Source: Nereocystis luetkeana (taxonomy: Eukaryota; Sar; Phaeophyceae; Laminariales; Laminariaceae). From it: a stretch of 64,000 nucleotides of DNA. The notes under the pieces were generated by a model, which saw only the letters and a list, made by a program, of their open reading frames with translations, ran no database searches and was not told the DNA's origin. Shown here in pieces: positions 1 to 64,000 of the stretch (position 1 is its first letter; every line of letters begins with the position of its first letter). Both the position numbers and the translations under genes were made by a program. The stretch covers positions 1,550,001-1,614,000 of the forward strand of contig JARUPZ010000011.1 in the NCBI GenBank assembly GCA_031213475.1. Reading direction: 5' to 3'.

Positions 1-146
1 ATATGACACAGCGTAGGGATATGTTGCCTATACAGGCGGTATAGGGAGAGTATCGGTAGTAGCCATGCGCCTCAATCCATCTACAGCAACCCAAGTGATG
101 TCAGTAGTATTTTTTGGCCAGAACATTTACGACTGCCGGGGCTTCC

Positions 147-265
147 TCAACCCTTTTAGTGCTGCACTAGTGCTGCCCTGTCCAGAAATATGTACCTGAG
201 TCTAATCCCAAGTAGTTTCCCCCCAATTATCCCCCCAAACGGGACTGCGGTTCTAAAGGAGATAA
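147..265. repeat. Family B palindromic MITE, divergent copy
   Basis: The left end carries CCCTTTTAGTGCTGCA and the right end carries CGGGACTGCGGTTCTAAAG, the two arms of family B. The middle is rearranged (a repeated GTGCTGC word and a diverged GTTTCCCCCC arm). The flanks TCAA and ATAA are degraded TTAA sites, so this is an old copy. Confidence 0.7.
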
Positions 266-676
266 CATGGGAACCCTAGCCCAAAAGGCACGCACTTGTT
301 GTTGGAAACCCATTTTTGTTTTACATTACATATGTTATACCAGGCAGTCGTTATATTACGTGGTAGGCCATTGAGTTGCACTTTCGTGTTCTCTAAAAAA
401 TCCCAGAAAAAAGTAGTTACCCCTCTGTTCCTAAATACAAGCACCGTTTGTGTACTAATGTTCAGTCACAACGCTCTCTAAATCAATGTACAGATTAGTG
501 GATTAGCCCTGCTGGAGCGGGTTTGCGAGGAAGAAAGTGACGATAGAAAGTACAAAGGGGCCCTTCCCGTCTTCTTTCGCCGGAGAGATGCCTTCCAGGA
601 CTCAACCAACCCATCATCTTCATAAGCTATTCGGATTGCCCGGGAGGTCGTATCCAGGAAAGCGACACACAATACA
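266..676. other. No gene or repeat recognised
   Basis: Open frames here are under 100 codons and overlap on both strands. I see no domain, splice-bounded exon or known repeat. Confidence 0.5.
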
Positions 677-705
677 CCATCATCATCATCATCATCATCA
701 TCACA
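677..705. repeat. (CAT)n microsatellite
   Basis: About nine perfect CAT units. On the minus strand they read as a run of aspartates and on the plus strand as histidines, but neither frame has other protein-like features. Confidence 0.9.
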
Positions 706-829
706 AGTACCCTCGGGGGTTCTGGAATAACGGATGATTACCCAGTGCCTGTCCATTATATTGTCCCAAACACCAGGGCCCTGTCATACTTCATAGTGCA
801 TGCTACAAGGAGCTCACTCAAGCCTACTG

Positions 830-1075
830 TGGGACAGATCAAAATCAATCTATCTGTCTATACAGCCGATCATCCAGCTCATCTACTTCCTCATCAACCG
901 TTGTGAGAGGTTGTGCAGGGTCAGCGTCGTACGGGTCCAGCCCAGGAAACATGTGCTACACAGATCATGCATCAATAGATTATACGGCTACCACCCGATA
1001 ACGTGAGATAGATCACACAGATCATACAGATCATACAGATCAGACAAATCAGACAGAACAATGAAGTGGGAATCG
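830..1075 (-). repeat. Family F repeat (GATCATC-rich), copy 1
   Basis: It matches the 4504-4868 copy in reverse orientation: the words GTTGTGAGAGGTTGTG, CCAGGAAA..TGTGCTAC and ATACGG..CACCCG..TAACRTGAG appear in the same order as the reverse complement of that copy. It ends in a run of CAGATCATA units. Confidence 0.65.
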
Positions 1076-1330
1076 ATGATCTATTGACCAATCATGAACC
1101 TGTCCGAGATGTGAAAGGAGATGCACGACATGCGCGCAACATGGTTATCGCACTGCCGGCACTGCTGCTGCGCGCTTGGTCCGTATTTTCCATGGACCGC
1201 GCTTCTCATTCGATTCGTTGCCACCACACATACCACTGAGGCGGAAATACAACTGAGGACTGCTTGCTCTTCATATTGATGCATACACACCCCCTATGTT
1301 CCCGCCGAAAGCGGTATATCTCACGGCTCT
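1076..1330. other. No gene or repeat recognised
   Basis: A GC-mixed stretch with no protein or repeat match visible to me. Confidence 0.4.
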
Positions 1331-1331
1331 T

Positions 1332-1462
1332 TACGGGTCATCACCCGAACCCCGGGTCGGGTCAGGGGGTTCTCTAGTTCTTACGGGTCGGGTCGGGTCG
1401 GGTCGGGTCACCCTGACCCGACCTGACCCGACCCGACCCGCGAGGTCTGACCCGACCCGCGA
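1332..1462. repeat. GGGTC repeat forming an inverted pair
   Basis: Five uninterrupted GGGTC units at 1385-1409 are followed after a very short loop by GACCC units through about 1460. The plus strand could therefore fold into a long hairpin. Either strand also has four or more G3 tracts with 2-nt loops, a good G-quadruplex candidate. A shorter relative lies at 55900-55975. Confidence 0.85.
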
Positions 1463-1544
1463 ACAGCCGTGTTATATTGAAATAAAATATAAAGGGACAC
1501 GGGAAGTTACTCCACCTCTCGGGCAGGCCACGATTTGGATCATC

Positions 1545-1652
1545 TGGGTCCCAATCTGCCGCCTTGAGGTAATGCTGTGCAGGATCTGCATAGGACAGAC
1601 CCAGCCAGGAGAAATATCCTACGAGTAGTTCATGCGGATTGTATGGTTCCTA
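1545..1652 (+). repeat. Family F fragment
   Basis: It shares the ordered words CCCAA-CTGCCG, GATGCTGTGCAGG-type and CAACCCAGGA-type with 6765-6860, ending in a GATTGTAYGGTTCC word common to both. The GATCATC ends are missing. Confidence 0.5.
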
Positions 1653-1659
1653 CTACAGG

Positions 1660-1710
1660 CAACGTGGCCTAGACCATGCAAATAAAGGGGTTCGAATCCC
1701 GCCAAAATCT
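1660..1710 (+). pseudogene. tRNA-like B-box fragment
   Basis: GGGGTTCGAATCCCGCC at 1687-1703 is a good T-arm/B-box (Pol III internal promoter element). An A-box-like GTGGCCTAG lies only about 15 bp upstream, too close for a tRNA, and no acceptor stem pairs. It is probably a deleted SINE head or tRNA relic. Confidence 0.45.
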
Positions 1711-1834
1711 AGGTAGACAACCACTCCCACGATGTCCTTGGTCGCTGTGCATGAAGAACGGTCTTACATGAAGTACAACACACACGCTGAAAAAAACAGA
1801 ATAACTGAATATTTTATATTTGTGATTTTGTTTT

Positions 1835-2060
1835 GCCATCCCATTTACTGCGTTTGCCCTTCTTTTCTCGCTCCCTTCTAGTACACTGTAGTCGAACCCA
1901 AGGTACGGGGGGCAACACAGCAGGTTCCTCTCTCCCCTCCCCACTACCTTTCGTGCCGTGCAGTTTTTTTTCTCGCGAGGACACTTCAGCCTCTTCTTCC
2001 TTCGTCGACTGGCGTATAATTGATTGAATGCGCCTGCCCACGCTGTGCGCTCTCAGCAAT
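1835..2060 (-). repeat. SINE family C body, head missing
   Basis: In the element's own sense (minus strand) it runs from the GTGGGCAGGC and TCGACGAAGGAAG words, through the CTCGCGA word and a G-rich stretch, to an AAATGGGATGG end. Compared with the full copy at 24645-24999 the tRNA-derived head is absent and several positions differ. Confidence 0.75.
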
Positions 2061-2139
2061 TGATTATGCTTATTCTAAGGTGCGCATTCTTGAACGGCGG
2101 GCGGGGCGGGGGGTTTCGGTACCCTCCCGGCCATGAAAT

Positions 2140-3664
2140 TCTCGGAGCTTGATCCAACCATCAGCGCCCTATTTCCACTTCGACCGTTGGCACCATCGCT
2201 TGGTGATGGTGATCCGGAGTATGCCAAACTGGAAAGCGGTGGGACCAGACTCCCTTTGGGCCGAGATACTGAAATTCGACCACCCCGAATTAATCCGGTG
2301 CTTTCACAACTTACTTGTCAACGTGTGGAGAACGGGTGACGTCTCCCAGCAACGGAAAGCTGCGGCCATTAAGGTCCTTCATAAAAAGAAGGATCGCTCT
2401 GATTGCAACAACAACTACCGAGGGATTTCTCGCTTGACGTCTATTCTGGAAAATGATTGCTGAAAATGGTCGCTACCCGCCTCAGCAACTATTACGGGGC
2501 CTAAAGGGATACTCCCCCCGGGAACAGCGAGGCTTTCGCCCAGCATGATCAACAGTCGACATGCTGTTCGTCGTTCGCCTACTGCAAGAGCTCGGGACGA
2601 GCTAGAAAAATTCCCCTGTACATATGCTTCGTCAACCTGCAGAAAGCATATGATTCCGTCCACCGAGAGCTGTTGTGGGTGGTGCTTGCACGCTTCGGCG
2701 TACCAGAGAAGGTGCTGACCGTTATTTGCCAGCTCCACGAAGGCATGCGAGCTCGCGTGCGTGCGGATGACGGTGAGCACTCGGAATGGTTTGACGTCAC
2801 TCAGGGGCTGCGGCAAGGATGTGTGCTGTCAGCGTTTTTGTTCAAAGTCTTCTTCCCTGCTGTGATACATGTCGTACTGGTACTCTTCAGTGTAGACCTA
2901 CTAATATATGCCTGGTATATTTTAGGGGCTTGGGCCACCTAGAGGAGGACCTCGGCGAGGGCGGGGTGAAGGTTGGCCCACTACCTTGCCTACGGAGGGC
3001 AGTACGGGGGATGCAAGTACGCGGAGGATGCAGGCATTGTGTCTTAAGTCGGCGGAAGGCCTCGCGAAGATGATGACCGTCATTGTGACTGTCTTCGAAG
3101 CAGCACGCTTCACCGCTTCCGAAAATAAAACGGAGACTATACTGCTGCGGACACCGAACCAGGCACCCCAGACCTCACCGCTCGTCATCGAAGCAGCGGG
3201 GCAGAGGTATAGACAGACGATGGCGGTATGCCACAGATCACACCATGTATCCAACTCGCATGGGCATGCTACAGTCGGTTCAAAAGGGAGCTGTACGACC
3301 AGGGAGAAGAGCGGGAAGTGGTACGCGGGATCGTCAAAGCGACGGACTGTTTTATGGCGAGGTGGCGCAAGGCGCAGGGACGAGGCGCAGAGAAGCCGGC
3401 TGCGCCACGCAGCTGAGGACGCCAAGAGCGGCGACAAGGCGGGGGGGGGGGGGGAGGGGGGGGGGAGGGGGGGGGATGGGGGGGGGAGGGGGGGGGGATG
3501 GGGGGGGGAGGGGGGGGGGATGGGGGGGGGATGGGGGGGGGAGGGGGGGGGGAGGGGGGGGGGATGGGGGGGGGAGGGGGGGGGGGGGCAACCGTACTGA
3601 TAGAGCTGTCGACGAACACAGAAACGAAACGATAGATCGAGTGGCTAGGTATCGGTTCGACTAG
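2140..3664 (+). pseudogene. LINE reverse transcriptase, 5'-truncated and frameshifted (copy 1)
   Basis: This is a relic of a non-LTR retrotransposon, whose reverse transcriptase would copy element RNA at nicked DNA. Readable blocks in order: WKAVGPDSLWAEILK and LHKKKDRSDCNNNYRGIS (2230-2440, RT fingers region), FVNLQKAYDSV (from about 2628, holding a catalytic-type Asp), GLRQGCVLS (about 2803-2829), and a YAED in place of the usual YADD box near 3014. A later frame has KSAEGLAKMMTVIVTVFEA; then LAWACYSRFKRELYD and the C-terminal CFMARWRKAQ lead into a glycine run. The blocks lie in different frames with stops between them, and the region just before the C-terminus is deleted relative to the 25.4 kb copy. 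No endonuclease domain is present. It cannot encode an active enzyme. Clade not assigned. Confidence 0.9.
3438..3590 (+). repeat. Poly-G tract with GGGGAGGGG/GGGGATGGGG units
   Basis: About 150 bp that is nearly pure G on the plus strand, broken by A or AT at semi-regular spacing. It lies where the LINE protein would have its glycine-rich C-terminus, so it probably grew from Gly codons. The minus strand reads as an artefactual proline run. Confidence 0.9.
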
Positions 3665-4265
3665 CCCTTGAATTCTAGCAGTTTTTGTTTGTTTTTTTCC
3701 TTGAGTTTGTTCAGGGGGCGGGGGGGGGGGGGGGGGGGCACGGCAGCGGTAGTACTTGACATTTGACACCGCTACTGACGAGAGTAGGAAGGAGACGGCA
3801 AAGGGTGTGGCCAGGTTCCCGAATCGGTTTTCTAGCAGAGGCAGGCACCCGTGTTACTTTCCCTGCCTGGAGTACGATTCTATCTTCTCCCTTCCTTTTT
3901 GTTTTTTGCTTTTGCCTCTCCATTGCTTTTCTTTCCCCTCCCCGCCGTTCTTCTGCCGGTGTCTTCCTTTCCTTCGTGTTGCTTCGTCCGCGCAGCAGCT
4001 ATATGCCCTTCTTGGGTACGCGTACTTTCCTCCTTGGGGTCTTTCTGGTCTCCTTGGGTCATTTATGTCCCGTTTCATTTCAGAATTTTTTTGTTCGTTT
4101 TATTGTATTGTTGTTCTTATTTCCTGATCTTGCTTGTGTTGTCGTGTTCTCGTATCCGGTACGCTGGCATTTCACTTGCTTTTGCCCGCGAAGGTACGAT
4201 TATTTTCTGTTTTCGGTGTTTCTCTGTCTCCCAGGTTACGACCACAGAATTAGTATCTCTCTAGC
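3665..4265 (+). pseudogene. Second LINE 3' end plus T-rich 3' UTR
   Basis: A second poly-G tract (3717-3738) is followed by residues DESRKETAKGVARF, the same C-terminal ending that the first copy shows as DEHRNETIDRVARY just before 3664. Two LINE 3' ends therefore lie in tandem. The T/C-rich stretch after 3870 resembles the tail after LINE copy 2 (26115-26660), and its end (about 4165-4240) resembles 32476-32585. It is probably LINE 3' UTR. The 219-codon open frame across it is not credible as a protein. Confidence 0.65.
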
Positions 4266-4503
4266 AAAAGGAATCAAGACGCACAATGGGTGTACTGATG
4301 AAGCTGGGAAGAAAGGACGATTTAATGTGAAGACAACACACACACACATTTTTGCGAATCAAAGTATATTGATAGTAGCATTCGAGGGTAGCCACTCGAT
4401 CACCGAAACGACCGACTATTGATTTTTGTCAATCCCTGTGGGGCTTGGAAGGCATGCAATGTCTTAAAGGGGCAAAATTGTCAAAGTACATGTGACAATT
4501 TCA
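4266..4503. other. No gene or repeat recognised
   Basis: Nothing recognisable other than a short (CA)n run near 4338. Confidence 0.4.
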
Positions 4504-4796
4504 CGACTCGGACAGATCATCTGCAGATAGATCGTCCACAGATCATCTACAGATCATTCCAAACCCATCATCTAGATATTTGAAGGCAGATCTATTTGCG
4601 ATCCTGTACGACCTAGCTCATGTTACCGGGTGGGGCCCGTATAATCTGCACCAGGTACAGTATGCTCTTACTGTAGCACAATTTTCCTGGGGTGGATGAT
4701 CTGTACTATGCTATGTATACACATCCTACACAACCTCTCACAACGGCGTTTGAGGAACCAGATCATCTAGACCATCTATTAATATATCATCTAGAG

Positions 4797-4848
<52 letters not shown>

Positions 4849-4868
4849 CATCATCTGTTCGAGATGTG
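4504..4868 (+). repeat. Family F repeat with terminal inverted repeats
   Basis: The start, GGACAGATCATCTGCAG, is mirrored by the end, GATCATCATCTGTTCGA, so the element has inverted ends of the form GGACAGATCATC. Its inner words GTTACCGGGTGG and ACTATGCTATGTATACA recur in the copy at 50326-50612. A (GATA)n run (4796-4848) lies near the right end. No transposase is encoded, so it is a non-autonomous inverted-repeat element by inference. Confidence 0.7.
4796..4848. repeat. (GATA)n microsatellite
   Basis: About 13 perfect GATA units inside family F, probably expanded from the GATAGATC words of that family. Confidence 0.95.
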
Positions 4869-4974
4869 TCACAGATCGGCTTCCACACCAAGCAGCCCGG
4901 GATGCAGGAGGAGTGTCCAAAGATGGAATTATACCAGGTACAGTATAGGTCCGCCAAACAGGAAACAGCTATTA

Positions 4975-5079
4975 TTACGGGGGGGCATAGTTAACAGGAC
5001 CAAATATTGTTAGTAAAAATGGTTAAACATATAGGTTTTTATGTATACTATAGGTCCTGTTAACTATGGTCCCCCGTAA
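4975..5079. mobile_element. Family A MITE (reference copy)
   Basis: The termini are TTACGGGGG and CCCCCGTAA with about 25-30 bp of inverted repeat (CATAGTTAACAGGACC against GGTCCTGTTAACTATG) around an AT-rich core. The flanks are TA on both sides. At about 105 bp it has no coding capacity. TA target plus short inverted ends point to a Tc1/mariner-type transposase acting in trans; this is inference from the family's known target choice. Confidence 0.92.
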
Positions 5080-5082
5080 TAA

Positions 5083-5820
5083 TATCATGACGACGATGAA
5101 AGCCTTGGAACCCCGCTATGAGCATAGGCCACTACATACGATGTGAGAGTCCTTCCTACTCTTGTTCGCCTCTGAGCACGACTACCGAATCCATTTACCT
5201 CGTTCAAATAGCGTCCCCCGACAGTGAGCCTTGTCTTCTTACGAGTGTTCCTTTTCCCGTTTATACCTGTGGTACTCATGTTGCATGCACTTCCTACCAG
5301 TATACGGTATATAGAGAAGACCGCGCTTAGCGTATGCTATTAATAGATCACTAAACCTGAGACCCTACTTTCAACTTTCAACAGTAGATGAGACGCGTGC
5401 TGCGATAGGGCATACCTTATAACTAGGGCTGGGCACAGGCACAACAGTACGTACTGGCAGTACTAATCTACTGGCAGTACTAACCTATTGACAGATCTGG
5501 GCAATACACTCACCAATACCTGGTAGTTTCTATCTCACGTACGCCCAAGAAACAAGCCATATTATACCTGGTCGGGAAACCCACTAAATGCGTTGCGGGA
5601 GGAGAGAGTAGAGAGGATAGACAGTATTCTGATGCAATCCAGCAGATTGATTAGTTTCGACGACAGCATAAACGCTACTGACTGGGTCAGCCAGTGCCCA
5701 GACCTACAATGAGTAGTAATGCAGCAATTGTCCGCCAAACTACTTATAACTGACTAATATTAGCAGTATACCCTCCAACAGACGACCACCGCGTACCAAA
5801 TACGATCGGAACATTAGTTG
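5083..5820. other. Unassigned stretch
   Basis: No gene seen. It holds a TACCTGGTA micro-motif at 5517 and a tandem pair of TACTGGCAGTACTAA at about 5453-5490. Confidence 0.4.
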
Positions 5821-5824
5821 TGTC

Positions 5825-5920
5825 TTAATCCTTCAAAGACTGCAGTCCCGTTTTGGAGACAAACCACTCAAATTGTCAGTAGTTTGTCCCCTAAACAGGA
5901 CTGCAGTCCTAACACGGTAA
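5825..5920. mobile_element. Family B MITE
   Basis: The arms CTGCAGTCCCGTTTTGGAGA and CCCTAAACAGGACTGCAG surround the ACTCAAATT/AGTAGTTTG core. The left flank is TTAA; the right flank has decayed to GTAA. Confidence 0.85.
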
Positions 5921-5987
5921 ACGCACTATATTCCTTGAATGCCTAGGCCAACGGGTTGCCCTTTCAGTCTTTTCGGGTGACTTACTT

Positions 5988-6098
5988 TTACGGGGGGACC
6001 ATATTAATAGTAAATAGGACCACATATTGTCGGCAAAAATAGCGAAATATATAGTTTTTGTGTGTACCGTAGGTCCTCTTTAACATGGCCCCCCGTGA
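5988..6098. mobile_element. Family A MITE carrying a TATTAATA insertion
   Basis: Compared with copies reading CATAGTAAATAGG, this one reads CATATTAATAGTAAATAGG: six extra bases (TTAATA) at a TA, at 6002-6009. The left flank has lost its TA; the right flank is TA. Confidence 0.9.
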
Positions 6099-6100
6099 TA

Positions 6101-6690
6101 CTGGCTTACTGCTTACTATTAATAGAAGTATAGAGCTATTCAAGTCAGCAGTCCCAAAGGGCAAAAAGTAGGTTCACCCCTATCGTGTACCAGTCCGGTC
6201 ACAAACATAAGCAACGTTTACATCGTAACAAGATGTCCATATGTACCGTATACTTCTGGCCAGAATGGTACCGTATACCTGCTAGTATTCAATAGCAGGT
6301 GTCAACATTTCCTCTGTACCGAGGGGAGGCACTTCTATGAATTGACTGGATTACCTTCTGTAGCCAACGTCACAGATTTACCAGAAACGACCACTCCAGC
6401 AATCCTTACTACGACTCGTCGCTCTTTTTTGGGGTCGAGCTGTTTTACCCCCGAGAGCCTATTTATACGAGGACGAGCATTCACCTGGTATTGGATTGAA
6501 ATGCGCGCTGCACAGGGTCGAACGGCAAACGAAACGATACAAACAATAGCCAGCATGGACTGTCAAAGTGCTGCCTGGCTCTGAGCATCGCCCCAGGAGT
6601 GCTGAAAGGAAAAGCACTTTATGCAGCAGCGCGTCGTACCAAGCGAAAAAGTGTGATATTTTCCGTATTGCAAAAACGAGGGCACCCGTC
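6101..6690. other. Unassigned stretch
   Basis: Short overlapping open frames only (80 codons at most), with no recognisable domain or repeat. Confidence 0.4.
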
Positions 6691-7000
6691 GGACAGATCA
6701 TCTACAAATCATCTACAGATAGATCATCTACAGATATATCATCTACATGTTGATAATATAGATCCCAAGCTGCCGTTAGGGGATGCTGTGCAGGGTCTGA
6801 ACAGTACAGATCCAACCCAGGAAGCATACCCTAAATCTTGAAGATTGTACGGTTCCCACGCCCGGCAGCATGAGCTATGTCGTACAAATCAGGGGTCTAT
6901 CTATCTATCTATCTACCTGCCCTGAAATATCTAGAATATCAAGTGGGAATGATCTGTAGATGATCTATCTGATCTACCTGATCTATCTGGTATATCTGAT
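6691..7000 (+). repeat. Family F repeat
   Basis: The start CGGACAGATCATCTACA and the end words GATCTGTAGATGATCTATC form inverted ends. The inner block GATGCTGTGCAGGGTCTG matches the fragment at 1545. Confidence 0.7.
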
Positions 7001-7009
7001 AAATATGAT

Positions 7010-7530
7010 ATGCGGAATATTGGCAGCCGCCTGAGGCACAGGACAGCACAGCTAAGCACAGCTGGTCTTAGGCTAGGTTTCTGAAGTTGGAACCGGTGCG
7101 TTCCTCGGAAGCTTCCGTTAATGGCACCCTAATTCCTATTGCAGTGGATATATTATACCAACCAGTATCACACTCGTAGTATCAGCGTGGTTTTCTCAGT
7201 GCTCGTTTTCTTGCTGTAAAATAGTAGCATTATTATATTACAACAGCAATACCGTGGTGTAAATATAAGGTGTCCTCTCCTAAAAATCGATCTGTATATA
7301 CGTACTGTTGTGCATGTGGACCGTATACCTAGCAAATACACGAATAAAAACAGATACGATGGCACACGCGCATATGTATAGACTATTCTGAGCGGATGCG
7401 ACAGCAGTGAACGCGGGGCGCGTTAAACTCGGCCCGGTGTACGTAGACCGGACGAGCAAGGTACTACTCCAAATGCCGTAACAGCATCATTATAAAACGA
7501 TGTAAAACAGCCGAATCAATGAATAGAACG
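7010..7530. other. Unassigned stretch
   Basis: Nothing recognised apart from AT-rich spacer. Confidence 0.4.
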
Positions 7531-7535
7531 TACCT

Positions 7536-7841
7536 ATCACACGGGTGATCATATATCACACCCCCTGGGAACAACTTCCGAGTACATTTTCTCCGAACCA
7601 AGAAGTACAAACAACGAAAAGGCGACTATGGTCATATCTCGTCGAGGTCTTTCCATAGACATTATACATCGCTCGCCATATTCTTCCACTCTCGTTGCCG
7701 ATAAAATCACCTTCCAATAGGAAATTTGTCCGATGGGGTGTGATATATTACCACCCGTGTCTTCCACTCTCGTTGCCGATAAAATCACCTTCCAATAGGA
7801 AATTTGTCCGAGGGGGTGTGATATATTACCACCCGTGTTTT
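7536..7841. repeat. Family G inverted-repeat element with a tandemly doubled right end
   Basis: The left end ACACGGGTGATCATATATC and the right end GATATATTACCACCCGTGT are inverted repeats. The right 78 bp (from CTTCCACTCTCGTTGCC to CCACCCGTGT) occurs twice in tandem at 7683-7760 and 7761-7838 with one or two differences, so the terminal repeat itself has been copied. No protein is encoded. Confidence 0.75.
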
Positions 7842-7973
7842 ACCGTACTCCCCGCACCTTCCTCTACAGGGCTGAGTCACATCTCACAGCCAACACACCT
7901 ACAAGAAAAACAACCATAAAATCACTACGTATACGTTGGAGAAGAAGGAGGCCTGATTCTTGCACACCCTTGG

Positions 7974-8220
7974 ACAGATCAGATAGATCAGATAGATCAT
8001 ATCCCTACCTCATGATCTACCTCCAGCAATGGGTCTTTCAGGGCAGGCTTGTTCCTGATTGGTAATTATCTATAGTAACTGCCACTTACTCTGCACGATC
8101 TCGGACACGTCTCCTGTGTTAGATCTGTACTATACAGATCCTGCAACAAAATCTCATAGCGGCAGCTCGGGATCTACTGTAGATGGTCTATCGGATCGAT
8201 CTGCAGATCATCTACTTCGA
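7974..8220 (+). repeat. Family F repeat, diverged
   Basis: It starts TTGGACAGATCAGATAG and ends in GATCGATCTGCAGATCATC. The inner word TTTCAGGGCAG is shared with the copies at 12990 and 50326. Confidence 0.55.
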
Positions 8221-8272
8221 AGTATACGTCCTATCGTACACTGTAGCTTCAGAATGTGTTTCCTCATAATAA

Positions 8273-8281
8273 TACCTGGTA
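8273..8281. repeat. TACCTGGTA micro-motif (example of a dispersed class)
   Basis: One of 59 exact TACCWGGTA sites that I counted in the window. First bases of the others: 4932, 5517, 8511, 10869, 11216, 15238, 15400, 15533, 15544, 16243, 19919, 20243, 22290, 22767, 22797, 25044, 25051, 25058, 25087, 25102, 25109, 25174, 26798, 27371, 27804, 28464, 29038, 29147, 30246, 31651, 32613, 32639, 34113, 34120, 35321, 36984, 38819, 43035, 43149, 47734, 47894, 47901, 48131, 54384, 54391, 55181, 55448, 55775, 55833, 55874, 56033, 57656, 57823, 58234, 59559, 62445, 62559, 63392. Confidence 0.9.
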
Positions 8282-8295
8282 CTTAGTATACGGGC

Positions 8296-8430
8296 TGTGT
8301 TTCCTGCATGAGGCCATTTAAAACCAGTAGTGTCAGCGATCGAAGTATCACACACAGCTTGCAAAGATGAGTTTCGACGAAATCCTCGATCTCAAAGCTG
8401 ACGTTTTTAATTTTACAAAGATGTTCGACG
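8296..8430 (+). repeat. Family I short dispersed repeat
   Basis: Ordered words GCATGAGGCCAT, ATCACACACAGCTTGCAAAG and AATCCTCGATCTCAAAGCTG are shared with copies at 8777, 56767 and 63588. Ends undefined; no coding frame is conserved. Confidence 0.6.
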
Positions 8431-8776
8431 TGTGGAAGTTGGCGTCGGCGAGGACCAGAGCTGGTCTGTGCCTGTGCCTTCTCCCCAACGGTCCAGTAAA
8501 CAATACCAAGTACCAGGTATACCTACTGAGTAAGAAGTAAGAAGGTATATCATCTCTAAATACGGAACAGTAGATACACACACCTATCCTCTGAGTTCCA
8601 TAGCTTCAGAACTTGTTCCCGACAATAATGTGACGCCACGCTTTTAGACCTGACGCTTGAGTCATCTACCGGTGCATACATACGTAAATCTGAGGTCTAC
8701 GATAAATGACAACTGTTATTAATATTAATAATACCCTAACCTTCACAAGAAGAAATACGTCTATCCTGGATGATGC

Positions 8777-8910
8777 ATCATGAGGCCATACAGAACCCAC
8801 CGTAGTACGCCGGATCGAATTATCACACACTACACACACAGCTTACAGAGACCACTTTCCATTAAATCCTCCATCTCTTACAGCTGATTCTATTGTAATT
8901 ATAAAAAGTA
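8777..8910 (+). repeat. Family I short dispersed repeat
   Basis: TCATGAGGCCATACAGAACC, CACACACAGCTTACAGAG and AAATCCTCCATCTCTTACAG align with the 8296 copy, about 480 bp upstream and in the same orientation. Confidence 0.6.
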
Positions 8911-9800
8911 GGAGTTGTAGATGCATCGCGATAGCATTGCCGGAAGAAGACAAAGCAGACACACCGGTTGGCGAGACACTTGCAATGTATGCAAAGTACA
9001 ATAAATACAAAAGAACCGGCACACAACAGGTACGTCCCTCATTAAGCACTAAATATAAAGGTTTCGATCGTATGACGGTTTAAAACGCCTGAAACGCCTC
9101 CGGTCTAAAGCGAGGTCAAAACTAAAAGTGAGCAATGAAGCGACATGAGACATAAATATCATCTGTGGCCACAAGCCAAAACTTACTATTATAACGATAA
9201 CGATCTGGTTCGTATTGTGTGCTCGCACATATTATGAAACTATGAGTATTCGTTTTATATTCTAGAGGAGAACTCGTACGTAGTATTCCGGAGTTTGTGT
9301 GTATTGTATGGTCGTATGCTGGCCATTCCGAGCCACGAAAACGTGAAAACAATGTGGAGTCGACACCCAGCAACGCCTTCACAACATCAACAACACCAAG
9401 CGGGCAAAGAAAAGACAGCGAGACAACCAGCCGGCGAGGAAAATGACGGATGCCAAAACTGGGTGTTGATTGGTTGCGCTTGCACACACACCGCCGTCGG
9501 CCAATCAGGAGGCTGCAGAAACGCCTTGACGAAGTCATTATACTCTTTTGCCCCGTATTACCGCCAAACAGGATTGCACACTACACTATGAAGCCTGATT
9601 CCAACTTCAAAGAGTGTTCCGGAAACGTGGCTGCAGTACTACTGTATGAATATTCGCACGTACTGTGTAGGGTACCAACTGTAAAATCATGCAGTACGAC
9701 AGCGATTAGTCTACACGTTTAATGTAGACATGCTCGTAGTGCAGCTATCAATAGCGCACCTGATGCACACGAACGACACGATATACCCGTAGCGTACCCC
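8911..9800. other. Unassigned stretch with paired inverted CCAAT words
   Basis: TTGATTGGTTGCGCT (about 9464) and GGCCAATCAGGAGG (about 9498) are inverted CCAAT-type words about 35 bp apart. A similar pair lies at about 32161-32196. They could be promoter-like, but no gene start can be tied to them. Confidence 0.3.
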
Positions 9801-9817
9801 CCCCCCCCCCCCTCCCA

Positions 9818-9897
9818 ATTGCAGTCTACGGACTCAGAGAAACCAACAAGCACGGGATGCGCCTAATTGCAGTCTACGGACTCAGAGGAACCAACCG
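9818..9897. repeat. Short direct duplication
   Basis: AATTGCAGTCTACGGACTCA followed by GAG and AACCAAC occurs twice, about 48 bp apart, beside a poly-C run (9799-9812). Confidence 0.8.
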
Positions 9898-9899
9898 TC

Positions 9900-12320
9900 C
9901 AAAATTAGCACTTGAAACAAACGAATCACGATCTCCATCATTGCAGCCTTTGGTGGAACGTCGAATACGTCGGCGCGGCGTGGGATCTCAGGGAGGCTTG
10001 ATTAGGCCTGCCGGCGGCTAATTGTACACGCAGGGTAGGCTCCGAGGGCTCGGGTCCGGGTGGGATAAAAAAACAAAGCGGGAGCTGGGAAGGGCGTAAA
10101 CAGGTTGAATGAACCGTGGACCTTTGGTGTATCTCTCAGTCCGTGGACTGCAAGTAGGCGCGCTTCCCAGCACTACCCCCTCAAGACTCAGGACTTGGAC
10201 CATATACCACGGGAAAACGTGAATAGGGTATTGCAGACCAGCGCAACTGGTAGTTTATGCTCGAGAAATGAGCTGCATTATTTTATGGGCCCGTGAACGG
10301 AATAGAGGACAGGGACAATTTTGCCGAGAAATACTCCGACCGTCCGACCGTGACGCGTTTGCTGCATCGTTTATACGTGCCGACACCCGCGCCCGGTATT
10401 ATATGATACTTGCATACCAGGCGCATACGTAACAGCCATGGCCTGTGTGGGTAGGTTGGGTGGCCCAAGAGATCTCCAAGTCAAAGGGGCAACAAGAAAT
10501 GTACGTACGTACTGCCGCGATAATGCAATTCTGACGCGAGAGGGACAACATCGACAGCACAAACGACTACTATTAAAACACCATCGGCCAAACGAAGCAC
10601 TCCTGGGCGAGCGCGGTCGTAAAATCAGCGCTCCAACTGCCGGTGCGAGCAGTAAATCGTGTTCCGCGGCACAAGGCCGACATGGTGCTATAGGTATATA
10701 TGTGCTGCTGCGCGCTGACAGTACGTGATTCATAGACGATTGATATGACCGCACTTGGCATTCTTGTCGTGGGAATGCCTGGGTGCCTCCTCCCCCAATT
10801 CTGTTTTTGCCAATACGCGCACAAAATAATGCACACATTATACGGGTATGCCTGTGAATGTTAATACATACCTGGTATGTGAACAAAAATAATTCAAGCA
10901 TTACACCAGGTACATTACGTGAGTACAGTAAGGACTCGCCAACACGAACAAGCCAGAGAACCTTACTATAGCGACAACCTTGAATAACCTTGACCATAGG
11001 CTATTAATAGTGTATGCCAGGTATATTTTAATAGTAGGATTCAACGTAGCAAACGCCGCTCAACACGAATTTTTAGTCCAAGTTTCTTAGCATCCCCGAA
11101 AAAGTTAATCTTACGTTCTTTTTCTTACACTAGATTAATTCATATTCGCGTGTCTATGCTGTGAATGTACGTCATTTTGGCATCGCTTACTGTTGTAACA
11201 ATATAGCAAAAACACTACCTGGTACGACTATATGATACGCAAGGTGCACGATCACGAGCGCTTGGTACGAGATTAAGCTCACGTAAAGGTCCAGACTCTG
11301 GAGCCTTTCATACGATGTAGGCTGCGTACCGCCAGTTGTGGAAGGCAATCAACATCAAGTTTTTTTCTTACAAGTGTAGCTGAACCTAGAGCTCTCGTGT
11401 CAATTATAGTTACCACCAAGTATCATATGTATCATATGGATATACCTGGTGGCATCGCTTAGCGCGGCAGAAAAAATACTGTAGAATACTCCATGTGTAT
11501 ATTGGTGTACTCGGACGGCCGCACGAAGAGTCCTGGACTCCTGGAGAAGAATAAGTATGAATACTAAATACTATTAATAAGAATAGTTGGTGCGCTTCTG
11601 CACCGGCGCGGGGAGAGTCTAATGAATACTTTGTTTGCCGATAACTGACAGTGCTGTAGAGCTACGGCTACAGCTGGGAGTACAACACCCGACACCGGTT
11701 GCAATTGCATCTCAGTATTCGCGGAGCTGCAAGGTGAAGCGTATGACAGGATCCTCGGAAAGTCAATAGGTACCTGCAAGCAAGCTTACACTTTACCCGT
11801 TAGGCACCCGATAGGGGGGAAAAAAAAAAAAAACGACGGAAACAGCACGACGACTACACCACACCTGGCCGCCGGACTGCGGTACACGACACCCTTAACG
11901 CCCCCAGCTCAACTACACGACACGCGCGCTGCAATCCACAACTCAAACGGCTGATGACATTGATCACAATCGACGGTTCGTGCAGATATTTGTGTGTGCC
12001 ATTTTTTCGGCCGCTCGACCTGCGCCTAAAGAAACGTTCCACGAACAAGCGTACATGACGACTGAACGTCGATGATGGCATTCTTAGGGTCGTTTAAAAC
12101 GACACGTATTCGGCTAAAAAAATGCCAACATAGCCCTTATACCCTGAATCTAAAGAGAACGTCCCACAAAACGTTCCTTTTTCGACTGAAAGCTGATGGA
12201 GACATTCGGAAATATGAAAAATCGTCACGAAAAGCTCCAAACCTTACTATATGCTGGTTCCTGGTAAGCTTTCGGGACCCATGTATAGCACCCGATCGTA
12301 TGACACCAAGGTCAGAAGGA
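9900..12320. other. Longest block without a recognised feature
   Basis: No MITE, SINE or LINE piece is visible. The longest frame is 208 codons on the minus strand (10371-10997); it is overlapped by open frames in other phases and has no motif, so I do not call it. Micro-motifs TACCTGGTA at 10869 and 11216 and TATTAATA near 11004 and 11568 are present. Confidence 0.4.
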
Positions 12321-12324
12321 ACAT

Positions 12325-12386
12325 AACACACCCCGGCGGACGACTTTTGGAGCCGGTTTTCTCGGCAAGGGGGAAGGTGCAAACGC
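12325..12386 (+). repeat. Family G fragment
   Basis: ACACACCCCGGCGGAC followed by CCGGTTTTCTCGG and GGGGGAAGGTGCAA matches the inner part of the copies at 14388 and 50629. Confidence 0.55.
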
Positions 12387-12392
12387 CTACGA

Positions 12393-12442
12393 TTAATAAT
12401 AGACTACTACTATGATACTATCAGTAATAGTCTACTATTAAT
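12393..12442. repeat. AT-rich inverted repeat
   Basis: TTAATAATAGACTACTA and TAGTCTACTATTAATTA pair around a loop of about 15 bp. The arms are built from TAGTCTACT and TATTAAT words that also crowd 45114-45345. Confidence 0.7.
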
Positions 12443-12659
12443 TACAGAATAGTAATAGCGATGCGCCCACGTATGGAATGAGCTCGTCGAAATCCTCCCC
12501 AAGCCCCACCTTCATCGTGTGTGATGTGCCCCCATAGCAACGAACTCAGGCAAACTGCTGACAACGTGCTAAACAAAGGTTTGTGGTTGTTCTCAAGATA
12601 CATTGCAGCGATAAAAACATGATGATAATTTTCAACAATAATAATGGGTTTGGATAAAC

Positions 12660-12714
12660 TCGGCTCGGGAATTCGTTCCAGGGTGCGTGTCACATTATCA
12701 CCCGTGTGATACGG
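12660..12714 (-). repeat. Family G terminal repeat
   Basis: Read on the minus strand, CACACGGGTGATAATGTGACA followed by CCTGGAACGAATTCCCGAG closely follows the left end of the 7536 copy. Confidence 0.6.
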
Positions 12715-12989
12715 TACTGACGTTAATACTATGAATAGTGTGAGCGTGTCATAAATAAGTATCGGAATCGCGCGTGTCGCACAGCTCTGAGCATTTCCGT
12801 GCGGATAAGTACCCTATCTGGCACGACAGCTGTAGTGTGATAGTATGATACTGTAGTACAATAGCCCGGGCAGCTTGATGCGGGCGATGCTGTGCTACAA
12901 TCAAGTCAGTATCGCTTCCGGCAGTTCCCCCCTCTGGACCCTGTTTGGGGCGTTACAGTAGTAGAACATGCGTGATACCACACCACTGA

Positions 12990-13262
12990 CGAGACAGATC
13001 ATCTACAGATCATCCATTCCCACTCAAATGACCTACATCATTCAGGGCAGATCGACCCCCGATCTGTATGGTATGACTCATGTTGCCGGGTGGGAATCGT
13101 ATAATATACACCATCTACAGCAAAACATATTTTGTGTTCTAGACGTGTACGATTAATTTGAATATACAGGTCCTTCACAACATCTGAAAGCGGTGGGCCA
13201 GGGTGGGTTAGGGTCTAGAGTAGATGAGCTACAGCAGTAGATCACGATCTGTCCGACGATAT
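12990..13262 (+). repeat. Family F repeat with matching inverted ends
   Basis: The start GAGACAGATCATCTACAG and the end GATCACGATCTGTCCGAC are inverted. The inner words CTCATGTTGCCGGGTGGGA and CACAACATCTGAAAGCGG correspond to those at 4504. Confidence 0.7.
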
Positions 13263-13468
13263 ATCAAAACGGAGGTAGGTTAGGGATCTAGATGATCTCC
13301 TGTACAGTAGTTTTGTGATATGTCCTATGTTTTGAACATGCCGTTTCTCCGTATGCGCGTGCAGAATATCACATCATTCTGGACGGCAGTATAACGACCG
13401 GTTTGTCTTCAAACTAGTGCCTAAACCGTCTTTACATTTCCGACCAGGAGTGGTATCGCATTATACTA

Positions 13469-13573
13469 TTACGGGGGACCATAGTTAATAGGACCTATGG
13501 TATACATAAAAACCTATATGTTTAACCATTTTTACTAACAATATTTGGTCCTATTAACTATGGTCCCCCGTAA
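13469..13573. mobile_element. Family A MITE
   Basis: A near-perfect 105-bp copy in the orientation opposite to 4975, flanked by CTA and TAG on the two sides (TA duplication). Confidence 0.92.
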
Positions 13574-13663
13574 TAGTAGCATTGTACAAGTACTTGTGAG
13601 TACCGCTATGTACGATACACACGATGCCAGGCGGCCATGCGTGTGTGTACGTGTGCTTTGCTT

Positions 13664-13762
13664 TATACCGTTCTATCTACCCATCGGCATCCAGTACACC
13701 CAGTGTCCGCGCTGATGCTTCGTCTCTGGGAGACACAAGCTTTGTCGTCACAAACTGCGAGA
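13664..13762 (+). repeat. Family H short dispersed repeat
   Basis: TACCGTTCTATCTACCCATC, GGCATCCAGTACACC and AGTGTCCGCGCTGATGCTTC recur in order at 40861 and 41468. Boundaries and nature unknown. Confidence 0.55.
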
Positions 13763-13799
13763 CAGATACATTACCAGGCACATCGCACATCAAGAGATT

Positions 13800-14380
13800 A
13801 GTCAGTGCGGGGATGCACATAAAACAAAACTCCGACACCCCACTACCCATTTTCGAGACCCAGACAGGTGGGGGGGGGGTACTAAAACCCAGTAAAAAAC
13901 ATGAGAAAAGAACATTTTCCGTAACTTGTCCAGAAATCCACCCCCACTGATTTGTTTTTCGTTTTTCGTTTGGACTTTTTTAGGAGCGTGGTGTCTTGTT
14001 CGGTCATTTTGGCATGCACTCCTGGCCAGTGCAAGGCCAACCCAATATATACATATATACACCAGGTACAAAGTAAAGAGAGTCGACTTCGCACAAGGGT
14101 ACACTCGTTGTTCAGGGCTCGATTCTTTTTTAGAACGGAAAGGTTGCCACTACGTTATTAATAGTACGACATACACAGTAGTGCAGGGCACCAAACAAGA
14201 CACAGGAAAGCTGGCACAGGCTGGGAAATTCTTATCTGAGAGACGGTGTTTTTTCCTTCTTCTTATTTTCCTCTAACTAGAAGCCTGAATTTCTTAGTAA
14301 CCTGTTTCTTATTCCATGTCGTGGACAGTACAGTAGTTGCAGTACTGCTGCAGCTGTTGTTGTCGTGGTGATACCGTGGA
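13800..14380. other. Unassigned stretch
   Basis: Holds G8/T-rich runs and a TATTAATA at about 14156. Overlapping open frames of about 100 codons on both strands carry no motif. Confidence 0.4.
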
Positions 14381-14387
14381 CGTAAGA

Positions 14388-14452
14388 TAACGCACACCAT
14401 CGGACAATTTTTCCACGCCGATTTTCTCGAAAACGGAGAGAGTGCAACGCCG
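14388..14452 (+). repeat. Family G fragment
   Basis: CACACCATCGGACAATTTTT and CGATTTTCTCGAAAACGGAG and GTGCAACGCC align to the inner end of family G copies at 12325 and 50629. Confidence 0.5.
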
Positions 14453-14773
14453 AGCGATGTATATGTGTAACATCTTATAGTAAAATGTCGACAGGATCTG
14501 TTCAAAGCCACAACATATTGTGCTAGTGTGTGCCCTAGGCCCTTACGGGATGCTTTGGGGAAACCCGGCTCTGAAAATCGTCGCGGGGAGTGTGTTATAT
14601 TGATTATAGTATATGTACGTTATGTCACTCGTGTTTCACTCTCCATTCGCGGTGAACGATTGATACACTTTGTTCCGCATTTAGCATGTTGGCGTGGAAA
14701 CCAACGGGAGACAGCTCGGCTCCCTGCCTTCTGTCAACACAAGCAGGCCGGATTTAGGCTCTACTTTCAGCGA

Positions 14774-14830
14774 ATGGAGCAGCAGCAGCACCAGCACCAG
14801 CAGCCGCGGCCACAGCAGCTGGCTGCAGCA
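14774..14830 (+). repeat. CAG-rich run
   Basis: AGCAGCAGCAGCACCAGCAC and following CAG-type triplets. They give a glutamine/histidine run in a 109-codon frame (14528-14857) that has no other recognisable feature. Confidence 0.6.
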
Positions 14831-14877
14831 ATACGAACACTCGTAGAGCCATTTTAGAGTTACAGATATTACTAATT

Positions 14878-15223
14878 TTTCGGATATCTCAGCAGGTTCA
14901 TTGCCACCTCTGCTGGGCATGGGGAGCGGGGTTCGACACCCTAGGACTTCAAACACCAAAAAAGCCGTCATACTTTATGTGCCTTTTCGAGAGCGAGAGT
15001 AAGAAAAAATCGACGAAAATCGACGATCGGTGGGAATGCTGAATGAACCCTGTGCGTGACAAAAATAACGCAAGTACATGGGGGAGGGGTGTACTCGATA
15101 TCATGCATGGCCGAAGTCGCATGACAGACACCTGTGACCACGGCTACTGATTGATGATGTCCAGAACGCCGTTGAGGGTAAAACCTCCCATGATGACCTG
15201 GACTTAGTGCTGATGAAAAAAAG
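14878..15223 (+). repeat. tRNA-headed SINE with S2-type tail
   Basis: The head has an A-box-like TATCTCAGCAGGTT (14884) and a B-box GGGGTTCGACACCC about 40 bp later, as in a tRNA. The body carries AAAATCGACGA, GGGAATGCTGAA and GACAAAAATAACGC, then a G-rich stretch with TACTCGATATCATGCATGGC (shared with family D), then GACACCTGTGACCACGGCT and GAGGGTAAAACCTCC, and a short A run. It is a non-autonomous retroposon; transcription by Pol III is inferred from the boxes. It pairs with the copy at 51805. Confidence 0.8.
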
Positions 15224-15225
15224 AG

Positions 15226-15593
15226 TGCCTACGAGTTTACCTGGTACACTCCACCTACCCGAGGTGTAGAGAGAATAGTACACAATTTTTGGGGAAGCAT
15301 CGACAGATAAATGAGATTGCGAAAGATGAGCGCTAATTATTATGCGTACTTAGACTAGTAATAGATTATGGTATTACTGCCTCTGTAGGCTAGACGACGT
15401 ACCTGGTAGATACTCGTACAGACCAAGTATGTTACAGATATCAGGCTTGATATAAGCAACAGTATGGTATTATGGGTACGATATTCGAAAGTATGCTCTC
15501 ACAAATAAGAGTTCACAAAGAGAGATACCTGATACCTGGTACGTACCAGGTAATGCATACTGCTGCTGTACGTACATGTTTGTAGGTACAGTA
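15226..15593. other. Spacer rich in micro-motifs
   Basis: TACCWGGTA occurs at 15238, 15400, 15533 and 15544. No gene. Confidence 0.5.
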
Positions 15594-15594
15594 C

Positions 15595-15804
15595 AGTAGT
15601 GCCGGTCCCTCCCTCCATAGTGCCGGTATGGTACGCGCCAGCCAACAACACCGGCACTATAGCGACAACGGGCACTATAAATCATCACACTATACCACAC
15701 TGGGTACTCGCATCTGTGTGCGGAGCGATTTTACAGGCACTCGAGCGGGCAACCGAGACAGCTCAACCGGCACTATACGAAGAGCGACCACTACGGACAC
15801 CACT
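15595..15804. repeat. Family J inverted-repeat element
   Basis: GGTCCCTCCCTCCATAGTGC at the left is answered by GCACTATACGAAGAGCGACC at the right. Inside are repeated CCGGCACTATAGCGxCAAC words. A family A copy follows at once, as it also does at 49987. Confidence 0.65.
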
Positions 15805-15805
15805 A

Positions 15806-15910
15806 ATACGGGGGACCATAGAAAATAGGACCAAATACTGTAAGGAAAAATAGGTAAATATATTGTTTTTTGTGTGTACCATAGGTCCTATTAACTATGG
15901 TCCCCCGTGA
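15806..15910. mobile_element. Family A MITE
   Basis: Left end worn to TACGGGGGACC after CTAA; right end CCCCCGTGA then TA. The core has AAAAATAGGTAAATATATTG. Confidence 0.88.
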
Positions 15911-15911
15911 T

Positions 15912-17340
15912 ACTTAATTATTATATTATCCCAAAAAACGACCTGTTTTCATTCGTAAAACAAACCGATCAGAAGACGAATCTTAATCTTTGGATTCTGT
16001 CTCCTTCCTCTGTCCAATCCTGAATGCTTGGATTTAAACGTTTAAATATTTCGTATTTGCCTTGTTCCTGAGTTCCCCTGTGCGTGTTGGATATCGTATC
16101 GAAAATTTCGATGTATCGAAATATCTTCGAACTTCCGATATAGTATCATATCGAACATGTTTTACCCTCCCACCTCTGCCACCCGCGTGTTTTTTACAGG
16201 GATGGTATTTAACGGTAGCGGTAATTAATTACCCGAAATTGATACCTGGTAGAGCTCGAGGAAAAAAAAAATCGAGGGAGGATATTCGGCGTGTCCCCCT
16301 TCGCCCCCCACCGAAACCGTCCCATGAATAGCATGGAAACCCCAGTTGTCTTCATGTTCACGCTGTTGAAATGTGGGTACTTGGTTAGTATGTGTAGCAT
16401 TTAACCTGTTTTGGGACCTATACGAAGTATTCATACCTGCTTCTTTTTTTTCGAGGCAACGAAGGCATGGAAAAATAGTGGAAAAATAATAGAAAAAACA
16501 AATGCAACCGGTCAACATGCTTGGGATACATACAGCAGTAGTCGGATTGCCGACAACTGCTACGTAGAGCGAATCAGTAGAAAAGTAAGACCCGAAGGCC
16601 CGAATGAATCGTACAGCAGTCTTACTTACGTAGGCTTCATGCTTCATGCAGTACATGAGCTACCGGGGAGATGGTTTTCTTTGGCCCGGCCTCAAAACGA
16701 ACCCTCACTGCTTGTCCTTGGACGAGCGGAATTAGGGGGGGAATCGGAAAGACCGCAAAAGGTTGTTTCCAGGAAAAATTCCGGTTCTAGCTGGGGAATA
16801 ATACGCATCCCTGGTTGAGTAGGGAGATATTGAACAACAGCTTCAATCTATCAAAATACCGAAAGGGTATCGATAAGTTTTTTAATTTACCGATATCCGA
16901 TATTCGCTACCCAACACTAAATACAGACAGCAGTAGTCCTGGTCTTGCCTGACACCGTGAATCTAACGAGTAACCCCCTTCGCACTCCTCCAGTACACAC
17001 CCGTAGAGAGTTCGTACGAGTACAGAGTACTCGCATCACAGGCGGGTGGCGCTTCCGAAACGACCTAATGATAATGATGTACTCGTACTTGGACAGCAGT
17101 GAGGTCATCTGACATCATCAAGAAGGGCCAATAATACTGGCACAACTGACTCAACAGCAAGAGCAGCCCGAGCACAGCATACATGCCCCCGTTACTGCTC
17201 GTAAAATACCGGATCTACGCACACGGTACAGACAGACAGACCCCTGAGTAACTGCAGGTCATTTCGAAGGCTAACCAGCAGGTACGTTGCGGTACGTACT
17301 GCTGTACGTGCAAGTCTAAAATATCAAATATCGTAAAATA
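15912..17340. other. Unassigned stretch
   Basis: Contains TATCGAAATTT-type palindromic words around 16080-16160 and 16865-16910. Frames up to 143 codons on opposite strands overlap each other and show no motif. Confidence 0.35.
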
Positions 17341-17452
17341 TCGTACTTGTGCTTCGGACGTTCAAGTATCACTCCGAAATGAAAACAAATAACGTGCACA
17401 CTGCGGGCACGCAAGGGCCTCCAACTGCTGTTCGTACAAAGACGATAACACA

Positions 17453-17516
17453 GCAGCAGCAGCAGCAACAACAGCAACAACAACAACAACAACAAAGCAC
17501 AATGCAGCAGCAGCCC
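17453..17516 (+). repeat. (CAG)n/(CAA)n run
   Basis: About 16 consecutive CAG or CAA triplets, then a CAGCAGCAG block. In the 102-codon frame 17349-17657 this is a polyglutamine run; alternating CAG/CAA could reflect a protein constraint, but the rest of the frame is unremarkable. Confidence 0.85.
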
Positions 17517-17844
17517 GCAGTATGTACCTATCTCGGCTCACCCTGGCAAAGCGGAAGGGGTGGAAGCAGAAGCACGCAAACGAGGCGGAGACACAGGCGG
17601 CGGCGGAGGGAGCTCCTCATCTCCCCCGGTTCTTCTCCGATGAGACAGAGTATATGACGAATTCTGCATACTGCTCGCAGGTGCTGTAAACGGGCACGGA
17701 CTGCTGCAGCCCAGCAGCCCAGAGGACGAGGAACGAACACGACAGCGGTAAACAGCAAGCAGCAAACAGCAGAACGTAAACAGCAGAACGTTGCGCGGTC
17801 TTTTCGAGGCTTCGGGGAGCGTGCTCTGCACGATCGACGCTGAG

Positions 17845-18099
17845 AGAGTGGAATTGGTGTAAATCACGAGGAAATAAACGCTTTACCTGAGCGAACACTT
17901 CTCCTCGATCGCGAGGATGAGGCGTGGATGGGTGCAATTTTACGCCTTCCAGAACCAGCAGCTCTCCAGTTTTATGAACATGGCGTGGGGCCAGACGACG
18001 CGCCCCCCCCTTATAAAACGGGTGTGCGCACAGCAGTACTCTGTCAGCGACACGTCGTAGTCGTAGTTGCACAACCAAACAGAACGGGTACACGGTAAA
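17845..18099 (+). CDS. Possible exon or gene fragment, unknown product
   Basis: An open stretch without an initial Met after a stop at 17842, reading among others LPERTLLLDREDEAWMGAIL and LPEPAALQFYEHGVGPDD before a stop near 18097. Its composition is more protein-like than most frames here. However, a 158-codon frame on the opposite strand covers the same DNA and no domain is recognised. It could be a transposon gene, a decayed host exon or chance. It lies just upstream of the next candidate, in a zone without repeats. Confidence 0.2.
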
Positions 18100-18224
18100 A
18101 CTGGTGTTCCATAATAGGTGGAGGGATTTCTAGTAGGGATAAGTATTACGTGAAAATTCAGATTGTTCAAGACTAGTCCATGCCACTGGTCGTGACTTCG
18201 TAGAGATTTATAGACCCTCGAAAA

Positions 18225-18440
18225 TTGATGAATACAGATAACAATCCTCCGGATTCCTTTCCCTACGATCACACGTGGTGGCATAGGTTCGGGCACCCAG
18301 CACTGAATACGCCTCGGGTGAGACAGGTCCGAAGGGACACTGCCGAAAGCAGGAGGGCCGCGATGCTTCGAGCCAAGTCTATCCCGGCGTTCCTGGAGCA
18401 AGCGAATACGGATGGTATGCGGGCAACCATGCTCTTGCAG
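18225..18440 (+). CDS. Possible exon ending at a strong 5' splice site
   Basis: The plus frame from ATG at 18225 reads NTPRVRQVRRDTAESRRAAM and AFLEQANTDGMRATMLLQ, basic and helix-like. At 18438-18445 it meets CAG/GTGAGG, a consensus 5' splice donor, and past it the frame turns low quality. That is what an exon end would look like. No product is recognised. A minus-strand frame (17940-18470) also covers it, so the call is weak. Confidence 0.22.
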
Positions 18441-18539
18441 GTGAGGTTGGTTGGTCTGTCCTGCGGACACATCACTTTCTCCGTTCTATTGGCACCTCCC
18501 TCCCTTTCCCTCCGGTGCCTGTGTCGACAACTATGAATA

Positions 18540-19035
18540 CCACGTCCGTAGGAGGCGCGCGCAGACGAGAACCCCAAGCCAACTCGCGTATCTGTTTCGA
18601 TGTTTGGGTCGGTACTGGGCGTACCATGTTGCCTGTACAAAACTTCAGCTTCCGTTTGTGGTCTGCTGCGTCCGCAGCGAAAGCCGCTCCCCCCCCTAAT
18701 GCTGTTTCGATGAGATGACGGGTGGGTGCAACCAACGTGTTTATCAACTTTTAGCCCATGTTTGGCTCTCTCCTTCGCTCTCGTCCCGGCCGTTTTTAGC
18801 GTGGAACTTGCTAGCTAGTCAAGCAGAGTCAAGAGGCAAGCACAAGAAGAGTGGTAATCGCTTTGAGACGTATCAAAGCGTGTAGCGCCTGGCTCGCTGT
18901 TGGCGGCATGTGTTTGTATTATCCTACTTGACAAGTACCCGCGTACGCGTATCCCACTTCGTCAGATCCATGCAGGCGGTATACTAAACTCTTAATACTA
19001 CGACGATGGTGGCTGCTTGCTGCAGTTGGAACGTT
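18540..19035. other. Unassigned stretch
   Basis: Several overlapping frames below 92 codons, none recognised. If the candidate exon at 18225 is real this would be intronic. Confidence 0.35.
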
Positions 19036-19039
19036 CGAA

Positions 19040-19101
19040 CGTGCAGCAGCAACAACAACAACAACAGCAGCAGCAACAGCAGTAGCAACAGCAACAACAG
19101 C
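19040..19101 (+). repeat. CAG/CAA run
   Basis: About 20 triplets of mixed CAG, CAA and one TAG. It reads as asparagine/serine in the plus frame and as cysteine on the minus strand, so no single coding frame is favoured. Confidence 0.8.
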
Positions 19102-20675
19102 GTGCTCCTCGTACATAGAGTTCTTGTACTGGCTTGTAGCGGAGACTCCTACGGAGTGTGTGTGTCGTCGGCGTCCTCATTAATTTCAAGGAGATATCGG
19201 ACAACTATTTTCGATCACAGATAAAATCACAAGAAGACTCTCCTCGTACATATTCATATTGCATTGGACGACTCGGTGGAGATAATCAACGCCCACATCA
19301 CGATCACGACATTGCATTTGTTGTTGTACGGATCATACTGGTATTTCGTAGATTGTCTTCTCTTGCCCCGAGCAGAGCAACACTACGCGTCGATCGGTGC
19401 GTAAGTACTCGTAGCGCGGTCTTGACAAGATACCTTTACTGTACCACAAAAAAAAAATGTAAAAATAGTGTGAAATAGAATGGGTGGGTGTATACGTCGC
19501 CCCGCCCGCCGGCGACGGGAGGACGGAAAGAGGTTTATTGTTCATTCAGTCTTTTCCCACCCCGCGTCCGTCTGTTATTTACCTGGCATACCTGGTTGCA
19601 CCAGAGTACCAATGTACCGACTGGCGTACCTACTGTGCCTGATGCCAGGTACTCTGATGTCGTATCTGATCGATAGCAACAAGACTATGAATAACGACGG
19701 ACAGCAACAGTGGTGGTGGCCTCGCGGTTTTCGCTTTTTATTCTACAGACTAAAGTCTAAAGTAGAATCAGCATGAACTCCCCTTCTTTATAGCCCGCCA
19801 GGTTGCATACAGCAGTACTGGGGCCAACTCTTGGGGATCCAGGCCATGACTGTTCGAGTCCATGAGCCATGTATGGTTAGCCATAAGGTGGTCTTCTGTC
19901 TACAGCAGTAATAGTAAATACCTGGTATGTACCGCAGGTATTTACCAGTATGGTGATACCGCCGTACACCAGTATAGCAGGTGTCCTGGTAGTACCTAGC
20001 GTACGAGCAGGAGCAGGGAGCAGTAGTAGAGCAGGGCGGTGCGGAGAACAGCACGGGTGAAACGTTGCGACCCTCCTCCTATCTTTCACCCTTCGTTCAA
20101 CCAGCGTTCGCTGCCTTTTACGGTTGAAACTCAATGCATCAAACTATTAATATTGAAATTAAAATTATACAGCAGTAGAGTATTAGTAACTAGCATCAAC
20201 ACAACATGTTCATATATACCACATATTATCGTAGTCTAATAATACCAGGTAAATACAAACCAAAACGTTATTAATATACTACACGAGTAGATCAATTGTT
20301 TTTTTGAGAACGAAGAACGAAGAACGACCATTAGATGGACCGTCTTTGCCCGCCTTTTGTTTTCTCCCGATAATTTATACCATTGTTAATATGCGTTTGT
20401 TAATAGTAGTATTCATTGTCTCTGGTCTGTACTGCTCATCCATGCACATCTAATATCCCCTTCTTTGCGTTTGATTTCATCTCTCTCTATTTCGCCCATT
20501 ATTTTCCTGATGATAACATGATTCAAAATGATAGGCCGACGGCGCACTCCAGGGTTCGGCGGGCGAGGGGATAGACGAGATTCGCGAACAGATCATGGGC
20601 GTGGTTAGCACAGCCATGTGGGGGGAATTCAACGGAGCAGGTGTGACATTATAATTACGAGGAAGATGATGGCCT
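19102..20675. other. Unassigned stretch
   Basis: No gene or large repeat recognised. Micro-motifs TACCTGGTA (19919) and TACCAGGTA (20243), TATTAATA (about 20143 and 20270) and TACAGCAGTA (about 20167). Confidence 0.4.
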
Positions 20676-20677
20676 CT

Positions 20678-20767
20678 CTTAGGACCCCAGTCCCGTTTTG
20701 GGGGCAAACTACTTATATTTAGAGTGCTTTGTCCCCACCTATGGGAGTGCGGTGCTAAAGGGGTTAA
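20678..20767. mobile_element. Family B MITE
   Basis: CCCAGTCCCGTTTTGGGGGC and GTCCCCACCTATGGGAGTGC arms. The left TTAA is lost (CTTAGG); the right end is AAAGGGGTTAA. Confidence 0.82.
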
Positions 20768-21345
20768 GATGGTTCATATTAATATCAATAGTGATACCTG
20801 TCGCGAAAAATCCAACCCACCCCAACCACCAACATACATGACCACAACCTCTTTAGCCTCCGGCTTCTGCAGTCCGCATGTCTGCAATCTGCAGAGGTGC
20901 GTACGCGGTAGAACGGAGCTGAAGCGGCGTGTGTGTGAAAGCGTGCCGGCACTTACGATATTAATACGAGATACGACGATACGACTGTTTGTTGTCCTTT
21001 TACTCTCGAATCGGTACAATACGACTATTGAATTCTACCGCTGTTCTAATTGTGCGAGCCCATCTGCGGAGTCGGTTTGTGGTGCATTATTGATAATAAT
21101 AGTCTACTCAAGTCACTGGGCCCGTGTTTATCCGTCGAAACGCCAAACCTCCTTGTACAATCAATACGTAAGCTACTCGTGAACTACAGCACAGCAGTAG
21201 TATCCGTATTTCCTATCACTCTCGTACTAAAGCACTACTCGTATATATAGATGTTCCTTCTTTATTATTAATAGTTCTTAGTTCACGGCACGGTCGTCAC
21301 GCGGCGCTTATGAACGCTGCTGTTTCATCGTATCCACAGCAGTTC
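20768..21345. other. Unassigned stretch
   Basis: A 152-codon plus frame (20724-21182) starts inside the preceding MITE and has no motif; not called as a gene. Confidence 0.4.
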
Positions 21346-21442
21346 TTAACCCTTTTAGAACCGCAGTCCCGTTTTGGGGACAAACCAGTCAATTTTCAAC
21401 TAGTTTGTCCCCAAAACGGGACTGCGGTTCTAAAGGGCTTAA
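21346..21442. mobile_element. Family B MITE, near-perfect palindrome
   Basis: TTAA CCCTTTTAGAACC at the left and GGTTCTAAAGGGC TTAA at the right, with arms meeting at AACCAGTCAATTTTCAACTAG. It is flanked by TTAA on both sides, the piggyBac-type target. A TATTAATA lies directly after it. Confidence 0.93.
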
Positions 21443-21479
21443 TATTAATAGTAGCTCTGCTCGAAGCCCGGGGGTCTGG

Positions 21480-21532
21480 GCGCCGAAGTGCAGCTGCAGC
21501 AGCTGCAGCAGCAGCGACGGCGGCGGCGGGTG
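21480..21532 (+). repeat. GCA/GCG triplet run
   Basis: GCAGCTGCAGCAGCTGCAGC then GCGACGGCGGCGGCGG. An alanine run in a short plus frame, with no other support for coding. Confidence 0.6.
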
Positions 21533-22013
21533 TCTTCCTTTATCTATGAATATTTGGGTAAAAAGCTGAGTGGTCTTTATCCTTGTCTCTGGCTGTTGAC
21601 GTATTTGTTCGGTGCAAGATGTGCGTGACTTGGCTGTAAAGAAGATACAACGATGAAAAGCTGAAAAAGATGAAATGCCAATGTCTCCACACAAATAGCA
21701 GTAGATTGGAAAAGACGGTTTGTAAATTGTAGTTTGTGTAGGGAGAAGGCGTGCGGTATGACTGACCTACAGCTACAGCTACAGTACAGGGAGAGGTGAT
21801 GTAAGGTGATGACCGCATCTTGCTCTGAGTGAGAATCATGAGATGACCACGCGACAGCGCCACAGCCAGGCGAGGCCCCACAGGCACACGCCGACTCGCA
21901 CCCGGCACAAAGCACAAGGCTCTCCCAATCCGAAAAAAAAACCAACGTCACTAAGGGAGGGGTATTCATTGTCATACGGGGAGGGGGCAAGGAGGGGAGG
22001 GAGGGGGGGGGGG

Positions 22014-22218
22014 TACTCGATATCATGCGTGGCCGTAGTCGTATAACTATATAACCTCGCATCTCTACGTACAGGAGTAGTGCGAGGACGGAGCACGTCG
22101 GGTTTTCACCGACCAGGCAAGCATTGCTTGCGCCAAGCGCGAAGCGCCATGAAGTGTCCTGCGAGTCACATGAAGGGTGAGCTGTATCCTACTAAGGACA
22201 GCTTGTGAGGTGGACTTG
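22014..22218 (+). repeat. Family D repeat
   Basis: It follows a G-rich run and reads TACTCGATATCATGCGTGGC, TTTTCACCGACCAGGCAAGC, GCGCGAAGCGCCATGA-type and TCACATGAAGGGTGAGCTG. Copies lie at 48801, 52688 (both minus) and 59071 (plus). Its first 30 bases also occur inside the SINE at 14878, so it is probably another SINE tail. Confidence 0.75.
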
Positions 22219-22219
22219 T

Positions 22220-23600
22220 ACACGGATGACAGAATAAAGGAGTGTGGGGTATGCATGCACACCGCATACGGGTACGTATGTATATATTATACCTGGTACA
22301 TATCTACGGGGGCAGCAGTAATCGGAGGACTTGCAAAACAGCAGCACAGCAGGAGTATCTGGTATATTGTTGCTCCTGGTATCATTAGGTAACTGCCATA
22401 GAGGCAGTACGTACGTTAGTGACGGGTAAGGGAGGTCGCGACGGCGCCTTATTCCTGTATTTTGATGGACGTGGTAAAAGACCCCCTATTAATAGTGTAT
22501 ACAACTGTAGTGTATATATAAAAGTACCATGGTACCATATATTATTAGTATGTTCGTAATGATCAATGTTGTAAGTTGACTCGAGAGGCGGGAAGAGGGA
22601 AATAAAAAGATGGAACGTTCCGCAAAACTGTAAGTTGTGTTCGGTTTTGTACACGTACCAACGTTGCGCTTTCCCTGTGGTGATGATGCTTTCATATATA
22701 AAAGTCGTCGCATTCTTTGTACCCAGCAGTCTACAAATTAATACTCGAAGTCACAAGTCGTGTCATTACCAGGTACCTGTTATATAATATGATGGCTACC
22801 TGGTATGTGATACGAACACGAGCCAGGAAGATTGGACTTTAGTGAACGACCAGGAGAATCTGGAGCGTGGTATTTATGGATTTATTTTTCATGCGTAGTA
22901 GTGCAGTAGTACACCGCTGTCCGCTGCTCCTCCTCCTCTTCTGATGCTGCTGCTGTCTGCAAGCAATGCTGGGGGGGCAAAGTTGGTTGATTTCAGAGTA
23001 AATGTTATTGGTGCGCATTGCTTTGGTCTTTCATCTTACACGGCTCATCTTTCGTGCTTCTTCTCCATACTGCGTACCATATTTTAATATGGAAGCGTTA
23101 CGTGTCATATATTTTTTTTTTTTTTTTTTTCGTGTCATATAGCTACTCGTATCTCGTTCTCGTATAAACAGCAACATTTACGCGATGTGCGTAAATAGTC
23201 CTTACGAGGTATTTAATTAGAAGACTACTGCTGCTGTACTCGTATTGTTGGATGCTTTGCTCGGCGTGTATACTTGGATGCGTTTTTTTTCATGTTTTGA
23301 TGTTTTCCTCACACACCTCTACGTACACAGCAGTATCCATATATAACCCATGAGCTGGTCGTTTTACTTTTAGGGGCTATTAATAGTGTTCCTTCGATAC
23401 ACCGGTATATATTTTTATTTTTCGATCTCGTTGATAGTTTTGTCGCTGATCAATATCATATCATTCGTTCATACCTACGTACGTATTGCCATTATGCACT
23501 CGTAATAACAGTACCATGATATCAATAGTAGTCTCAAGTGGTGGAGGCGCGGCGCCCGAACGTTTCGACGTGTACGAGTACGTCGTACGTAACGCTTTCA
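22220..23600. other. Unassigned stretch
   Basis: Contains a T22 run (23111-23132), TACCWGGTA at 22290, 22767 and 22797, and TATTAATA near 22487 and 23377. No gene. Confidence 0.4.
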
Positions 23601-23609
23601 ACTTTTTTT

Positions 23610-23815
23610 TTCTCTCCCTGCTCATTTTCGTCACTCTTCTTTTCTCTCCCCCTCCTGTTCTCAGTAATCGTCGTAACTCAGATCCAGGGTCACAAAGCAA
23701 AACAGGCTTACCTCTCTCCTCCTGCCCACTACGGCGGTTCATGCCTTGCATTATTTTATCGCGATGAGGCTTCATTCAGCCCTTTCCTCCTTCGTCGACT
23801 CTCGTCTAATTGCTA
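23610..23815 (-). repeat. SINE family C body, head missing
   Basis: On the minus strand it has TCGACGAAGGAGG, ATCGCGATAAAATAATG, GGATCTGAGTTACGACG and a purine-rich end. The poly-A end has degraded into the T-rich stretch at 23603. Confidence 0.75.
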
Positions 23816-24029
23816 ACTTTATATACCTGGTGCATACATACATGTATAATGGGTGGCGGATAGAAGCTTGCGTGGAACGTGCAAACGTGGCCAAGCTATG
23901 TATGTCAACGTGGTGATCGCAACCTTTCGATCTTCCGATCCTCCGATACGCAAGCCATCCATGGCGTCCATCGATCCGATTGGCCAAGAAGCCAAGTCAG
24001 AACGAGCATGATGTTACCATCTTGTTCCC

Positions 24030-24570
24030 GAGGGCATTGCTCGGGACGCCTTTTCTACTCCGGGACGATATCCCGCGGTACTCAGCCACCACGGGACTAA
24101 ACGGTACCAGGCACCACTAGTTATACTGGAGTCTGGCCACCGCGGGAAGTGTTTGTACGGGGACGGAATTTCCCCTTTTCTGTGGCGTGGGAGCGGGATA
24201 GAATTTGTGCGGTACGCGGGATTTCTGGCTGGCTTCGACTGCTGTGCAGTGCATCCGACACCTTCAAACACCTCGTAAAAAAACGTGACCCAATTTTGTT
24301 CGTTGGGGTTTCAGCGGGGAGCTGTAGCTGTCCGGAAGTGGCGTGCAAATTTTCAGTTGGGGAGTTTTTTTCTTGTCTATTCTTGTGCGGGACGTGTTCG
24401 TGCGGGAACGTGATTTTGTCATCTGTGCGGGACACGTTTGTGCGGGAAGGAACTTTCCCGTTGTGTGCGGGATGCGTTTGTGCGGGCACGGGATTGCACA
24501 TTTCTCACGGGACCACTGGATTATCCCGAATCCCGCACAAAACCGCGGGAACAATCCCGGGAATGCCCTG
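24030..24570. repeat. Field of GTGCGGGA / TCCCGCAC words
   Basis: CGGGA or TCCCG occurs more than 20 times in 540 bp, often as TTTGTGCGGGA, at irregular spacing and in both orientations (for example GATATCCCGCGG at 24068 and AATCCCGCACAAAACCGCGG near 24528). No coding frame fits. Not a simple microsatellite. Confidence 0.7.
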
Positions 24571-24633
24571 TTTTTTCACTTTGCATCGTCATGTTCGGGT
24601 TTGAATCAGATGGCGTACTTTGTACGAAAATGA

Positions 24634-24644
<11 letters not shown>

Positions 24645-24667
<23 letters not shown>

Positions 24668-24999
24668 TTTCCATCCCATTTATTATCTTCGCACATCTTC
24701 TTCTCTCTCTCCTTCCAACTCGTAACTCAGATCCGGGGTCACATAGCAGGCTCTCTTCTCCCCCCTTCCCGCTACGGTACGTGCCTTCATTTTTATCGCG
24801 AGAAGATTTCAGCCTTTTCTTCCCTCGTCGACTCGCATCGAATTGTGCCTACCCACGCTGCAAGGCGCTCTCAACAATTGAATCCCTTTTTTTATTTTTG
24901 CAAATAAAGTCAAAGTCCGACCCTCCTAGGGCTCGAACCCAGGACTCAAACAAGTAGAATTCGAGGTTAACCACTTGAACCACCGGGGCGACCGGCTAT
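24645..24999 (-). repeat. Complete tRNA-headed SINE (family C)
   Basis: Read on the minus strand from 24999: a tRNA-like head with A-box-like GGTGGTTCAAGTGG and B-box GGGTTCGAGCCC about 40 bp apart. The body follows: GAGTCGACGAGGGAAG, GGCTGAAATCTTCTCGCGAT, AAAAATGAAGGCACGTACCG, a G-rich stretch, GTGACCCCGGATCTGAGTTA and AAATGGGATGG, then a poly-A tail of about 20 bases (T run at 24650-24670) ending in a (TA)n tract. Head, body and tail make this the reference copy. It encodes no protein and would need LINE machinery to move. Confidence 0.88.
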
Positions 25000-25043
25000 G
25001 ACGGTATACGTTCGTACAGATATCGATTATTCTACGTATTAAA

Positions 25044-25182
25044 TACCAGGTACCTGGTACCAGGTAAGCAGTAGTACTTACGCCTGTACCTGGTACTCTT
25101 GTACCTGGTACCTGGTATGCATGAAATATACCAAGTACGAGGGTATATACACGAACCACGAATACTATCATAGTACCTGGTA
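25044..25182. repeat. Cluster of TACCWGGTA micro-motifs
   Basis: Seven exact copies in under 140 bp. At 25044-25066 three follow head to tail, each sharing a TA with the next (TACCAGGTACCTGGTA and on). At 25102-25117 two more are fused in the same way. Sharing of TA is what sequential events at TA sites would leave. Confidence 0.9.
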
Positions 25183-25379
25183 CCAGTACGTGGTACCTGA
25201 TAGTTTATACATACCAGAGGTACACTATTAATAGCAGCAGTAGTATTAATAGTGTACAGCAGTGTACATACAGACTACCTGTAATATTAAGGTATGGCAG
25301 CAGTAGTTGCTGCGGTGCCTCCCACATGTTTTTTTTTTCGCTTTTTTTCTGTATGGTACGAGGCTTTGTACAAGACTCT

Positions 25380-26110
25380 AGTGGGCATGCCTCAAACGGT
25401 TCGGCCCGGAGCTAAACGATATGAAGATGGGCCCGCGTAGTCTGAAAGCCCGCATGTTGAAGGCCGAGGTGATTGAGACCCTGCTGTACGCATGTGTGAT
25501 GTGGACTCTCAGTGCGCAACACTTCGCCAGGCTCTGATCGGTGCGCCACAATGTCCTCCTGTGGGTCATTGGCTTCCAGCGCCGACGACGTGACGACTAC
25601 ACGACCCTTTCGACGCGAAGGCCCTGAAGAAGGCAGGATTCGAGAGCATCGTAACGACCGTCCGTAAACGCAGGCTCTTCTTTGCGGGGGTCGTGGCACG
25701 GCAAAACAAGGGGCGATGACCCAGCCGGGCGATGTTCGTGACGATGGCCGATGGGGAGGGCCAGAGACCGGGAGGGCAGCCAAAGACTTTGGCATAGATG
25801 CCTTGTTGAAGACCTCAAGGTGTTTCGAGCCACCGAGGGGTCGACGGAACATACCTCGTTGGTAGAGGCCGCCGTGTGGATCGTTGCAGCAAAAGAAGAG
25901 GGCAGGTGGTACCGCGGGTTCCTCAAAGCAGCCGAACGCCACATGGTCAAGTGGCACAAGGATGAGCCGGAGCTGAGCAGACAGCGCCATACTCCAGAGA
26001 ATGGGAGGGGGGGGGGGAACAACAGCCGTAAGGAAACCGCGGTTGACTAAAGCAAGCAGGAAGGAGAAAGCCGACAGGGTAGCAAGGTACCTGTCTGCGT
26101 TACTCGTACC
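25380..26110 (+). pseudogene. LINE C-terminal region (copy 2), frameshifted
   Basis: Residues LKARMLKAEVIETLLYACVM and WTLSAQHFARL (about 25440-25530) are the region that copy 1 has lost. They are followed in shifting frames by KALKKAGFESIVTTVRKRRL and FFAGVVARQ (about 25620-25705), a segment with the GGQPKT word, and KEEGRWYRGFLKAAERHMVK (about 25890-25950), then a short glycine run and KADRVARYLSA. Stops and frame changes make it non-functional. The opposite strand is open for 332 codons, which I treat as an antisense accident. Confidence 0.85.
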
Positions 26111-26114
26111 ATAA

Positions 26115-26660
26115 ACTGCTGCGGCTGCTTCGAATGCGAGGCGGTTGTGTTTTGCATTTCGTTTCATTTTTTCCCTTCGGTCCTTATTCTTGTCACATAA
26201 AAGGAATGTGGTTCTTTCTTTATTTCTGTTTTGCTTTTGATTCCTGTTGTACTGCCCATGGCTCCCTCCCTCCGGGAGGCACGGCACCGATGCTACATAC
26301 AGCCCCTCGTATTTTTGTAGTTCATTTATTTTGTTGTGGTTGTTTCTTGCTTTCGTTTTTCCCTGTCCTTCCGTACGTGAATTTCTCTCTTTCTTCTTTT
26401 TTTTCCCCATTTGTTTTTCTTCTTGTGCTTATGAGAGGAAGGAAGCCTTGTTGCGTGGATGGATGAGGATCCTTTTTTGTTTGTTTTGTATCGCCTGACG
26501 CGTCCCCTCAGGGAGTGGGGAACGGTTGACGAAAACTCGGTATCTTTTTTCTGGGGATCATGCTCGTATACGTAGAGTTTTTGGTTTTGTTCCTTACCGG
26601 TAGAGTTTTATCTACTCTTCTTTGTAGCCCAAACCCACGAAATGCTTCTCGTTACTCTCA
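26115..26660 (+). other. T-rich stretch after LINE copy 2, probable 3' UTR
   Basis: A pyrimidine-rich sequence directly after the LINE C-terminus, like the one after 3756. No poly-A end or target duplication can be fixed. Confidence 0.5.
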
Positions 26661-26866
26661 CCAACCGTGAAAAGCCGAGCTCGCTACCCAAGTAAATCAG
26701 TGCTTGAGCATTTACGTGACTACAGCGGTATATTCAATGTTCAAGTGAAGAATGAGCGTTACTACAGTATTCATATTATTGATAACAGTATTAATAGTAC
26801 CTGGTACACAACACGCGAAAACACGTCGGAAAAGATAGTATTAATAGCTAGTAGTATCAATAGTAC

Positions 26867-26972
26867 TGACGGGGGGGGCATAGTAAATAGGACCAACTAT
26901 TGTTGGTAAATATAGGGGAATATATGGGTTTTTGTCTGTACCGTGGGTCCTATTTACTATGACCCCCCGTAG
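26867..26972. mobile_element. Family A MITE
   Basis: ACGGGGGGGCATAGTAAATAGG at the left and CCTATTTACTATGACCCCCC at the right. Both termini are worn and follow a TACT/AGTA context. Confidence 0.88.
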
Positions 26973-27087
26973 TATTATAATGAGCACTCGTATCACAGGT
27001 GGCCGGGATCCTCCGCCCGTACACAACGCGAAGTATGTGCGTCGGGAAGTATTTTATGGAGACATTACAACAATGAATATAGCAATG

Positions 27088-27265
27088 CCACGACTCGACG
27101 CAGGAAGCAAGGGCTGAAGTCTTCTCTAATAAAAATGAAGGCACGAACCGATGTGGGGAGGGGGGGGAGGTTAGCCTATATGACCCCGGATCTGAGTTAC
27201 GACCCCCATCACTTCCGTATTTTTTTCCCCTGGTCGACTCGCGCCGAACCGTGCGCAACAGTTTA
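27088..27265 (+). repeat. SINE family C body joined to an inverted piece
   Basis: From 27088 to about 27215 the plus strand carries CGACTCGACG, AGGGCTGAAGTCTTCTC, AAAAATGAAGGCACG and CCCCGGATCTGAGTTACGAC. From about 27225 the next bases (CCCCTGGTCGACTCGCG) belong to the same family in the opposite orientation. This is a rearranged copy. Confidence 0.7.
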
Positions 27266-27313
27266 GGGCACAGACGGTGCTAGGCCTATATTTGTTACAG
27301 CACTACAGCAGTA

Positions 27314-27432
27314 TTACGGGGGACTATAGTAAATAGGGCCAAATATTGTTGGTAAAAATAGGTAAATATATACCTGGTATGTTTTTGTGTGTAACGTAGG
27401 TCCTACCATGTATTCAATATGGCCCTCCGTAA
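27314..27432. mobile_element. Family A MITE with a TACCTGGTA insertion
   Basis: Where relatives read AAATATATAGGTTTT or AAATATATATGTTTT, this copy has AAATATATACCTGGTATGTTTT; the extra bases are at 27371-27379. Outer ends TATTACGGG and CCGTAATA are intact. Confidence 0.92.
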
Positions 27433-27949
27433 TAGTATTCGTCGATTGCCGCTATTTCATACCGGGAAGAAAAAACGGCGGGATTGTAACTCACGCAATC
27501 GACCTCAGAAGTCACGAGGTTAATATTAATAGTCCGTCGGGGCGACTGTTTCCCAGCACCAGCGTGTGTGCTGTAGTTCGTATGATGTGATATTTGTTTA
27601 GACTGCGTACAGCGGTGTACTCGTACGAACTTGATTCATGTCGTAGGATGACGAGTATTGGTGTGTCAAGGGCATACCGGCCGATGCCATGCTCCGACAA
27701 GTTGGTTGATCTCACTGGATTCTGCTTTCTACAACCACGTGAGAGCAAGAATCATCTGGTCAGAAAAAAGTGCTTGCGCGCTTGCTATACTCACCACAAG
27801 TAATACCTGGTATATTGTATCCCAGGTACATTATATATTACATATTATATGGTCCACTCCAAAGTGCTACAGCAGTACTTCAGCAGTATATTTACCAGAG
27901 GTATAGATGTACGGTACTCGCTTACCAGCAACTTTCCACAGGTGCTCCA

Positions 27950-28690
27950 GTACCTGGGAGTAAATTGGAGTGTTTCCGAGATACGATACTTCAAGTAGTG
28001 TACCCGCAGTATTTGAGTTTTATTTGCGGGATACTGCGAGTACTCGCGGTGCTTTAACACGTTGTACTGCGGATACTGCCACGCTCGCAGTAATGGGGTC
28101 CAATGTTGTCGAACGCGGATGTGCTTCAAGTATTTCTGGGTGCTGCTGTACTGCGGGTACCGCGAAGTACTGGCGGTATTTCGTCCGTTGGTGTTGCGAG
28201 CACTCCGGAGTACCAAGACCCTCTCAATGTGCGCAGCAGCAGACTTGTATTAAGAGCACGAGGTATACTTGGACCATCTGTGTTCCGTTTCGATACTCTC
28301 CCCCCCATTTAATTGCAGAAAGTACTCCCGACTGACCATTCGAGTGGGTGCTGGAGCAGATTACTTTCGGGGGGGGGTCAACTGTACTACTTAGAGCACT
28401 GACCGTATTTCGGGAGTAACAACTGGGAGTATTTACGGATTCAATACTCTTCAGTACTCCAGGTACCTGGTATTTCGGAGGTTTGCATTAGTGCGGGTAC
28501 TGTTTGTACTCGGGGTTCTGTACTGCCCATACTCCCATTACTCGCAGTATTTTGGCCTTCAGTATGGCACCATTCACACTCCCGGTACTCGCAGTATTTA
28601 GGCCGCCAGAACTGAACTATTATCAGCACTCGGAGTACGTTTTTGTACTCGGTACTCGGCACGCCTGTACTCGGAGAATGAAGCATGTTG
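27950..28690. repeat. Field of GTACTCGCAGTATTT-like words
   Basis: Words such as TACTCGCAGTATTT (28544, 28584), TACCCGCAGTATTTGAG (28001), TACTGCGGGTACCGCG (28149), CACTCGGAGTACG (28628) and TACTCGGTACTCGG recur more than 20 times in both orientations over 740 bp. Spacing is irregular and no phase holds, so it is neither a simple tandem repeat nor coding. Confidence 0.7.
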
Positions 28691-28699
28691 GGAGCATCT

Positions 28700-29410
28700 G
28701 TACGATTTTCTCGCAGCTTCGGCTTCGATGAGCTTCTCATCAACCCCCTTCCTAACTTGGGTTCTTCATGCTGCTGGGTACCACGTAGTATACACACACA
28801 TAAAAAAAAAAACAAGAGAAGGAAGCACCTCAGCTGTAAGGTCGAAAATTCGAAATTTCCTCGAAACTCGTATCAGCAAAGTTGGTGTGATATTGCCTTG
28901 TACTGACACATACCTACACTAAGATCAAAGCGTGCTACTGCTGTACGGGCTACGGGGTGTGTTGCGTTTTACGAGCAGTAGAGTGGTCTACCGTTACAAA
29001 CTCTGACAAGAGTAAAAAATGTGTTTTCCTTGTATAATACCAGGTACCATATTCGTATGCACAACTGTAGTGTATATCTGGAAATTATACTATTAATTAT
29101 AATATTGGCAATGGTACTTGAGTCTCTAGTCCTTCAGCCTTGGGCCTACCTGGTACCTTATAATGCTGCCTGTACTGGGGCGTGAAACTCGTGTTGTACG
29201 ATAACGCCGTAGCCATTGCCGGTAAGTTGCTGTACCTTCTGGGCTACTCCTGTAGGCCAGTGTGGTACAGGCAGTATTTAGAAACTCAGAATGTTTTCGC
29301 AATGGATATAATACCAGGTGTCGTTGCATCGGGCAAAAATCGTAGCGGCCGCGGGAGCGTTTACCTGCATTTTCACAATGTCAGCCCCTCAAGATGTATT
29401 AATAGTATAC
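28700..29410. other. Unassigned stretch
   Basis: Micro-motifs at 29038 and 29147; no gene or named repeat. Confidence 0.4.
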
Positions 29411-29415
29411 GGCGG

Positions 29416-29522
29416 TTAACCCTTTTAGGACTGCAGTCTCGCTTGGGAGACAATTGGGGACATATCACTCGGAATTTGAGTGGTTTGTCCCCAAAACGGG
29501 ACTGGAGTTCTAAAAGGGTTAA
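29416..29522. mobile_element. Family B MITE
   Basis: TTAACCCTTTTAGGACTGCA at the left and TTCTAAAAGGGTTAA at the right, both TTAA-flanked. The left arm has a duplicated GGGGACA word near the centre (AGACAATTGGGGACATA). Confidence 0.92.
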
Positions 29523-29591
29523 TACGTAGGGAAGACTTCGTACCAACGTGGTTCATAAAGGTGATTATTTGTGTGTACGACGAACTTCGAA

Positions 29592-29625
29592 GTTGTTGTT
29601 GCTGTTCTCACATTAACTCTCAGTC
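29592..29625 (-). repeat. (AAC)n-tailed repeat end
   Basis: GTTGTTGTTGCTGTTCTCAC then ATTAACTCTCA is the reverse complement of the tail found inside the family A copy at 44355 (GTTAATGTGAGAACAACAAC). Confidence 0.6.
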
Positions 29626-30077
29626 AAGGATCCGGGGTGTATCATGTGTGTAGAAGATCATGTATCACAAGTATGTCATTCGTGTATCGTACACACTCTC
29701 TCTTTGTCAACCTTCCCGACTTCGTTTGCTGGATTGAGCAACCTGTGCCTACCTGCCTCATGTACGTATGATGATGAAGATGATGTTCTCACATTATTAA
29801 TAGCTCACCTGCCTGAAATAATGCCCGTGGTCACGAAACAGGCCGTAACAAAATGCAAATCGACGGCAGAAAACAAAAAAAGCACGAAATAGTGCGCGCG
29901 GCAGTATCGTACCTGCCCGTATATACTATACAGAGTACTAGGAGTATTGTACAGTAGCTGTGCCTGGCAAATTTACTCACAGCGATAGTACGGGGACAGA
30001 TACTACTAATAGCACACCTCAACTACATGCGCATGCTGCTGTGCCCCCCGATGATCCCGCAAGCTCATGGCGTGGTA

Positions 30078-30188
30078 TTACGGGGGACCATAGTTAATAG
30101 GACCTGTGGTACACATCAAAACCTACCAGTATATATTTAACCATTTTTACCAACAATATTTGGTCCTGTTAACTATGGTCCCCCGTAA
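30078..30188. mobile_element. Family A MITE with a CCAGTA insertion
   Basis: AAAACCTACCAGTATATATT replaces AAAACCTATATATT: six extra bases forming TACCAGTA at 30124-30131. TA flanks both ends. Confidence 0.92.
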
Positions 30189-30307
30189 TAGTAAGACGTT
30201 ATCTATGGTGGCATGCGCTCATGCCTATGGATCTATCTACTGTTGTACCAGGTATAATGGATGGACCATTGCGCTGTTCTTGGTTGTTTGTCTGGTTTCG
30301 TATTTCA

Positions 30308-30405
30308 AAAGCCTTTTAGGACCGCAGTCGCGTTTCGAGGACAAACTACTTGAAATCTGAGTGGTTTGTCCCCCAAAATTATATCTGCAGTTCTAAAAGG
30401 GTTAA
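30308..30405. mobile_element. Family B MITE
   Basis: CCTTTTAGGACCGCAGTCGCG at the left, TGCAGTTCTAAAAGGGTTAA at the right. The left TTAA has decayed to CAAAAG. Part of the right arm is diverged (CCCAAAATTATATCTGCAG). Confidence 0.88.
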
Positions 30406-31085
30406 TTGGTTCTGGTTTGGTTGTCCGCCTCCCTCAATCAATTGTGTGTATTGGGTGTTCGGCACTTCGGACGCAAAACAACACCTACTTTCCAAAAATG
30501 AAAAAAAACCCCGAAAAATATGAAAATATGCTTGAAAATGCACTCCCACGACGAGTTTTGAGCGATTGAAACTTGAAACTTGAAAAGGGCGTCACCGACG
30601 GAGGATCTCCACCCGGAGATGCTTGTTGCGGCGTATGATACAAACAGGCTGCTGCTCGCTGTCTTCGGTCTCCAGTCTCCAGTCTCCAGCCACTCGAAGT
30701 CGTCTGACTTTACCATTTGCAAAGCTTAAACCAGAATACTCCTGGAATGCATACCCTATCATACCTGGCACCGTACGAGCTGGTCATAACTCTTGACTCA
30801 TGAACGCCGACGAACTACAGACAGTAGACCGAGATACGTACGCTTATCCTGCTATTCGGACAATTACTGCGCTTCTGCACATCCTTAGCACAATCTGGCT
30901 GGTTGCTTCTTCGATGATTTTGCGTTTTCCTTTGTACGAGTACAATACTTGTGTCGAGGGACACGCAAAAGACTCTCAAAAGTGCTTTTCTTCGTGTGGG
31001 GGGGGCAAAATCAGCAAAAACTTGCGTAGCATCACATGTACCGACCAGATCACGCTAACATTTGCTGGGTACGTTGATGACGGTC
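30406..31085. other. Unassigned stretch
   Basis: No recognised feature. CTCCAGTCTCCAGTCTCCAG near 30669 is a small tandem repeat. Confidence 0.4.
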
Positions 31086-31087
31086 TC

Positions 31088-31172
31088 CTAATCCTTTTAG
31101 TGCTGCGGTCCCGTTTTGGGGACGAACTACTTAGAGTTTGAGTGATTTGTCCCCAACACGGGACTGACTGAC
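31088..31172. mobile_element. Family B MITE, right end lost
   Basis: TAATCCTTTTAGTGCTGCGG through GTCCCCAACACGGGACTGAC, then the sequence departs (ACTGACTGCTGTAG) with no CTAAAGGG end. Confidence 0.82.
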
Positions 31173-31536
31173 TGCTGTAGTCCTTACTGTTCTACAAGGA
31201 AAGGTGGGGTGCTGGATGCTTTTTTATGTTCCAAGTTTCGTGGCGATAAAAAGTTGCAGCTGCAAAGGTGATTCTGATCCAAACTCAAGTAACTGAAGTG
31301 GAGGGTATATCGACGAAACAGGGAATACCACACCATTTTTTCCATTCAGTGGCTGATTTTTTTTACGCGTGATTCACTACCCTCATGCCTAGACGTCCAA
31401 AAGGGAACCTTTGTTTTTCGTTTTTTTTGCAGATATCGGCTAAAACCTAGGCCCGGTTTTGAAGAATACGTTCGTAATTTCCCGAAAAAAGAAAAAGGAA
31501 AAATGCTGCCCCCCCTTTGAACCTCCTCGTCAATGG

Positions 31537-31633
31537 TTAACCTTTTTAGGACTGCAATCCCGTTTGGGGGACAATCTACTTAGACGTTGACGGGTTTGTC
31601 CCCAAAACGGGACTGCGGTTCTAGACGGGTCAA
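31537..31633. mobile_element. Family B MITE
   Basis: TTAACCTTTTTAGGACTGCA at the left; right end GCGGTTCTAGACGGGTCAA, with the last TTAA changed to TCAA. Confidence 0.88.
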
Positions 31634-31639
31634 GCAAAC

Positions 31640-32470
31640 GACATACGACATACCTGGTACTAATATTTTTCAGTTTCTATCTCGCTAAAAGGAATGTGCT
31701 AATCGGCCTGCAAGCTTCAAGTTATTCGCCAGATCAGACCAGCTCGTAGCGACCTGGTATTTACACTGCACTGCTGCCTCTTCTGCTGCTGTTGCTGGTC
31801 TGCTGCTGTCAGTGCTACAGCAGCAGTATTCGTATGCTGCATCAGGTATAGGTGTAAGGCCGCCGACAGTCGGGGCAATGACGTCGACGACGTCACGACC
31901 GCTAGTCCATTTTTTTTCATGTTTTCGTCTTTTCGTGTCATGCCAGGAGTTTGATGATGCCCTCTGATATTATGGCGTTCTTCCTCCTGCTGGCGTGCCG
32001 ACGGAGCTTGAAGTACCCGATCACAACCTACAGAGGCCACTGCTGACTTCTGACGCTCTACTCTGGCTGTTCTACTCTATAGACTTTATCGGGTTTCTAC
32101 CAACTTGAGTTGACGTTTTCATATGTAAGGGGTACGGGGGGGAACGTAAAATAGGGAAACCAATCAGTTACGGTCACCCCTGATTGGTTGCGCGTTCAAA
32201 CGTTCACGCCCTTTTCACCATCCCTGGTATTCAAGCATATATATTATGGCGTGCTTCTCTACGGCTATATGGTATATTGGTATGAGTGATGAGTGATGAA
32301 GGATTGAGTTATTTCGATCGATATGTCGTGTATGCTTTTCTTGTCGCAGCCTTTCGATGTGTCGTGTGTGCTTTCTGATCCCCGTGCGTTATTTGTATTC
32401 TGTGCGTCATTTCAGTTCGTAATTGTTTATTTTCAGTATTTTTGTTCTTATTTTCTGCCCCCTGGCTCGT
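31640..32470. other. Unassigned stretch with a CCAAT pair
   Basis: AAACCAATCAG (about 32158) and CTGATTGGTTGCGCG (about 32183) repeat the arrangement seen near 9465. No gene start follows convincingly. Confidence 0.3.
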
Positions 32471-32475
32471 TTAGT

Positions 32476-32585
32476 CACTTCGCTTGCTTTTATTTTTCCC
32501 GTTAATTTGCGATTATTTGTTTTTTAAAGTGTTTTAGGGTCTGTCTCACTCAGCACAATTTGTGAACACATCAGTTGTGTCTGTA
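32476..32585 (+). repeat. LINE-tail-like repeat, unoccupied site
   Basis: CACTTCGCTTGCTTTTATTT, CCCGTTAATTTGCGATTATT and CTGTCTCACTCAGCACAATT match 32741-32962 in order. The stretch at about 4165-4240 is a more distant relative. It has no MITE at the TA where the second copy holds one. Confidence 0.7.
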
Positions 32586-32711
32586 CTACGGGGCACCATA
32601 GTAAATAGGGCCTACCTGGTACGCTACAGACAAAAACCTACCTGGTATATATTTACCTATTCTTACTATTTAATAACAGAATTTTGTCCTATTTACCATG
32701 GTCCCCCCTAA
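32586..32711. mobile_element. Family A MITE with three micro-insertions
   Basis: Left end CTACGGGGCACCATAGTAAA, right end ACCATGGTCCCCCCTAA. TACCTGGTA sits at 32613 and again at 32639, and TATTTAATA at 32667-32675; each is absent from sister copies at the same position. Confidence 0.92.
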
Positions 32712-32740
32712 TGGGACATTTGTGCTGTTCTGTTCTGGTT

Positions 32741-32962
32741 ACCTTGTACGTTTTCACTTCGCTTGATTTACCCGTTAATTTGCTACTATTACGGGGGACC
32801 ATAGTTAATAGGACCAAATATTCTTAGTAAAAATGGTGAAATATATAGTTTTTTATGTATACCATAGGTCCTATTAACTATGGTCCCCCGTAATATTTGT
32901 TTTTCACCTGTTTTTGGCCTGTCTCACAATCTGTGAGCACATCATCTGTGTCTCTAGGATAA
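32741..32962 (+). repeat. LINE-tail-like repeat split by a family A insertion
   Basis: TTTTCACTTCGCTTGATTTA..CCCGTTAATTTGCTAC lies before, and TTTGTTTTTCACCTGTTTTT..CTGTCTCACAATCTGTGAGC after, the MITE at 32789-32893. Against 32476-32585 the only extra material is the MITE and one TA. Confidence 0.75.
32789..32893. mobile_element. Family A MITE in a defined target
   Basis: TTACGGGGGACC to GGTCCCCCGTAA, flanked by ACTA and TATT. The paralogous empty site at 32512-32517 reads GATTATT, so the insertion duplicated TA. Confidence 0.94.
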
Positions 32963-32965
32963 GAG

Positions 32966-33545
32966 TAAGATGGTATAGCTGTCGCTATTAACCCACACAG
33001 CACGGTAAGTATATAACTGTCGTCAGCTTGTGTGCGTTGTTGCTCGATGGTAGACCATGGTATATACTCCTACTGCTGTAGTATGGTCGTCGTTGTTGTT
33101 TCGTCGACAATGCAATCGGTGTCGCTGTTGCTATTCGGTCACAAGAGAGAAGACATCGGATCAAGCTCCAATAAACTACCACGCGTACTGTTGTATTGGT
33201 GTACTGTAGTACCACCACCCACAAGACAGAAGACACCCGGATCAGGGATCAGGCTCGAACGAGCCGTACGGCTGTGTCGTCTGCGAGTACCAATATTACG
33301 ACGTATTGCCACACAGCAGCGCAGCATTACTGCTGTTGCAGCATGCTATTGTACATACGGCAGTATGAATATTAATAGTATCGTATACGCACGCGCAGCA
33401 GCAGCAGCATTAATAGTACTCTTCTGTTACGGTATGCTGATTGCTGTCATCGCAGCACGCCGAGCGCCACAACCATTTTCCGCCCCAAGAATGTTCCGCA
33501 GAACGACCCAGAATTGTTTTTTCGGAGGTAGGGTTTCAGTTTGAG
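32966..33545. other. Unassigned stretch
   Basis: A 170-codon plus frame (33032-33544) with GT-rich and AGCAGC words has no motif and ends in low-complexity sequence; I do not call it. TATTAATA at about 33372. Confidence 0.4.
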
Positions 33546-33549
33546 ACAA

Positions 33550-33647
33550 TGAACCCTTTTAGAACCGCAGTCCCGTTGTTCGGGACAAACGAATCAAAAT
33601 TCTAAGTAGTTTGCCCCCCAAAACGGGACTGCGGTCCTAACAAGGGC
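33550..33647. mobile_element. Family B MITE
   Basis: AACCCTTTTAGAACCGCAGT at the left (TGAA flank), CGGGACTGCGGTCCTAACAA at the right. One extra base in the left arm (GTTGTTCGGG). Confidence 0.9.
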
Positions 33648-33715
33648 TTCGGCCATCTCTATGAGGCAAGCCTATTTTTAGGCGGCGGGGAAATTGGAAA
33701 AACTCGCGTTTTTTT

Positions 33716-33809
33716 CCCTTTTAGCACCGCACTCCCATGGTGGGGACAAATCAGTCAAATCATAACTATTTTGTCCCCATAACGGGACTGGGGTCCTAAA
33801 AGGGTTAAT
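33716..33809. mobile_element. Family B MITE
   Basis: CCCTTTTAGCACCGCACTCC at the left without TTAA; GGGGTCCTAAAAGGGTTAA at the right. It lies only 69 bp from the previous copy. Confidence 0.88.
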
Positions 33810-34380
33810 CAGGACGGGCACTGGGTGAACTGATGTACTGATTGGAGTTGTGGGTAGAAATAACGGTTTACAGACATTTTTGGAGGGCAAATATATGAAG
33901 GATGGGTGCGCGACACACCTTAAATCTCTCGTGTCGTCGTGTTGCTGCCAGCTGATTGCTGCTGTAGTCCTGCCCACAGAGTTTGTATAATTCTTCGTAG
34001 TATATTATTAATATTAATAGTAGGATGAAAAGCCAGCACGTGGCTGTGCTGGATGTCCATGCGTAGAAATATTGGCTGTTGGTGTAATGTGGAGACACAC
34101 CCCGGTCGCGCGTACCAGGTACCTGGTATGATCTAATCATGGACATATCAGGGGGTGTCTTGACTCCCACCGCACCAAAGAGCATGGGAACGAGCGGGAC
34201 GGAAGGAGGCTGTTCGTGGTCATTCGTTCTGTTCCTACCTAAAAAAACTTGTTTGGGTCCATGCAGAATCCTGGGCCTCGCCAGCCGAATCGGCACGAAC
34301 GGTATCTTTTGGACATCCCAAAGCGAATTGGTGTCCACATCCATCTTCGGTGGTGTCCATCTACATCAAATAATCTGCTA
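33810..34380. other. Unassigned stretch
   Basis: Micro-motifs at 34113 and 34120 (fused) and two overlapping TATTAATA near 34005-34019. Frames of 132-158 codons on opposite strands overlap. Confidence 0.4.
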
Positions 34381-34386
34381 TTTATT

Positions 34387-34424
34387 CCCGTTCGGTCGGG
34401 CCGTTCGGTCGGGCCGTTCGGTCC
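34387..34424. repeat. 15-bp tandem repeat
   Basis: CCGTTCGGTCGGG repeats about 2.5 times. Confidence 0.85.
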
Positions 34425-34780
34425 TCCCAAACAAGAAAAAGGGGTGCAACACTTCTTCTTCCTTACTGCTTTTCTCGGGCTGCACTGAATCTACTCGTTT
34501 CCCACAACCAATCAACACCAATTCATACGGCAAATAATATCCCATTCGGTTCGTTCCAGTGCTCTCTGGGGGGGCCCTGACATGCAGCATTATGTCCGAA
34601 AATGCTTACAGCAGATGTGCTTGTTATTCTACTGTTAATACCGGTATATTGGTATAACTGGTACCTGGTGTACCGGGTTTAGGATACAATACCATTTCGT
34701 ACATCAAATACCAGGTGTATGTAATATACCATATCGCATGACATTACGTCCCTCTTTTGGCAAACTAATTACTTACCAAA

Positions 34781-35200
34781 GATGTCGGGAGACAGCACTT
34801 TTACTCCTTGACAGGCACCGTCAAGGAAAACGTCTTGACAGACAGCCTTGACGGCCAAAACCTGGGGACGCTAAGGAAAATCCCCGTTCTTCAGGAAACG
34901 CCTTAAATTTTGTCGAAAGTAGTGTGCTTTCCTGCACTGTTTTTTTCGGCATTTTGATACATTTCCGAGTCCGATCTTCAGAAAAATGCAATTGGAATGC
35001 AGAATTTCGATACTTTAAATTAAGCTCCACGTAAAACCAGTGAAACAGCTGCCCGTAAAAAAAACAAAAAAGGGGTTTCCACACATGTAATGAGGCTTAT
35101 TCTGTCAGGGGGGGGGGGGGTAGGGGGCATATGTCTTGACAGCTGGAATTGCCTTGACAGACAAGACAGACAGCTTGACACTGACATGTCTCCTGACATC
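34781..35200. repeat. Family E inverted-repeat element, long form
   Basis: GATGTCGGGAGACAGCAC at the left and GACATGTCTCCTGACATC at the right are terminal inverted repeats. The inner sequence repeats CTTGACAGACAG and GCCTTGACAG words. At 420 bp it is more than twice the length of the other copies. No protein; non-autonomous by inference. Confidence 0.75.
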
Positions 35201-35365
35201 CAACCCCTCCCCACCAACCCAACCTATACTGGTATCCTTTAGGTGTAGTCTAATGTATCACCCGTATTGTTTCGTGTCGACGTCCTGTCGACGTCGACAT
35301 AAGTCTACAGTAGTAGACTATACCAGGTATACACTGTAAATATCCCGTAGAGTATAGAACTACTG

Positions 35366-35480
35366 GATCACCGTTTTGGGGACGGAACACTTGGAACTAC
35401 GAAGGATGATAATAATTTCGTTGTATAATACTGGCAGCAGTAAATAAGTTCGGGACAAAACACTTGGAACTACAAAGGAT
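35366..35480. repeat. Two small family B-like fragments
   Basis: ACCGTTTTGGGGACGGAACA at 35371 and TTCGGGACAAAACACTTGGAA at 35449 each lead into an almost identical ACTTGGAACTACRAAGGATG. This is a local duplication of a decayed family B arm. Confidence 0.5.
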
Positions 35481-35896
35481 GATATTTGTTTTGTTGTATC
35501 GGTAGTATTAATAGTGACCCAAAAAAAAATACGAAAATCATAAGCCAGATATCTCCAGTAAGTGTACAGATGGCAGGCTAATGAGTATACCTTGTGTACG
35601 CTTTATAAACGCTATTCTATGTAGTCATCGAGAACATCCAGCACTCGTTTTTTTTACTACCTATATGTACCACTTATATATACAGCAGTATATATATATA
35701 ATATATCGTGTCTGAGCTGATTCTTCAATCTGGAGATTCCCACTCGAACACTCTGATTTGGTCGCGAACCACAAGACGGATCATCCGTCTTCTCAGACGA
35801 ATGCTTACGTATATTATCGTAACGTTAACAGCAACGGCCACAGCGCAGTAGGGGAGTTACACAATTTGGCATTCGAGTTACAGCGGTGCAAGCAAG

Positions 35897-36060
35897 GATG
35901 TCAGGAGTCAGCACTTTCACCACTTACGTGACAGACAGCAACTTGGCCTTGAAATGCCTTAACTGACACCAAACTACTAGGTTTTACTGCGGAACACTCG
36001 GCCCTATATACACCCTTGACTGCGCACGTTTAGCGTTGGTTGTCATGTCTCCTCGCATAT
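35897..36060. repeat. Family E inverted-repeat element, short form
   Basis: GATGTCAGGAGTCAGCAC to GTCATGTCTCCTCGCAT. It shares GACACCAAACTACTAGGTTT and AACACTCGGCCCTATATA with 42604. Confidence 0.78.
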
Positions 36061-36228
36061 TCGAGTGCGAAGAGTGGCACGGAACGGACGCAAGGTAACT
36101 TACTCCTTAGCGACGGGCGACACCCTGCCAGACGGTTGATATGTTGGCACAGCAGTAGCGGTATAACGAATGTTGTACAATCGTTTTGGTCGCCATGCAG
36201 GGGTCCCAAGGAGGTTTCAGCTGCACCG

Positions 36229-36396
36229 CATGCCTAACGAACGTACCGGGTACGAAAGATTGGAAATACAACAGTTTAGTATCACATGCCTAACGAACGT
36301 ACCGGGTACGAAAGATTGGAAATACAACAGTTTAGTATCGCATGCCTAACGAACGTACCGGGTACGAAAGATTGGAAATACAACAGTCTAGTATTA
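36229..36396. repeat. 56-bp tandem repeat, three units
   Basis: Units begin CATGCCTAACGAACGTACCG at 36229, 36285 and 36341 and differ at one or two positions. The last unit runs into TATTAATAG. Confidence 0.95.
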
Positions 36397-36399
36397 ATA

Positions 36400-37180
36400 G
36401 TGTACGAATCAGACAACTTGCGGTTGTAACGAAACAGGGAAAGAAAGAACGAAAGAAAGAAAGAAAAACGACAGAAGAAGGAAAAGGAAGTAAGTAGAAA
36501 ATAAAACAAAAAAAGACCCACCGAGAAAAAAAATAATGCCAACCAAGAGGAAGCGAGCCAGCAACACGGCATGGGTTATGCATACAGCTTGGGATATCCC
36601 CACAATGTCTGCCATATCCTCCTGCTTACTGCTCTCGTCGATAGCGATTTCCTTACGGCTATCTATCGCCATGCCCTCCCTTCCCCCAGGGGAAAAAAGA
36701 GGGAAAAAGGAAACAGAAAAGGAAAAGGGCCGCAGAAAAACAAAATAAATGGGAGCAACACTAAAAGCAGCGTAACGAGGACAGGGAAGTGAGTTGCTGA
36801 ACCAAAGACCAAACAGGCAGGGGGTAATAAGGTTGGAGCTGCCTGTGAGAGAGGTCCCTCAATAGAGCCGTTTTTTTGTCAAGCACCCTGGTAGTCGACA
36901 GCGATCGGTAGAACCGTCGCCGCATTCCCCCGACGGGGGGTACAGCAGACGAAACAACCAAGCAAGACAAAACACAAACCTCCTACCAGGTACGATGCCT
37001 TTCTTTATGCTTTCAAACGAAGTTTCGATCTCACATCTGAGTCGTGTGTGTGTGTTTTCAAATATTACACTAATATTAATAGTATTGATATTAATATTTG
37101 TAATCTCTCGAAAAAGGCGAAACAAAGTATCGTTCGAAGCAGCCGAAGAAACTGCATAGGTTCTACCTCCGTACGATTTA
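36400..37180. other. Purine-rich and unassigned stretch
   Basis: A/G-rich (GAAAGAAAGAAAG near 36445; GGAAAAAAGAGGG near 36690), resembling LINE 3' UTR read backwards, but not provable. TACCAGGTA at 36984 and TATTAATA pairs near 37073-37095. Confidence 0.4.
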
Positions 37181-37288
37181 ATACGGGGGACCATAGTAAA
37201 TAATAGGACCAAATAATGTTAGTGAAAATGGTTGAATATATAGGTTTTTATGTATACCATAGGTCCTATTAACTATGGTCCCCCGTAA
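37181..37288. mobile_element. Family A MITE
   Basis: TACGGGGGACCATAGTAAAT then AATAGGACC: three extra bases (TAAATAATAGG instead of TAAATAGG). Right end CCCCCGTAA followed by TAG. Confidence 0.9.
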
Positions 37289-37312
37289 TAGTAGTCGAAC
37301 TGGAAACTGGAA

Positions 37313-37898
37313 CCTTTTGCCGCACGGTCTACCAACTCGTTCTTGTTCCCATCAAAAGCGGCCTTGCTACTGCTGTCGCCCCCTCCCCCCTCCCTTCGAC
37401 GCCACCCATAGTGGTGGTGATTTCTCGTGCACTGCGTAGCCTGCTCTCCTCTGCTTCCGCCCTGTGCCACCTGTCCGTGAACCGTTCCGCTGCTGCGAGG
37501 ACCCCCCGGTACCACTCGCCCCCCCCCCTCCCCTCCCGTGTTTGTGTACATGCAGTTGCCCACCGCACGGGCTCCACTCCGAACACCAACGGGGATTTTT
37601 TTCCGTGCACCCCTCCGTGGCTCGAAGTACTTGGAAGGCGTTTTCTAGACGGTTGCTTCATTGCTTTTGGGGGGTCGGATTGATGTCGGTCTTCTCCCCG
37701 CAGGACGTTGGCGCGAACATTATCACCCGTCTGGGCAATTCGCGCCTCCTTGTCCCGTGCCATGGCCCCCGCAAAGACTAGCCGCCGTTTTATTCGTGTT
37801 GGATTGCTGTCTTCTTTAGGGCATTGGCGTGCGACACGGTGGGGTCCCGGTGGGGGGTCGGTACGTTGCCTCCGGCGACGGAAGCCAATGGCCCGCAA
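37313..37898 (-). pseudogene. LINE C-terminal region (copy 3)
   Basis: The minus frame has RRRQRTD, IKRRLVFAGAMARDKEARI, KSPLVFGVEPVRWATA and GGEWYRGVLAAAERFTDRWH, followed by a short glycine-rich stretch and KNELVDRAAKG. The order matches copy 2 on the plus strand at 25.6-26.1 kb. It is 5'-truncated. One 189-codon frame covers most of it, so it is less broken than the other copies, but it has no RT or endonuclease. Confidence 0.85.
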
Positions 37899-37899
37899 G

Positions 37900-38390
37900 A
37901 GGAAGCGGTGATGAGCAGTTCGGACTTTGGCGGGTTTGTCTGATTATTTTCCGTCATACAAGGCGGCCAATATGTTACACTGATGCTGTCTATATATCAC
38001 GGAGTACTGTTTCCGCGGTGACACATGAATGATACTATTTTAATATTAATATGATTAAGGCCAGGTACTTGATATAGCAAGTATGTATGAACCAAGAGAA
38101 AAATGTTGGTTGTAAATAAAGGAGATCTAGCGAGTGAAATAAATGACAGATATTGTTCGTTGGGTACAAAAGAGAACCATCGCAGCCGAACCGAAATAAG
38201 AGAAGGAGGAGAAAATGAGTCACGTGTGAAATACATTTCTGCTGGGGAATTACAGTAGTGTCAGGTATAGTTGAAGCTCCCATCGTATGCACTCATGCCG
38301 TTCCTAATGTCATTCCTATTTTATTGTATACGAAGCATAGTTAGTATGATGAATATTTTCTCGTCTTCCGACCATGCGCAGCTTAACCCT
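37900..38390. other. Unassigned stretch
   Basis: No feature recognised apart from a TATTAATA near 38044. Confidence 0.4.
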
Positions 38391-38392
38391 TT

Positions 38393-38480
38393 TAGAACCG
38401 CGGTCCCGTTTTGGGGACAAACTACTCAAATTTCAAGTAGTTTGCCCCCCAAAACGGGACTGCGGTTCTAAAGGGGATAA
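38393..38480. mobile_element. Family B MITE, near-perfect palindrome
   Basis: TTAACCCTTTTAGAACCGCG at the left, TGCGGTTCTAAAGGGGATAA at the right, centre ACTACTCAAATTTCAAGTAGT. Confidence 0.92.
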
Positions 38481-38610
38481 GCTTCAACGCCGAGCGCTTA
38501 TCAACATCGTCATAAATATTTATAACAACGAGGTCCCTCCTGCATTCCAGGTACTCACCAGTATTGTCCGAAACACTCTTGTATACCTCGGTACACCAGT
38601 ATATACAGTA

Positions 38611-38716
38611 ATACGGGGGACCATAGTAAATAGGATCAAATATTGTTAGTGAAAATAGCGAGATATATATATGTTTTGTGTGTACCGTAGGTCCTATTTA
38701 CTACGGTTCCCCGTAA
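38611..38716. mobile_element. Family A MITE adjoining family J
   Basis: ATACGGGGGACCATAGTAAA to CTACGGTTCCCCGTAA, then directly TAGTGGTCCCTCC, the start of a family J element. Confidence 0.9.
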
Positions 38717-38798
38717 TAGTGGTCCCTCCATAGCGCCGGATGAGTAGTACCGGTTGCCCGATATTGTGCCTGTGGAAACGCTCGGCACAGATACGGTA

Positions 38799-39002
38799 TT
38801 ACGGGGGACTATAATAAATACCAGGTAGGACCTTCGATACTAAAAAAACCCCTGCATATTTCGTTTTTTTTACTATTACGGGGGACCATAGTTAACAGGA
38901 CCTATGGTGTACATAAATACCTATATATTTAACCATTTTTACTAACAATATTTGGTCCTGTTAACTATGGCCCCCCGTAATAACAATATTTGGTTCTGTC
39001 AA
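38799..39002. mobile_element. Family A MITE (host of another copy), right end lost
   Basis: It starts TTACGGGGGACTATAATAAA after a TA, carries TACCAGGTA at 38819, is split at 38875 by a complete family A copy, resumes at 38983 with ACAATATTTGGTTCTGTC and then stops without the CCCCCGTAA end. Confidence 0.92.
38876..38980. mobile_element. Family A MITE inserted in family A
   Basis: A complete 105-bp copy. The host reads TTTTTACTA before and TAACAATATTTGG after. Uninterrupted copies read TTTTTACTAACAATATTTGG, so exactly TA was duplicated and the mobile unit is TTACGG...CCGTAA. Confidence 0.96.
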
Positions 39003-39344
39003 CAAGTGTGGCAGCGTGCGGAGTAATGCCGGTTGCCGCTATAGTGCCAGTAGTGTTGGCTGGAGCATGCCCGCATTATGGAGGGAGGGGCCATCGCTGC
39101 TGCACGAGTACTTATCATGTCATACGTATTTTTTACATGTTTCGAGCTGCGAGTCTCTTGCGGGTGAGTCCGCGGTTCAATGTACCGTTCTGACGTTGGT
39201 TGACGGGTTTGAAAGCGTATGTATACTCGTAAGAGACTTCCCAGCTGGTGGAACATAAAAAGGACAAGGCGGCATAAAGGAGGCAGCAGCCAACAATAGC
39301 ACCTGAGCAACAACAAAAAAAGTCTACCGCAAAAGGCGGGTCAA

Positions 39345-39393
39345 ACCCCACCCCATCCCCCACCCCACCTCATCCCACCCCACCCCACCCTCC
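39345..39393. repeat. (CACCC)n run
   Basis: CACCCCACCCCATCCCCCAC and similar units; the minus strand is G-rich with quadruplex potential. Confidence 0.85.
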
Positions 39394-39550
39394 CGTCGCC
39401 GAACCAAACTGAAAACTGACTAAACATTTGCGCATTCGTAGATTCCTGGTATCCTATACTACTGTACTGATGTACAACAAGACACACGTACTTCTGTAAA
39501 TGATGCTACTACTGACTGTACACACCATAGTCTACACACAAGTAGTATTG

Positions 39551-39825
39551 TAGTGGTCCCTCTTACGTTACCGGCATGTGCCAGGCCCATACACCGGCAT
39601 TATATCGGGCACCGGCATTTTTCCGCACACTTCCTGCCACACTGGTGTCACCCTTTTAGGACCGCAGTCCCGTTTTGGGTACAAACTACTTGGAATTTTA
39701 GGGGTTTGTCCCCAAAACCGGGACTGCGGTCCTAAAAGGGGGGTAGTTCCACCTAACGTGCCAAGCGATTTCACCGGCACCATGTTTATTAAACCCGCGT
39801 TATTATGATACAGGGACCCCTGCTG
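39551..39825. repeat. Family J element split by family B
   Basis: TAGTGGTCCCTCTTACGTTA at the left, ATACAGGGACCCCTGC at the right. CCGGCATTATATCGGGCACC and GCCAAGCGATTTCACCGGCA are J words on the two sides of the family B copy at 39650. Confidence 0.7.
39650..39742. mobile_element. Family B MITE inside family J
   Basis: ACCCTTTTAGGACCGCAGTC to GACTGCGGTCCTAAAAGGGG. The TTAA flanks are eroded (GTCA, GTAG). Confidence 0.9.
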
Positions 39826-39920
39826 TACTACATACACTGCATGCCGTGTAACACGTGTGATGAGACAGTAAACCCCCTGGGGTGCTTTCGCGAACCGTTT
39901 TTGTCCGAACCATGCCTTAA

Positions 39921-39992
39921 TTAACCCTTGCAGGACTGTCAAAACTGCAGTCCCGCTCTTGGGACAAACCACTCAAGTTATACGCAAGTGTT
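39921..39992. mobile_element. Family B MITE, left half
   Basis: TTAACCCTTGCAGGACTGTC, an inserted CAAAACTGCAG, then TCCCGCTCTTGGGACAAACC. It stops near the palindrome centre. Confidence 0.75.
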
Positions 39993-40055
39993 TTGGTTTT
40001 TGGGGCACACGACAGAAACTGGTGGGTTTGCCGAAAAATGCAGCTGTGAATATTC

Positions 40056-40080
40056 GGGGGGGGGGGGGGGGGGGGGGGGA
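40056..40080. repeat. Poly-G run
   Basis: About 24 consecutive G. Confidence 0.95.
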
Positions 40081-40147
40081 TTGTTATTTAGCGTGATGAA
40101 CATTCGGTAGTCTACATGTACCAGCCAGGAAGCGCCCACGTGTGATA

Positions 40148-40255
40148 TTTACGGGGGGGAGCATAGTAAATAGGACCTACGGTATATACAAAAACATGAA
40201 TAGTTTCGTATGTTTACTAACGGTATTTGGTCCTATGTACTATGGCCCCCCGTAA
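40148..40255. mobile_element. Family A MITE
   Basis: TTTACGGGGGGAGCATAGTA to TACTATGGCCCCCCGTAA, with a diverged core (CATGAATAGTTTCG). Confidence 0.88.
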
Positions 40256-40286
40256 ATAATACGATAGTATAGCGTGTGTGTAATAC

Positions 40287-40490
40287 GCACATTTCGACGC
40301 GAGTCGATGAGGGGAGAAAATGCTGAGTTCTTCCTCGCGATTATTCCTTTGAGAACTGCAGTCCCGTTGTGGGCACAATTCACTCAATTTTTAGGTGGTT
40401 TTCCCCGCAAACGGAACTGCAGTCTTGAATGGTTGAGGTACAAGGCACGTACCGCGGTGGGGAGGGGCGCTACGTGATGTGCATGTCACC
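40287..40490 (+). repeat. SINE family C body split by family B
   Basis: CGACGCGAGTCGATGAGGGG and TCTTCCTCGCGA come before, and AAGGCACGTACCGCGGTGGG after, the family B copy at 40341; together they rebuild a family C order. Confidence 0.75.
40341..40436. mobile_element. Family B MITE inside SINE family C
   Basis: TTATTCCTTTGAGAACTGCA to CTGCAGTCTTGAATGGTTGA. Ends diverged; the SINE's ATAAAAA stretch is the likely target. Confidence 0.82.
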
Positions 40491-40496
40491 ATACTC

Positions 40497-40593
40497 TTAA
40501 CCCCTTCAGAACCGCAGTCCCGTTTTGGGGACAAACCAGTCAAATTTCAAGTAGTTTGTCCCCAAAACGGGACTGCAGTTCTAAAGGGGTTAA
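40497..40593. mobile_element. Family B MITE, 97 bp with both TTAA sites
   Basis: TTAACCCCTTCAGAACCGCA to GTTCTAAAGGGGTTAA. The two halves pair almost completely around CAAATTTCAAG. A good reference copy. Confidence 0.95.
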
Positions 40594-40756
40594 TGATAGG
40601 CTGAGGGGGCTGAAATACGAAGAGGGGGAGCTGGAGACGTACAGCAGGGCACAACTATTATTTTAGAGGGGATGGACAAAAAATGTTCGAAAAAAAGTTG
40701 TGTGATAACATAGGGTTCATACAAAACATGGGTATGTTGTGTGTGTGCTCGTCACT

Positions 40757-40860
40757 TTAACCCTTTTAGGACCGCAGTCCCGTTTTGGGGGCAAACTACT
40801 CAGGAATTGTTTGGAGACATTGTCCCTAAGACGGGGGACTCCAGTTCTGAAAGGGTTTAA
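40757..40860. mobile_element. Family B MITE
   Basis: TTAACCCTTTTAGGACCGCA to CCAGTTCTGAAAGGGTTTAA. The right arm has AAGACGGGGGACTCC with extra G. Confidence 0.9.
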
Positions 40861-40950
40861 ACCGTTCTTTCTACCCGTCGACATCCAGCACAACCTACTT
40901 TAAGTGTCCGCGCCGATTCCTTGTCCTGGAGAGATACAAGCTCTGGGGTA
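40861..40950 (+). repeat. Family H short dispersed repeat
   Basis: ACCGTTCTTTCTACCCGTCG, ACATCCAGCACAACC and GTGTCCGCGCCGATTCC follow the order at 13664. It begins at the edge of the family B copy. Confidence 0.55.
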
Positions 40951-41467
40951 CGAGCTACCATTAAGATTGATATTAGTTGTACGGCTACTGTAGTTCTATG
41001 CCGGTGTATTATATGTGTATGCATTTTTTTGTGTTGTACATACTACATGAATACGAATACCATGGTATGGAGTATGTATCACTACTGTTGCTTCTCCTTT
41101 GTATATTTCACGCCACTTCTTTCGCAACCGAGATTTCGACCGGTAGAAAGCAGGTTCAAATTGAAGATCACGTACTCTACTCATCAACGCCTGACATTAA
41201 TAACATTTAGAAGTTCCGACCCGAGCCAACTCTGAACGAACACCTCTCTCCGATCTACCGTCCTGTACGATACGGAATACGTGTACGAACACCTTTCTTT
41301 CTTTTTTCTCTTTTCCTCGTTCTTTGTTTTTTTCTCTCGTTATTCGTTTTCGTTTATTCGCTTCCCTCGTCTTACTTCGTGTTGCTCGCTTACAGCGTAC
41401 TTTCTTGGTTGCCCGAGGGGTGCTGTAGAAGCAGTCGTATCCTGTGTTTGTGCCGTGTGTCGTTGAC

Positions 41468-41575
41468 ACTAAACCGCCCTTTATACCCATCGACATTCAG
41501 CACACCTTAGTGTACGTGCCGCTTCTTCAATCCTAGAGAAATGCAAGCCTGATAGTCACAAAAACCAAGAGACAG
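41468..41575 (+). repeat. Family H short dispersed repeat
   Basis: ACCGCCCTTTATACCCATCG, ACATTCAGCACACC and ATCCTAGAGAAATGCAAGCC. Third copy in the window. Confidence 0.55.
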
Positions 41576-41579
41576 CGAT

Positions 41580-42100
41580 ACTACATACAGTATTAGTAGT
41601 AGTAGTTGATTGTAAGGCAGCAACAGGATAGCCAGCGCAAGGCCTTGCCATCGTACTGAGGCACAACACTTATACGCCAGTCAGTAGGATGGCATGCCAT
41701 TGCATTGTCTTGTGGTATATCTGTGTCGTAGTTTAGTGGCCACAGAGCTTGTGTCCTTCTAGCTACAGGATGAAGAATAAGCACAGACGACGCTGGGTGG
41801 GCTGTATGCCGGGGGGCAGGAAGAACGGTTCAATGCCAAACCCGCACAAATACACTGAGCACGCAAACAGTCGTAAGTGCATGTGTGTGCTAAAAGTTGC
41901 AGTTGTAGTTGTCATTGGTTGTGATGAGTGCAACAATATTGCACCAGGTAAGACGTTTGGCTTGCCGTACCCGGTCCAATGTCGAACAACGTCACTCATA
42001 CAAACAGTTTGCTCTCTCGAGTATAGCTACCGTTAAGAGTATCGTGTACATGCATAAAACTTTCGCCGTACCTTGCCCGGTACAATGTCGTGCAATCTTA
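41580..42100. other. Unassigned stretch
   Basis: Frames under 100 codons, no motif. No repeat recognised. Confidence 0.4.
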
Positions 42101-42104
42101 ATTT

Positions 42105-42405
42105 CTCCTATTTTTCTGCATCCCATTTATTATCCTCGCCCTACTCTCGCGCTCCCTCCAAGCAGTAACTCAGATATTGGGCCACATAGCAGGCGCTCCT
42201 TGCCCCTCACCACGACTGGGCGGGCCTTCATTTTTTGTCGCCGAGAAAGTTAAGCATGTTCTTCCCTCGTCGACGGGCGTCGAATTGTGCAAAAACTCAC
42301 GCTAATCGGTGCTTCCTGCACTCTGTTTTCACAAGAAATAAAGTTGCCTATTGTGGACTCGAAAGCATGACCTTATATCATTGGCGTTAACTTGTTGCCA
42401 GGTAG
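42105..42405 (-). repeat. SINE family C with a degenerate tRNA head
   Basis: On the minus strand the body (CGTCGACGAGGGAAGAACAT, AAAATGAAGGC, CAATATCTGAGTTACTGC, AATAAATGGGATGC) is preceded by a worn head with a B-box-like CTTTCGAGTCC and an A-box-like TGGCAACAAG. Same architecture as 24645-24999. Confidence 0.72.
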
Positions 42406-42603
42406 TCTGATTTGTGTGGATATAAAGTTATTGATTTAGAAAATTACTCATTAGGCCAATTCTTAAATGTTGAACCAATTCGAGGTTGGTCAATTTTTGA
42501 TGTTGCTGGAAGCCGACGAATAGGTAAGGGGATTGCTGTAAGTGGAAACCATAAAATAAATAACTCAAACGTAGACCAAGAGAGCTAACCAATGTACCAC
42601 AAA

Positions 42604-42762
42604 GGTGGCAGGAGACAGTACTTTCACCCCTTGACAGACAGCAACTTTTTCCTTGGCACGCCTCGACTGATACCAAACTACTAGGTTTTATTGTGAAACA
42701 CTCGGCCCTATATAAACCCTTGACAGCGCACATTTTGCATGGCGTGACATGTCTCCTGACAT
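42604..42762. repeat. Family E inverted-repeat element, short form
   Basis: GGTGGCAGGAGACAGTAC to GTGACATGTCTCCTGACAT. The inner TCGGCCCTATATAAACCC and ACTACTAGGTTTTATTGTG match 35897. Confidence 0.8.
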
Positions 42763-43059
42763 ATTTGCTGTACCGCCGGAGGCGCCGGTCCCTTTACGAG
42801 TAAACGCCTCCAACCGGGATCGAAAATAAAAAGTACCGGCGTGCACAAGATAAAAAGTACCGGCGAAAATACTGGCCAGGTTAATCGATCAATATATGAC
42901 TACTGCCAGTACATATTGTGCCGGTGCTCAGCCGCAAAAAAACACGAAGGACAAAACCCAGGGAGGATCCAAAGAAAATACCAATATACCAATGCCGAGC
43001 CCGCCGGGAGGATGAGCTGATGTTATTATTAGTGTACCTGGTACATATTAGCATAAAAA

Positions 43060-43236
43060 ATGTCAGGAAGCATGTCAAGCAAGGCAAAACGTGCGCGGTC
43101 AAGGGTGCAGGGCCGAGTGGCCCACACTATAACCAAGTAGTTACATGGTACCAGGTAGTACTTTCATGTCAGTCAAGGCATGTCGACGCTCAATTGTTCT
43201 GTCTGTCATGGTGTGAAAATGGCGTGTCCTGGCACC
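43060..43236. repeat. Family E element, reverse, with a TACCAGGTA insertion
   Basis: ATGTCAGGAAGCATGTCAAG to GGCGTGTCCTGGCACC. Near the middle, between AGTAGTT and TGTCAGTCAAGG, it has extra bases including TACCAGGTA (43149) that 51095-51227 lacks. Confidence 0.78.
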
Positions 43237-43354
43237 TGTGATGTATGCGTGTGTGCGTTCTTCACATTAAGATGTACAAATACATGTTACCAGGAAGCAT
43301 ATGTGACTATTAGTACAAACAGTGCATCATGGTGGCAAACGGTAAAAAAAAAAC

Positions 43355-43452
43355 ATTAACCCTTTTAGAACCGTAGTCTCGTTTTTGGGACAAACCACTC
43401 GAACTTCAAGTAGTTTGTCCCCAAAACGGGACTGCGGTTCTAAAGGGGTTAA
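43355..43452. mobile_element. Family B MITE
   Basis: TTAACCCTTTTAGAACCGTA to GGTTCTAAAGGGGTTAA, both TTAA kept; palindrome centre CTCGAACTTCAAG. Confidence 0.94.
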
Positions 43453-43539
43453 ACATGACGAGGGGGGAGGAAAATCGAAACGTTGTTTTTTGTTATTGCT
43501 GCTGTTGTCGTTCTAATCGTTGCTGCTGTTCTTCACCCA

Positions 43540-43636
43540 TTAACCCTTGAAGAACTGCAGTCCCGTTTTGGGGGCAAACCACTCAAATTTCAGGTAGTTT
43601 GTCCCCAAAACAGGACTGCACCCCTAAAGGGGTTAA
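43540..43636. mobile_element. Family B MITE
   Basis: TTAACCCTTGAAGAACTGCA to GCACCCCTAAAGGGGTTAA, both TTAA kept. It lies 87 bp from the previous copy. Confidence 0.93.
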
Positions 43637-43719
43637 CAGAAGCATCGCGGTCAGAATGTAGTCCGTGGTCACGAAACAGACGTCCGGGATGATCTCTGTG
43701 TGTGTGTGAGTTTTTTTTT

Positions 43720-44350
43720 TTTACGCTTCCCCCCCCCCTGTGTTAGGGCGCTTGCTCCGCTTGGGTCTTGGGGCGCTTGAACTCTTCCTCCTCCCTCTTC
43801 GACAACATCCAACCGAACTAGGAACCAACCAACCTATTTTACCACCTTGGCAGCTGGCAAAGTAACCAACCAACTCCATTGCCAGCCAGGTGACCGACCA
43901 CGTAGCGACCCCGCGGGGCGTGAACTGATTGATGCAGGCCGGGTTTTTTTCCCCCGCATATTTCGTTCTCGCTGACGCTGCTGCTTGCTGTTGTTGTCGC
44001 GGGCCGAACGGTACACTGCCGGCTGAGCTGCTACGAAAACGACGAACGGTACGGAAGCGGACGGTGGTACTAAAAAAAAACTGCTGTACCGCGGTGTCTA
44101 CCGCGCGCTTGACCCGCTGAGCGCTGGTATGCGTGTGCGTACTTGACGTTGAACCGTTACTTCTGTCCGCTGCGACCCCGATAACCATAGCGCCAGAATG
44201 GCGATGTTGAACGCAACGGCAAGCGGTTCAAGGTTACGTTCGTTTTTATGTCAATGTGTCAGTGTCAGCAGTCAGCAGGCGACGGTGCCCTGAGTTTCTG
44301 ATGTCGACCGACATTTCCCATTTTCCATGTTACTACTACTGCTGTACTGC
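43720..44350. other. Unassigned GC-richer stretch
   Basis: A minus frame of 155 codons (43721-44188) includes poly-serine/threonine and arginine stretches without a domain; an overlapping plus frame is also open. Not called. Confidence 0.35.
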
Positions 44351-44354
44351 ACTA

Positions 44355-44483
44355 TTACGGGGGACCATAGATAATAGGACCTATGGTTACATACAGTTTT
44401 TACTTGAGGTATTTCTTCCACTCCAGAGTTATTGGAGCCTGTCCTGCGACCACGGACTGCATTGAATTGTGAGTTAATGTGAG

Positions 44484-44518
<35 letters not shown>

Positions 44519-44580
44519 ATCTATTTATTTAACCATTTTTGCTAACAATATTTGGTCCTACTAGCTATGGTCCCCCCTAA
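44355..44580. mobile_element. Family A MITE split by an (AAC)n-tailed insertion
   Basis: TTACGGGGGACCATAGATAA at the left and TTTGGTCCTACTAGCTATGG at the right. Between them, from about 44392 to 44518, lies foreign sequence ending GAGTTAATGTGAGAACAAC and about ten more AAC units, after which the MITE core resumes. Confidence 0.88.
44392..44518 (+). mobile_element. (AAC)n-tailed insertion, probable retroposon end
   Basis: About 125 bp containing CTGCGACCACGGACTGCATT and GTTAATGTGAGAACAACAAC, ending in a pure AAC tail. Related pieces lie at 29592 (minus) and around 43655-43680 (minus). A simple-repeat tail on the 3' side is typical of several LINE/SINE families. Insertion boundaries are known within about 5 bp. 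Confidence 0.6.
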
Positions 44581-44778
44581 AACTGCTGTGATAGACCGTA
44601 CTATGTTGTAGGTATCAAACGGTCGATTGTGACGGAGATCATACGTGCACACACGTGTCATAATTCACACCGATAGATCGATCACTTATTCAGTATTAGT
44701 ATGTTGCTTGTATGATGTAGAACGTACAGGACTTTAAGCTTCAGTATCTATAGTAATCTATTATTAATAATAAATATA

Positions 44779-44876
44779 TTAACCCTTTTCGTAACGCGGT
44801 CCCGTCTTGGGGACAAACCACTTAGAATTTGACTGGATTGTCCCCAAATCGGGACTGCATTGCTAAAAGGGGTTAA
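44779..44876. mobile_element. Family B MITE
   Basis: TTAACCCTTTTCGTAACGCG to ATTGCTAAAAGGGGTTAA, both TTAA kept. Confidence 0.92.
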
Positions 44877-44957
44877 ATAGCAGGAAGAGAGACGAACTGA
44901 GAGTCACGAGGAAAATATTATTTTCGAAAGCCGTTGTCCTGGATGAGGTATATACTA

Positions 44958-45062
44958 TTACGGGGGACCATAGTTGGTAGAACCAAATGTTGTCAGTAAA
45001 AATTGTTAAATATATGGGTTTTTATGTATACCACAGGTCCTATTAACTATGGTCCCCCGTAA
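44958..45062. mobile_element. Family A MITE
   Basis: TTACGGGGGACCATAGTTGG to ACTATGGTCCCCCGTAA. Flanked by ACTA and TACA. Confidence 0.93.
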
Positions 45063-45113
45063 TACAATAGTACGTGTAGAATACAGCAGTATTTTCTTAC
45101 TGCAGTAACAAGT

Positions 45114-45345
45114 CCAGCCTACGAGGACAGCCGCAGTATTATTAATAGTAGTAGACCAACGTCCCTGTACCACTGCTGTCATTCTAGACGACTGCTGCTG
45201 CAGCCTACTGTTGGTGGTCTACTGCTGTTGTAGCATATTATTAATAGACTACTGTGGCAGTCTATTAATAGACAATTGCTGTAGTCTATTGTTGATAGTT
45301 TATCGCTATCTGTTGTGCCCGATATTGTAGTAGACTACTTCAGCA
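45114..45345. repeat. Thicket of TATTAATAG, TAGTCTACT and CTGCTG words
   Basis: TATTAATAG occurs at about 45138, 45239 and 45263, separated by TAGTAGACC, TAGTCTATT and ACTGCTG words in both orientations. Nothing longer than 20 bp repeats exactly. It looks like many small TA-bounded events stacked on one another. Confidence 0.6.
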
Positions 45346-45452
45346 TTACGGGGGACCATATTAAATAGGAGCAAAATTGTTATTAATAGTAAAAATTGGG
45401 CAATATATAGTTTATGTGTACCGTAGGTCCTATTTACTATGGTCTCTTGTAA
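45346..45452. mobile_element. Family A MITE with a TATTAATA insertion
   Basis: Sister copies read ATTGTTAGTAAAAAT; this one reads ATTGTTATTAATAGTAAAAAT, six extra bases (TATTAATA at 45381-45388). Right end worn to TCTCTTGTAA. Confidence 0.9.
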
Positions 45453-45692
45453 TAGAAGACTACTACGTCGTATTATACTGCTATCGTCTAATCGGTGTCT
45501 TGCACTTGGTTACCTGTGTTATAAGCTGGAATACGCCTATTAATACTAAAACGTGCTCGTATGGGGGCTTCCCCCGGCGGCTACAGTACCATATAATATC
45601 ACACTAACAAAAACAAACAGCAAGCCCAGCCCCGTCATTATCGCGCACTGTCATGCTGCTGTTGAAACGAACATGACACCCAGGTATCATAG

Positions 45693-45895
45693 CCCAATTC
45701 GACCCGAGTCTACGAGGGGAGAAAGTGGTCATTCCTCTCGCGATAAAAATGCTAGGCTTTCCGTGGTAGGGGGGGGGGGAGGGGCTGCTATGTGTGGAAC
45801 CCCGGATCTGAGTTGCGACTATTGTAGGGAGGGAGCTGGAGGAAGAAGTCCGAAGATAATATTTGGGCGAAAATGTGAAATGGGATGAGAAAAAT
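45693..45895 (+). repeat. SINE family C body, head missing
   Basis: AATTCGACCCGAGTCTACGA, CTCGCGATAAAAATG, GGAACCCCGGATCTGAGTTG, then GAAATGGGATGAGAAAAATG at the tail. Confidence 0.78.
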
Positions 45896-46283
45896 GAAGC
45901 ATACTCGTACCGGTACGTCAGTATGGCACAGGTACACGTGTATCAAACCACGATACGACAAATTAATGCGCTTGGGGTTGGGTTGGCATTGTTGCACATG
46001 CAGGAGGCATGCACATTTTTGGACGGAAATATAATGCGCAATTAGACATTGGTGTCAATACTAATCGTTTATTAATAGTATCAGTACTAATCGCTCTTTC
46101 GTGGTGGTAGGCACACGGTAACGGTATACCGGTGTATACGTATATACGGGAAGTTCGCCTAAGCACTGGAGCCCCGGGCTCTATGATTAATACTGGTCAC
46201 AGTATTGATATAACAAATCTACCCGGTACCCTGGTACCTTTATTATCCTTGTACCTTCTCGTGAACATCATTTACTATTAATA

Positions 46284-46388
46284 TTACGGGGGACCATAAT
46301 TGATAGGACCAAATATTGTTACTAAAAATGGTAAAATATATAGGTTTTTATGTATACCATAGGTCCTATTAACTATGGTCCCCCGTAA
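46284..46388. mobile_element. Family A MITE next to TATTAATA
   Basis: TTACGGGGGACCATAATTGA to ACTATGGTCCCCCGTAA. The left flank is ACTATTAATA, so the copy sits at the TA of a TATTAATA word. Confidence 0.93.
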
Positions 46389-46665
46389 TAGCTGTAGGTG
46401 AGTACCATTATATAAGACAGTGTGCCAACGAGCGAATGTGAAGTCACCATCAACAAGAACACATCGTGCGCAATACATTGTACCAAGTCATAAAGCTAGA
46501 CTGCAGGCGCGACAGGGGGAAAATGGCGGGGTTGGCAGGCAACCTACATACAATAGTGCTGCGCACCAGTACTTGATATGTGATTCGTAGCGTGCGAAGG
46601 TCCCTGTGTTTGCCATTGCCAGTTGGGACGCGAAGCTCGGCCTGGCCTGTCCTGTCTCTATGTCT

Positions 46666-46789
<124 letters not shown>

Positions 46790-46859
46790 TGTCTCTCTGT
46801 CTCTCTGTCTCTCTGTCTGCCTGTCAGTCCGTCTGTCTGCCTGTAGCTCTGACGCGCTT

Positions 46860-47375
46860 CTTGTATCTGTCGACTCTGCTGTGATACTGCTGCGACTTGC
46901 TGCTGTTGTTGCTGCTGTCGTAACAAGAGAGGGAAAAGCTCTGGTTCTCCTATGAAATGGTCCATCTGTTCTCCTTTTTTTTCTTCTATTTCTACCATAT
47001 TTTGACGTCCGTGGTCGGAATGTGGTGTCCTTATGTTCTCATTTTCTCATTGCTGCGGCAGTTGGCGGGTAGTTTTGTTCTTGTTTGTTTGTTTTTTGTC
47101 ATCACTATTATTCTCCATCTCGGCTCGAACGGGTTTTTTTTTTTTAACCCTTCGGCAGTTTTCAGGATCACCCGTACGGTGTTCAATGTAATGCAGTTTC
47201 TCCCCTAGTCGTCCCCGGCACTGCCATCGTTTGTGTCCCACATGAGGTTCATTGAGTATTCGTCGACCCCACTGCTCGTCGGGTTTTCGTCTATTAAGGT
47301 TGCTCATTCACAACCCTGCGTTTTTGGCAACACGAGAGAAAGGCACAGAAACTGTGATGCCTTTTTTTGTTTCTG
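46860..47375. other. T-rich unassigned stretch
   Basis: Pyrimidine-rich between 46965 and 47150; no gene or repeat assigned. Confidence 0.4.
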
Positions 47376-47379
47376 GACC

Positions 47380-47445
47380 CGCAGGGTGTCGAACCCCGAC
47401 CCTTTTAGTTGTTGAACCCGCGGGGTATCGAGCCCCGGGCCCTCG
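47380..47445 (-). pseudogene. Two tRNA-like B-box words, probable SINE head relic
   Basis: On the minus strand GGGGCTCGATACCCCGCGGG and GTCGGGGTTCGACACCCTGC lie about 40 bp apart. The second equals the B-box context of the SINE at 14878 (GGGGTTCGACACCCTA). No body follows. Confidence 0.45.
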
Positions 47446-47449
47446 TTCG

Positions 47450-47965
47450 CAGCCGAGATGTGTGTGACAAATAATAACCTGTTGAGCTGCTTGTCACATG
47501 CTACTGCTACTGCTACTCACGGACATGTGTCTGCATCTCTAGCCGACCGAGAGTGCCAATCCGAATCCCGAGCACAAGCGTCTGCTCTGCGTGTACCTGC
47601 TGAGCTACAGGGTCGGATCGATTGCCCGGCACAGGGCATGCCTTATCGCCTGGTAAATAATATCACCTTGCATGATGACTGCCACCGGGCTACTAGGTTG
47701 CTTGTAACGCTTGGTGGGGCCTAAACAATGGCATACCAGGTAGTTCTTGTTGCATCGTCTGTCCCTGGTGTCTGCGACCAGCGCTGGCGCTGGATGTGCT
47801 GGTGGGTGTCGACGGCAGAAATATCGCACACCGCCCGTTCGCGATGGTTAACCTCCCGCGTGGTTTATTGCGTGGTATTTCTACAGTAATACATACCTGG
47901 TACCTGGTACGAGGTACCTGTTATGCCCCCTTGGGAATTGGAGGGGGCCAAAATTACGAGAAAAA
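47450..47965. other. Unassigned stretch
   Basis: TACCWGGTA at 47734, 47894 and 47901; no gene. Confidence 0.4.
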
Positions 47966-47971
47966 AAGCTG

Positions 47972-48076
47972 TTACGGGGGACCATATTAAATAGGACCTA
48001 CGGGAGACACAAAATCCTATATGTTTACCTATTTTGACTCACAGTATTTGGTCCTATTTACTACGGTCCTCCGTAA
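47972..48076. mobile_element. Family A MITE
   Basis: TTACGGGGGACCATATTAAA to CTACGGTCCTCCGTAA, with TAC after and CTG before (left TA lost). Confidence 0.9.
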
Positions 48077-48095
48077 TACGAGTACAGCATCGTTC

Positions 48096-48345
48096 ATGGG
48101 GGGGTAGGGAGGGAGGAAGAGCCTGCTGTATACCAGGTATGATGTGACCCCGGGTCTGAGGTACAACTGTTGGCCCTTTTAGAACCGCAGTCCCGTTTTT
48201 TGGGGACAACCCAATCAAATTCCAAGTAGATTGTCCCCAAAACGGGACTGCAGCCCTAAAAAGGGTCATAAGTAAGAGAGAGAGAAACACGAAATGCCAA
48301 GAAAATGAATGGGATGGATGGGGAAAAAAGAAGAAAAATGAAGCC
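48096..48345 (+). repeat. SINE family C split by family B, with a TACCAGGTA insertion
   Basis: GAGCCTGCTGTA, then TACCAGGTA (48131), then TGATGTGACCCCGGGTCTGA where relatives read GCCTGCTATGTGACCCC. After the family B copy the SINE resumes with GAAAATGAATGGGATGG and an A-rich tail. Confidence 0.8.
48171..48270. mobile_element. Family B MITE inside SINE family C
   Basis: GGCCCTTTTAGAACCGCAGT to CTGCAGCCCTAAAAAGGGTC; two extra T in the left arm; TTAA flanks lost. Confidence 0.9.
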
Positions 48346-48396
48346 TTTTGAAACTTCAATGGTTAAATAGTGACGATCTATACTGACGAGACAATG

Positions 48397-48500
48397 TTTT
48401 TTTCCCCGATCCCATTTATTTATTTTGCCATACTTTTCCAGCTACCTCCATGTCGTACCTCAGATCCGCGGATCGCATAGGTACCCCCCCCCCCCCCCTC
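48397..48500 (-). repeat. SINE family C tail fragment
   Basis: T7 run, GATCCCATTTATTTATTTTG and TACCTCAGATCCGCGGATCG. It lies tail to tail with the copy at 48096. Confidence 0.68.
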
Positions 48501-48509
48501 GCCCCTATA

Positions 48510-48795
48510 TTATATATGGGTTGGGTTGGCGTCGGTTGGCAAGGACACTGTAAAGCCTTCCGCTCACTACTTGAGCTAGATAACCAGGGTGCGTTTCTTT
48601 CTTTGGCGGTCGTTCACAGGTGGTGGTCGACTAAGATCATTTGGGCGTGGTGGAAAACCTTAACTCCGCACAAGGGGAATGATCGTATGACGTAGTGTTC
48701 TAGGTAAGGCACCCAAGAGGCAGTTCCATAGTAGTCCCATCGCTGTCTCTGGAAGTGGCCACACCGGCAAATAAATCAACTCATTGACGCTGATA
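48510..48795. other. Unassigned stretch
   Basis: An 81-codon frame (48450-48695) starts inside the SINE fragment and has no motif. Confidence 0.4.
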
Positions 48796-48800
48796 TCCAT

Positions 48801-49000
48801 CAGCAAGTCCGCCTCACAAGCGGTTCTTAGTAGGATGCAGCTCGCCCTTCATGCGACTCGTCGGACGCCTCACGCTGTTCGCGCATGATGCAAGCAATGT
48901 CTGCCTGGTCGGTGAAAACCCGACCTGCTCCATCCCGACGTGGTAGGGATGCGAGGGCCCATGGTCGTACGACTACGGCCATGCATGGTATCGAGTGCAC
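48801..49000 (-). repeat. Family D repeat
   Basis: CAAGTCCGCCTCACAAGCGG, GATGCAGCTCGCCCTTCATG, GTCTGCCTGGTCGGTGAAAA and GGCCATGCATGGTATCGAG are the reverse complement of the 22014 order. Confidence 0.78.
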
Positions 49001-49129
49001 CGTCCCCCGCGCGCGCTACGGTGCACGGCTTTCAAGAGTTCAGCGTTTCCTCCCCTCGTCCAGTCGCGTCTTGGTTCGGGGTTTGTGGTATTTTTGCTGT
49101 CGTACCCTGACGATTAACACCCAGGGCAG

Positions 49130-49640
49130 AGGAGCTCACAGAAGCTCGAGCTACTTAGTAGCTCTATCCGAGGGTAGCTCAGTGGTGAGCTGCATGAGCT
49201 ACGTATGCTGCGCATGTTTTCCCGGCTTGAGCTGTGACGGGATAGCTCATCTGCACAGGCTTTATTTTTACCAATCCGCCGGAGGTTTTGAAAAAAAAAA
49301 ACACTTTACGAGGGTGAGCTATAGAGGATAGAGGGCAGAGGTGCCGAAGGTGAGGTATCGGAGCTACACGCGCTTAGGCATGCACCTATTTGACGAGGGT
49401 GGGTGAGCTACGTGAGCTAGCTGCGTGAGCTGCGCATGTTTTCCCGGCTTGAGCTGTGGGGGGGTAGCTCATCTGCACACGCTTCACAAGGTTGAGCTAT
49501 GGAGGGTAGAGGGTAGAGTTGCCGAGGGTGAGGTATCGGAGCTACACGCGGTTGGGCATGCACCTATTTGCCGAGGGTGAGCTATGGGAGCTACAGCAGC
49601 TATCTGATCTGTTCCCAGGACGAGCTGTCATACCTTCCGG
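49130..49640. repeat. GAGCT-rich array with a duplicated block
   Basis: GAGCT or AGCTC occurs over 25 times in 510 bp. A block from TTTTCCCGGCTTGAGCTGTG through GGTGAGGTATCGGAGCTACA and GGCATGCACCTATTTG is present twice (about 49218-49395 and 49438-49570); the first copy has about 45 extra bases with an A11 run. Confidence 0.82.
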
Positions 49641-49806
49641 CGATGCAGTGGTCTGTATGACACGGGCGCAGTGTGATACTGCTGCTCGCTCACGCTTTTG
49701 AATACATACTACTGCAGGTATGATTTAATACGTAGGAGGTTTCTTATAGTACCAGTAGGCAGTTGATGATGACCCAAAATCTCGTATTTGGTCGATATAC
49801 AGTAGT

Positions 49807-49984
49807 CATGGTCCCTCTACAGTCCGAGTGGGTATGTGCCATCCAACAATACCGGCACTATAACGGCAACCGGCAGTGCTCCGCACACTGCCACATGGGG
49901 GAATCCCATCGGTGTGCCAACCGATTCAACAGGCGCTATAGCGGGCAACCGACGTTACTCAACCGACACCTTAAGAGAGACCAC
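49807..49984. repeat. Family J element
   Basis: GGTCCCTCTACAGTCCGAG to CCTTAAGAGAGACCAC, with ATACCGGCACTATAACGGCA inside. Followed directly by family A. Confidence 0.65.
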
Positions 49985-49986
49985 TA

Positions 49987-50060
49987 TTTCGGGGGGTCAT
50001 ATTAAATAGGACCTACGGCACACTCCAAAACCTACATAATTCGCTATTTTTACTAACAAC

Positions 50061-50062
<2 letters not shown>
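49987..50062. mobile_element. Family A MITE, right end replaced by (TA)n
   Basis: TTTCGGGGGGTCATATTAAA through TTTTTACTAACAACATTTA, then a (TA)n run instead of the right terminus. Confidence 0.82.
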
Positions 50063-50094
<32 letters not shown>

Positions 50095-50185
50095 GTCGAT
50101 ACAGATAGCGATAACGACACCGGTATCGATAACGATACAGATACAGATACCGATAACATATACCGATAACGATAACGATACCGAT
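50063..50185. repeat. (TA)n then GATA/GATACC degenerate repeat
   Basis: About 15 TA units to 50092, followed by GATAACGATACAGATACAGA-type hexamer variants up to about 50185. Confidence 0.88.
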
Positions 50186-50325
50186 ATAAACGCGCGTCTC
50201 GGTGCGGGTGGCACTTATTTTTTCTACAGCAGCACGCCTGGCTTCCTACCTGCCTGTATCTACCGCGCTCGAGGAGCTATATACCTCGCCCAACCAGTGT
50301 CCTTGCGACAAAAAAATCACACCTG

Positions 50326-50612
50326 GGACAGACAGGTCATCTACAGATCATCCCCACTCGCAAAATATAGATATTTCAGGGCAGAGATAGATATATTCAT
50401 GATCTGTATGATCTGTACGATCTGTATGATCTAGCTCATGTTGCAGCGTCGGAGCCGCATAATCTAGTAGTGCATGATCTGTCTAAAAATAGCACAGGTT
50501 TCCAGGGTTGGAGCTGTACTATGCTATGTATACAGATCTTGTACAGCGCCTCACAACGGCGGGTGATGACATAGATGATCTAGATAGATCGATCATCATC
50601 TGCTCGACACAT
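50326..50612 (+). repeat. Family F repeat with inverted ends
   Basis: GGGACAGACAGGTCATCTAC to GATCGATCATCATCTGCTCG. ACTATGCTATGTATACAGAT and CTCACAACGGCGGGTGATG repeat the 4504 order. Confidence 0.72.
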
Positions 50613-50628
50613 GCCGTTTATTGTCATC

Positions 50629-50737
50629 ACCCGGGTGATAGAACAACACACACCCTCGGACAAATTTCAAGGCTGGTTTTTTCGATAATGGGGGAAGGTG
50701 TGACCGCCGCACAATGCTTCCTGTTTCTTAATATTTA
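50629..50737 (+). repeat. Family G end
   Basis: TCATCACCCGGGTGATAGAA, CACACCCTCGGACAAATTTC and GATAATGGGGGAAGGTGTGA. It lies 17 bp after family F. Confidence 0.6.
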
Positions 50738-51094
50738 TAGTCTCTTGTTATTAAGAGGTCATTATAAATATTCCACAGACGGTATCAAATTGCCACGACT
50801 GCCACAGTTTTGGCTGTGCCCCCTCCCCCCCCTCTGGGCTTTGAAAAACGCGGCAGGGAAAGTCGGTCTATGACAACGGTGGGTGTTTATTCAGTGGGTG
50901 TTTATTATTTTTTTTAATCACATCGGGTGGAACGTCATGGGGCCATTGGGTGCCTCCTCTTCCAAAATCAATCAAGGACGCCAGGAACGCGTCGGACACC
51001 GCCACCACTGCCTCCACCTCCTCCAGCGCTTTCGCGTTTTTTGGCCTGAGGTGGTAATAAGGGATGCCATTCTGCGCCCTCCGTCGCCAAGCAA

Positions 51095-51227
51095 CGCAAA
51101 GCGGTCGCTGCCAAGGGTGTAGGGCCGAGTGGTCCACACTAAAGCCTAGTAGTTTGGTGTCAGTCAAGGCAAGTCAAGGCAAAGTTTTGGTCTGCCAAGG
51201 GGTAAAAGCGCTGTGTCGTGACACCTT
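51095..51227. repeat. Family E element, reverse
   Basis: GCCAAGGGTGTAGGGCCGAG, CCTAGTAGTTTGGTGTCAGT and GTCTGCCAAGGGGTAAAAGC match 43060 in order; the left terminal repeat is missing. Confidence 0.7.
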
Positions 51228-51229
51228 CG

Positions 51230-51800
51230 ACTGCAACGGTTGGGCAGCCCCGTAAGTGATATTTTTTTGTGGCTCGTGTGTGCCACCACCCCTACTTGCA
51301 ACCCCTTCGATAACACACCTAATTGCACGTGTTGCTCCCCTATTTGCAAGCCTTTCTACCGTGTGGCACGGCGCTATGTTTCACGTATTTATAATTGAAA
51401 GTACATACCGTCAGTACAATTTGTATTCATGTTTTTTTTTGTTTAAGCGTTAAGAAAACGTCATCTGTGGGATCGAGGATTTCGTCGAAAAAGTCATCTT
51501 CGCGAGCTGTGTGATGTTGGTTACCTTGTTACCTTCGATTGCGGGTGCTACGGGTTTCATATGGTCTCATGCAGGATGTGCATTCCGGGGACTACTGTAT
51601 ATGGCCGTACGTATGAATATGTAAAAAAAGGCAAAAAATGAAGTGACTCTTGATACATGCCGTCTTGTGCAAAAAAGAATGCAGTACGAGTAGTTGCCTG
51701 CCGTCTAACGTACAAAAATATCGTAATTTGTTTCACGTGACTGTCTATTATAGTGTAACTAGGCCATTCCAGATCCCAGATGTAATTGTACCAGTACATA
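51230..51800. other. Unassigned stretch
   Basis: No gene or repeat recognised. Confidence 0.4.
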
Positions 51801-51804
51801 CGCC

Positions 51805-52132
51805 GGCGTCCCCGGTGGCTTGGTAGGTGGTCCGCGTGCCTACCAAGATCAATTTCGCGGGTTCAAGTCCCACCGAGTGCATGCTCGTAAAGGCTTTTTC
51901 TTGCATGAAATAAATTGATTAGCGGAAAGCACGAGAGCGTGAGTTAGCTACATTCGATGAAAATCGACGAGCAGTGGGAATGCTGAACCCTATGCGCGAC
52001 AAAAAATAAAGGCACGTACCGGGGGGGAGAAGGATAGACACCTGTGACCACGGCTTGTCCAGAAGTTCGTCGAGGGTAAAACCTCCTACGAGTTAGGCTG
52101 GAAAGTGAAAGTGATGATTAAAAAAAAAAAAA
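51805..52132 (+). repeat. Complete tRNA-headed SINE with S2 tail
   Basis: The head has A-box TGGCTTGGTAGGTGG (51815) and B-box GGGTTCAAGTCCC (about 51859), tRNA spacing. The body has GAAAATCGACGAGCAGTGGG, ATGCTGAACCCTATGCGCGA, AAAATAAAGGCACGTACCG, a G run, GACACCTGTGACCACGGCTT and GAGGGTAAAACCTCCTACGA, then a poly-A of about 13. The centre parallels family C (CGACGAG, GCTGAA, AAGGCACGTACCG) while the tail differs. Confidence 0.85.
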
Positions 52133-52134
52133 TC

Positions 52135-52685
52135 ATTACGTTTTTTGCGGCGCGGAGCCCTGAAATGTTCATTTTTCTCATGCATGTCGCATGCCGAGCT
52201 TACGCGATGAAGCTATCATGTTATCATAGTTTCATCATGGCTTTTCTGCCATGTTGTTGTGTTACCATGTTGTTGTCGTGGTATGAAGTTGGTATATTGG
52301 ATGGAACGACTCGTCCCCCACCCTACTTGTTTTTTTAAGGCGATGTCCGTCCGCTCCCCGCGCCCCCCAGCTCGCCTTGCCTGTTGCGGTAAATATCGCC
52401 AAGGACAATGGTTGATCGCCCTGCCAAAGGGCGTTCCCTAAACGTGCAATATATCGCACACAATGTCCTCCTTGCTCTGGCTCAGCATTGAATCTTGATG
52501 TTGAACAATGATTGGTCGCACAGCCAAACAGTACCGAAACCTACTGAATATCGTGCGCGGTGTCCGTTTTACCCCTCCCCCTCTCCCCAGTGCACCCCTC
52601 CCCCCCAATTGCCGGCTCTGATTGCTGTCTGTGAAGCTGGTGACATCGGAAAACAGATCGATTCATTTGACCCTGTCGTCCATAT
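52135..52685. other. Unassigned stretch
   Basis: No gene; a GCCATGTTGTTGTGTTACCA imperfect repeat near 52250. Confidence 0.4.
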
Positions 52686-52687
52686 GC

Positions 52688-52895
52688 AAGACAGTCCGCC
52701 TCACGAGCGGTTCTCAGTCGGATGCAGCTCGCCCTTCATGCGACTCGCCGAACACCTCACGGCGCTCCGCGCATGGTGAAAGCAATGTCTGCCTGGTCGG
52801 TGAAAACCTTTCGTGCTCCCTCTCGGCATTATAGCGATGCGAGGGCCTTTGGCCAAACGACTACTGTATGGCCATGCATGGCCATTGAGGACACC
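52688..52895 (-). repeat. Family D repeat
   Basis: ACAGTCCGCCTCACGAGCGG, GCAGCTCGCCCTTCATGCGA, GTCTGCCTGGTCGGTGAAAA and GGCCATGCATGGCCATTGAG. A C18 run follows, the counterpart of the G run before plus-strand copies. Confidence 0.78.
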
Positions 52896-52904
52896 CTCCC
52901 CCCC

Positions 52905-53945
52905 CCCCCCCCCTGCTGTTCAACATTGAATGTTGACGTTTGACAATGAGTGGTAGCCCTGTCGAACAGCACAAATGTCAGAGCCTACTCGCACGTACTC
53001 GTAGAGTGGTCCTCATTCTTTCAGTCATGATACGCTAAAACAAAATGAGAAATTATACTCCCTATACTCGTGCATGCAAGAGCCTCTCTAAAGAATATTG
53101 TTTTGTGAACAACACGCATCATGAAACACGAGCTTGGAATTCCGCACTGCCCCGCGGCGATCGCGGCCAGCTCAAGACGGATAGCGGCTAAACAAGGCCC
53201 GTTGACGCAAGCTCGTCCGCTTCTGAATAGCTCGTCCGCTTTTTTTGTGGACGTCGGTTTTTGTGGAAATTGGTTAGATGTACGATTTATGCATAGGTCT
53301 CACAACTTCACCGTCATGTAACGTAAGCGTGGACAGACAGCAACAGACGAACAGACAGCGTGACCCTGTTGGGCCTTCAGAGGCAATTATTGACGATACC
53401 AGTTGATGATCGCACCAACGGCTACTACGTGGTTGGGAGATGATGCAAATTGGTGTCCTAGGTCGAATGGTTGAATGCAAGGACTCGTTGAGGCATGGGG
53501 GCGTCATCGTCGTATGTACCGGTATTGCTGGGCTCACGCCGCTCGTAGACGGCTCACAACGCGAAAAAAATATTTTTTTTTTCTGTCGCTATCTTCCAGC
53601 ACTCAAAAGGAGTGAAGTAGTTGGTGGGAGCTTGTACGCGCCCCGCTGCATATAACATTTTTTTAGCCGAAGGGAAAACAGATGCCCTCGTTGCAGTAAA
53701 ACAGTCACGCGAGCAGCTGGAATTCGAATTCAGAAAAGCAACTCTTGGTACTGTTTAGATTGTGCGTGCGCTTTCTTCACGAAGGGTTTTGCCGCACAGG
53801 GCAATTCTGTATCCGCCGTCTCCAGCTGTTGGTTGTTTTTTGCTTCGTTGTTGAATATCTGGACCAGGTTTATGATGTTGCGAATGAGTTATTCCGGGTA
53901 CGTTCATTCATGCTGGTTTTTACGCCGCCCCCGACCACTTTCATT
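52905..53945. other. Unassigned stretch
   Basis: No feature recognised. Confidence 0.4.
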
Positions 53946-53967
53946 CATACATGCGTACTCATGCCCG

Positions 53968-54020
53968 CATGCGTGCGCGCTCACTTTCCGCATGCGTGCG
54001 CGCTCACTTTTTGGTGTAGC
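53968..54020. repeat. Short tandem duplication
   Basis: GCATGCGTGCGCGCTCACTT occurs twice, 27 bp apart; it alternates purine and pyrimidine and could adopt Z-DNA. Confidence 0.8.
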
Positions 54021-54110
54021 ATACGCCTTGTGCGTGCAACGAGAAAAAACATGGGTATCGGTGTGTGAAGATGATTTATTGCTGACTTATAGTTACTCCT
54101 GACGTGCGAT

Positions 54111-54206
54111 TTAACCCTTTTAGAACCGCAGTCCCGATTTGGGGACAAACTGCTTGAAATTTGAGTGGATTGTCCCCAAAATGAGACTGCAGTTCTGAAA
54201 GGGTTA
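54111..54206. mobile_element. Family B MITE
   Basis: TTAACCCTTTTAGAACCGCA to GCAGTTCTGAAAGGGTTAA, both TTAA kept. Confidence 0.94.
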
Positions 54207-54528
54207 ACTACAGCAGTACTCTAGTTGTTTCTACTTTTAGGAGACAATACGTATATACGCACTTTTTGACGAAAGCTATTGGCTCTTTCTACGCACTGGT
54301 ATATGCAAACTTTCATACATGCACATTTTGCACAGCTGCACTTCGAGCTCTGGCAGTCACATCGCGTTCGATTCCATTCGAGGTACCAGGTACCAGGTAT
54401 CATGTCGTGTGTTGCATGTTGAAGACGCGGTGGGTGGTCGTTCTTGATTTATTAGATTCTCTCGCGCAGGTTGGAGGGTCAAGTTCTCAGATAAAAAGTC
54501 CCAACACTGCTTGATTACTTGTTTTTCG

Positions 54529-55030
54529 TACTTGTAGTATGTGTGAAAGGGTGGAGAGATGCTGCAGTTCTCAGATATGTAAATAGCAAAAGCCTGATTG
54601 TTTGTTGTTCGGCTCTTGCCGATAATTGCTATCCTACATCCCTGGTTCCTTGTTCCTAGTTCTGCGGGGGCTGACATGCCCTTATGGATTATCACAGCAG
54701 CATGTACTGTCATGAACCATATAGATATGTTCTCTCCCGCGTGTCTCGGTGGTTTGGCTCTTAGGGTACTACTTCGTAATGTACTTGTAGTAAGTGTGAA
54801 AGGGTGGAGAGATGCTGAAGTTCTCAGATATGTATATAGCAAACGCCTGATTGTTTGTCATTCGGCTCTTGCTGATAATTGCTATCCCACATTCCTGGTT
54901 CCTTGTTCCTGGTTCTTCGGGGACTGACACGCCCGTATGGACTATCGCAGCAGCATGTACTTTGGCATTACTGTCATGAACCATGTCGATATGTTCTCTC
55001 CCGCGGCTCTTTGGCTCTTAGGGTTATTCC
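54529..55030. repeat. Tandem duplication, about 250-bp units
   Basis: GTGTGAAAGGGTGGAGAGAT, TGCTATCCYACAT, CTGGTTCCTTGTTCCT, ACTGTCATGAACCATRT and ATGTTCTCTCCCGCG occur in order in two units (about 54529-54780 and 54781-55030). Units differ by scattered substitutions and small indels. Confidence 0.9.
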
Positions 55031-55281
55031 AGTATGTTCCTCGTTCCTGTTTTTTTTTGGGTGCTGCACGTGGTGCGGCCCACTCCCACGGTCCCTGTTC
55101 TCTGAGCCGCTTTTGCTTGTCTGACGTGATTGCATATACTCTGAAAGACGCATCAGCCGTGACTTTGAACTCTATAATCATACCTGGTACCGGTATGTAT
55201 TTGCGTGCTGCGTGTGACAGCCATCCAATCCAGTACGAAGTTCGACCTCGTGTGCTACGGACTGTACGTAAATTACCCCAT

Positions 55282-55379
55282 TTAATCCTTTTAGAGCCGC
55301 GGTCCCGTTTGGGGAACAAAGTACTCAGAATGTGACTGGTTCGTCCCTTTAAAAGGGACTGCAGTCATAAAAGGGTTAA
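55282..55379. mobile_element. Family B MITE
   Basis: TTAATCCTTTTAGAGCCGCG to GCAGTCATAAAAGGGTTAA, both TTAA kept. The right arm is altered (CCCTTTAAAAGGGAC). Confidence 0.9.
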
Positions 55380-55427
55380 TGATGTATGGGCCGGTGCCTC
55401 TCCTGCTGCCCTACAGAGTGGGTCCTA

Positions 55428-55539
55428 TTACGGGGGACCATAGTTAATACCAGGTAGAACTTATGGTATACATGAAAACCTATATATTTAACCATTTTTA
55501 CTAACAATATTTGGTCCTATTAACTATGGTCCCCCGTAA
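55428..55539. mobile_element. Family A MITE with a TACCAGGTA insertion
   Basis: CATAGTTAATACCAGGTAGAACTTATGG replaces CATAGTTAATAGGACCTATGG at its centre: CCAGGTA (seven bases) is extra, at 55448-55456. TA flanks intact. Confidence 0.94.
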
Positions 55540-55899
55540 TAGTAATAGTATCAGGGTCAACAGGACCGTTTCTGGTGTTCTAACGTCCAGCCTCTGCCGG
55601 CTGGGTGTAGCCGCCACTGGTGCTGATTAGGGACCGCTGAGCCAGTGACCCCGCGGGGCAACTTCTGCCGTTTGGCCGTGGGCGGTGGTGCGTCGGTCTA
55701 CATCCCCATCCCCGCACCTCTGTTTCCGGAGTTCATACGTTGGCGGCCAGCACTGGATGTGCTTCGAAGTATGGTACCAGGTATCTACTGCAAAAAGGCT
55801 TTAATTTCTTGGGTTTGATGGCTATTAATAGCTACCTGGTACTATCTATTGCTAATATTAATAGCTACTGCTGTACCTGGTACGTACGTAAACACCACG

Positions 55900-55975
55900 G
55901 CTTTTCACGGGTCATGACCCCATCCCACGGGTCGGGTCTGGAGGTCTTCGAAATCTCACGGGTCTCGCGAGGTAA
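55900..55975. repeat. GGGTC repeat, short form
   Basis: CACGGGTCATGACCCCATCC, CACGGGTCGGGTCTGG and CACGGGTCTCGCGAGG follow the order of 1332-1462 with fewer units. Confidence 0.65.
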
Positions 55976-55980
55976 CCCTA

Positions 55981-56098
55981 TCACGCGGGACCATAGTTAA
56001 TAGGGCCTGCGGTACACACAAAAACCTACCAGTACCAGGTATATAAGTACCAATTTTTACTAACAATATTTGGTCCTGTTTACTATGGTCCCCCGTAA
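55981..56098. mobile_element. Family A MITE with two adjoining micro-insertions
   Basis: AAACCTACCAGTACCAGGTA: TACCAGTA (56027-56034) and TACCAGGTA (56033-56041) share a TA. The CCAGTA insertion sits at the same place as in the copy at 30078. Left end TCACGCGGGACC after a TA. Confidence 0.92.
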
Positions 56099-56099
56099 T

Positions 56100-56590
56100 A
56101 GCTAACATCCAAGGCCTGGCTAAAATCCGAGGCCTACTGTAGACTCAACAACAGCCCTTTTGGGACGTCGGAGGGGAAAGTTACGATAAAAAAAATGTCA
56201 ATCACAACAACGGCCACTGCTGGCTGTGCGATTGGGAGATGGTGATGCAAACTAGAGGATCCGAGTTGCAACGCGAAACATCGTACGGCCTGGGCGCAAC
56301 ATGAGCCCACCCGTGTTGCTCGGCGATGAGGCTGTTCGTAGCCCTAACTTGACAGCACCTAGCCCAATGCATGATACTTGGTATTTTGTCATCGTTTTGG
56401 TGGCTGTTCCTTGAGAGGAGTCCCGAAAGGGTGGGTTGCCCCCCCTTGGCGGTTTCACAAGCACAAGGAGAAACTGCCAAAACAAACGACGGTTACAGCA
56501 TCAGGGGCAGCACGACCCAGCCTGTTGATGGTTTGCTCCTTGCTGCACAGGGTGTGTGTGTCCGGAGTGCGCGATACCCTATATAGCGGC
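56100..56590. other. Unassigned stretch
   Basis: Short overlapping frames on both strands; nothing recognised. Confidence 0.4.
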
Positions 56591-56597
56591 AGCACGA

Positions 56598-56638
56598 TGG
56601 TATATATATATATATATATATAATATGTGTGTATATAT
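56598..56638. repeat. (TA)n microsatellite
   Basis: TATATATATATATATATATA and a following TGTGTATATATA. Confidence 0.92.
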
Positions 56639-56766
56639 ACGAAGTGCACTGCTGCTGTAGCATGCTGTGCCTACTTCGAAGGTTGTAAAACACCGCACAC
56701 TGATGTAGCTCTCTTGATCGCTCTGTTTGCTGATATGATATATTCAATAGCCACAATCCACAATAG

Positions 56767-56868
56767 AGTCGAATGATGTCGCTTTCTGAGGTCGCACGCT
56801 ACGTACTGCTTACCAGGGATATGCAAGACTTCCTCGATCTCACAGCTATCGTTTTTATTTTCATAATA
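56767..56868 (+). repeat. Family I short dispersed repeat, diverged
   Basis: GACTTCCTCGATCTCACAGC then TATCGTTTTTATTTTCATAA, compare 63588. The upstream half is weak. Confidence 0.45.
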
Positions 56869-57104
56869 TCTATACACAATCACGCGACTAAAGAGCTGGA
56901 CAATCGAAACATGGATCATAAGCGTTCACCAGGTATTGAATTATCAAAATTTGATCTCCCTCTACCCCGCCACTAATGCCTAAACTGACTGCCCGCCGGT
57001 CTCCCACGCCCGTTCTCCGTTTCAAAAGTAGAGATTCAAATGGTAGAGCTCTGCGCGCTGATTGGGTGCCTCCGGCCGCACCTCCTCCTGAACCTCAACC
57101 CCTT

Positions 57105-57215
57105 TCAAGACTGCCTTTTACTGTAGGGCTGCAGTCAGTCCCGTTTTGGGGGGCATATTACCCAGAATTTGACTGGTTTGTCCCTAAAAGGGGGACGGCT
57201 GTCTCAAAAGGGAGG
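57105..57215. mobile_element. Family B MITE, degraded
   Basis: CTGCAGTCAGTCCCGTTTTG and GACTGGTTTGTCCCTAAAAG remain, with ACTGCCTTTTACTGTAGGGC and CTCAAAAGGGAGGGG at the ends; no TTAA. Confidence 0.7.
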
Positions 57216-57355
57216 GGTTCGGGGATAGCGCCCCCAAACAAAAAATAATGTTGGTGTCATCAACCGTGTAGGAGCAGCGTCAGCGCCCAGCAGTGTGTAC
57301 GTGCGGGTAGGATCATGGTGCGCCCGCGCCTGTGCCGTATGGCTCCTTGCTTGAA

Positions 57356-57434
57356 TCTCGGACGGCTCCTTGCCTTGAAACTTGGACGGCTCCTTGCCTT
57401 GAAACTCGGACGGCTCCTTGCCTTGAAACTCGGA
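57356..57434. repeat. 24-bp tandem repeat
   Basis: GGCTCCTTGCCTTGAAACT in 24-bp steps, about three and a half units. On the minus strand it gives an 8-residue FQGKEPSE repeat inside a 150-codon frame (57204-57656). The period is a multiple of three, but nothing else supports a gene. Confidence 0.85.
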
Positions 57435-57809
57435 CACCAATCTGTATCGCCCCCCAGCCCTGCCTGCAGTGGCCGCTGCTGTAGTCGGCCCTTGTCCGTC
57501 GTCATTTTGTTTCCACTCTGTAACCCCGGGAAGAGGGCCATCAACGCCTTCGGGACTTGATTCTATCTTGATTGCATCTTCATTGTTGTGGTGCACGTTT
57601 GCTACGATAAGGATGCACCTAGTTTTTTCACTCCCCGGTTGAGGGCTCTGCACCATACCTGGTATATATATATGGATATTCTGATATATGGATATACTTC
57701 GAAGTATGGATGTATGGATATTTGCTTACCCATAACCTGACCCTGACGAAAAAAGGTGCAACCCGATGGACCATCTCATGGCCTCGTAAACAAACACAAG
57801 CGTGAATTT

Positions 57810-58085
57810 AAGGCGTATGCCTTACCAGGTATAAGGCATGCTTTTATTGGGTAGTATATATAAGGCATACGTCTTATAAGGCATGCCTTACTGGGTAGTG
57901 TAAGTCGCACGCCTTGTGCGACATGCCTTACTGGGTAGTACAAGGCATACTTCGCATATGCCTTCTAAGGCATGCCTTACTGGCTAGTACGAGTACAAGG
58001 CATACATACGCCTTCCAAGGCATACCTTATTGGGTAGTATGAGGCGTATGCCCTGTAAGGCGTGCCTTGTTGGATGGTGCCTCAA
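57810..58085. repeat. Palindrome array: AAGGCATGCCTT and GGGTAGT units
   Basis: Five to six units of about 45-55 bp, each with a hairpin-forming AAGGCATGCCTT or variant (GTCGCACGCCTTGTGCGAC at 57903) followed by ACTGGGTAGTA. Units differ in sequence but arms stay complementary. TACCAGGTA lies at 57823. Confidence 0.85.
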
Positions 58086-58089
58086 TTGA

Positions 58090-58545
58090 GAAAGCCCCGT
58101 CAGTCAAAAACATTTGTCTTGCAAGGCAAGAAAAGGTGCTACCCCCTAATTGCAACCCCTACTATCGTGGCACGCATCGCCATAACAGGAGGAAAGTGTC
58201 CGAAAAACGCGACGATGGCAGCGTCGTCGCCCATACCAGGTACTAAGCAACCCGGGCCGCTGGTTACCTCTGGGTAGGGTATCATACATGGAGAAGTGTT
58301 CCATATACCCGAACTTCTACGCGACGTGTGTAGGAGTGTAGCCGTAAAGAGGTAGAGGTCGTTGGGGTCGCACAGTATTATGTTTTGTTTTTAGCGGTTT
58401 CGAAAGTTTGCTCTTAGGAACGGTCAGGGCGGTACAGCAGTAACGCCGAATACTATATTTTCGGAAGGCTCTCTCTTTTGATCAGATCGACCAGATTTTT
58501 TTTTTTTTCCCCCGAAAATCCCTTGATGTTGTTCGGTATTGGCAA
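58090..58545. other. Unassigned stretch
   Basis: No feature recognised; TACCAGGTA at 58234. Confidence 0.4.
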
Positions 58546-58549
58546 AACC

Positions 58550-58656
58550 TTAACCCCTTTAGAACTCCAGTCCCGTTTTGGGGACAAGGCACTCAAATTT
58601 CCAAGTAATTTGTCCCCAATCGTCCCCAAAACGAGACTGCAGTCCTAAAAGGGTTA
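58550..58656. mobile_element. Family B MITE
   Basis: TTAACCCCTTTAGAACTCCA to GCAGTCCTAAAAGGGTTAA, both TTAA kept. The right arm has a duplicated GTCCCCAATCGTCCCCAAAA. Confidence 0.93.
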
Positions 58657-59070
58657 ACCTTCCCTTTATTCTGGAAAAATCGTGCGCTGAGAAACGATCG
58701 CACCCCCCTGTGAGAACTCAGCGCTCCTTTACGGCTTGCGTGGCATTATCACATTATCACATTATCGGAGTACATACCCGAAGTTATACGAGAGGATACG
58801 AAAGGAGTTACTACTGTAGTGTTTCTACAGTACAGTAGTGCTGTATGTAGTTGCATATCTACATCAAGTACCCCTGCGAGCTGCACGCAAGGAGTTGGTT
58901 GCACGACCCGCATGCTGCATGAGACGACGTACATGCTTGTACGGCGTGCTGGCCCCTCAGAGGACGGCTGACCACACCACACCACACCACACCGCCATAC
59001 CTGCCATCTTGCTTGTGGCTGTATCGGGATGAAGGTGTAATGCCGTCACGGACTCAAGGGGCGGGGGGGG

Positions 59071-59300
59071 GGTGAGGTAGTCACGTCATGCGTTGCCGTA
59101 GCCGTGTGACCATAGACCCTCGCACCCCTAAAAGCAATGCCGAGACGGACCACGTCGAGTTTTCACCTCCCAGGGAGCTATATAGTTCTTGTAGCTAACG
59201 CGAAGCGCCGTGAGGTCGTGCGGCGAGTCGCATGAAGGGCGGGCTGCATCCTACTCCATACTAAGACCTAAGAACCGCTCGTGCGGCGGGCTTTCTTGCG
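59071..59300 (+). repeat. Family D repeat
   Basis: After a G9 run: GTCACGTCATGCGTTGCCGT, GTCGAGTTTTCACCTCCCAG, GCGAAGCGCCGTGAGGTCGT, CGCATGAAGGGCGGGCTGCA. Confidence 0.78.
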
Positions 59301-59403
59301 TATGGATGGGTCACAGCGTCGGCTGGGGGGTGGTGCTTTTCTGCGATAGGTGATTACGTCCTCCCCGCTGTCTGGCCACTGTCTGACCAGTGTCTTGACT
59401 CTC

Positions 59404-59499
59404 CGGGTTTTAGAACCGCAGTCCCGTTTTCGGGACAAACTACTTGAAATTTGTGTGGTTTGTTCCCAAGACGAGACTGCGGTTTTAAAAGCGTTTTAA
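59404..59499. mobile_element. Family B MITE, followed by a second partial copy
   Basis: GTTTTAGAACCGCAGTCCCG to CTGCGGTTTTAAAAGCG, then TTAACCCCTTTTGGGACTTG begins a left half that fades after 59555 (AAATTACTTGGAG). Two copies abut at TTTTAA. Confidence 0.85.
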
Positions 59500-59559
59500 C
59501 CCCTTTTGGGACTTGAGTCTCGGTTAGGGGACAAATTACTTGGAGTTAGAATGACAGGT

Positions 59560-60820
59560 ACCAGGTATATGTTATCTGCATGCCACTCCGACACCGAATT
59601 TAAGGCACGTCTGTACTTTATCATTTAGTGCAAACGATCCTTGTATTTATATATAAGAGGGTTATTTAGCCAAAATAAGGCATACCTGTTCCATTATGGA
59701 CCAAAATCAGGTACATACTTCGTAAAAACAAGTGAAAAACACACGCCAGGATCCCTGCCATTTGGCCAGCCTCACGTGGTACCTGCTTTTGGCTTGAAAC
59801 TGACCAAAGGTACGTACACCTACTACCTGTATTTGTCTACTTTGTCGACTGCTGTAGCTTTCCACTGTTTTCGCCTGATTTTGAGTCAATGAGAGAGGCC
59901 ATACGTACACTATCTGTTGTTTCTCTTTGCGTATGCGCCTCCGGTCCCTCGGTTGCATTTCTCGTGTGAGAACTCTGTACGTACGACGTGCTCAAGCATA
60001 TACATGCGTACGCTGATTTCACGTTTCCTTCCTTGGGGTGTAGGATGTGCTTCCGTTGTTATGATGAGTAGTCCCCTGTTTTCTACAGTATAGTCAAAGT
60101 AGGAGTCATATAACAGCACCGCCGTGGACAGAAACGGCAGTTCGTCTGCCCCACCCCGCGTCGAGGTGGTCCCAGGTTTGGTACGGCAAAATAAGTTCGT
60201 GCCGAGCAGGCGGTTCCGTGGGTTCCGTGAGGACGATCGAGAGGCTCCAAAGCTGGCACCCTGGGGCAGAATAAATAATGTTGGCGCGCGCACCGTGACG
60301 AAACAAACAAAGCCTATCTGTAGTGACCCTCTGCAGGTCCAAGTGGAGCCCATGGTACCTGCACCCTAAACAAACAAAGCCATTCAGATTTTGGAGCCCA
60401 CACGCTCAATATTTGGACGCGAAAAAGTGTGTGCTTGGGGTTTCTCAAGACCATAAAACACCGCTCGTGGCGTTTTTTTTCAACTCGATTTCAGTATGAA
60501 ACTGTCTTCGACCCGAGTTGAAGAGGTGTGCCTCATTTCGGCTGTTGCCCATATTCTATAAGAGCGTTAACCTGTCCCCAAGTGCTACATAGAAAGGATC
60601 GTTTGGATCAAATATTATAATATTGATGTATAGATAGACCGCTGAGAGTGGTAGTCCTCGGGTAGCAGGGTTACATACTATTGTACTATACTATTAATCG
60701 TTTTACGGGGCTGAAGTGTTGTGCAGAAAGTATGCCCATGTACTCGCAGTTCGGTCGGCGAGATCGCTCTATAACCAACACCAACAGTATATATGTTGAT
60801 GTTTCCAGCGTTACTGAGGT
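59560..60820. other. Unassigned stretch
   Basis: A 147-codon minus frame (59910-60353) overlaps open frames in other phases; no domain. GGTTCCGTGGGTTCCGTGAGG near 60207 is a small repeat. Confidence 0.35.
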
Positions 60821-60831
60821 TGGTGGAGGGC

Positions 60832-60894
60832 GATGTGACCACCCGACATAAGATGTGACCACCGACATAAGATGTGACCACCGACATAAGTACT
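60832..60894. repeat. 20-bp tandem repeat, three units
   Basis: GATGTGACCACCGACATAA in three steps (the first unit has an extra C). Confidence 0.92.
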
Positions 60895-61333
60895 TGTACG
60901 GCTGCACTCCTCCACGTATGGACATGGTTGTGTCCGGAGTTGTCGTGCGGGTATTACTCCGCCATCGTACTGCTGCTCGGATGGCATTGCTCGGGTGTTC
61001 TGGCTACTCGTACTTGTACTATTAAAATGAGAACTGCACGCAGGCCAGGTACCGCCTATGGTGTTATTAATAGTAAGTTGTATAATTATTATTAATAATG
61101 TTAATAGTATATGCGCAGGGTTATATTGAATCGCATGAACAGATGAAGGCAAAGGCTGCATGCATGCATGACCGCTCACGCGAACAGCCTGACCCGTACA
61201 AACATTTAGCATTTCAACCTTTCCAACAATGCCATAATTTGAACGTCCATTCGCGATGGTTTGTTCTATTTTCTTGTTCGTCTGCGTTATAACAAGGGAC
61301 TGATCTCATCTCTTGGAGCAAGAAAATGAAATG
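60895..61333. other. Unassigned stretch
   Basis: TATTAATA words near 61063 and 61088; no gene. Confidence 0.4.
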
Positions 61334-61336
61334 CTA

Positions 61337-61446
61337 CTACGAGGGACCATAGAAAAAAGGACCAAATATTGTTAGTAAAAAAGCGAAATATATATGGTAG
61401 ATTTTTTGTGTTTGCCGTAGGTCCTTTTCAATATGGTCCCCCGTAA
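61337..61446. mobile_element. Family A MITE
   Basis: CTACGAGGGACCATAGAAAA to AATATGGTCCCCCGTAA; ends diverged, TA on both sides. Confidence 0.86.
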
Positions 61447-62260
61447 TAGTGCTCGTGCGATGTCTTATCGCATCATGTCACTCTTGGTATATAAAATACA
61501 CAAGTACAGTATGTACGAGTAGTCTACATCAATACCGTTTACACCAGTGCGACGGATTGCATAGCAGCAGTATATAGCAGTACACCTGGCACATACCGAC
61601 GTGTACTATAAATAAGTAAAACCGCTGCTGCTGCAGGCAGGGCAGCTGTAGTAGAGCTCACCGCGTGTTCGGTATCATTGGTTGACGCGCACACTGACTG
61701 TGCGGTAGACGAACGAAGACGTGCCAACGGCTGATTGGGTTGGGATTGGGGTCAGGGTTACTGGTAGTTGTATTCTTACGGTATACGTAGACACGGTGAG
61801 TCTCAACCATATTGTCGAAAAAGTTGGTGAAATCCCCTCTGCAGCAATACTTGCCGACTGTACGACGTATGGCGTATAGCGATACACGCGCTCTGGTGAT
61901 GCGGCACCGCTATGGTATATTAGCTGTTAGCTGTGCACCGCAGAGCACTTGCTTGCATGCTTCACTTAGTTTGCCATCGTGCATAGGGGAGAGGGCAGAC
62001 GAGAGCACTCGAACGCACGTACACCTGGTACCATGCTGAATAAAAAAAGTGCGAGCTGTTTTCACTAGGCGTGGGCGCGGTTTTTAGGACGGCGTGTTGA
62101 GAGCGGCTCACTCGCGAGTCGGCAGCTTGCCGCAACCCCCCCCCCCCCCCCCCACGCGTCAATCGACGTTGAGGTGAAGGTGGTGTGCCCTATCTCGCAC
62201 CCGCCCCAGCTGCCGCACCCCCACGCCCTATTCCGCCCCGCCCGGTCGGAGACGGGCCGT
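61447..62260. other. Unassigned stretch
   Basis: Holds a C17 run (62138-62154) and (TAG)CAGCAGTA words near 61563-61582. No gene. Confidence 0.4.
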
Positions 62261-62263
62261 CTT

Positions 62264-62332
62264 TTAACCCTGTTAGTGCTTTTCACTGCGCGCACAGAAA
62301 CCAACATTTTTGTCCCCGAGACTGGAGTGCGA
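62264..62332. repeat. Possible decayed family B copy
   Basis: TTAACCCTGTTAGTGC and TTTTTGTCCCCGAGACTGGAGTGC are in the right order, but the left arm is replaced. Confidence 0.4.
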
Positions 62333-62572
62333 TGACTGAGGGGGGAATGGTTGTTGTTTGACTGCTTTTTGCCTACCTCTGTCGCTTTTTTTCAAGCTGG
62401 GTCTGACGTGCTTCGATTATGTAGGTATTTTAAATGTACATCGGTACCAGGTACTGCCCTGGTCTGAAATGTTCAAGCACCGGACGTGAGGGCAGAACGG
62501 TCGGTATATTTCCCATCGAGAGCTGTACAGTAATGGTACGTATAGACGACCAAGATGATACCAGGTACAGTA

Positions 62573-62676
62573 TTACGGGGGCCATAGTAAACAGGACCTA
62601 CGGTACACATAAAAACCTGTATGTTTACCTATTTCTGCTAACAATAGTTGGTCCTGTTTACTATTGTCCCCCGCAG
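62573..62676. mobile_element. Family A MITE
   Basis: TTACGGGGGCCATAGTAAAC to GTTTACTATTGTCCCCCGCAG; TA on both sides. Confidence 0.9.
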
Positions 62677-62919
62677 TAGTAGCATGTGCTACATATCGAA
62701 ACGTACCACTCTGACCGGGAATATTACGTCGTTTCGATGTTGATACCAGATGCCAAACGTACACTATGTTCCCGTTTTTTTGTGTGCATGAAGGCACGTT
62801 GTGGGCTCAACATCCTAGCTTTAGTCTCGGGTCTAGTGAGGGGGAAGTCACGCACCTCTGTGGTACTATCGAAAGCAGTACCAGTCCGGAGTACCGAAAC
62901 CCGTTGGGACTTGAGACTA

Positions 62920-63025
62920 TTACGGGGGGCCATAGTTAACAGGACCAAATTTTGTTAGTAAAAATGGTCAAATATATAGGTTTTTTATGTATACCATAGG
63001 TCCTGTTAACTATGGCCCCCCGTAA
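62920..63025. mobile_element. Family A MITE
   Basis: TTACGGGGGGCCATAGTTAA to TTAACTATGGCCCCCCGTAA, a near-perfect inverted repeat with TA flanks. Confidence 0.94.
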
Positions 63026-63264
63026 TAGAAGAATGGCGGTAGAGGGTGACCGCTGCAGCACCGGTCACTTCGTGTGATTGGGGGATGACACACACCGGTG
63101 CCCTGTTTTACTTTCTAGTCACATGACGGCAGTCCGATCACTCGTACAACAGGGGCGCGACATTGTCCTATCCGTACATACCGCTCGGCACCCACGCTGC
63201 TCCCAGACCGTTGGTAACACACCAAACCTATCAACCATTCTTCGGTCGCTATCTAATGCCACTA

Positions 63265-63334
63265 TTAAGGGGGGACTATTGAAAGTAGGACCTACGGTAC
63301 ACACAAAAACCTACATATTTCGCTGTTTTTACTA
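63265..63334. mobile_element. Family A MITE, left half
   Basis: TTAAGGGGGGACTATTGAAA through CGCTGTTTTTACTA, cut exactly where the next copy begins. The right half is not found. Confidence 0.86.
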
Positions 63335-63446
63335 TTATGGGGGGCCATAGTTAACAGGACCAAATATTGTTAGTAAAAATGGTTAAACATATACCTGGTA
63401 GGTTTTTATGTATACCATAGGTCCTGTTAACTATGGTTCCCCGTAA
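63335..63446. mobile_element. Family A MITE with a TACCTGGTA insertion
   Basis: TTATGGGGGGCCATAGTTAA to ACTATGGTTCCCCGTAA. TACCTGGTA at 63392-63400 replaces the single TA of AACATATAGGTTTTT. It sits at ACTA of the preceding half copy, the same target used at 38874. Confidence 0.94.
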
Positions 63447-63448
63447 TA

Positions 63449-63556
63449 TTACGGGGGGCCATAATAAATAGGACCAGATATTGCGAGTAAAAATAGGTAA
63501 ATATGTAGGTTTTTATGTATACCATAGGTCCCATTATAACTATGGTCCCCCGTGAA
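63449..63556. mobile_element. Family A MITE abutting the previous copy
   Basis: TTACGGGGGGCCATAATAAA follows the previous CGTAA with only one TA between. Right end CCCCCGTGAA. The CCCATTATAACTATGG arm has extra bases. Confidence 0.92.
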
Positions 63557-63587
63557 TAGGGTTAATGCCAAAGGCGGTAGCACACAA

Positions 63588-63662
63588 CTCATACGTCACA
63601 CACAGGTTGCAAAGATGACTTTCGAGGAAATCCTCGATCTCACAGCTGTTTTTTTTTTTAAT
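63588..63662 (+). repeat. Family I short dispersed repeat
   Basis: CGTCACACACAGGTTGCAAA, GATGACTTTCGAGGAAATCC and TCGATCTCACAGCTG, then a T10 run and AATAATATA. Confidence 0.65.
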
Positions 63663-64000
63663 AATATATAAATATTCACGGCCGACAGTGCTCGCACCTT
63701 TGTCGAGGCGAGGTGCGCGCGCGTATATCAGTCTGACCGAAATTTAGGGTGTCTCTTGCGCCTATTGTGGCAATCGAAGTGTGCCTTACTGTTTCGAGCA
63801 GGCTGCTAGAATGGATCTGGTAGCATCTACTGCAAAGTAGACAGAGAAGGAAGAGCACCCCTCGCAAACCCTCGATACTGCAAAAACGATCCTACTCTAA
63901 TTTCAAGTAGTTTTATTCCCAAGGCGGGGGGGGGGTGAACGAACTTGTACGATGCAGAACGAGAACACCCACTTGCGTAAGAAAAGTGGGCACTATCATT
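63663..64000. other. Unassigned end of window
   Basis: CTAATTTCAAGTAGTTTTATTCCC near 63897 could be a small family B core remnant. Otherwise nothing recognised. Confidence 0.35.

Follow-up and report, generated by a model that had tools for sequence, protein, structure and literature searches.

The window analysed here, a 64,000-nucleotide stretch of contig JARUPZ010000011.1 from Nereocystis luetkeana, contains the 9-mer TACCWGGTA 59 times as an exact match, together with copies of several repeat families (Table 1). The original prediction had counted 59 against about 0.5 for random sequence, and both numbers were recovered, the sites at the places given and the expectation as a mean of 0.53 (maximum 4) in 100 dinucleotide shuffles. 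Extraction of the word genome-wide, a check proposed at that time, yielded 182,395 copies of TACCWGGTA and 1,744 of the reversed word on one strand of the 465-Mb genome, and the direct double TACCWGGTACCWGGTA occurs 15,917 times against 2 for its control. The density of TACCWGGTA is 0.92 per kb in the window and 0.39 per kb on average in the genome, and twenty other 10-kb stretches, one of which (L005) overlaps a listed double word, held 53 copies in 192,500 readable bases, or 0.28 per kb. In viral contigs the double word was seen in 9 stretches, which was taken as chance level with the expectation uncomputed. Six open reading frames of the window matched 0 Pfam families each, scans of the window with Rfam (gathering threshold) and for tRNA genes gave none, and for the frame at 37329-37943 there was no protein homolog among 593 candidates.

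Table 1. Putative excision scars and related features, by position in the window
Feature	Position	Remarks
Span containing all 59 TACCWGGTA sites	4932..63400	
TATTAATA, second putative scar type	6002..6009	6-bp insert TTAATA at TA of family A copy 5989-6097
Family A element, no CCWGG scar	13470..13572	TA target, ends TTACGGGGGACC; own scar probably TATTAATA
Three-scar array TACCAGGTACCTGGTACCAGGTA	25044..25066	
Double scar	25102..25117	
TACCTGGTA scar, family A copy 27315-27440	27371..27379	7-bp insert CCTGGTA at TA; 16 empty relatives, 1 filled
TACCATGTA, 7-bp variant insert at TA	27404..27412	Family A copy also scarred at 27371
TACCAGTA, short variant scar, family A copy 30079-30187	30124..30131	6-bp insert
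TACCTGGTA scar, family A copy 32587-32710	32613..32621	15 empty relatives
TACCTGGTA scar, second within family A copy 32587-32710	32639..32647	7 empty relatives
Double scar	34113..34128	
TACCAGGTA scar, family A copy from 38800	38819..38827	9 empty relatives
Double scar	47894..47909	
Double scar	54384..54399	
TACCAGGTA scar, family A copy 55429-55538	55448..55456	17 empty relatives
13-bp insert CCAGTA+CCAGGTA, family A copy 55981-56097	56029..56041	4-nt scar and 5-nt scar, nested
TACCAGGTA scar in local repeat	57823..57831	Single TA in neighbouring unit at 57865
TGGTA-type partial scar, family A copy 61338-61445	61395..61400	Ambiguous placement
TACCTGGTA scar, family A copy 63336-63445	63392..63400	16 empty relatives, 1 filled

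It had been proposed that at seven sites in family A the word stands as a 7-bp insertion where sister copies have a single TA. An alignment of 27 stretches of family A, some of them partial, bears this out for six of the seven, each with exactly CCWGG plus one further TA, while the seventh, at 56033, is an insert of 6 + 7 bp; the two relatives scored as empty for it in the trap test described below carry CCAGTA or CCGGTA there, and in the family A copy at 30079 this position is occupied by a lone CCAGTA. Outside family A, comparison with the local repeat unit at 57865 shows the insert at 57823 to be likewise a clean 7 bp. Of the nine examples worked through in the original prediction, two are weaker. 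The word at 43149, said to interrupt a family E copy, corresponds to 21 extra bp (as 3 + 18 or as 21) against three of its four relatives and to 3 extra bp against the fourth, a partial match, and the sequence examined contained no relative that spans the site at 48131, where a SINE was said to be interrupted; neither example is a clean 7-bp insert.

In a trap test, for which 109 of 112 TACCWGGTA sites had long enough flanks, 15 sites could be aligned with a relative that has only the bare TA there and 4 with a relative that has the same word, against 29 and 103, respectively, for 1,011 other TA-N5-TA words (Fisher p 2e-6). Seven of the 15 lie in family A, two in other local repeats (57823 and L010:5266), and for six the comparison was with further scars or arrays of scars, which leaves about nine that are independent of arrays. 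The recurrence of the word as an insert at TA is confirmed as an observation.

The flanks of the inserts depart from the background as well. The base at +1 is Y in 159 of 202 flanks (17,748 of 29,044 in the background) and the base at +7 is A or T in 168 of 202 (14,834 of 29,044; p 3e-21), a bias that persists in 114 of 149 flanks after removal of those with a TA at +6/+7. With the two sides of each scar pooled, this describes a symmetric preference around the target TA, R-TA-Y with A/T at +/-7. Among the first 58 doubles listed, taken at plus-strand places and classed by hand, 39 have the two words in the same orientation and 19 in opposite orientation (p 0.012), and some doubles may therefore be tandem duplications instead of second insertions.

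Between the two TAs five bases (CCAGG) dominate, and forms with four, six or seven bases are minor. CCGG occurs 14 times with 3.8 expected, CCAGGG 8 times with 0.64 expected, and CCTGGG 0 times with 0.49 expected; CCAG, the 4-nt member of the ladder, is barely enriched (20 against 13.7), and words that the ladder does not predict are enriched too, TCAGG 12 against 1.8 and CGAGG 9 against 3.2. CC-N4-TA directly follows a scar 4,348 times against 22 for the control, with CCAGGG/CCCTGG making up 34 and CCATGG only 3 of the 100 listed (hand count), and CCAGGGATA was present in 8 of 40 inspected places. The variants CCAG, CCAGGG and CCAGGGA beside CCAGG suggest an element whose ends read 5'-CCAGGGA and that is cut mostly 5 nt inside them. 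The mixture of A and T at the centre, originally held to be exactly what such overhangs predict, is void as an argument. TACCAGGTA and TACCTGGTA are reverse complements, that is, one duplex read from two strands, and the mixture is for this reason no independent evidence and was rejected as a sign of mismatch repair. The informative point is solely that G:C centres are rare (CCCGG 8 against CCAGG 133, in 302 kb that include loci chosen for scars).

Family A, with the structure TA-TTACGGGGG...CCCCCGTAA-TA, serves as a control within the same genome. The window holds 44 copies of a second word, TATTAATA, and the flanks of that word (150 ends) and of family A (30 ends) have C at -1 with frequencies of.53 and.67, A at -2 with.56 and.63, and T at -3 with.47 and.63, where the background of all TAs gives.20,.30 and.30. 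From this common preference TATTAATA is probably the excision scar of the family A element, and a 3-nt overhang together with microhomology at TA could account for its TTAA footprint; genome-wide, TACTATTAATAGTA occurs 1,131 times against 1 for its control. Like the CCWGG scar, family A and TATTAATA combine a TA target with few bases between two TAs, and they have in common a target preference of their own. They differ in that the parent is abundant, the target CTAG-like and the footprint TTAA, whereas the CCWGG scar has an RTAY target and an unseen parent. A scar with an extant parent makes the statistical reading of scars checkable.

We consider it quite probable that a TA-inserting, cut-and-paste DNA transposon left TACCWGGTA as its healed excision footprint. 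The original prediction of an excision scar, shorn of its argument from the A/T mixture and with the parent unfound, is still the best explanation, because the 7-bp inserts at TA are mostly singular to one repeat copy and show a target preference, and because doubled scars, length variants and a second scar with a visible parent accompany them. The strongest competitor by our estimate, though an unlikely one, is direct addition of the 7 bp, as break-repair filler, by a telomerase-like activity or by abortive single-end integration, at sites where a full element never stood. It would fit the lack of an intact element beside the 59 scar-adjacent places and the great excess of scars over every candidate parent seen, but the second TA, the A/T-centred near-palindrome and the range of variants as far as CCAGGGA would be expected from the joining of two inverted ends once the element has left, and TATTAATA is a scar of the same kind with a visible TA-flanked parent. 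Programmed removal, in which germ-line elements are cut from the sequenced tissue like the internal eliminated sequences of ciliates, would account for scars without parents. It is hard to reconcile with one-letter variants that look inherited and ageing (CACCWGGTA/TACCWGGTG, 12 against 59 intact in the window, a raw count uncorrected for chance), with CA in place of TA in 7 of the 20 scar-adjacent candidates inspected, and with a sequence that, as far as examined, gives no sign of a second genome, and we find it scarcely credible.

A heptamer (TACCAGG)n that spreads by slippage or tandem duplication would explain why doubles are so frequent and why the same orientation prevails among them. 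A microsatellite, however, would be expected to add new copies beside old ones in one orientation, whereas isolated insertions at bare TAs are seen: 48 of the 59 window sites lie outside its five arrays, single 7-bp copies arise at bare TAs in unrelated repeats, family A supplies several isolated copies whose empty counterparts lack an adjacent heptamer, the target preference is present on two sides of the scar, and the opposite-orientation doubles (19 of 58) are unexpected under slippage, all of which makes this origin very unlikely. CCWGG is also a Dcm/EcoRII-type site, and an exact, near-palindromic and very frequent word might be a selected protein-binding or modification site. The presence of the word in one repeat copy and its absence from the sisters (15 empty against 4 filled), the length variants between two TAs and the insertion between TAs itself are unexpected of a binding site, to which we assign as slight a chance as to programmed removal.

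The excision-scar reading implies a parent, which the original prediction declared not present in the window; in the rest of the genome, too, partial searches brought none to light. Inverted pairs ending in CCAGG/CCTGG in 276 kb were scar pairs and one further pair, at L008:9151-9647, with ends CCTGGGGTATGTAC that also occur at L013:32. This pair was set aside because its arms match outward past the TA (9146-9652) and CCTGGG footprints show no excess, and no parent was accepted. Scar-adjacent candidates, of which 20 of 2,835 and 40 of 197 were inspected (59 distinct places), had no recurring downstream sequence, and a search for 78-199 bp elements with TACCAGGGA ends gave one pair, whose ends agree over only 7 bases after the TA, against 0 and 1 in the reversed control. 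DDE_3, the Tc1-type transposase domain, had no match in a search in which the controls matched in 3 of 14 cases, and Transposase_1 had none in a search in which no control matched. The pogo-type DDE_1 domain has 28 matches in the genome (best 3.4e-28), and among the 12 of these loci that were read, over about 3 kb each, none has CCAGGG ends; the one at L058 was rejected as the parent, its TA-flanked ends beginning GCACCGGGG and not CCAGGG.

Among known systems, insertion at TA with duplication of the TA, as judged from scars and not from an inserted element, and a symmetric preference at the target TA agree with Tc1/mariner (IS630) elements. The 1-4-base footprint given for that group in the source passages does not, as 5 bases dominate here, and since no intact parent was found, membership in Tc1/mariner is unproven. 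Footprints of the Tc1/mariner elements Sleeping Beauty and Frog Prince arise with a central mismatch in the joined overhangs. Table 1 of PMC3878927 gives these footprints as C(A/T)GTA, and a passage of that paper attributes them to end-joining of 3' overhangs of 2 or 3 nt. They resemble the CCWGG scar in the TA target, the two TAs around few terminal bases and the A/T centre, and differ in having 3 bases where the scar has 5 (variants 4, 6 and 7); in addition, the scar has 182,395 sites in one genome and a parent not found. For the Stowaway MITE and Osmar5 in grasses, passages of PMC1925063 describe terminal-repeat remnants of 1-4 bp between TAs, several footprint types and a new insertion adjoining an old footprint. 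The CCWGG scars resemble them in all three, but those cases are single loci, while here one 5-nt form dominates genome-wide. Two rice genomes, according to PMC4423477, differ by 94 putative DNA transposon excisions, only eight of them perfect; like the CCWGG scars they were tallied genome-wide, but one uniform scar dominates in the present genome. In the search listings and passages of the literature there was no CCWGG or 5-nt scar and none at such density.

In the mechanism that we propose, the transposon would insert at TA, duplicating it, and would on excision leave behind a few bases of its ends, flanked by both TAs. Its ends would begin 5'-CCAGGGA, and the strand retained in the flank would usually be cut 5 nt inside the end and sometimes 4, 6 or 7. 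The overhangs CCAGG/CCTGG could then pair at four of five bases, with the middle mismatch repaired either way. Each scar presents two TAs 7 bp apart, an arrangement that fits the target preference, and would thus attract further insertions. The parent would today be very rare, decayed or extinct in the assembly. The full picture, a 'ghost' transposon with CCAGGGA ends and an unusually long 5-nt stagger that has nearly vanished, leaving about 180,000 heritable footprints in which scars seed scars, is one we hold tentatively, as perhaps slightly more likely to be wrong than right; if true, it would amount to about two footprints per 5 kb on average. Excision scars in the published passages come as single loci or in tens, and the numbers found here let footprint length, repair outcome and target choice be read statistically in one genome with the element missing. 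The scars add 7-bp inserts genome-wide, frame-breaking if exonic, and are possible presence/absence markers for populations.

A candidate longer end, TACCAGGGAGTGAA, occurs at 12 places genome-wide and its reversed control at 0. Eleven places were inspected as one set, the twelfth being L094. Four lie in a common repeat, which we take to be SINE-like, family A accounts for those at L107 and L094/L114-L116, and three stand alone. L094, L107 and L110 read TA-CCAGGGAGTGAA-TA, which may be a 12-nt scar.

The word TACCWGGTA occurs at 59 exact sites in the window (26 TACCAGGTA and 33 TACCTGGTA on the + strand) where shuffles give 0.53, so the massive repetition put forward in the original prediction is borne out. 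Across the assembly (465,085,209 bases in 1,987 contigs) one strand carries 182,395 copies compared with 1,744 of the word read backwards, a scale beyond what could have been known from the window, where site density is about three times that of twenty 10-kb stretches chosen by place (C1-C5; 53 sites in 192,500 readable bases).

TACCWGGTA originates as an insertion at TA. When 27 stretches of the family A repeat are aligned, six of the seven sites originally named carry CCWGGTA as a clean insert at the point where their sister copies show just one TA; the seventh, 56033, holds CCAGTA plus CCAGGTA. We also deleted the 7 bp in silico in the window and those 20 stretches and then sought relatives, with sufficient flank at 109 of 112 sites. 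A bare-TA relative was found for 15 scars, a same-word relative for 4 and both for 3, whereas of 1,011 other TA-N5-TA words 29 had an empty relative and 103 a same-word one (Fisher p 2e-6 for the empty/filled split). For six of the 15 sites the relative is itself another scar or array. The remaining nine comprise 57823 (see table), L010:5266, which lies in a tandem repeat, and the seven family A sites, among them 56033, whose "empty" copies bear CCAGTA or CCGGTA. Two further proposed examples did not hold as 7-bp inserts: 43149 has 21 surplus bases relative to three of four relatives, and no relative spanning 48131 was found.

Coordinates of individual features (window positions, or positions within another locus of the same genome where an L-number is given)
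Feature	Position	Description
TATTAATA as 6-bp TA insert	6004	In another family A copy
Scar	57823	The 7 bp are the sole difference at that place from the neighbouring unit at 57865
Inverted repeat	29416-29523	TTAA-flanked; ends CCCTTTTAG...CTAAAAGGG
pogo-type element	L058:721-2636	325-aa open frame matching DDE_1; TA-flanked inverted ends GCACCGGGGTGCGATA (15/16)

The scars also have a target preference. With direct doubles omitted, 159 of 202 flanks have C or T directly after the outer TA, compared with 61% for TAs overall, and 168 of 202 have A or T at +7, compared with 51%, an excess that persists (114/149) once sites with TA at +6/+7 are dropped. The two TAs of one scar lie 7 bp apart, which fits the +7 preference. 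Direct doubles number 15,917 genome-wide (2 reversed), or 8.7% of the scar count, against scar TAs making up about 1.4% of all TAs by our own arithmetic (14,532 TAs in 256,500 readable bases). Tandem duplication may account for part of this excess, as the two scars point the same way in 39 of the 58 doubles that head the list (p 0.012), and regional density may account for another part. By hand count, neighbouring scars in the 58 doubles listed were non-randomly oriented (AA 23, TT 16, AT 14, TA 5).

Family A itself, with the structure TA|TTACGGGGG...CCCCCGTAA|TA and a TA preceding its ends in 30 of 36 cases, provides a positive control. The word TATTAATA occurs 150 times on both strands (14.8 expected). 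It stands at 44 places in the window (about 0.9 expected; 6002, 8717, 22487, 45381 and 61065 among them), and TACTATTAATAGTA occurs 1,131 times compared with once reversed. Because TATTAATA is flanked as family A is, by C at -1, A at -2 and T at -3, a preference seen neither at TAs in general nor at CCWGG scars, it appears to be the excision scar of family A; overlap of TTA and TAA at TA would give TTAA, for which an ordinary 3-nt overhang would suffice. Of 66 copies put through the relative search, five had an empty relative, one of them a microsatellite, and none a filled one. The genome thus very probably keeps heritable excision scars, one kind with its parent in sight. One family A copy (L094, L114, L115, L116), bearing a CCAGG scar and the 14-bp insert CCAGGGAGTGAATA, recurs on three small contigs and is probably duplicate or unplaced sequence.

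The range of footprints between two TAs, judged against a third-order Markov model, bears on how the CCWGG scars would have formed. CCAGG was found 112 times (2.7 expected), CCGG 14 (3.8), CCAGGG 8 (0.64), CCTGGG 0 (0.49), CCATGG 3 (0.41) and CCAG only 20 (13.7), and 6-bp TA inserts CCAGTA and CCGGTA occur within repeats (window 30126, L015:5632). CC-N4-TA adjoins a scar 4,348 times (22 reversed); a hand count of 100 listed gave 34 CCAGGG/CCCTGG, 8 CCAG+TA, 7 CCGG+TA and 3 CCATGG. Of 2,835 candidates with TACCWGGTACCWGG followed by a base other than T, 20 were read, with TACCAGGGTA in 7 and CA replacing TA in 7; among 40 TACCWGGTACCAGGGA candidates, chosen for their A out of 197 places where the base is A, C or G, CCAGGGATA occurred in 8 and CCAGGGATG in 7. 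Since the footprints are CCAGGG and not CCTGGG, we infer that the parent had ends 5'-CCAGGGA. Its excision would leave mostly a 5-nt 3' overhang, CCAGG and CCTGG pairing at four of five positions with the centre repaired to A:T; CCATGG, which filling and joining two 3-nt overhangs would yield, is rare. The excess of TCAGG (12, 1.8 expected) and CGAGG (9, 3.2) is not accounted for by this model. The mix of A and T at the centre, originally taken as support for mismatch repair, is no test of mechanism: TACCAGGTA and TACCTGGTA are reverse complements of the same duplex, and their 56:56 ratio in this set is expected regardless.

Published accounts describe overhangs of 2 or 3 nt after Tc1/mariner excision and the footprint C(A/T)GTA for Sleeping Beauty (PMC3878927); terminal pieces of 1-4 bp remain where Stowaway and Osmar5 have excised (PMC1925063), and a rice genome comparison gave 94 putative excisions, eight perfect (PMC4423477). 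Neither a 5-nt CCWGG scar nor scars at such density are described in the literature searched, with most subscription journals outside its scope. Excision scars are the best reading of TACCWGGTA and a likely one: insertion at TA, target preference and the family A control speak for it, although the 5-nt cut and CCAGGGA ends are inferred from footprints and the parent was not found. The scar works like that of Tc1/mariner elements, but we do not file it there because partial searches revealed neither a parent nor a fitting transposase. In 276 kb, every inverted pair that ends in CCAGG/CCTGG and is bordered by TA at either end is a pair of scars except L008:9151-9647 (ends CCTGGGGTATGTAC), set aside as parent because the match between its arms continues farther out and CCTGGG footprints are missing. 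No downstream sequence beside scars recurs among 59 distinct candidates, and a genome-wide search for 78-199 bp elements with exact TACCAGGGA ends found none but a single pair, rich in scars, in which agreement between the ends extends 7 bases beyond TA (reversed controls 0 and 1). DDE_3 had no match in the genome, with controls matching in 3 of 14, and Transposase_1 had none either, nor did its control. Pogo-type DDE_1 has 28 matches, and CCAGGG ends are absent from the 12 of these loci read (about 3 kb each).

Inverted arms bearing TACCCTACCTGGGGTATGTAC or part of it mark a repeat at L008:8849-9940, L008:9146-9652, L013:32 and L056:981, which contains the scar-like TACCTGGGGTA and was set aside as scar source. 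Other TA-X-TA words are in excess in the window and L005-L024, namely TACAGCAGTA (26, 1.8 expected), TACGAGTA (57, 13.8, many in microsatellite) and TACAGTA (106, 46), the last two resembling Minos and Sleeping Beauty footprints; the relative search yields little for them, with empty relatives for 2/29, 9/57 (in the L011 microsatellite) and 2/106, respectively. The TTAA-flanked inverted repeat looks like a piggyBac-type MITE; counting both strands, the window has 11 copies of TAAAAGGGTTA. The assembly is probably that of a brown alga: among the 120 relatives listed, of 1,336, for one reverse-transcriptase open frame in L020, the three with an organism name are Ectocarpus sp. at 53-57% identity.
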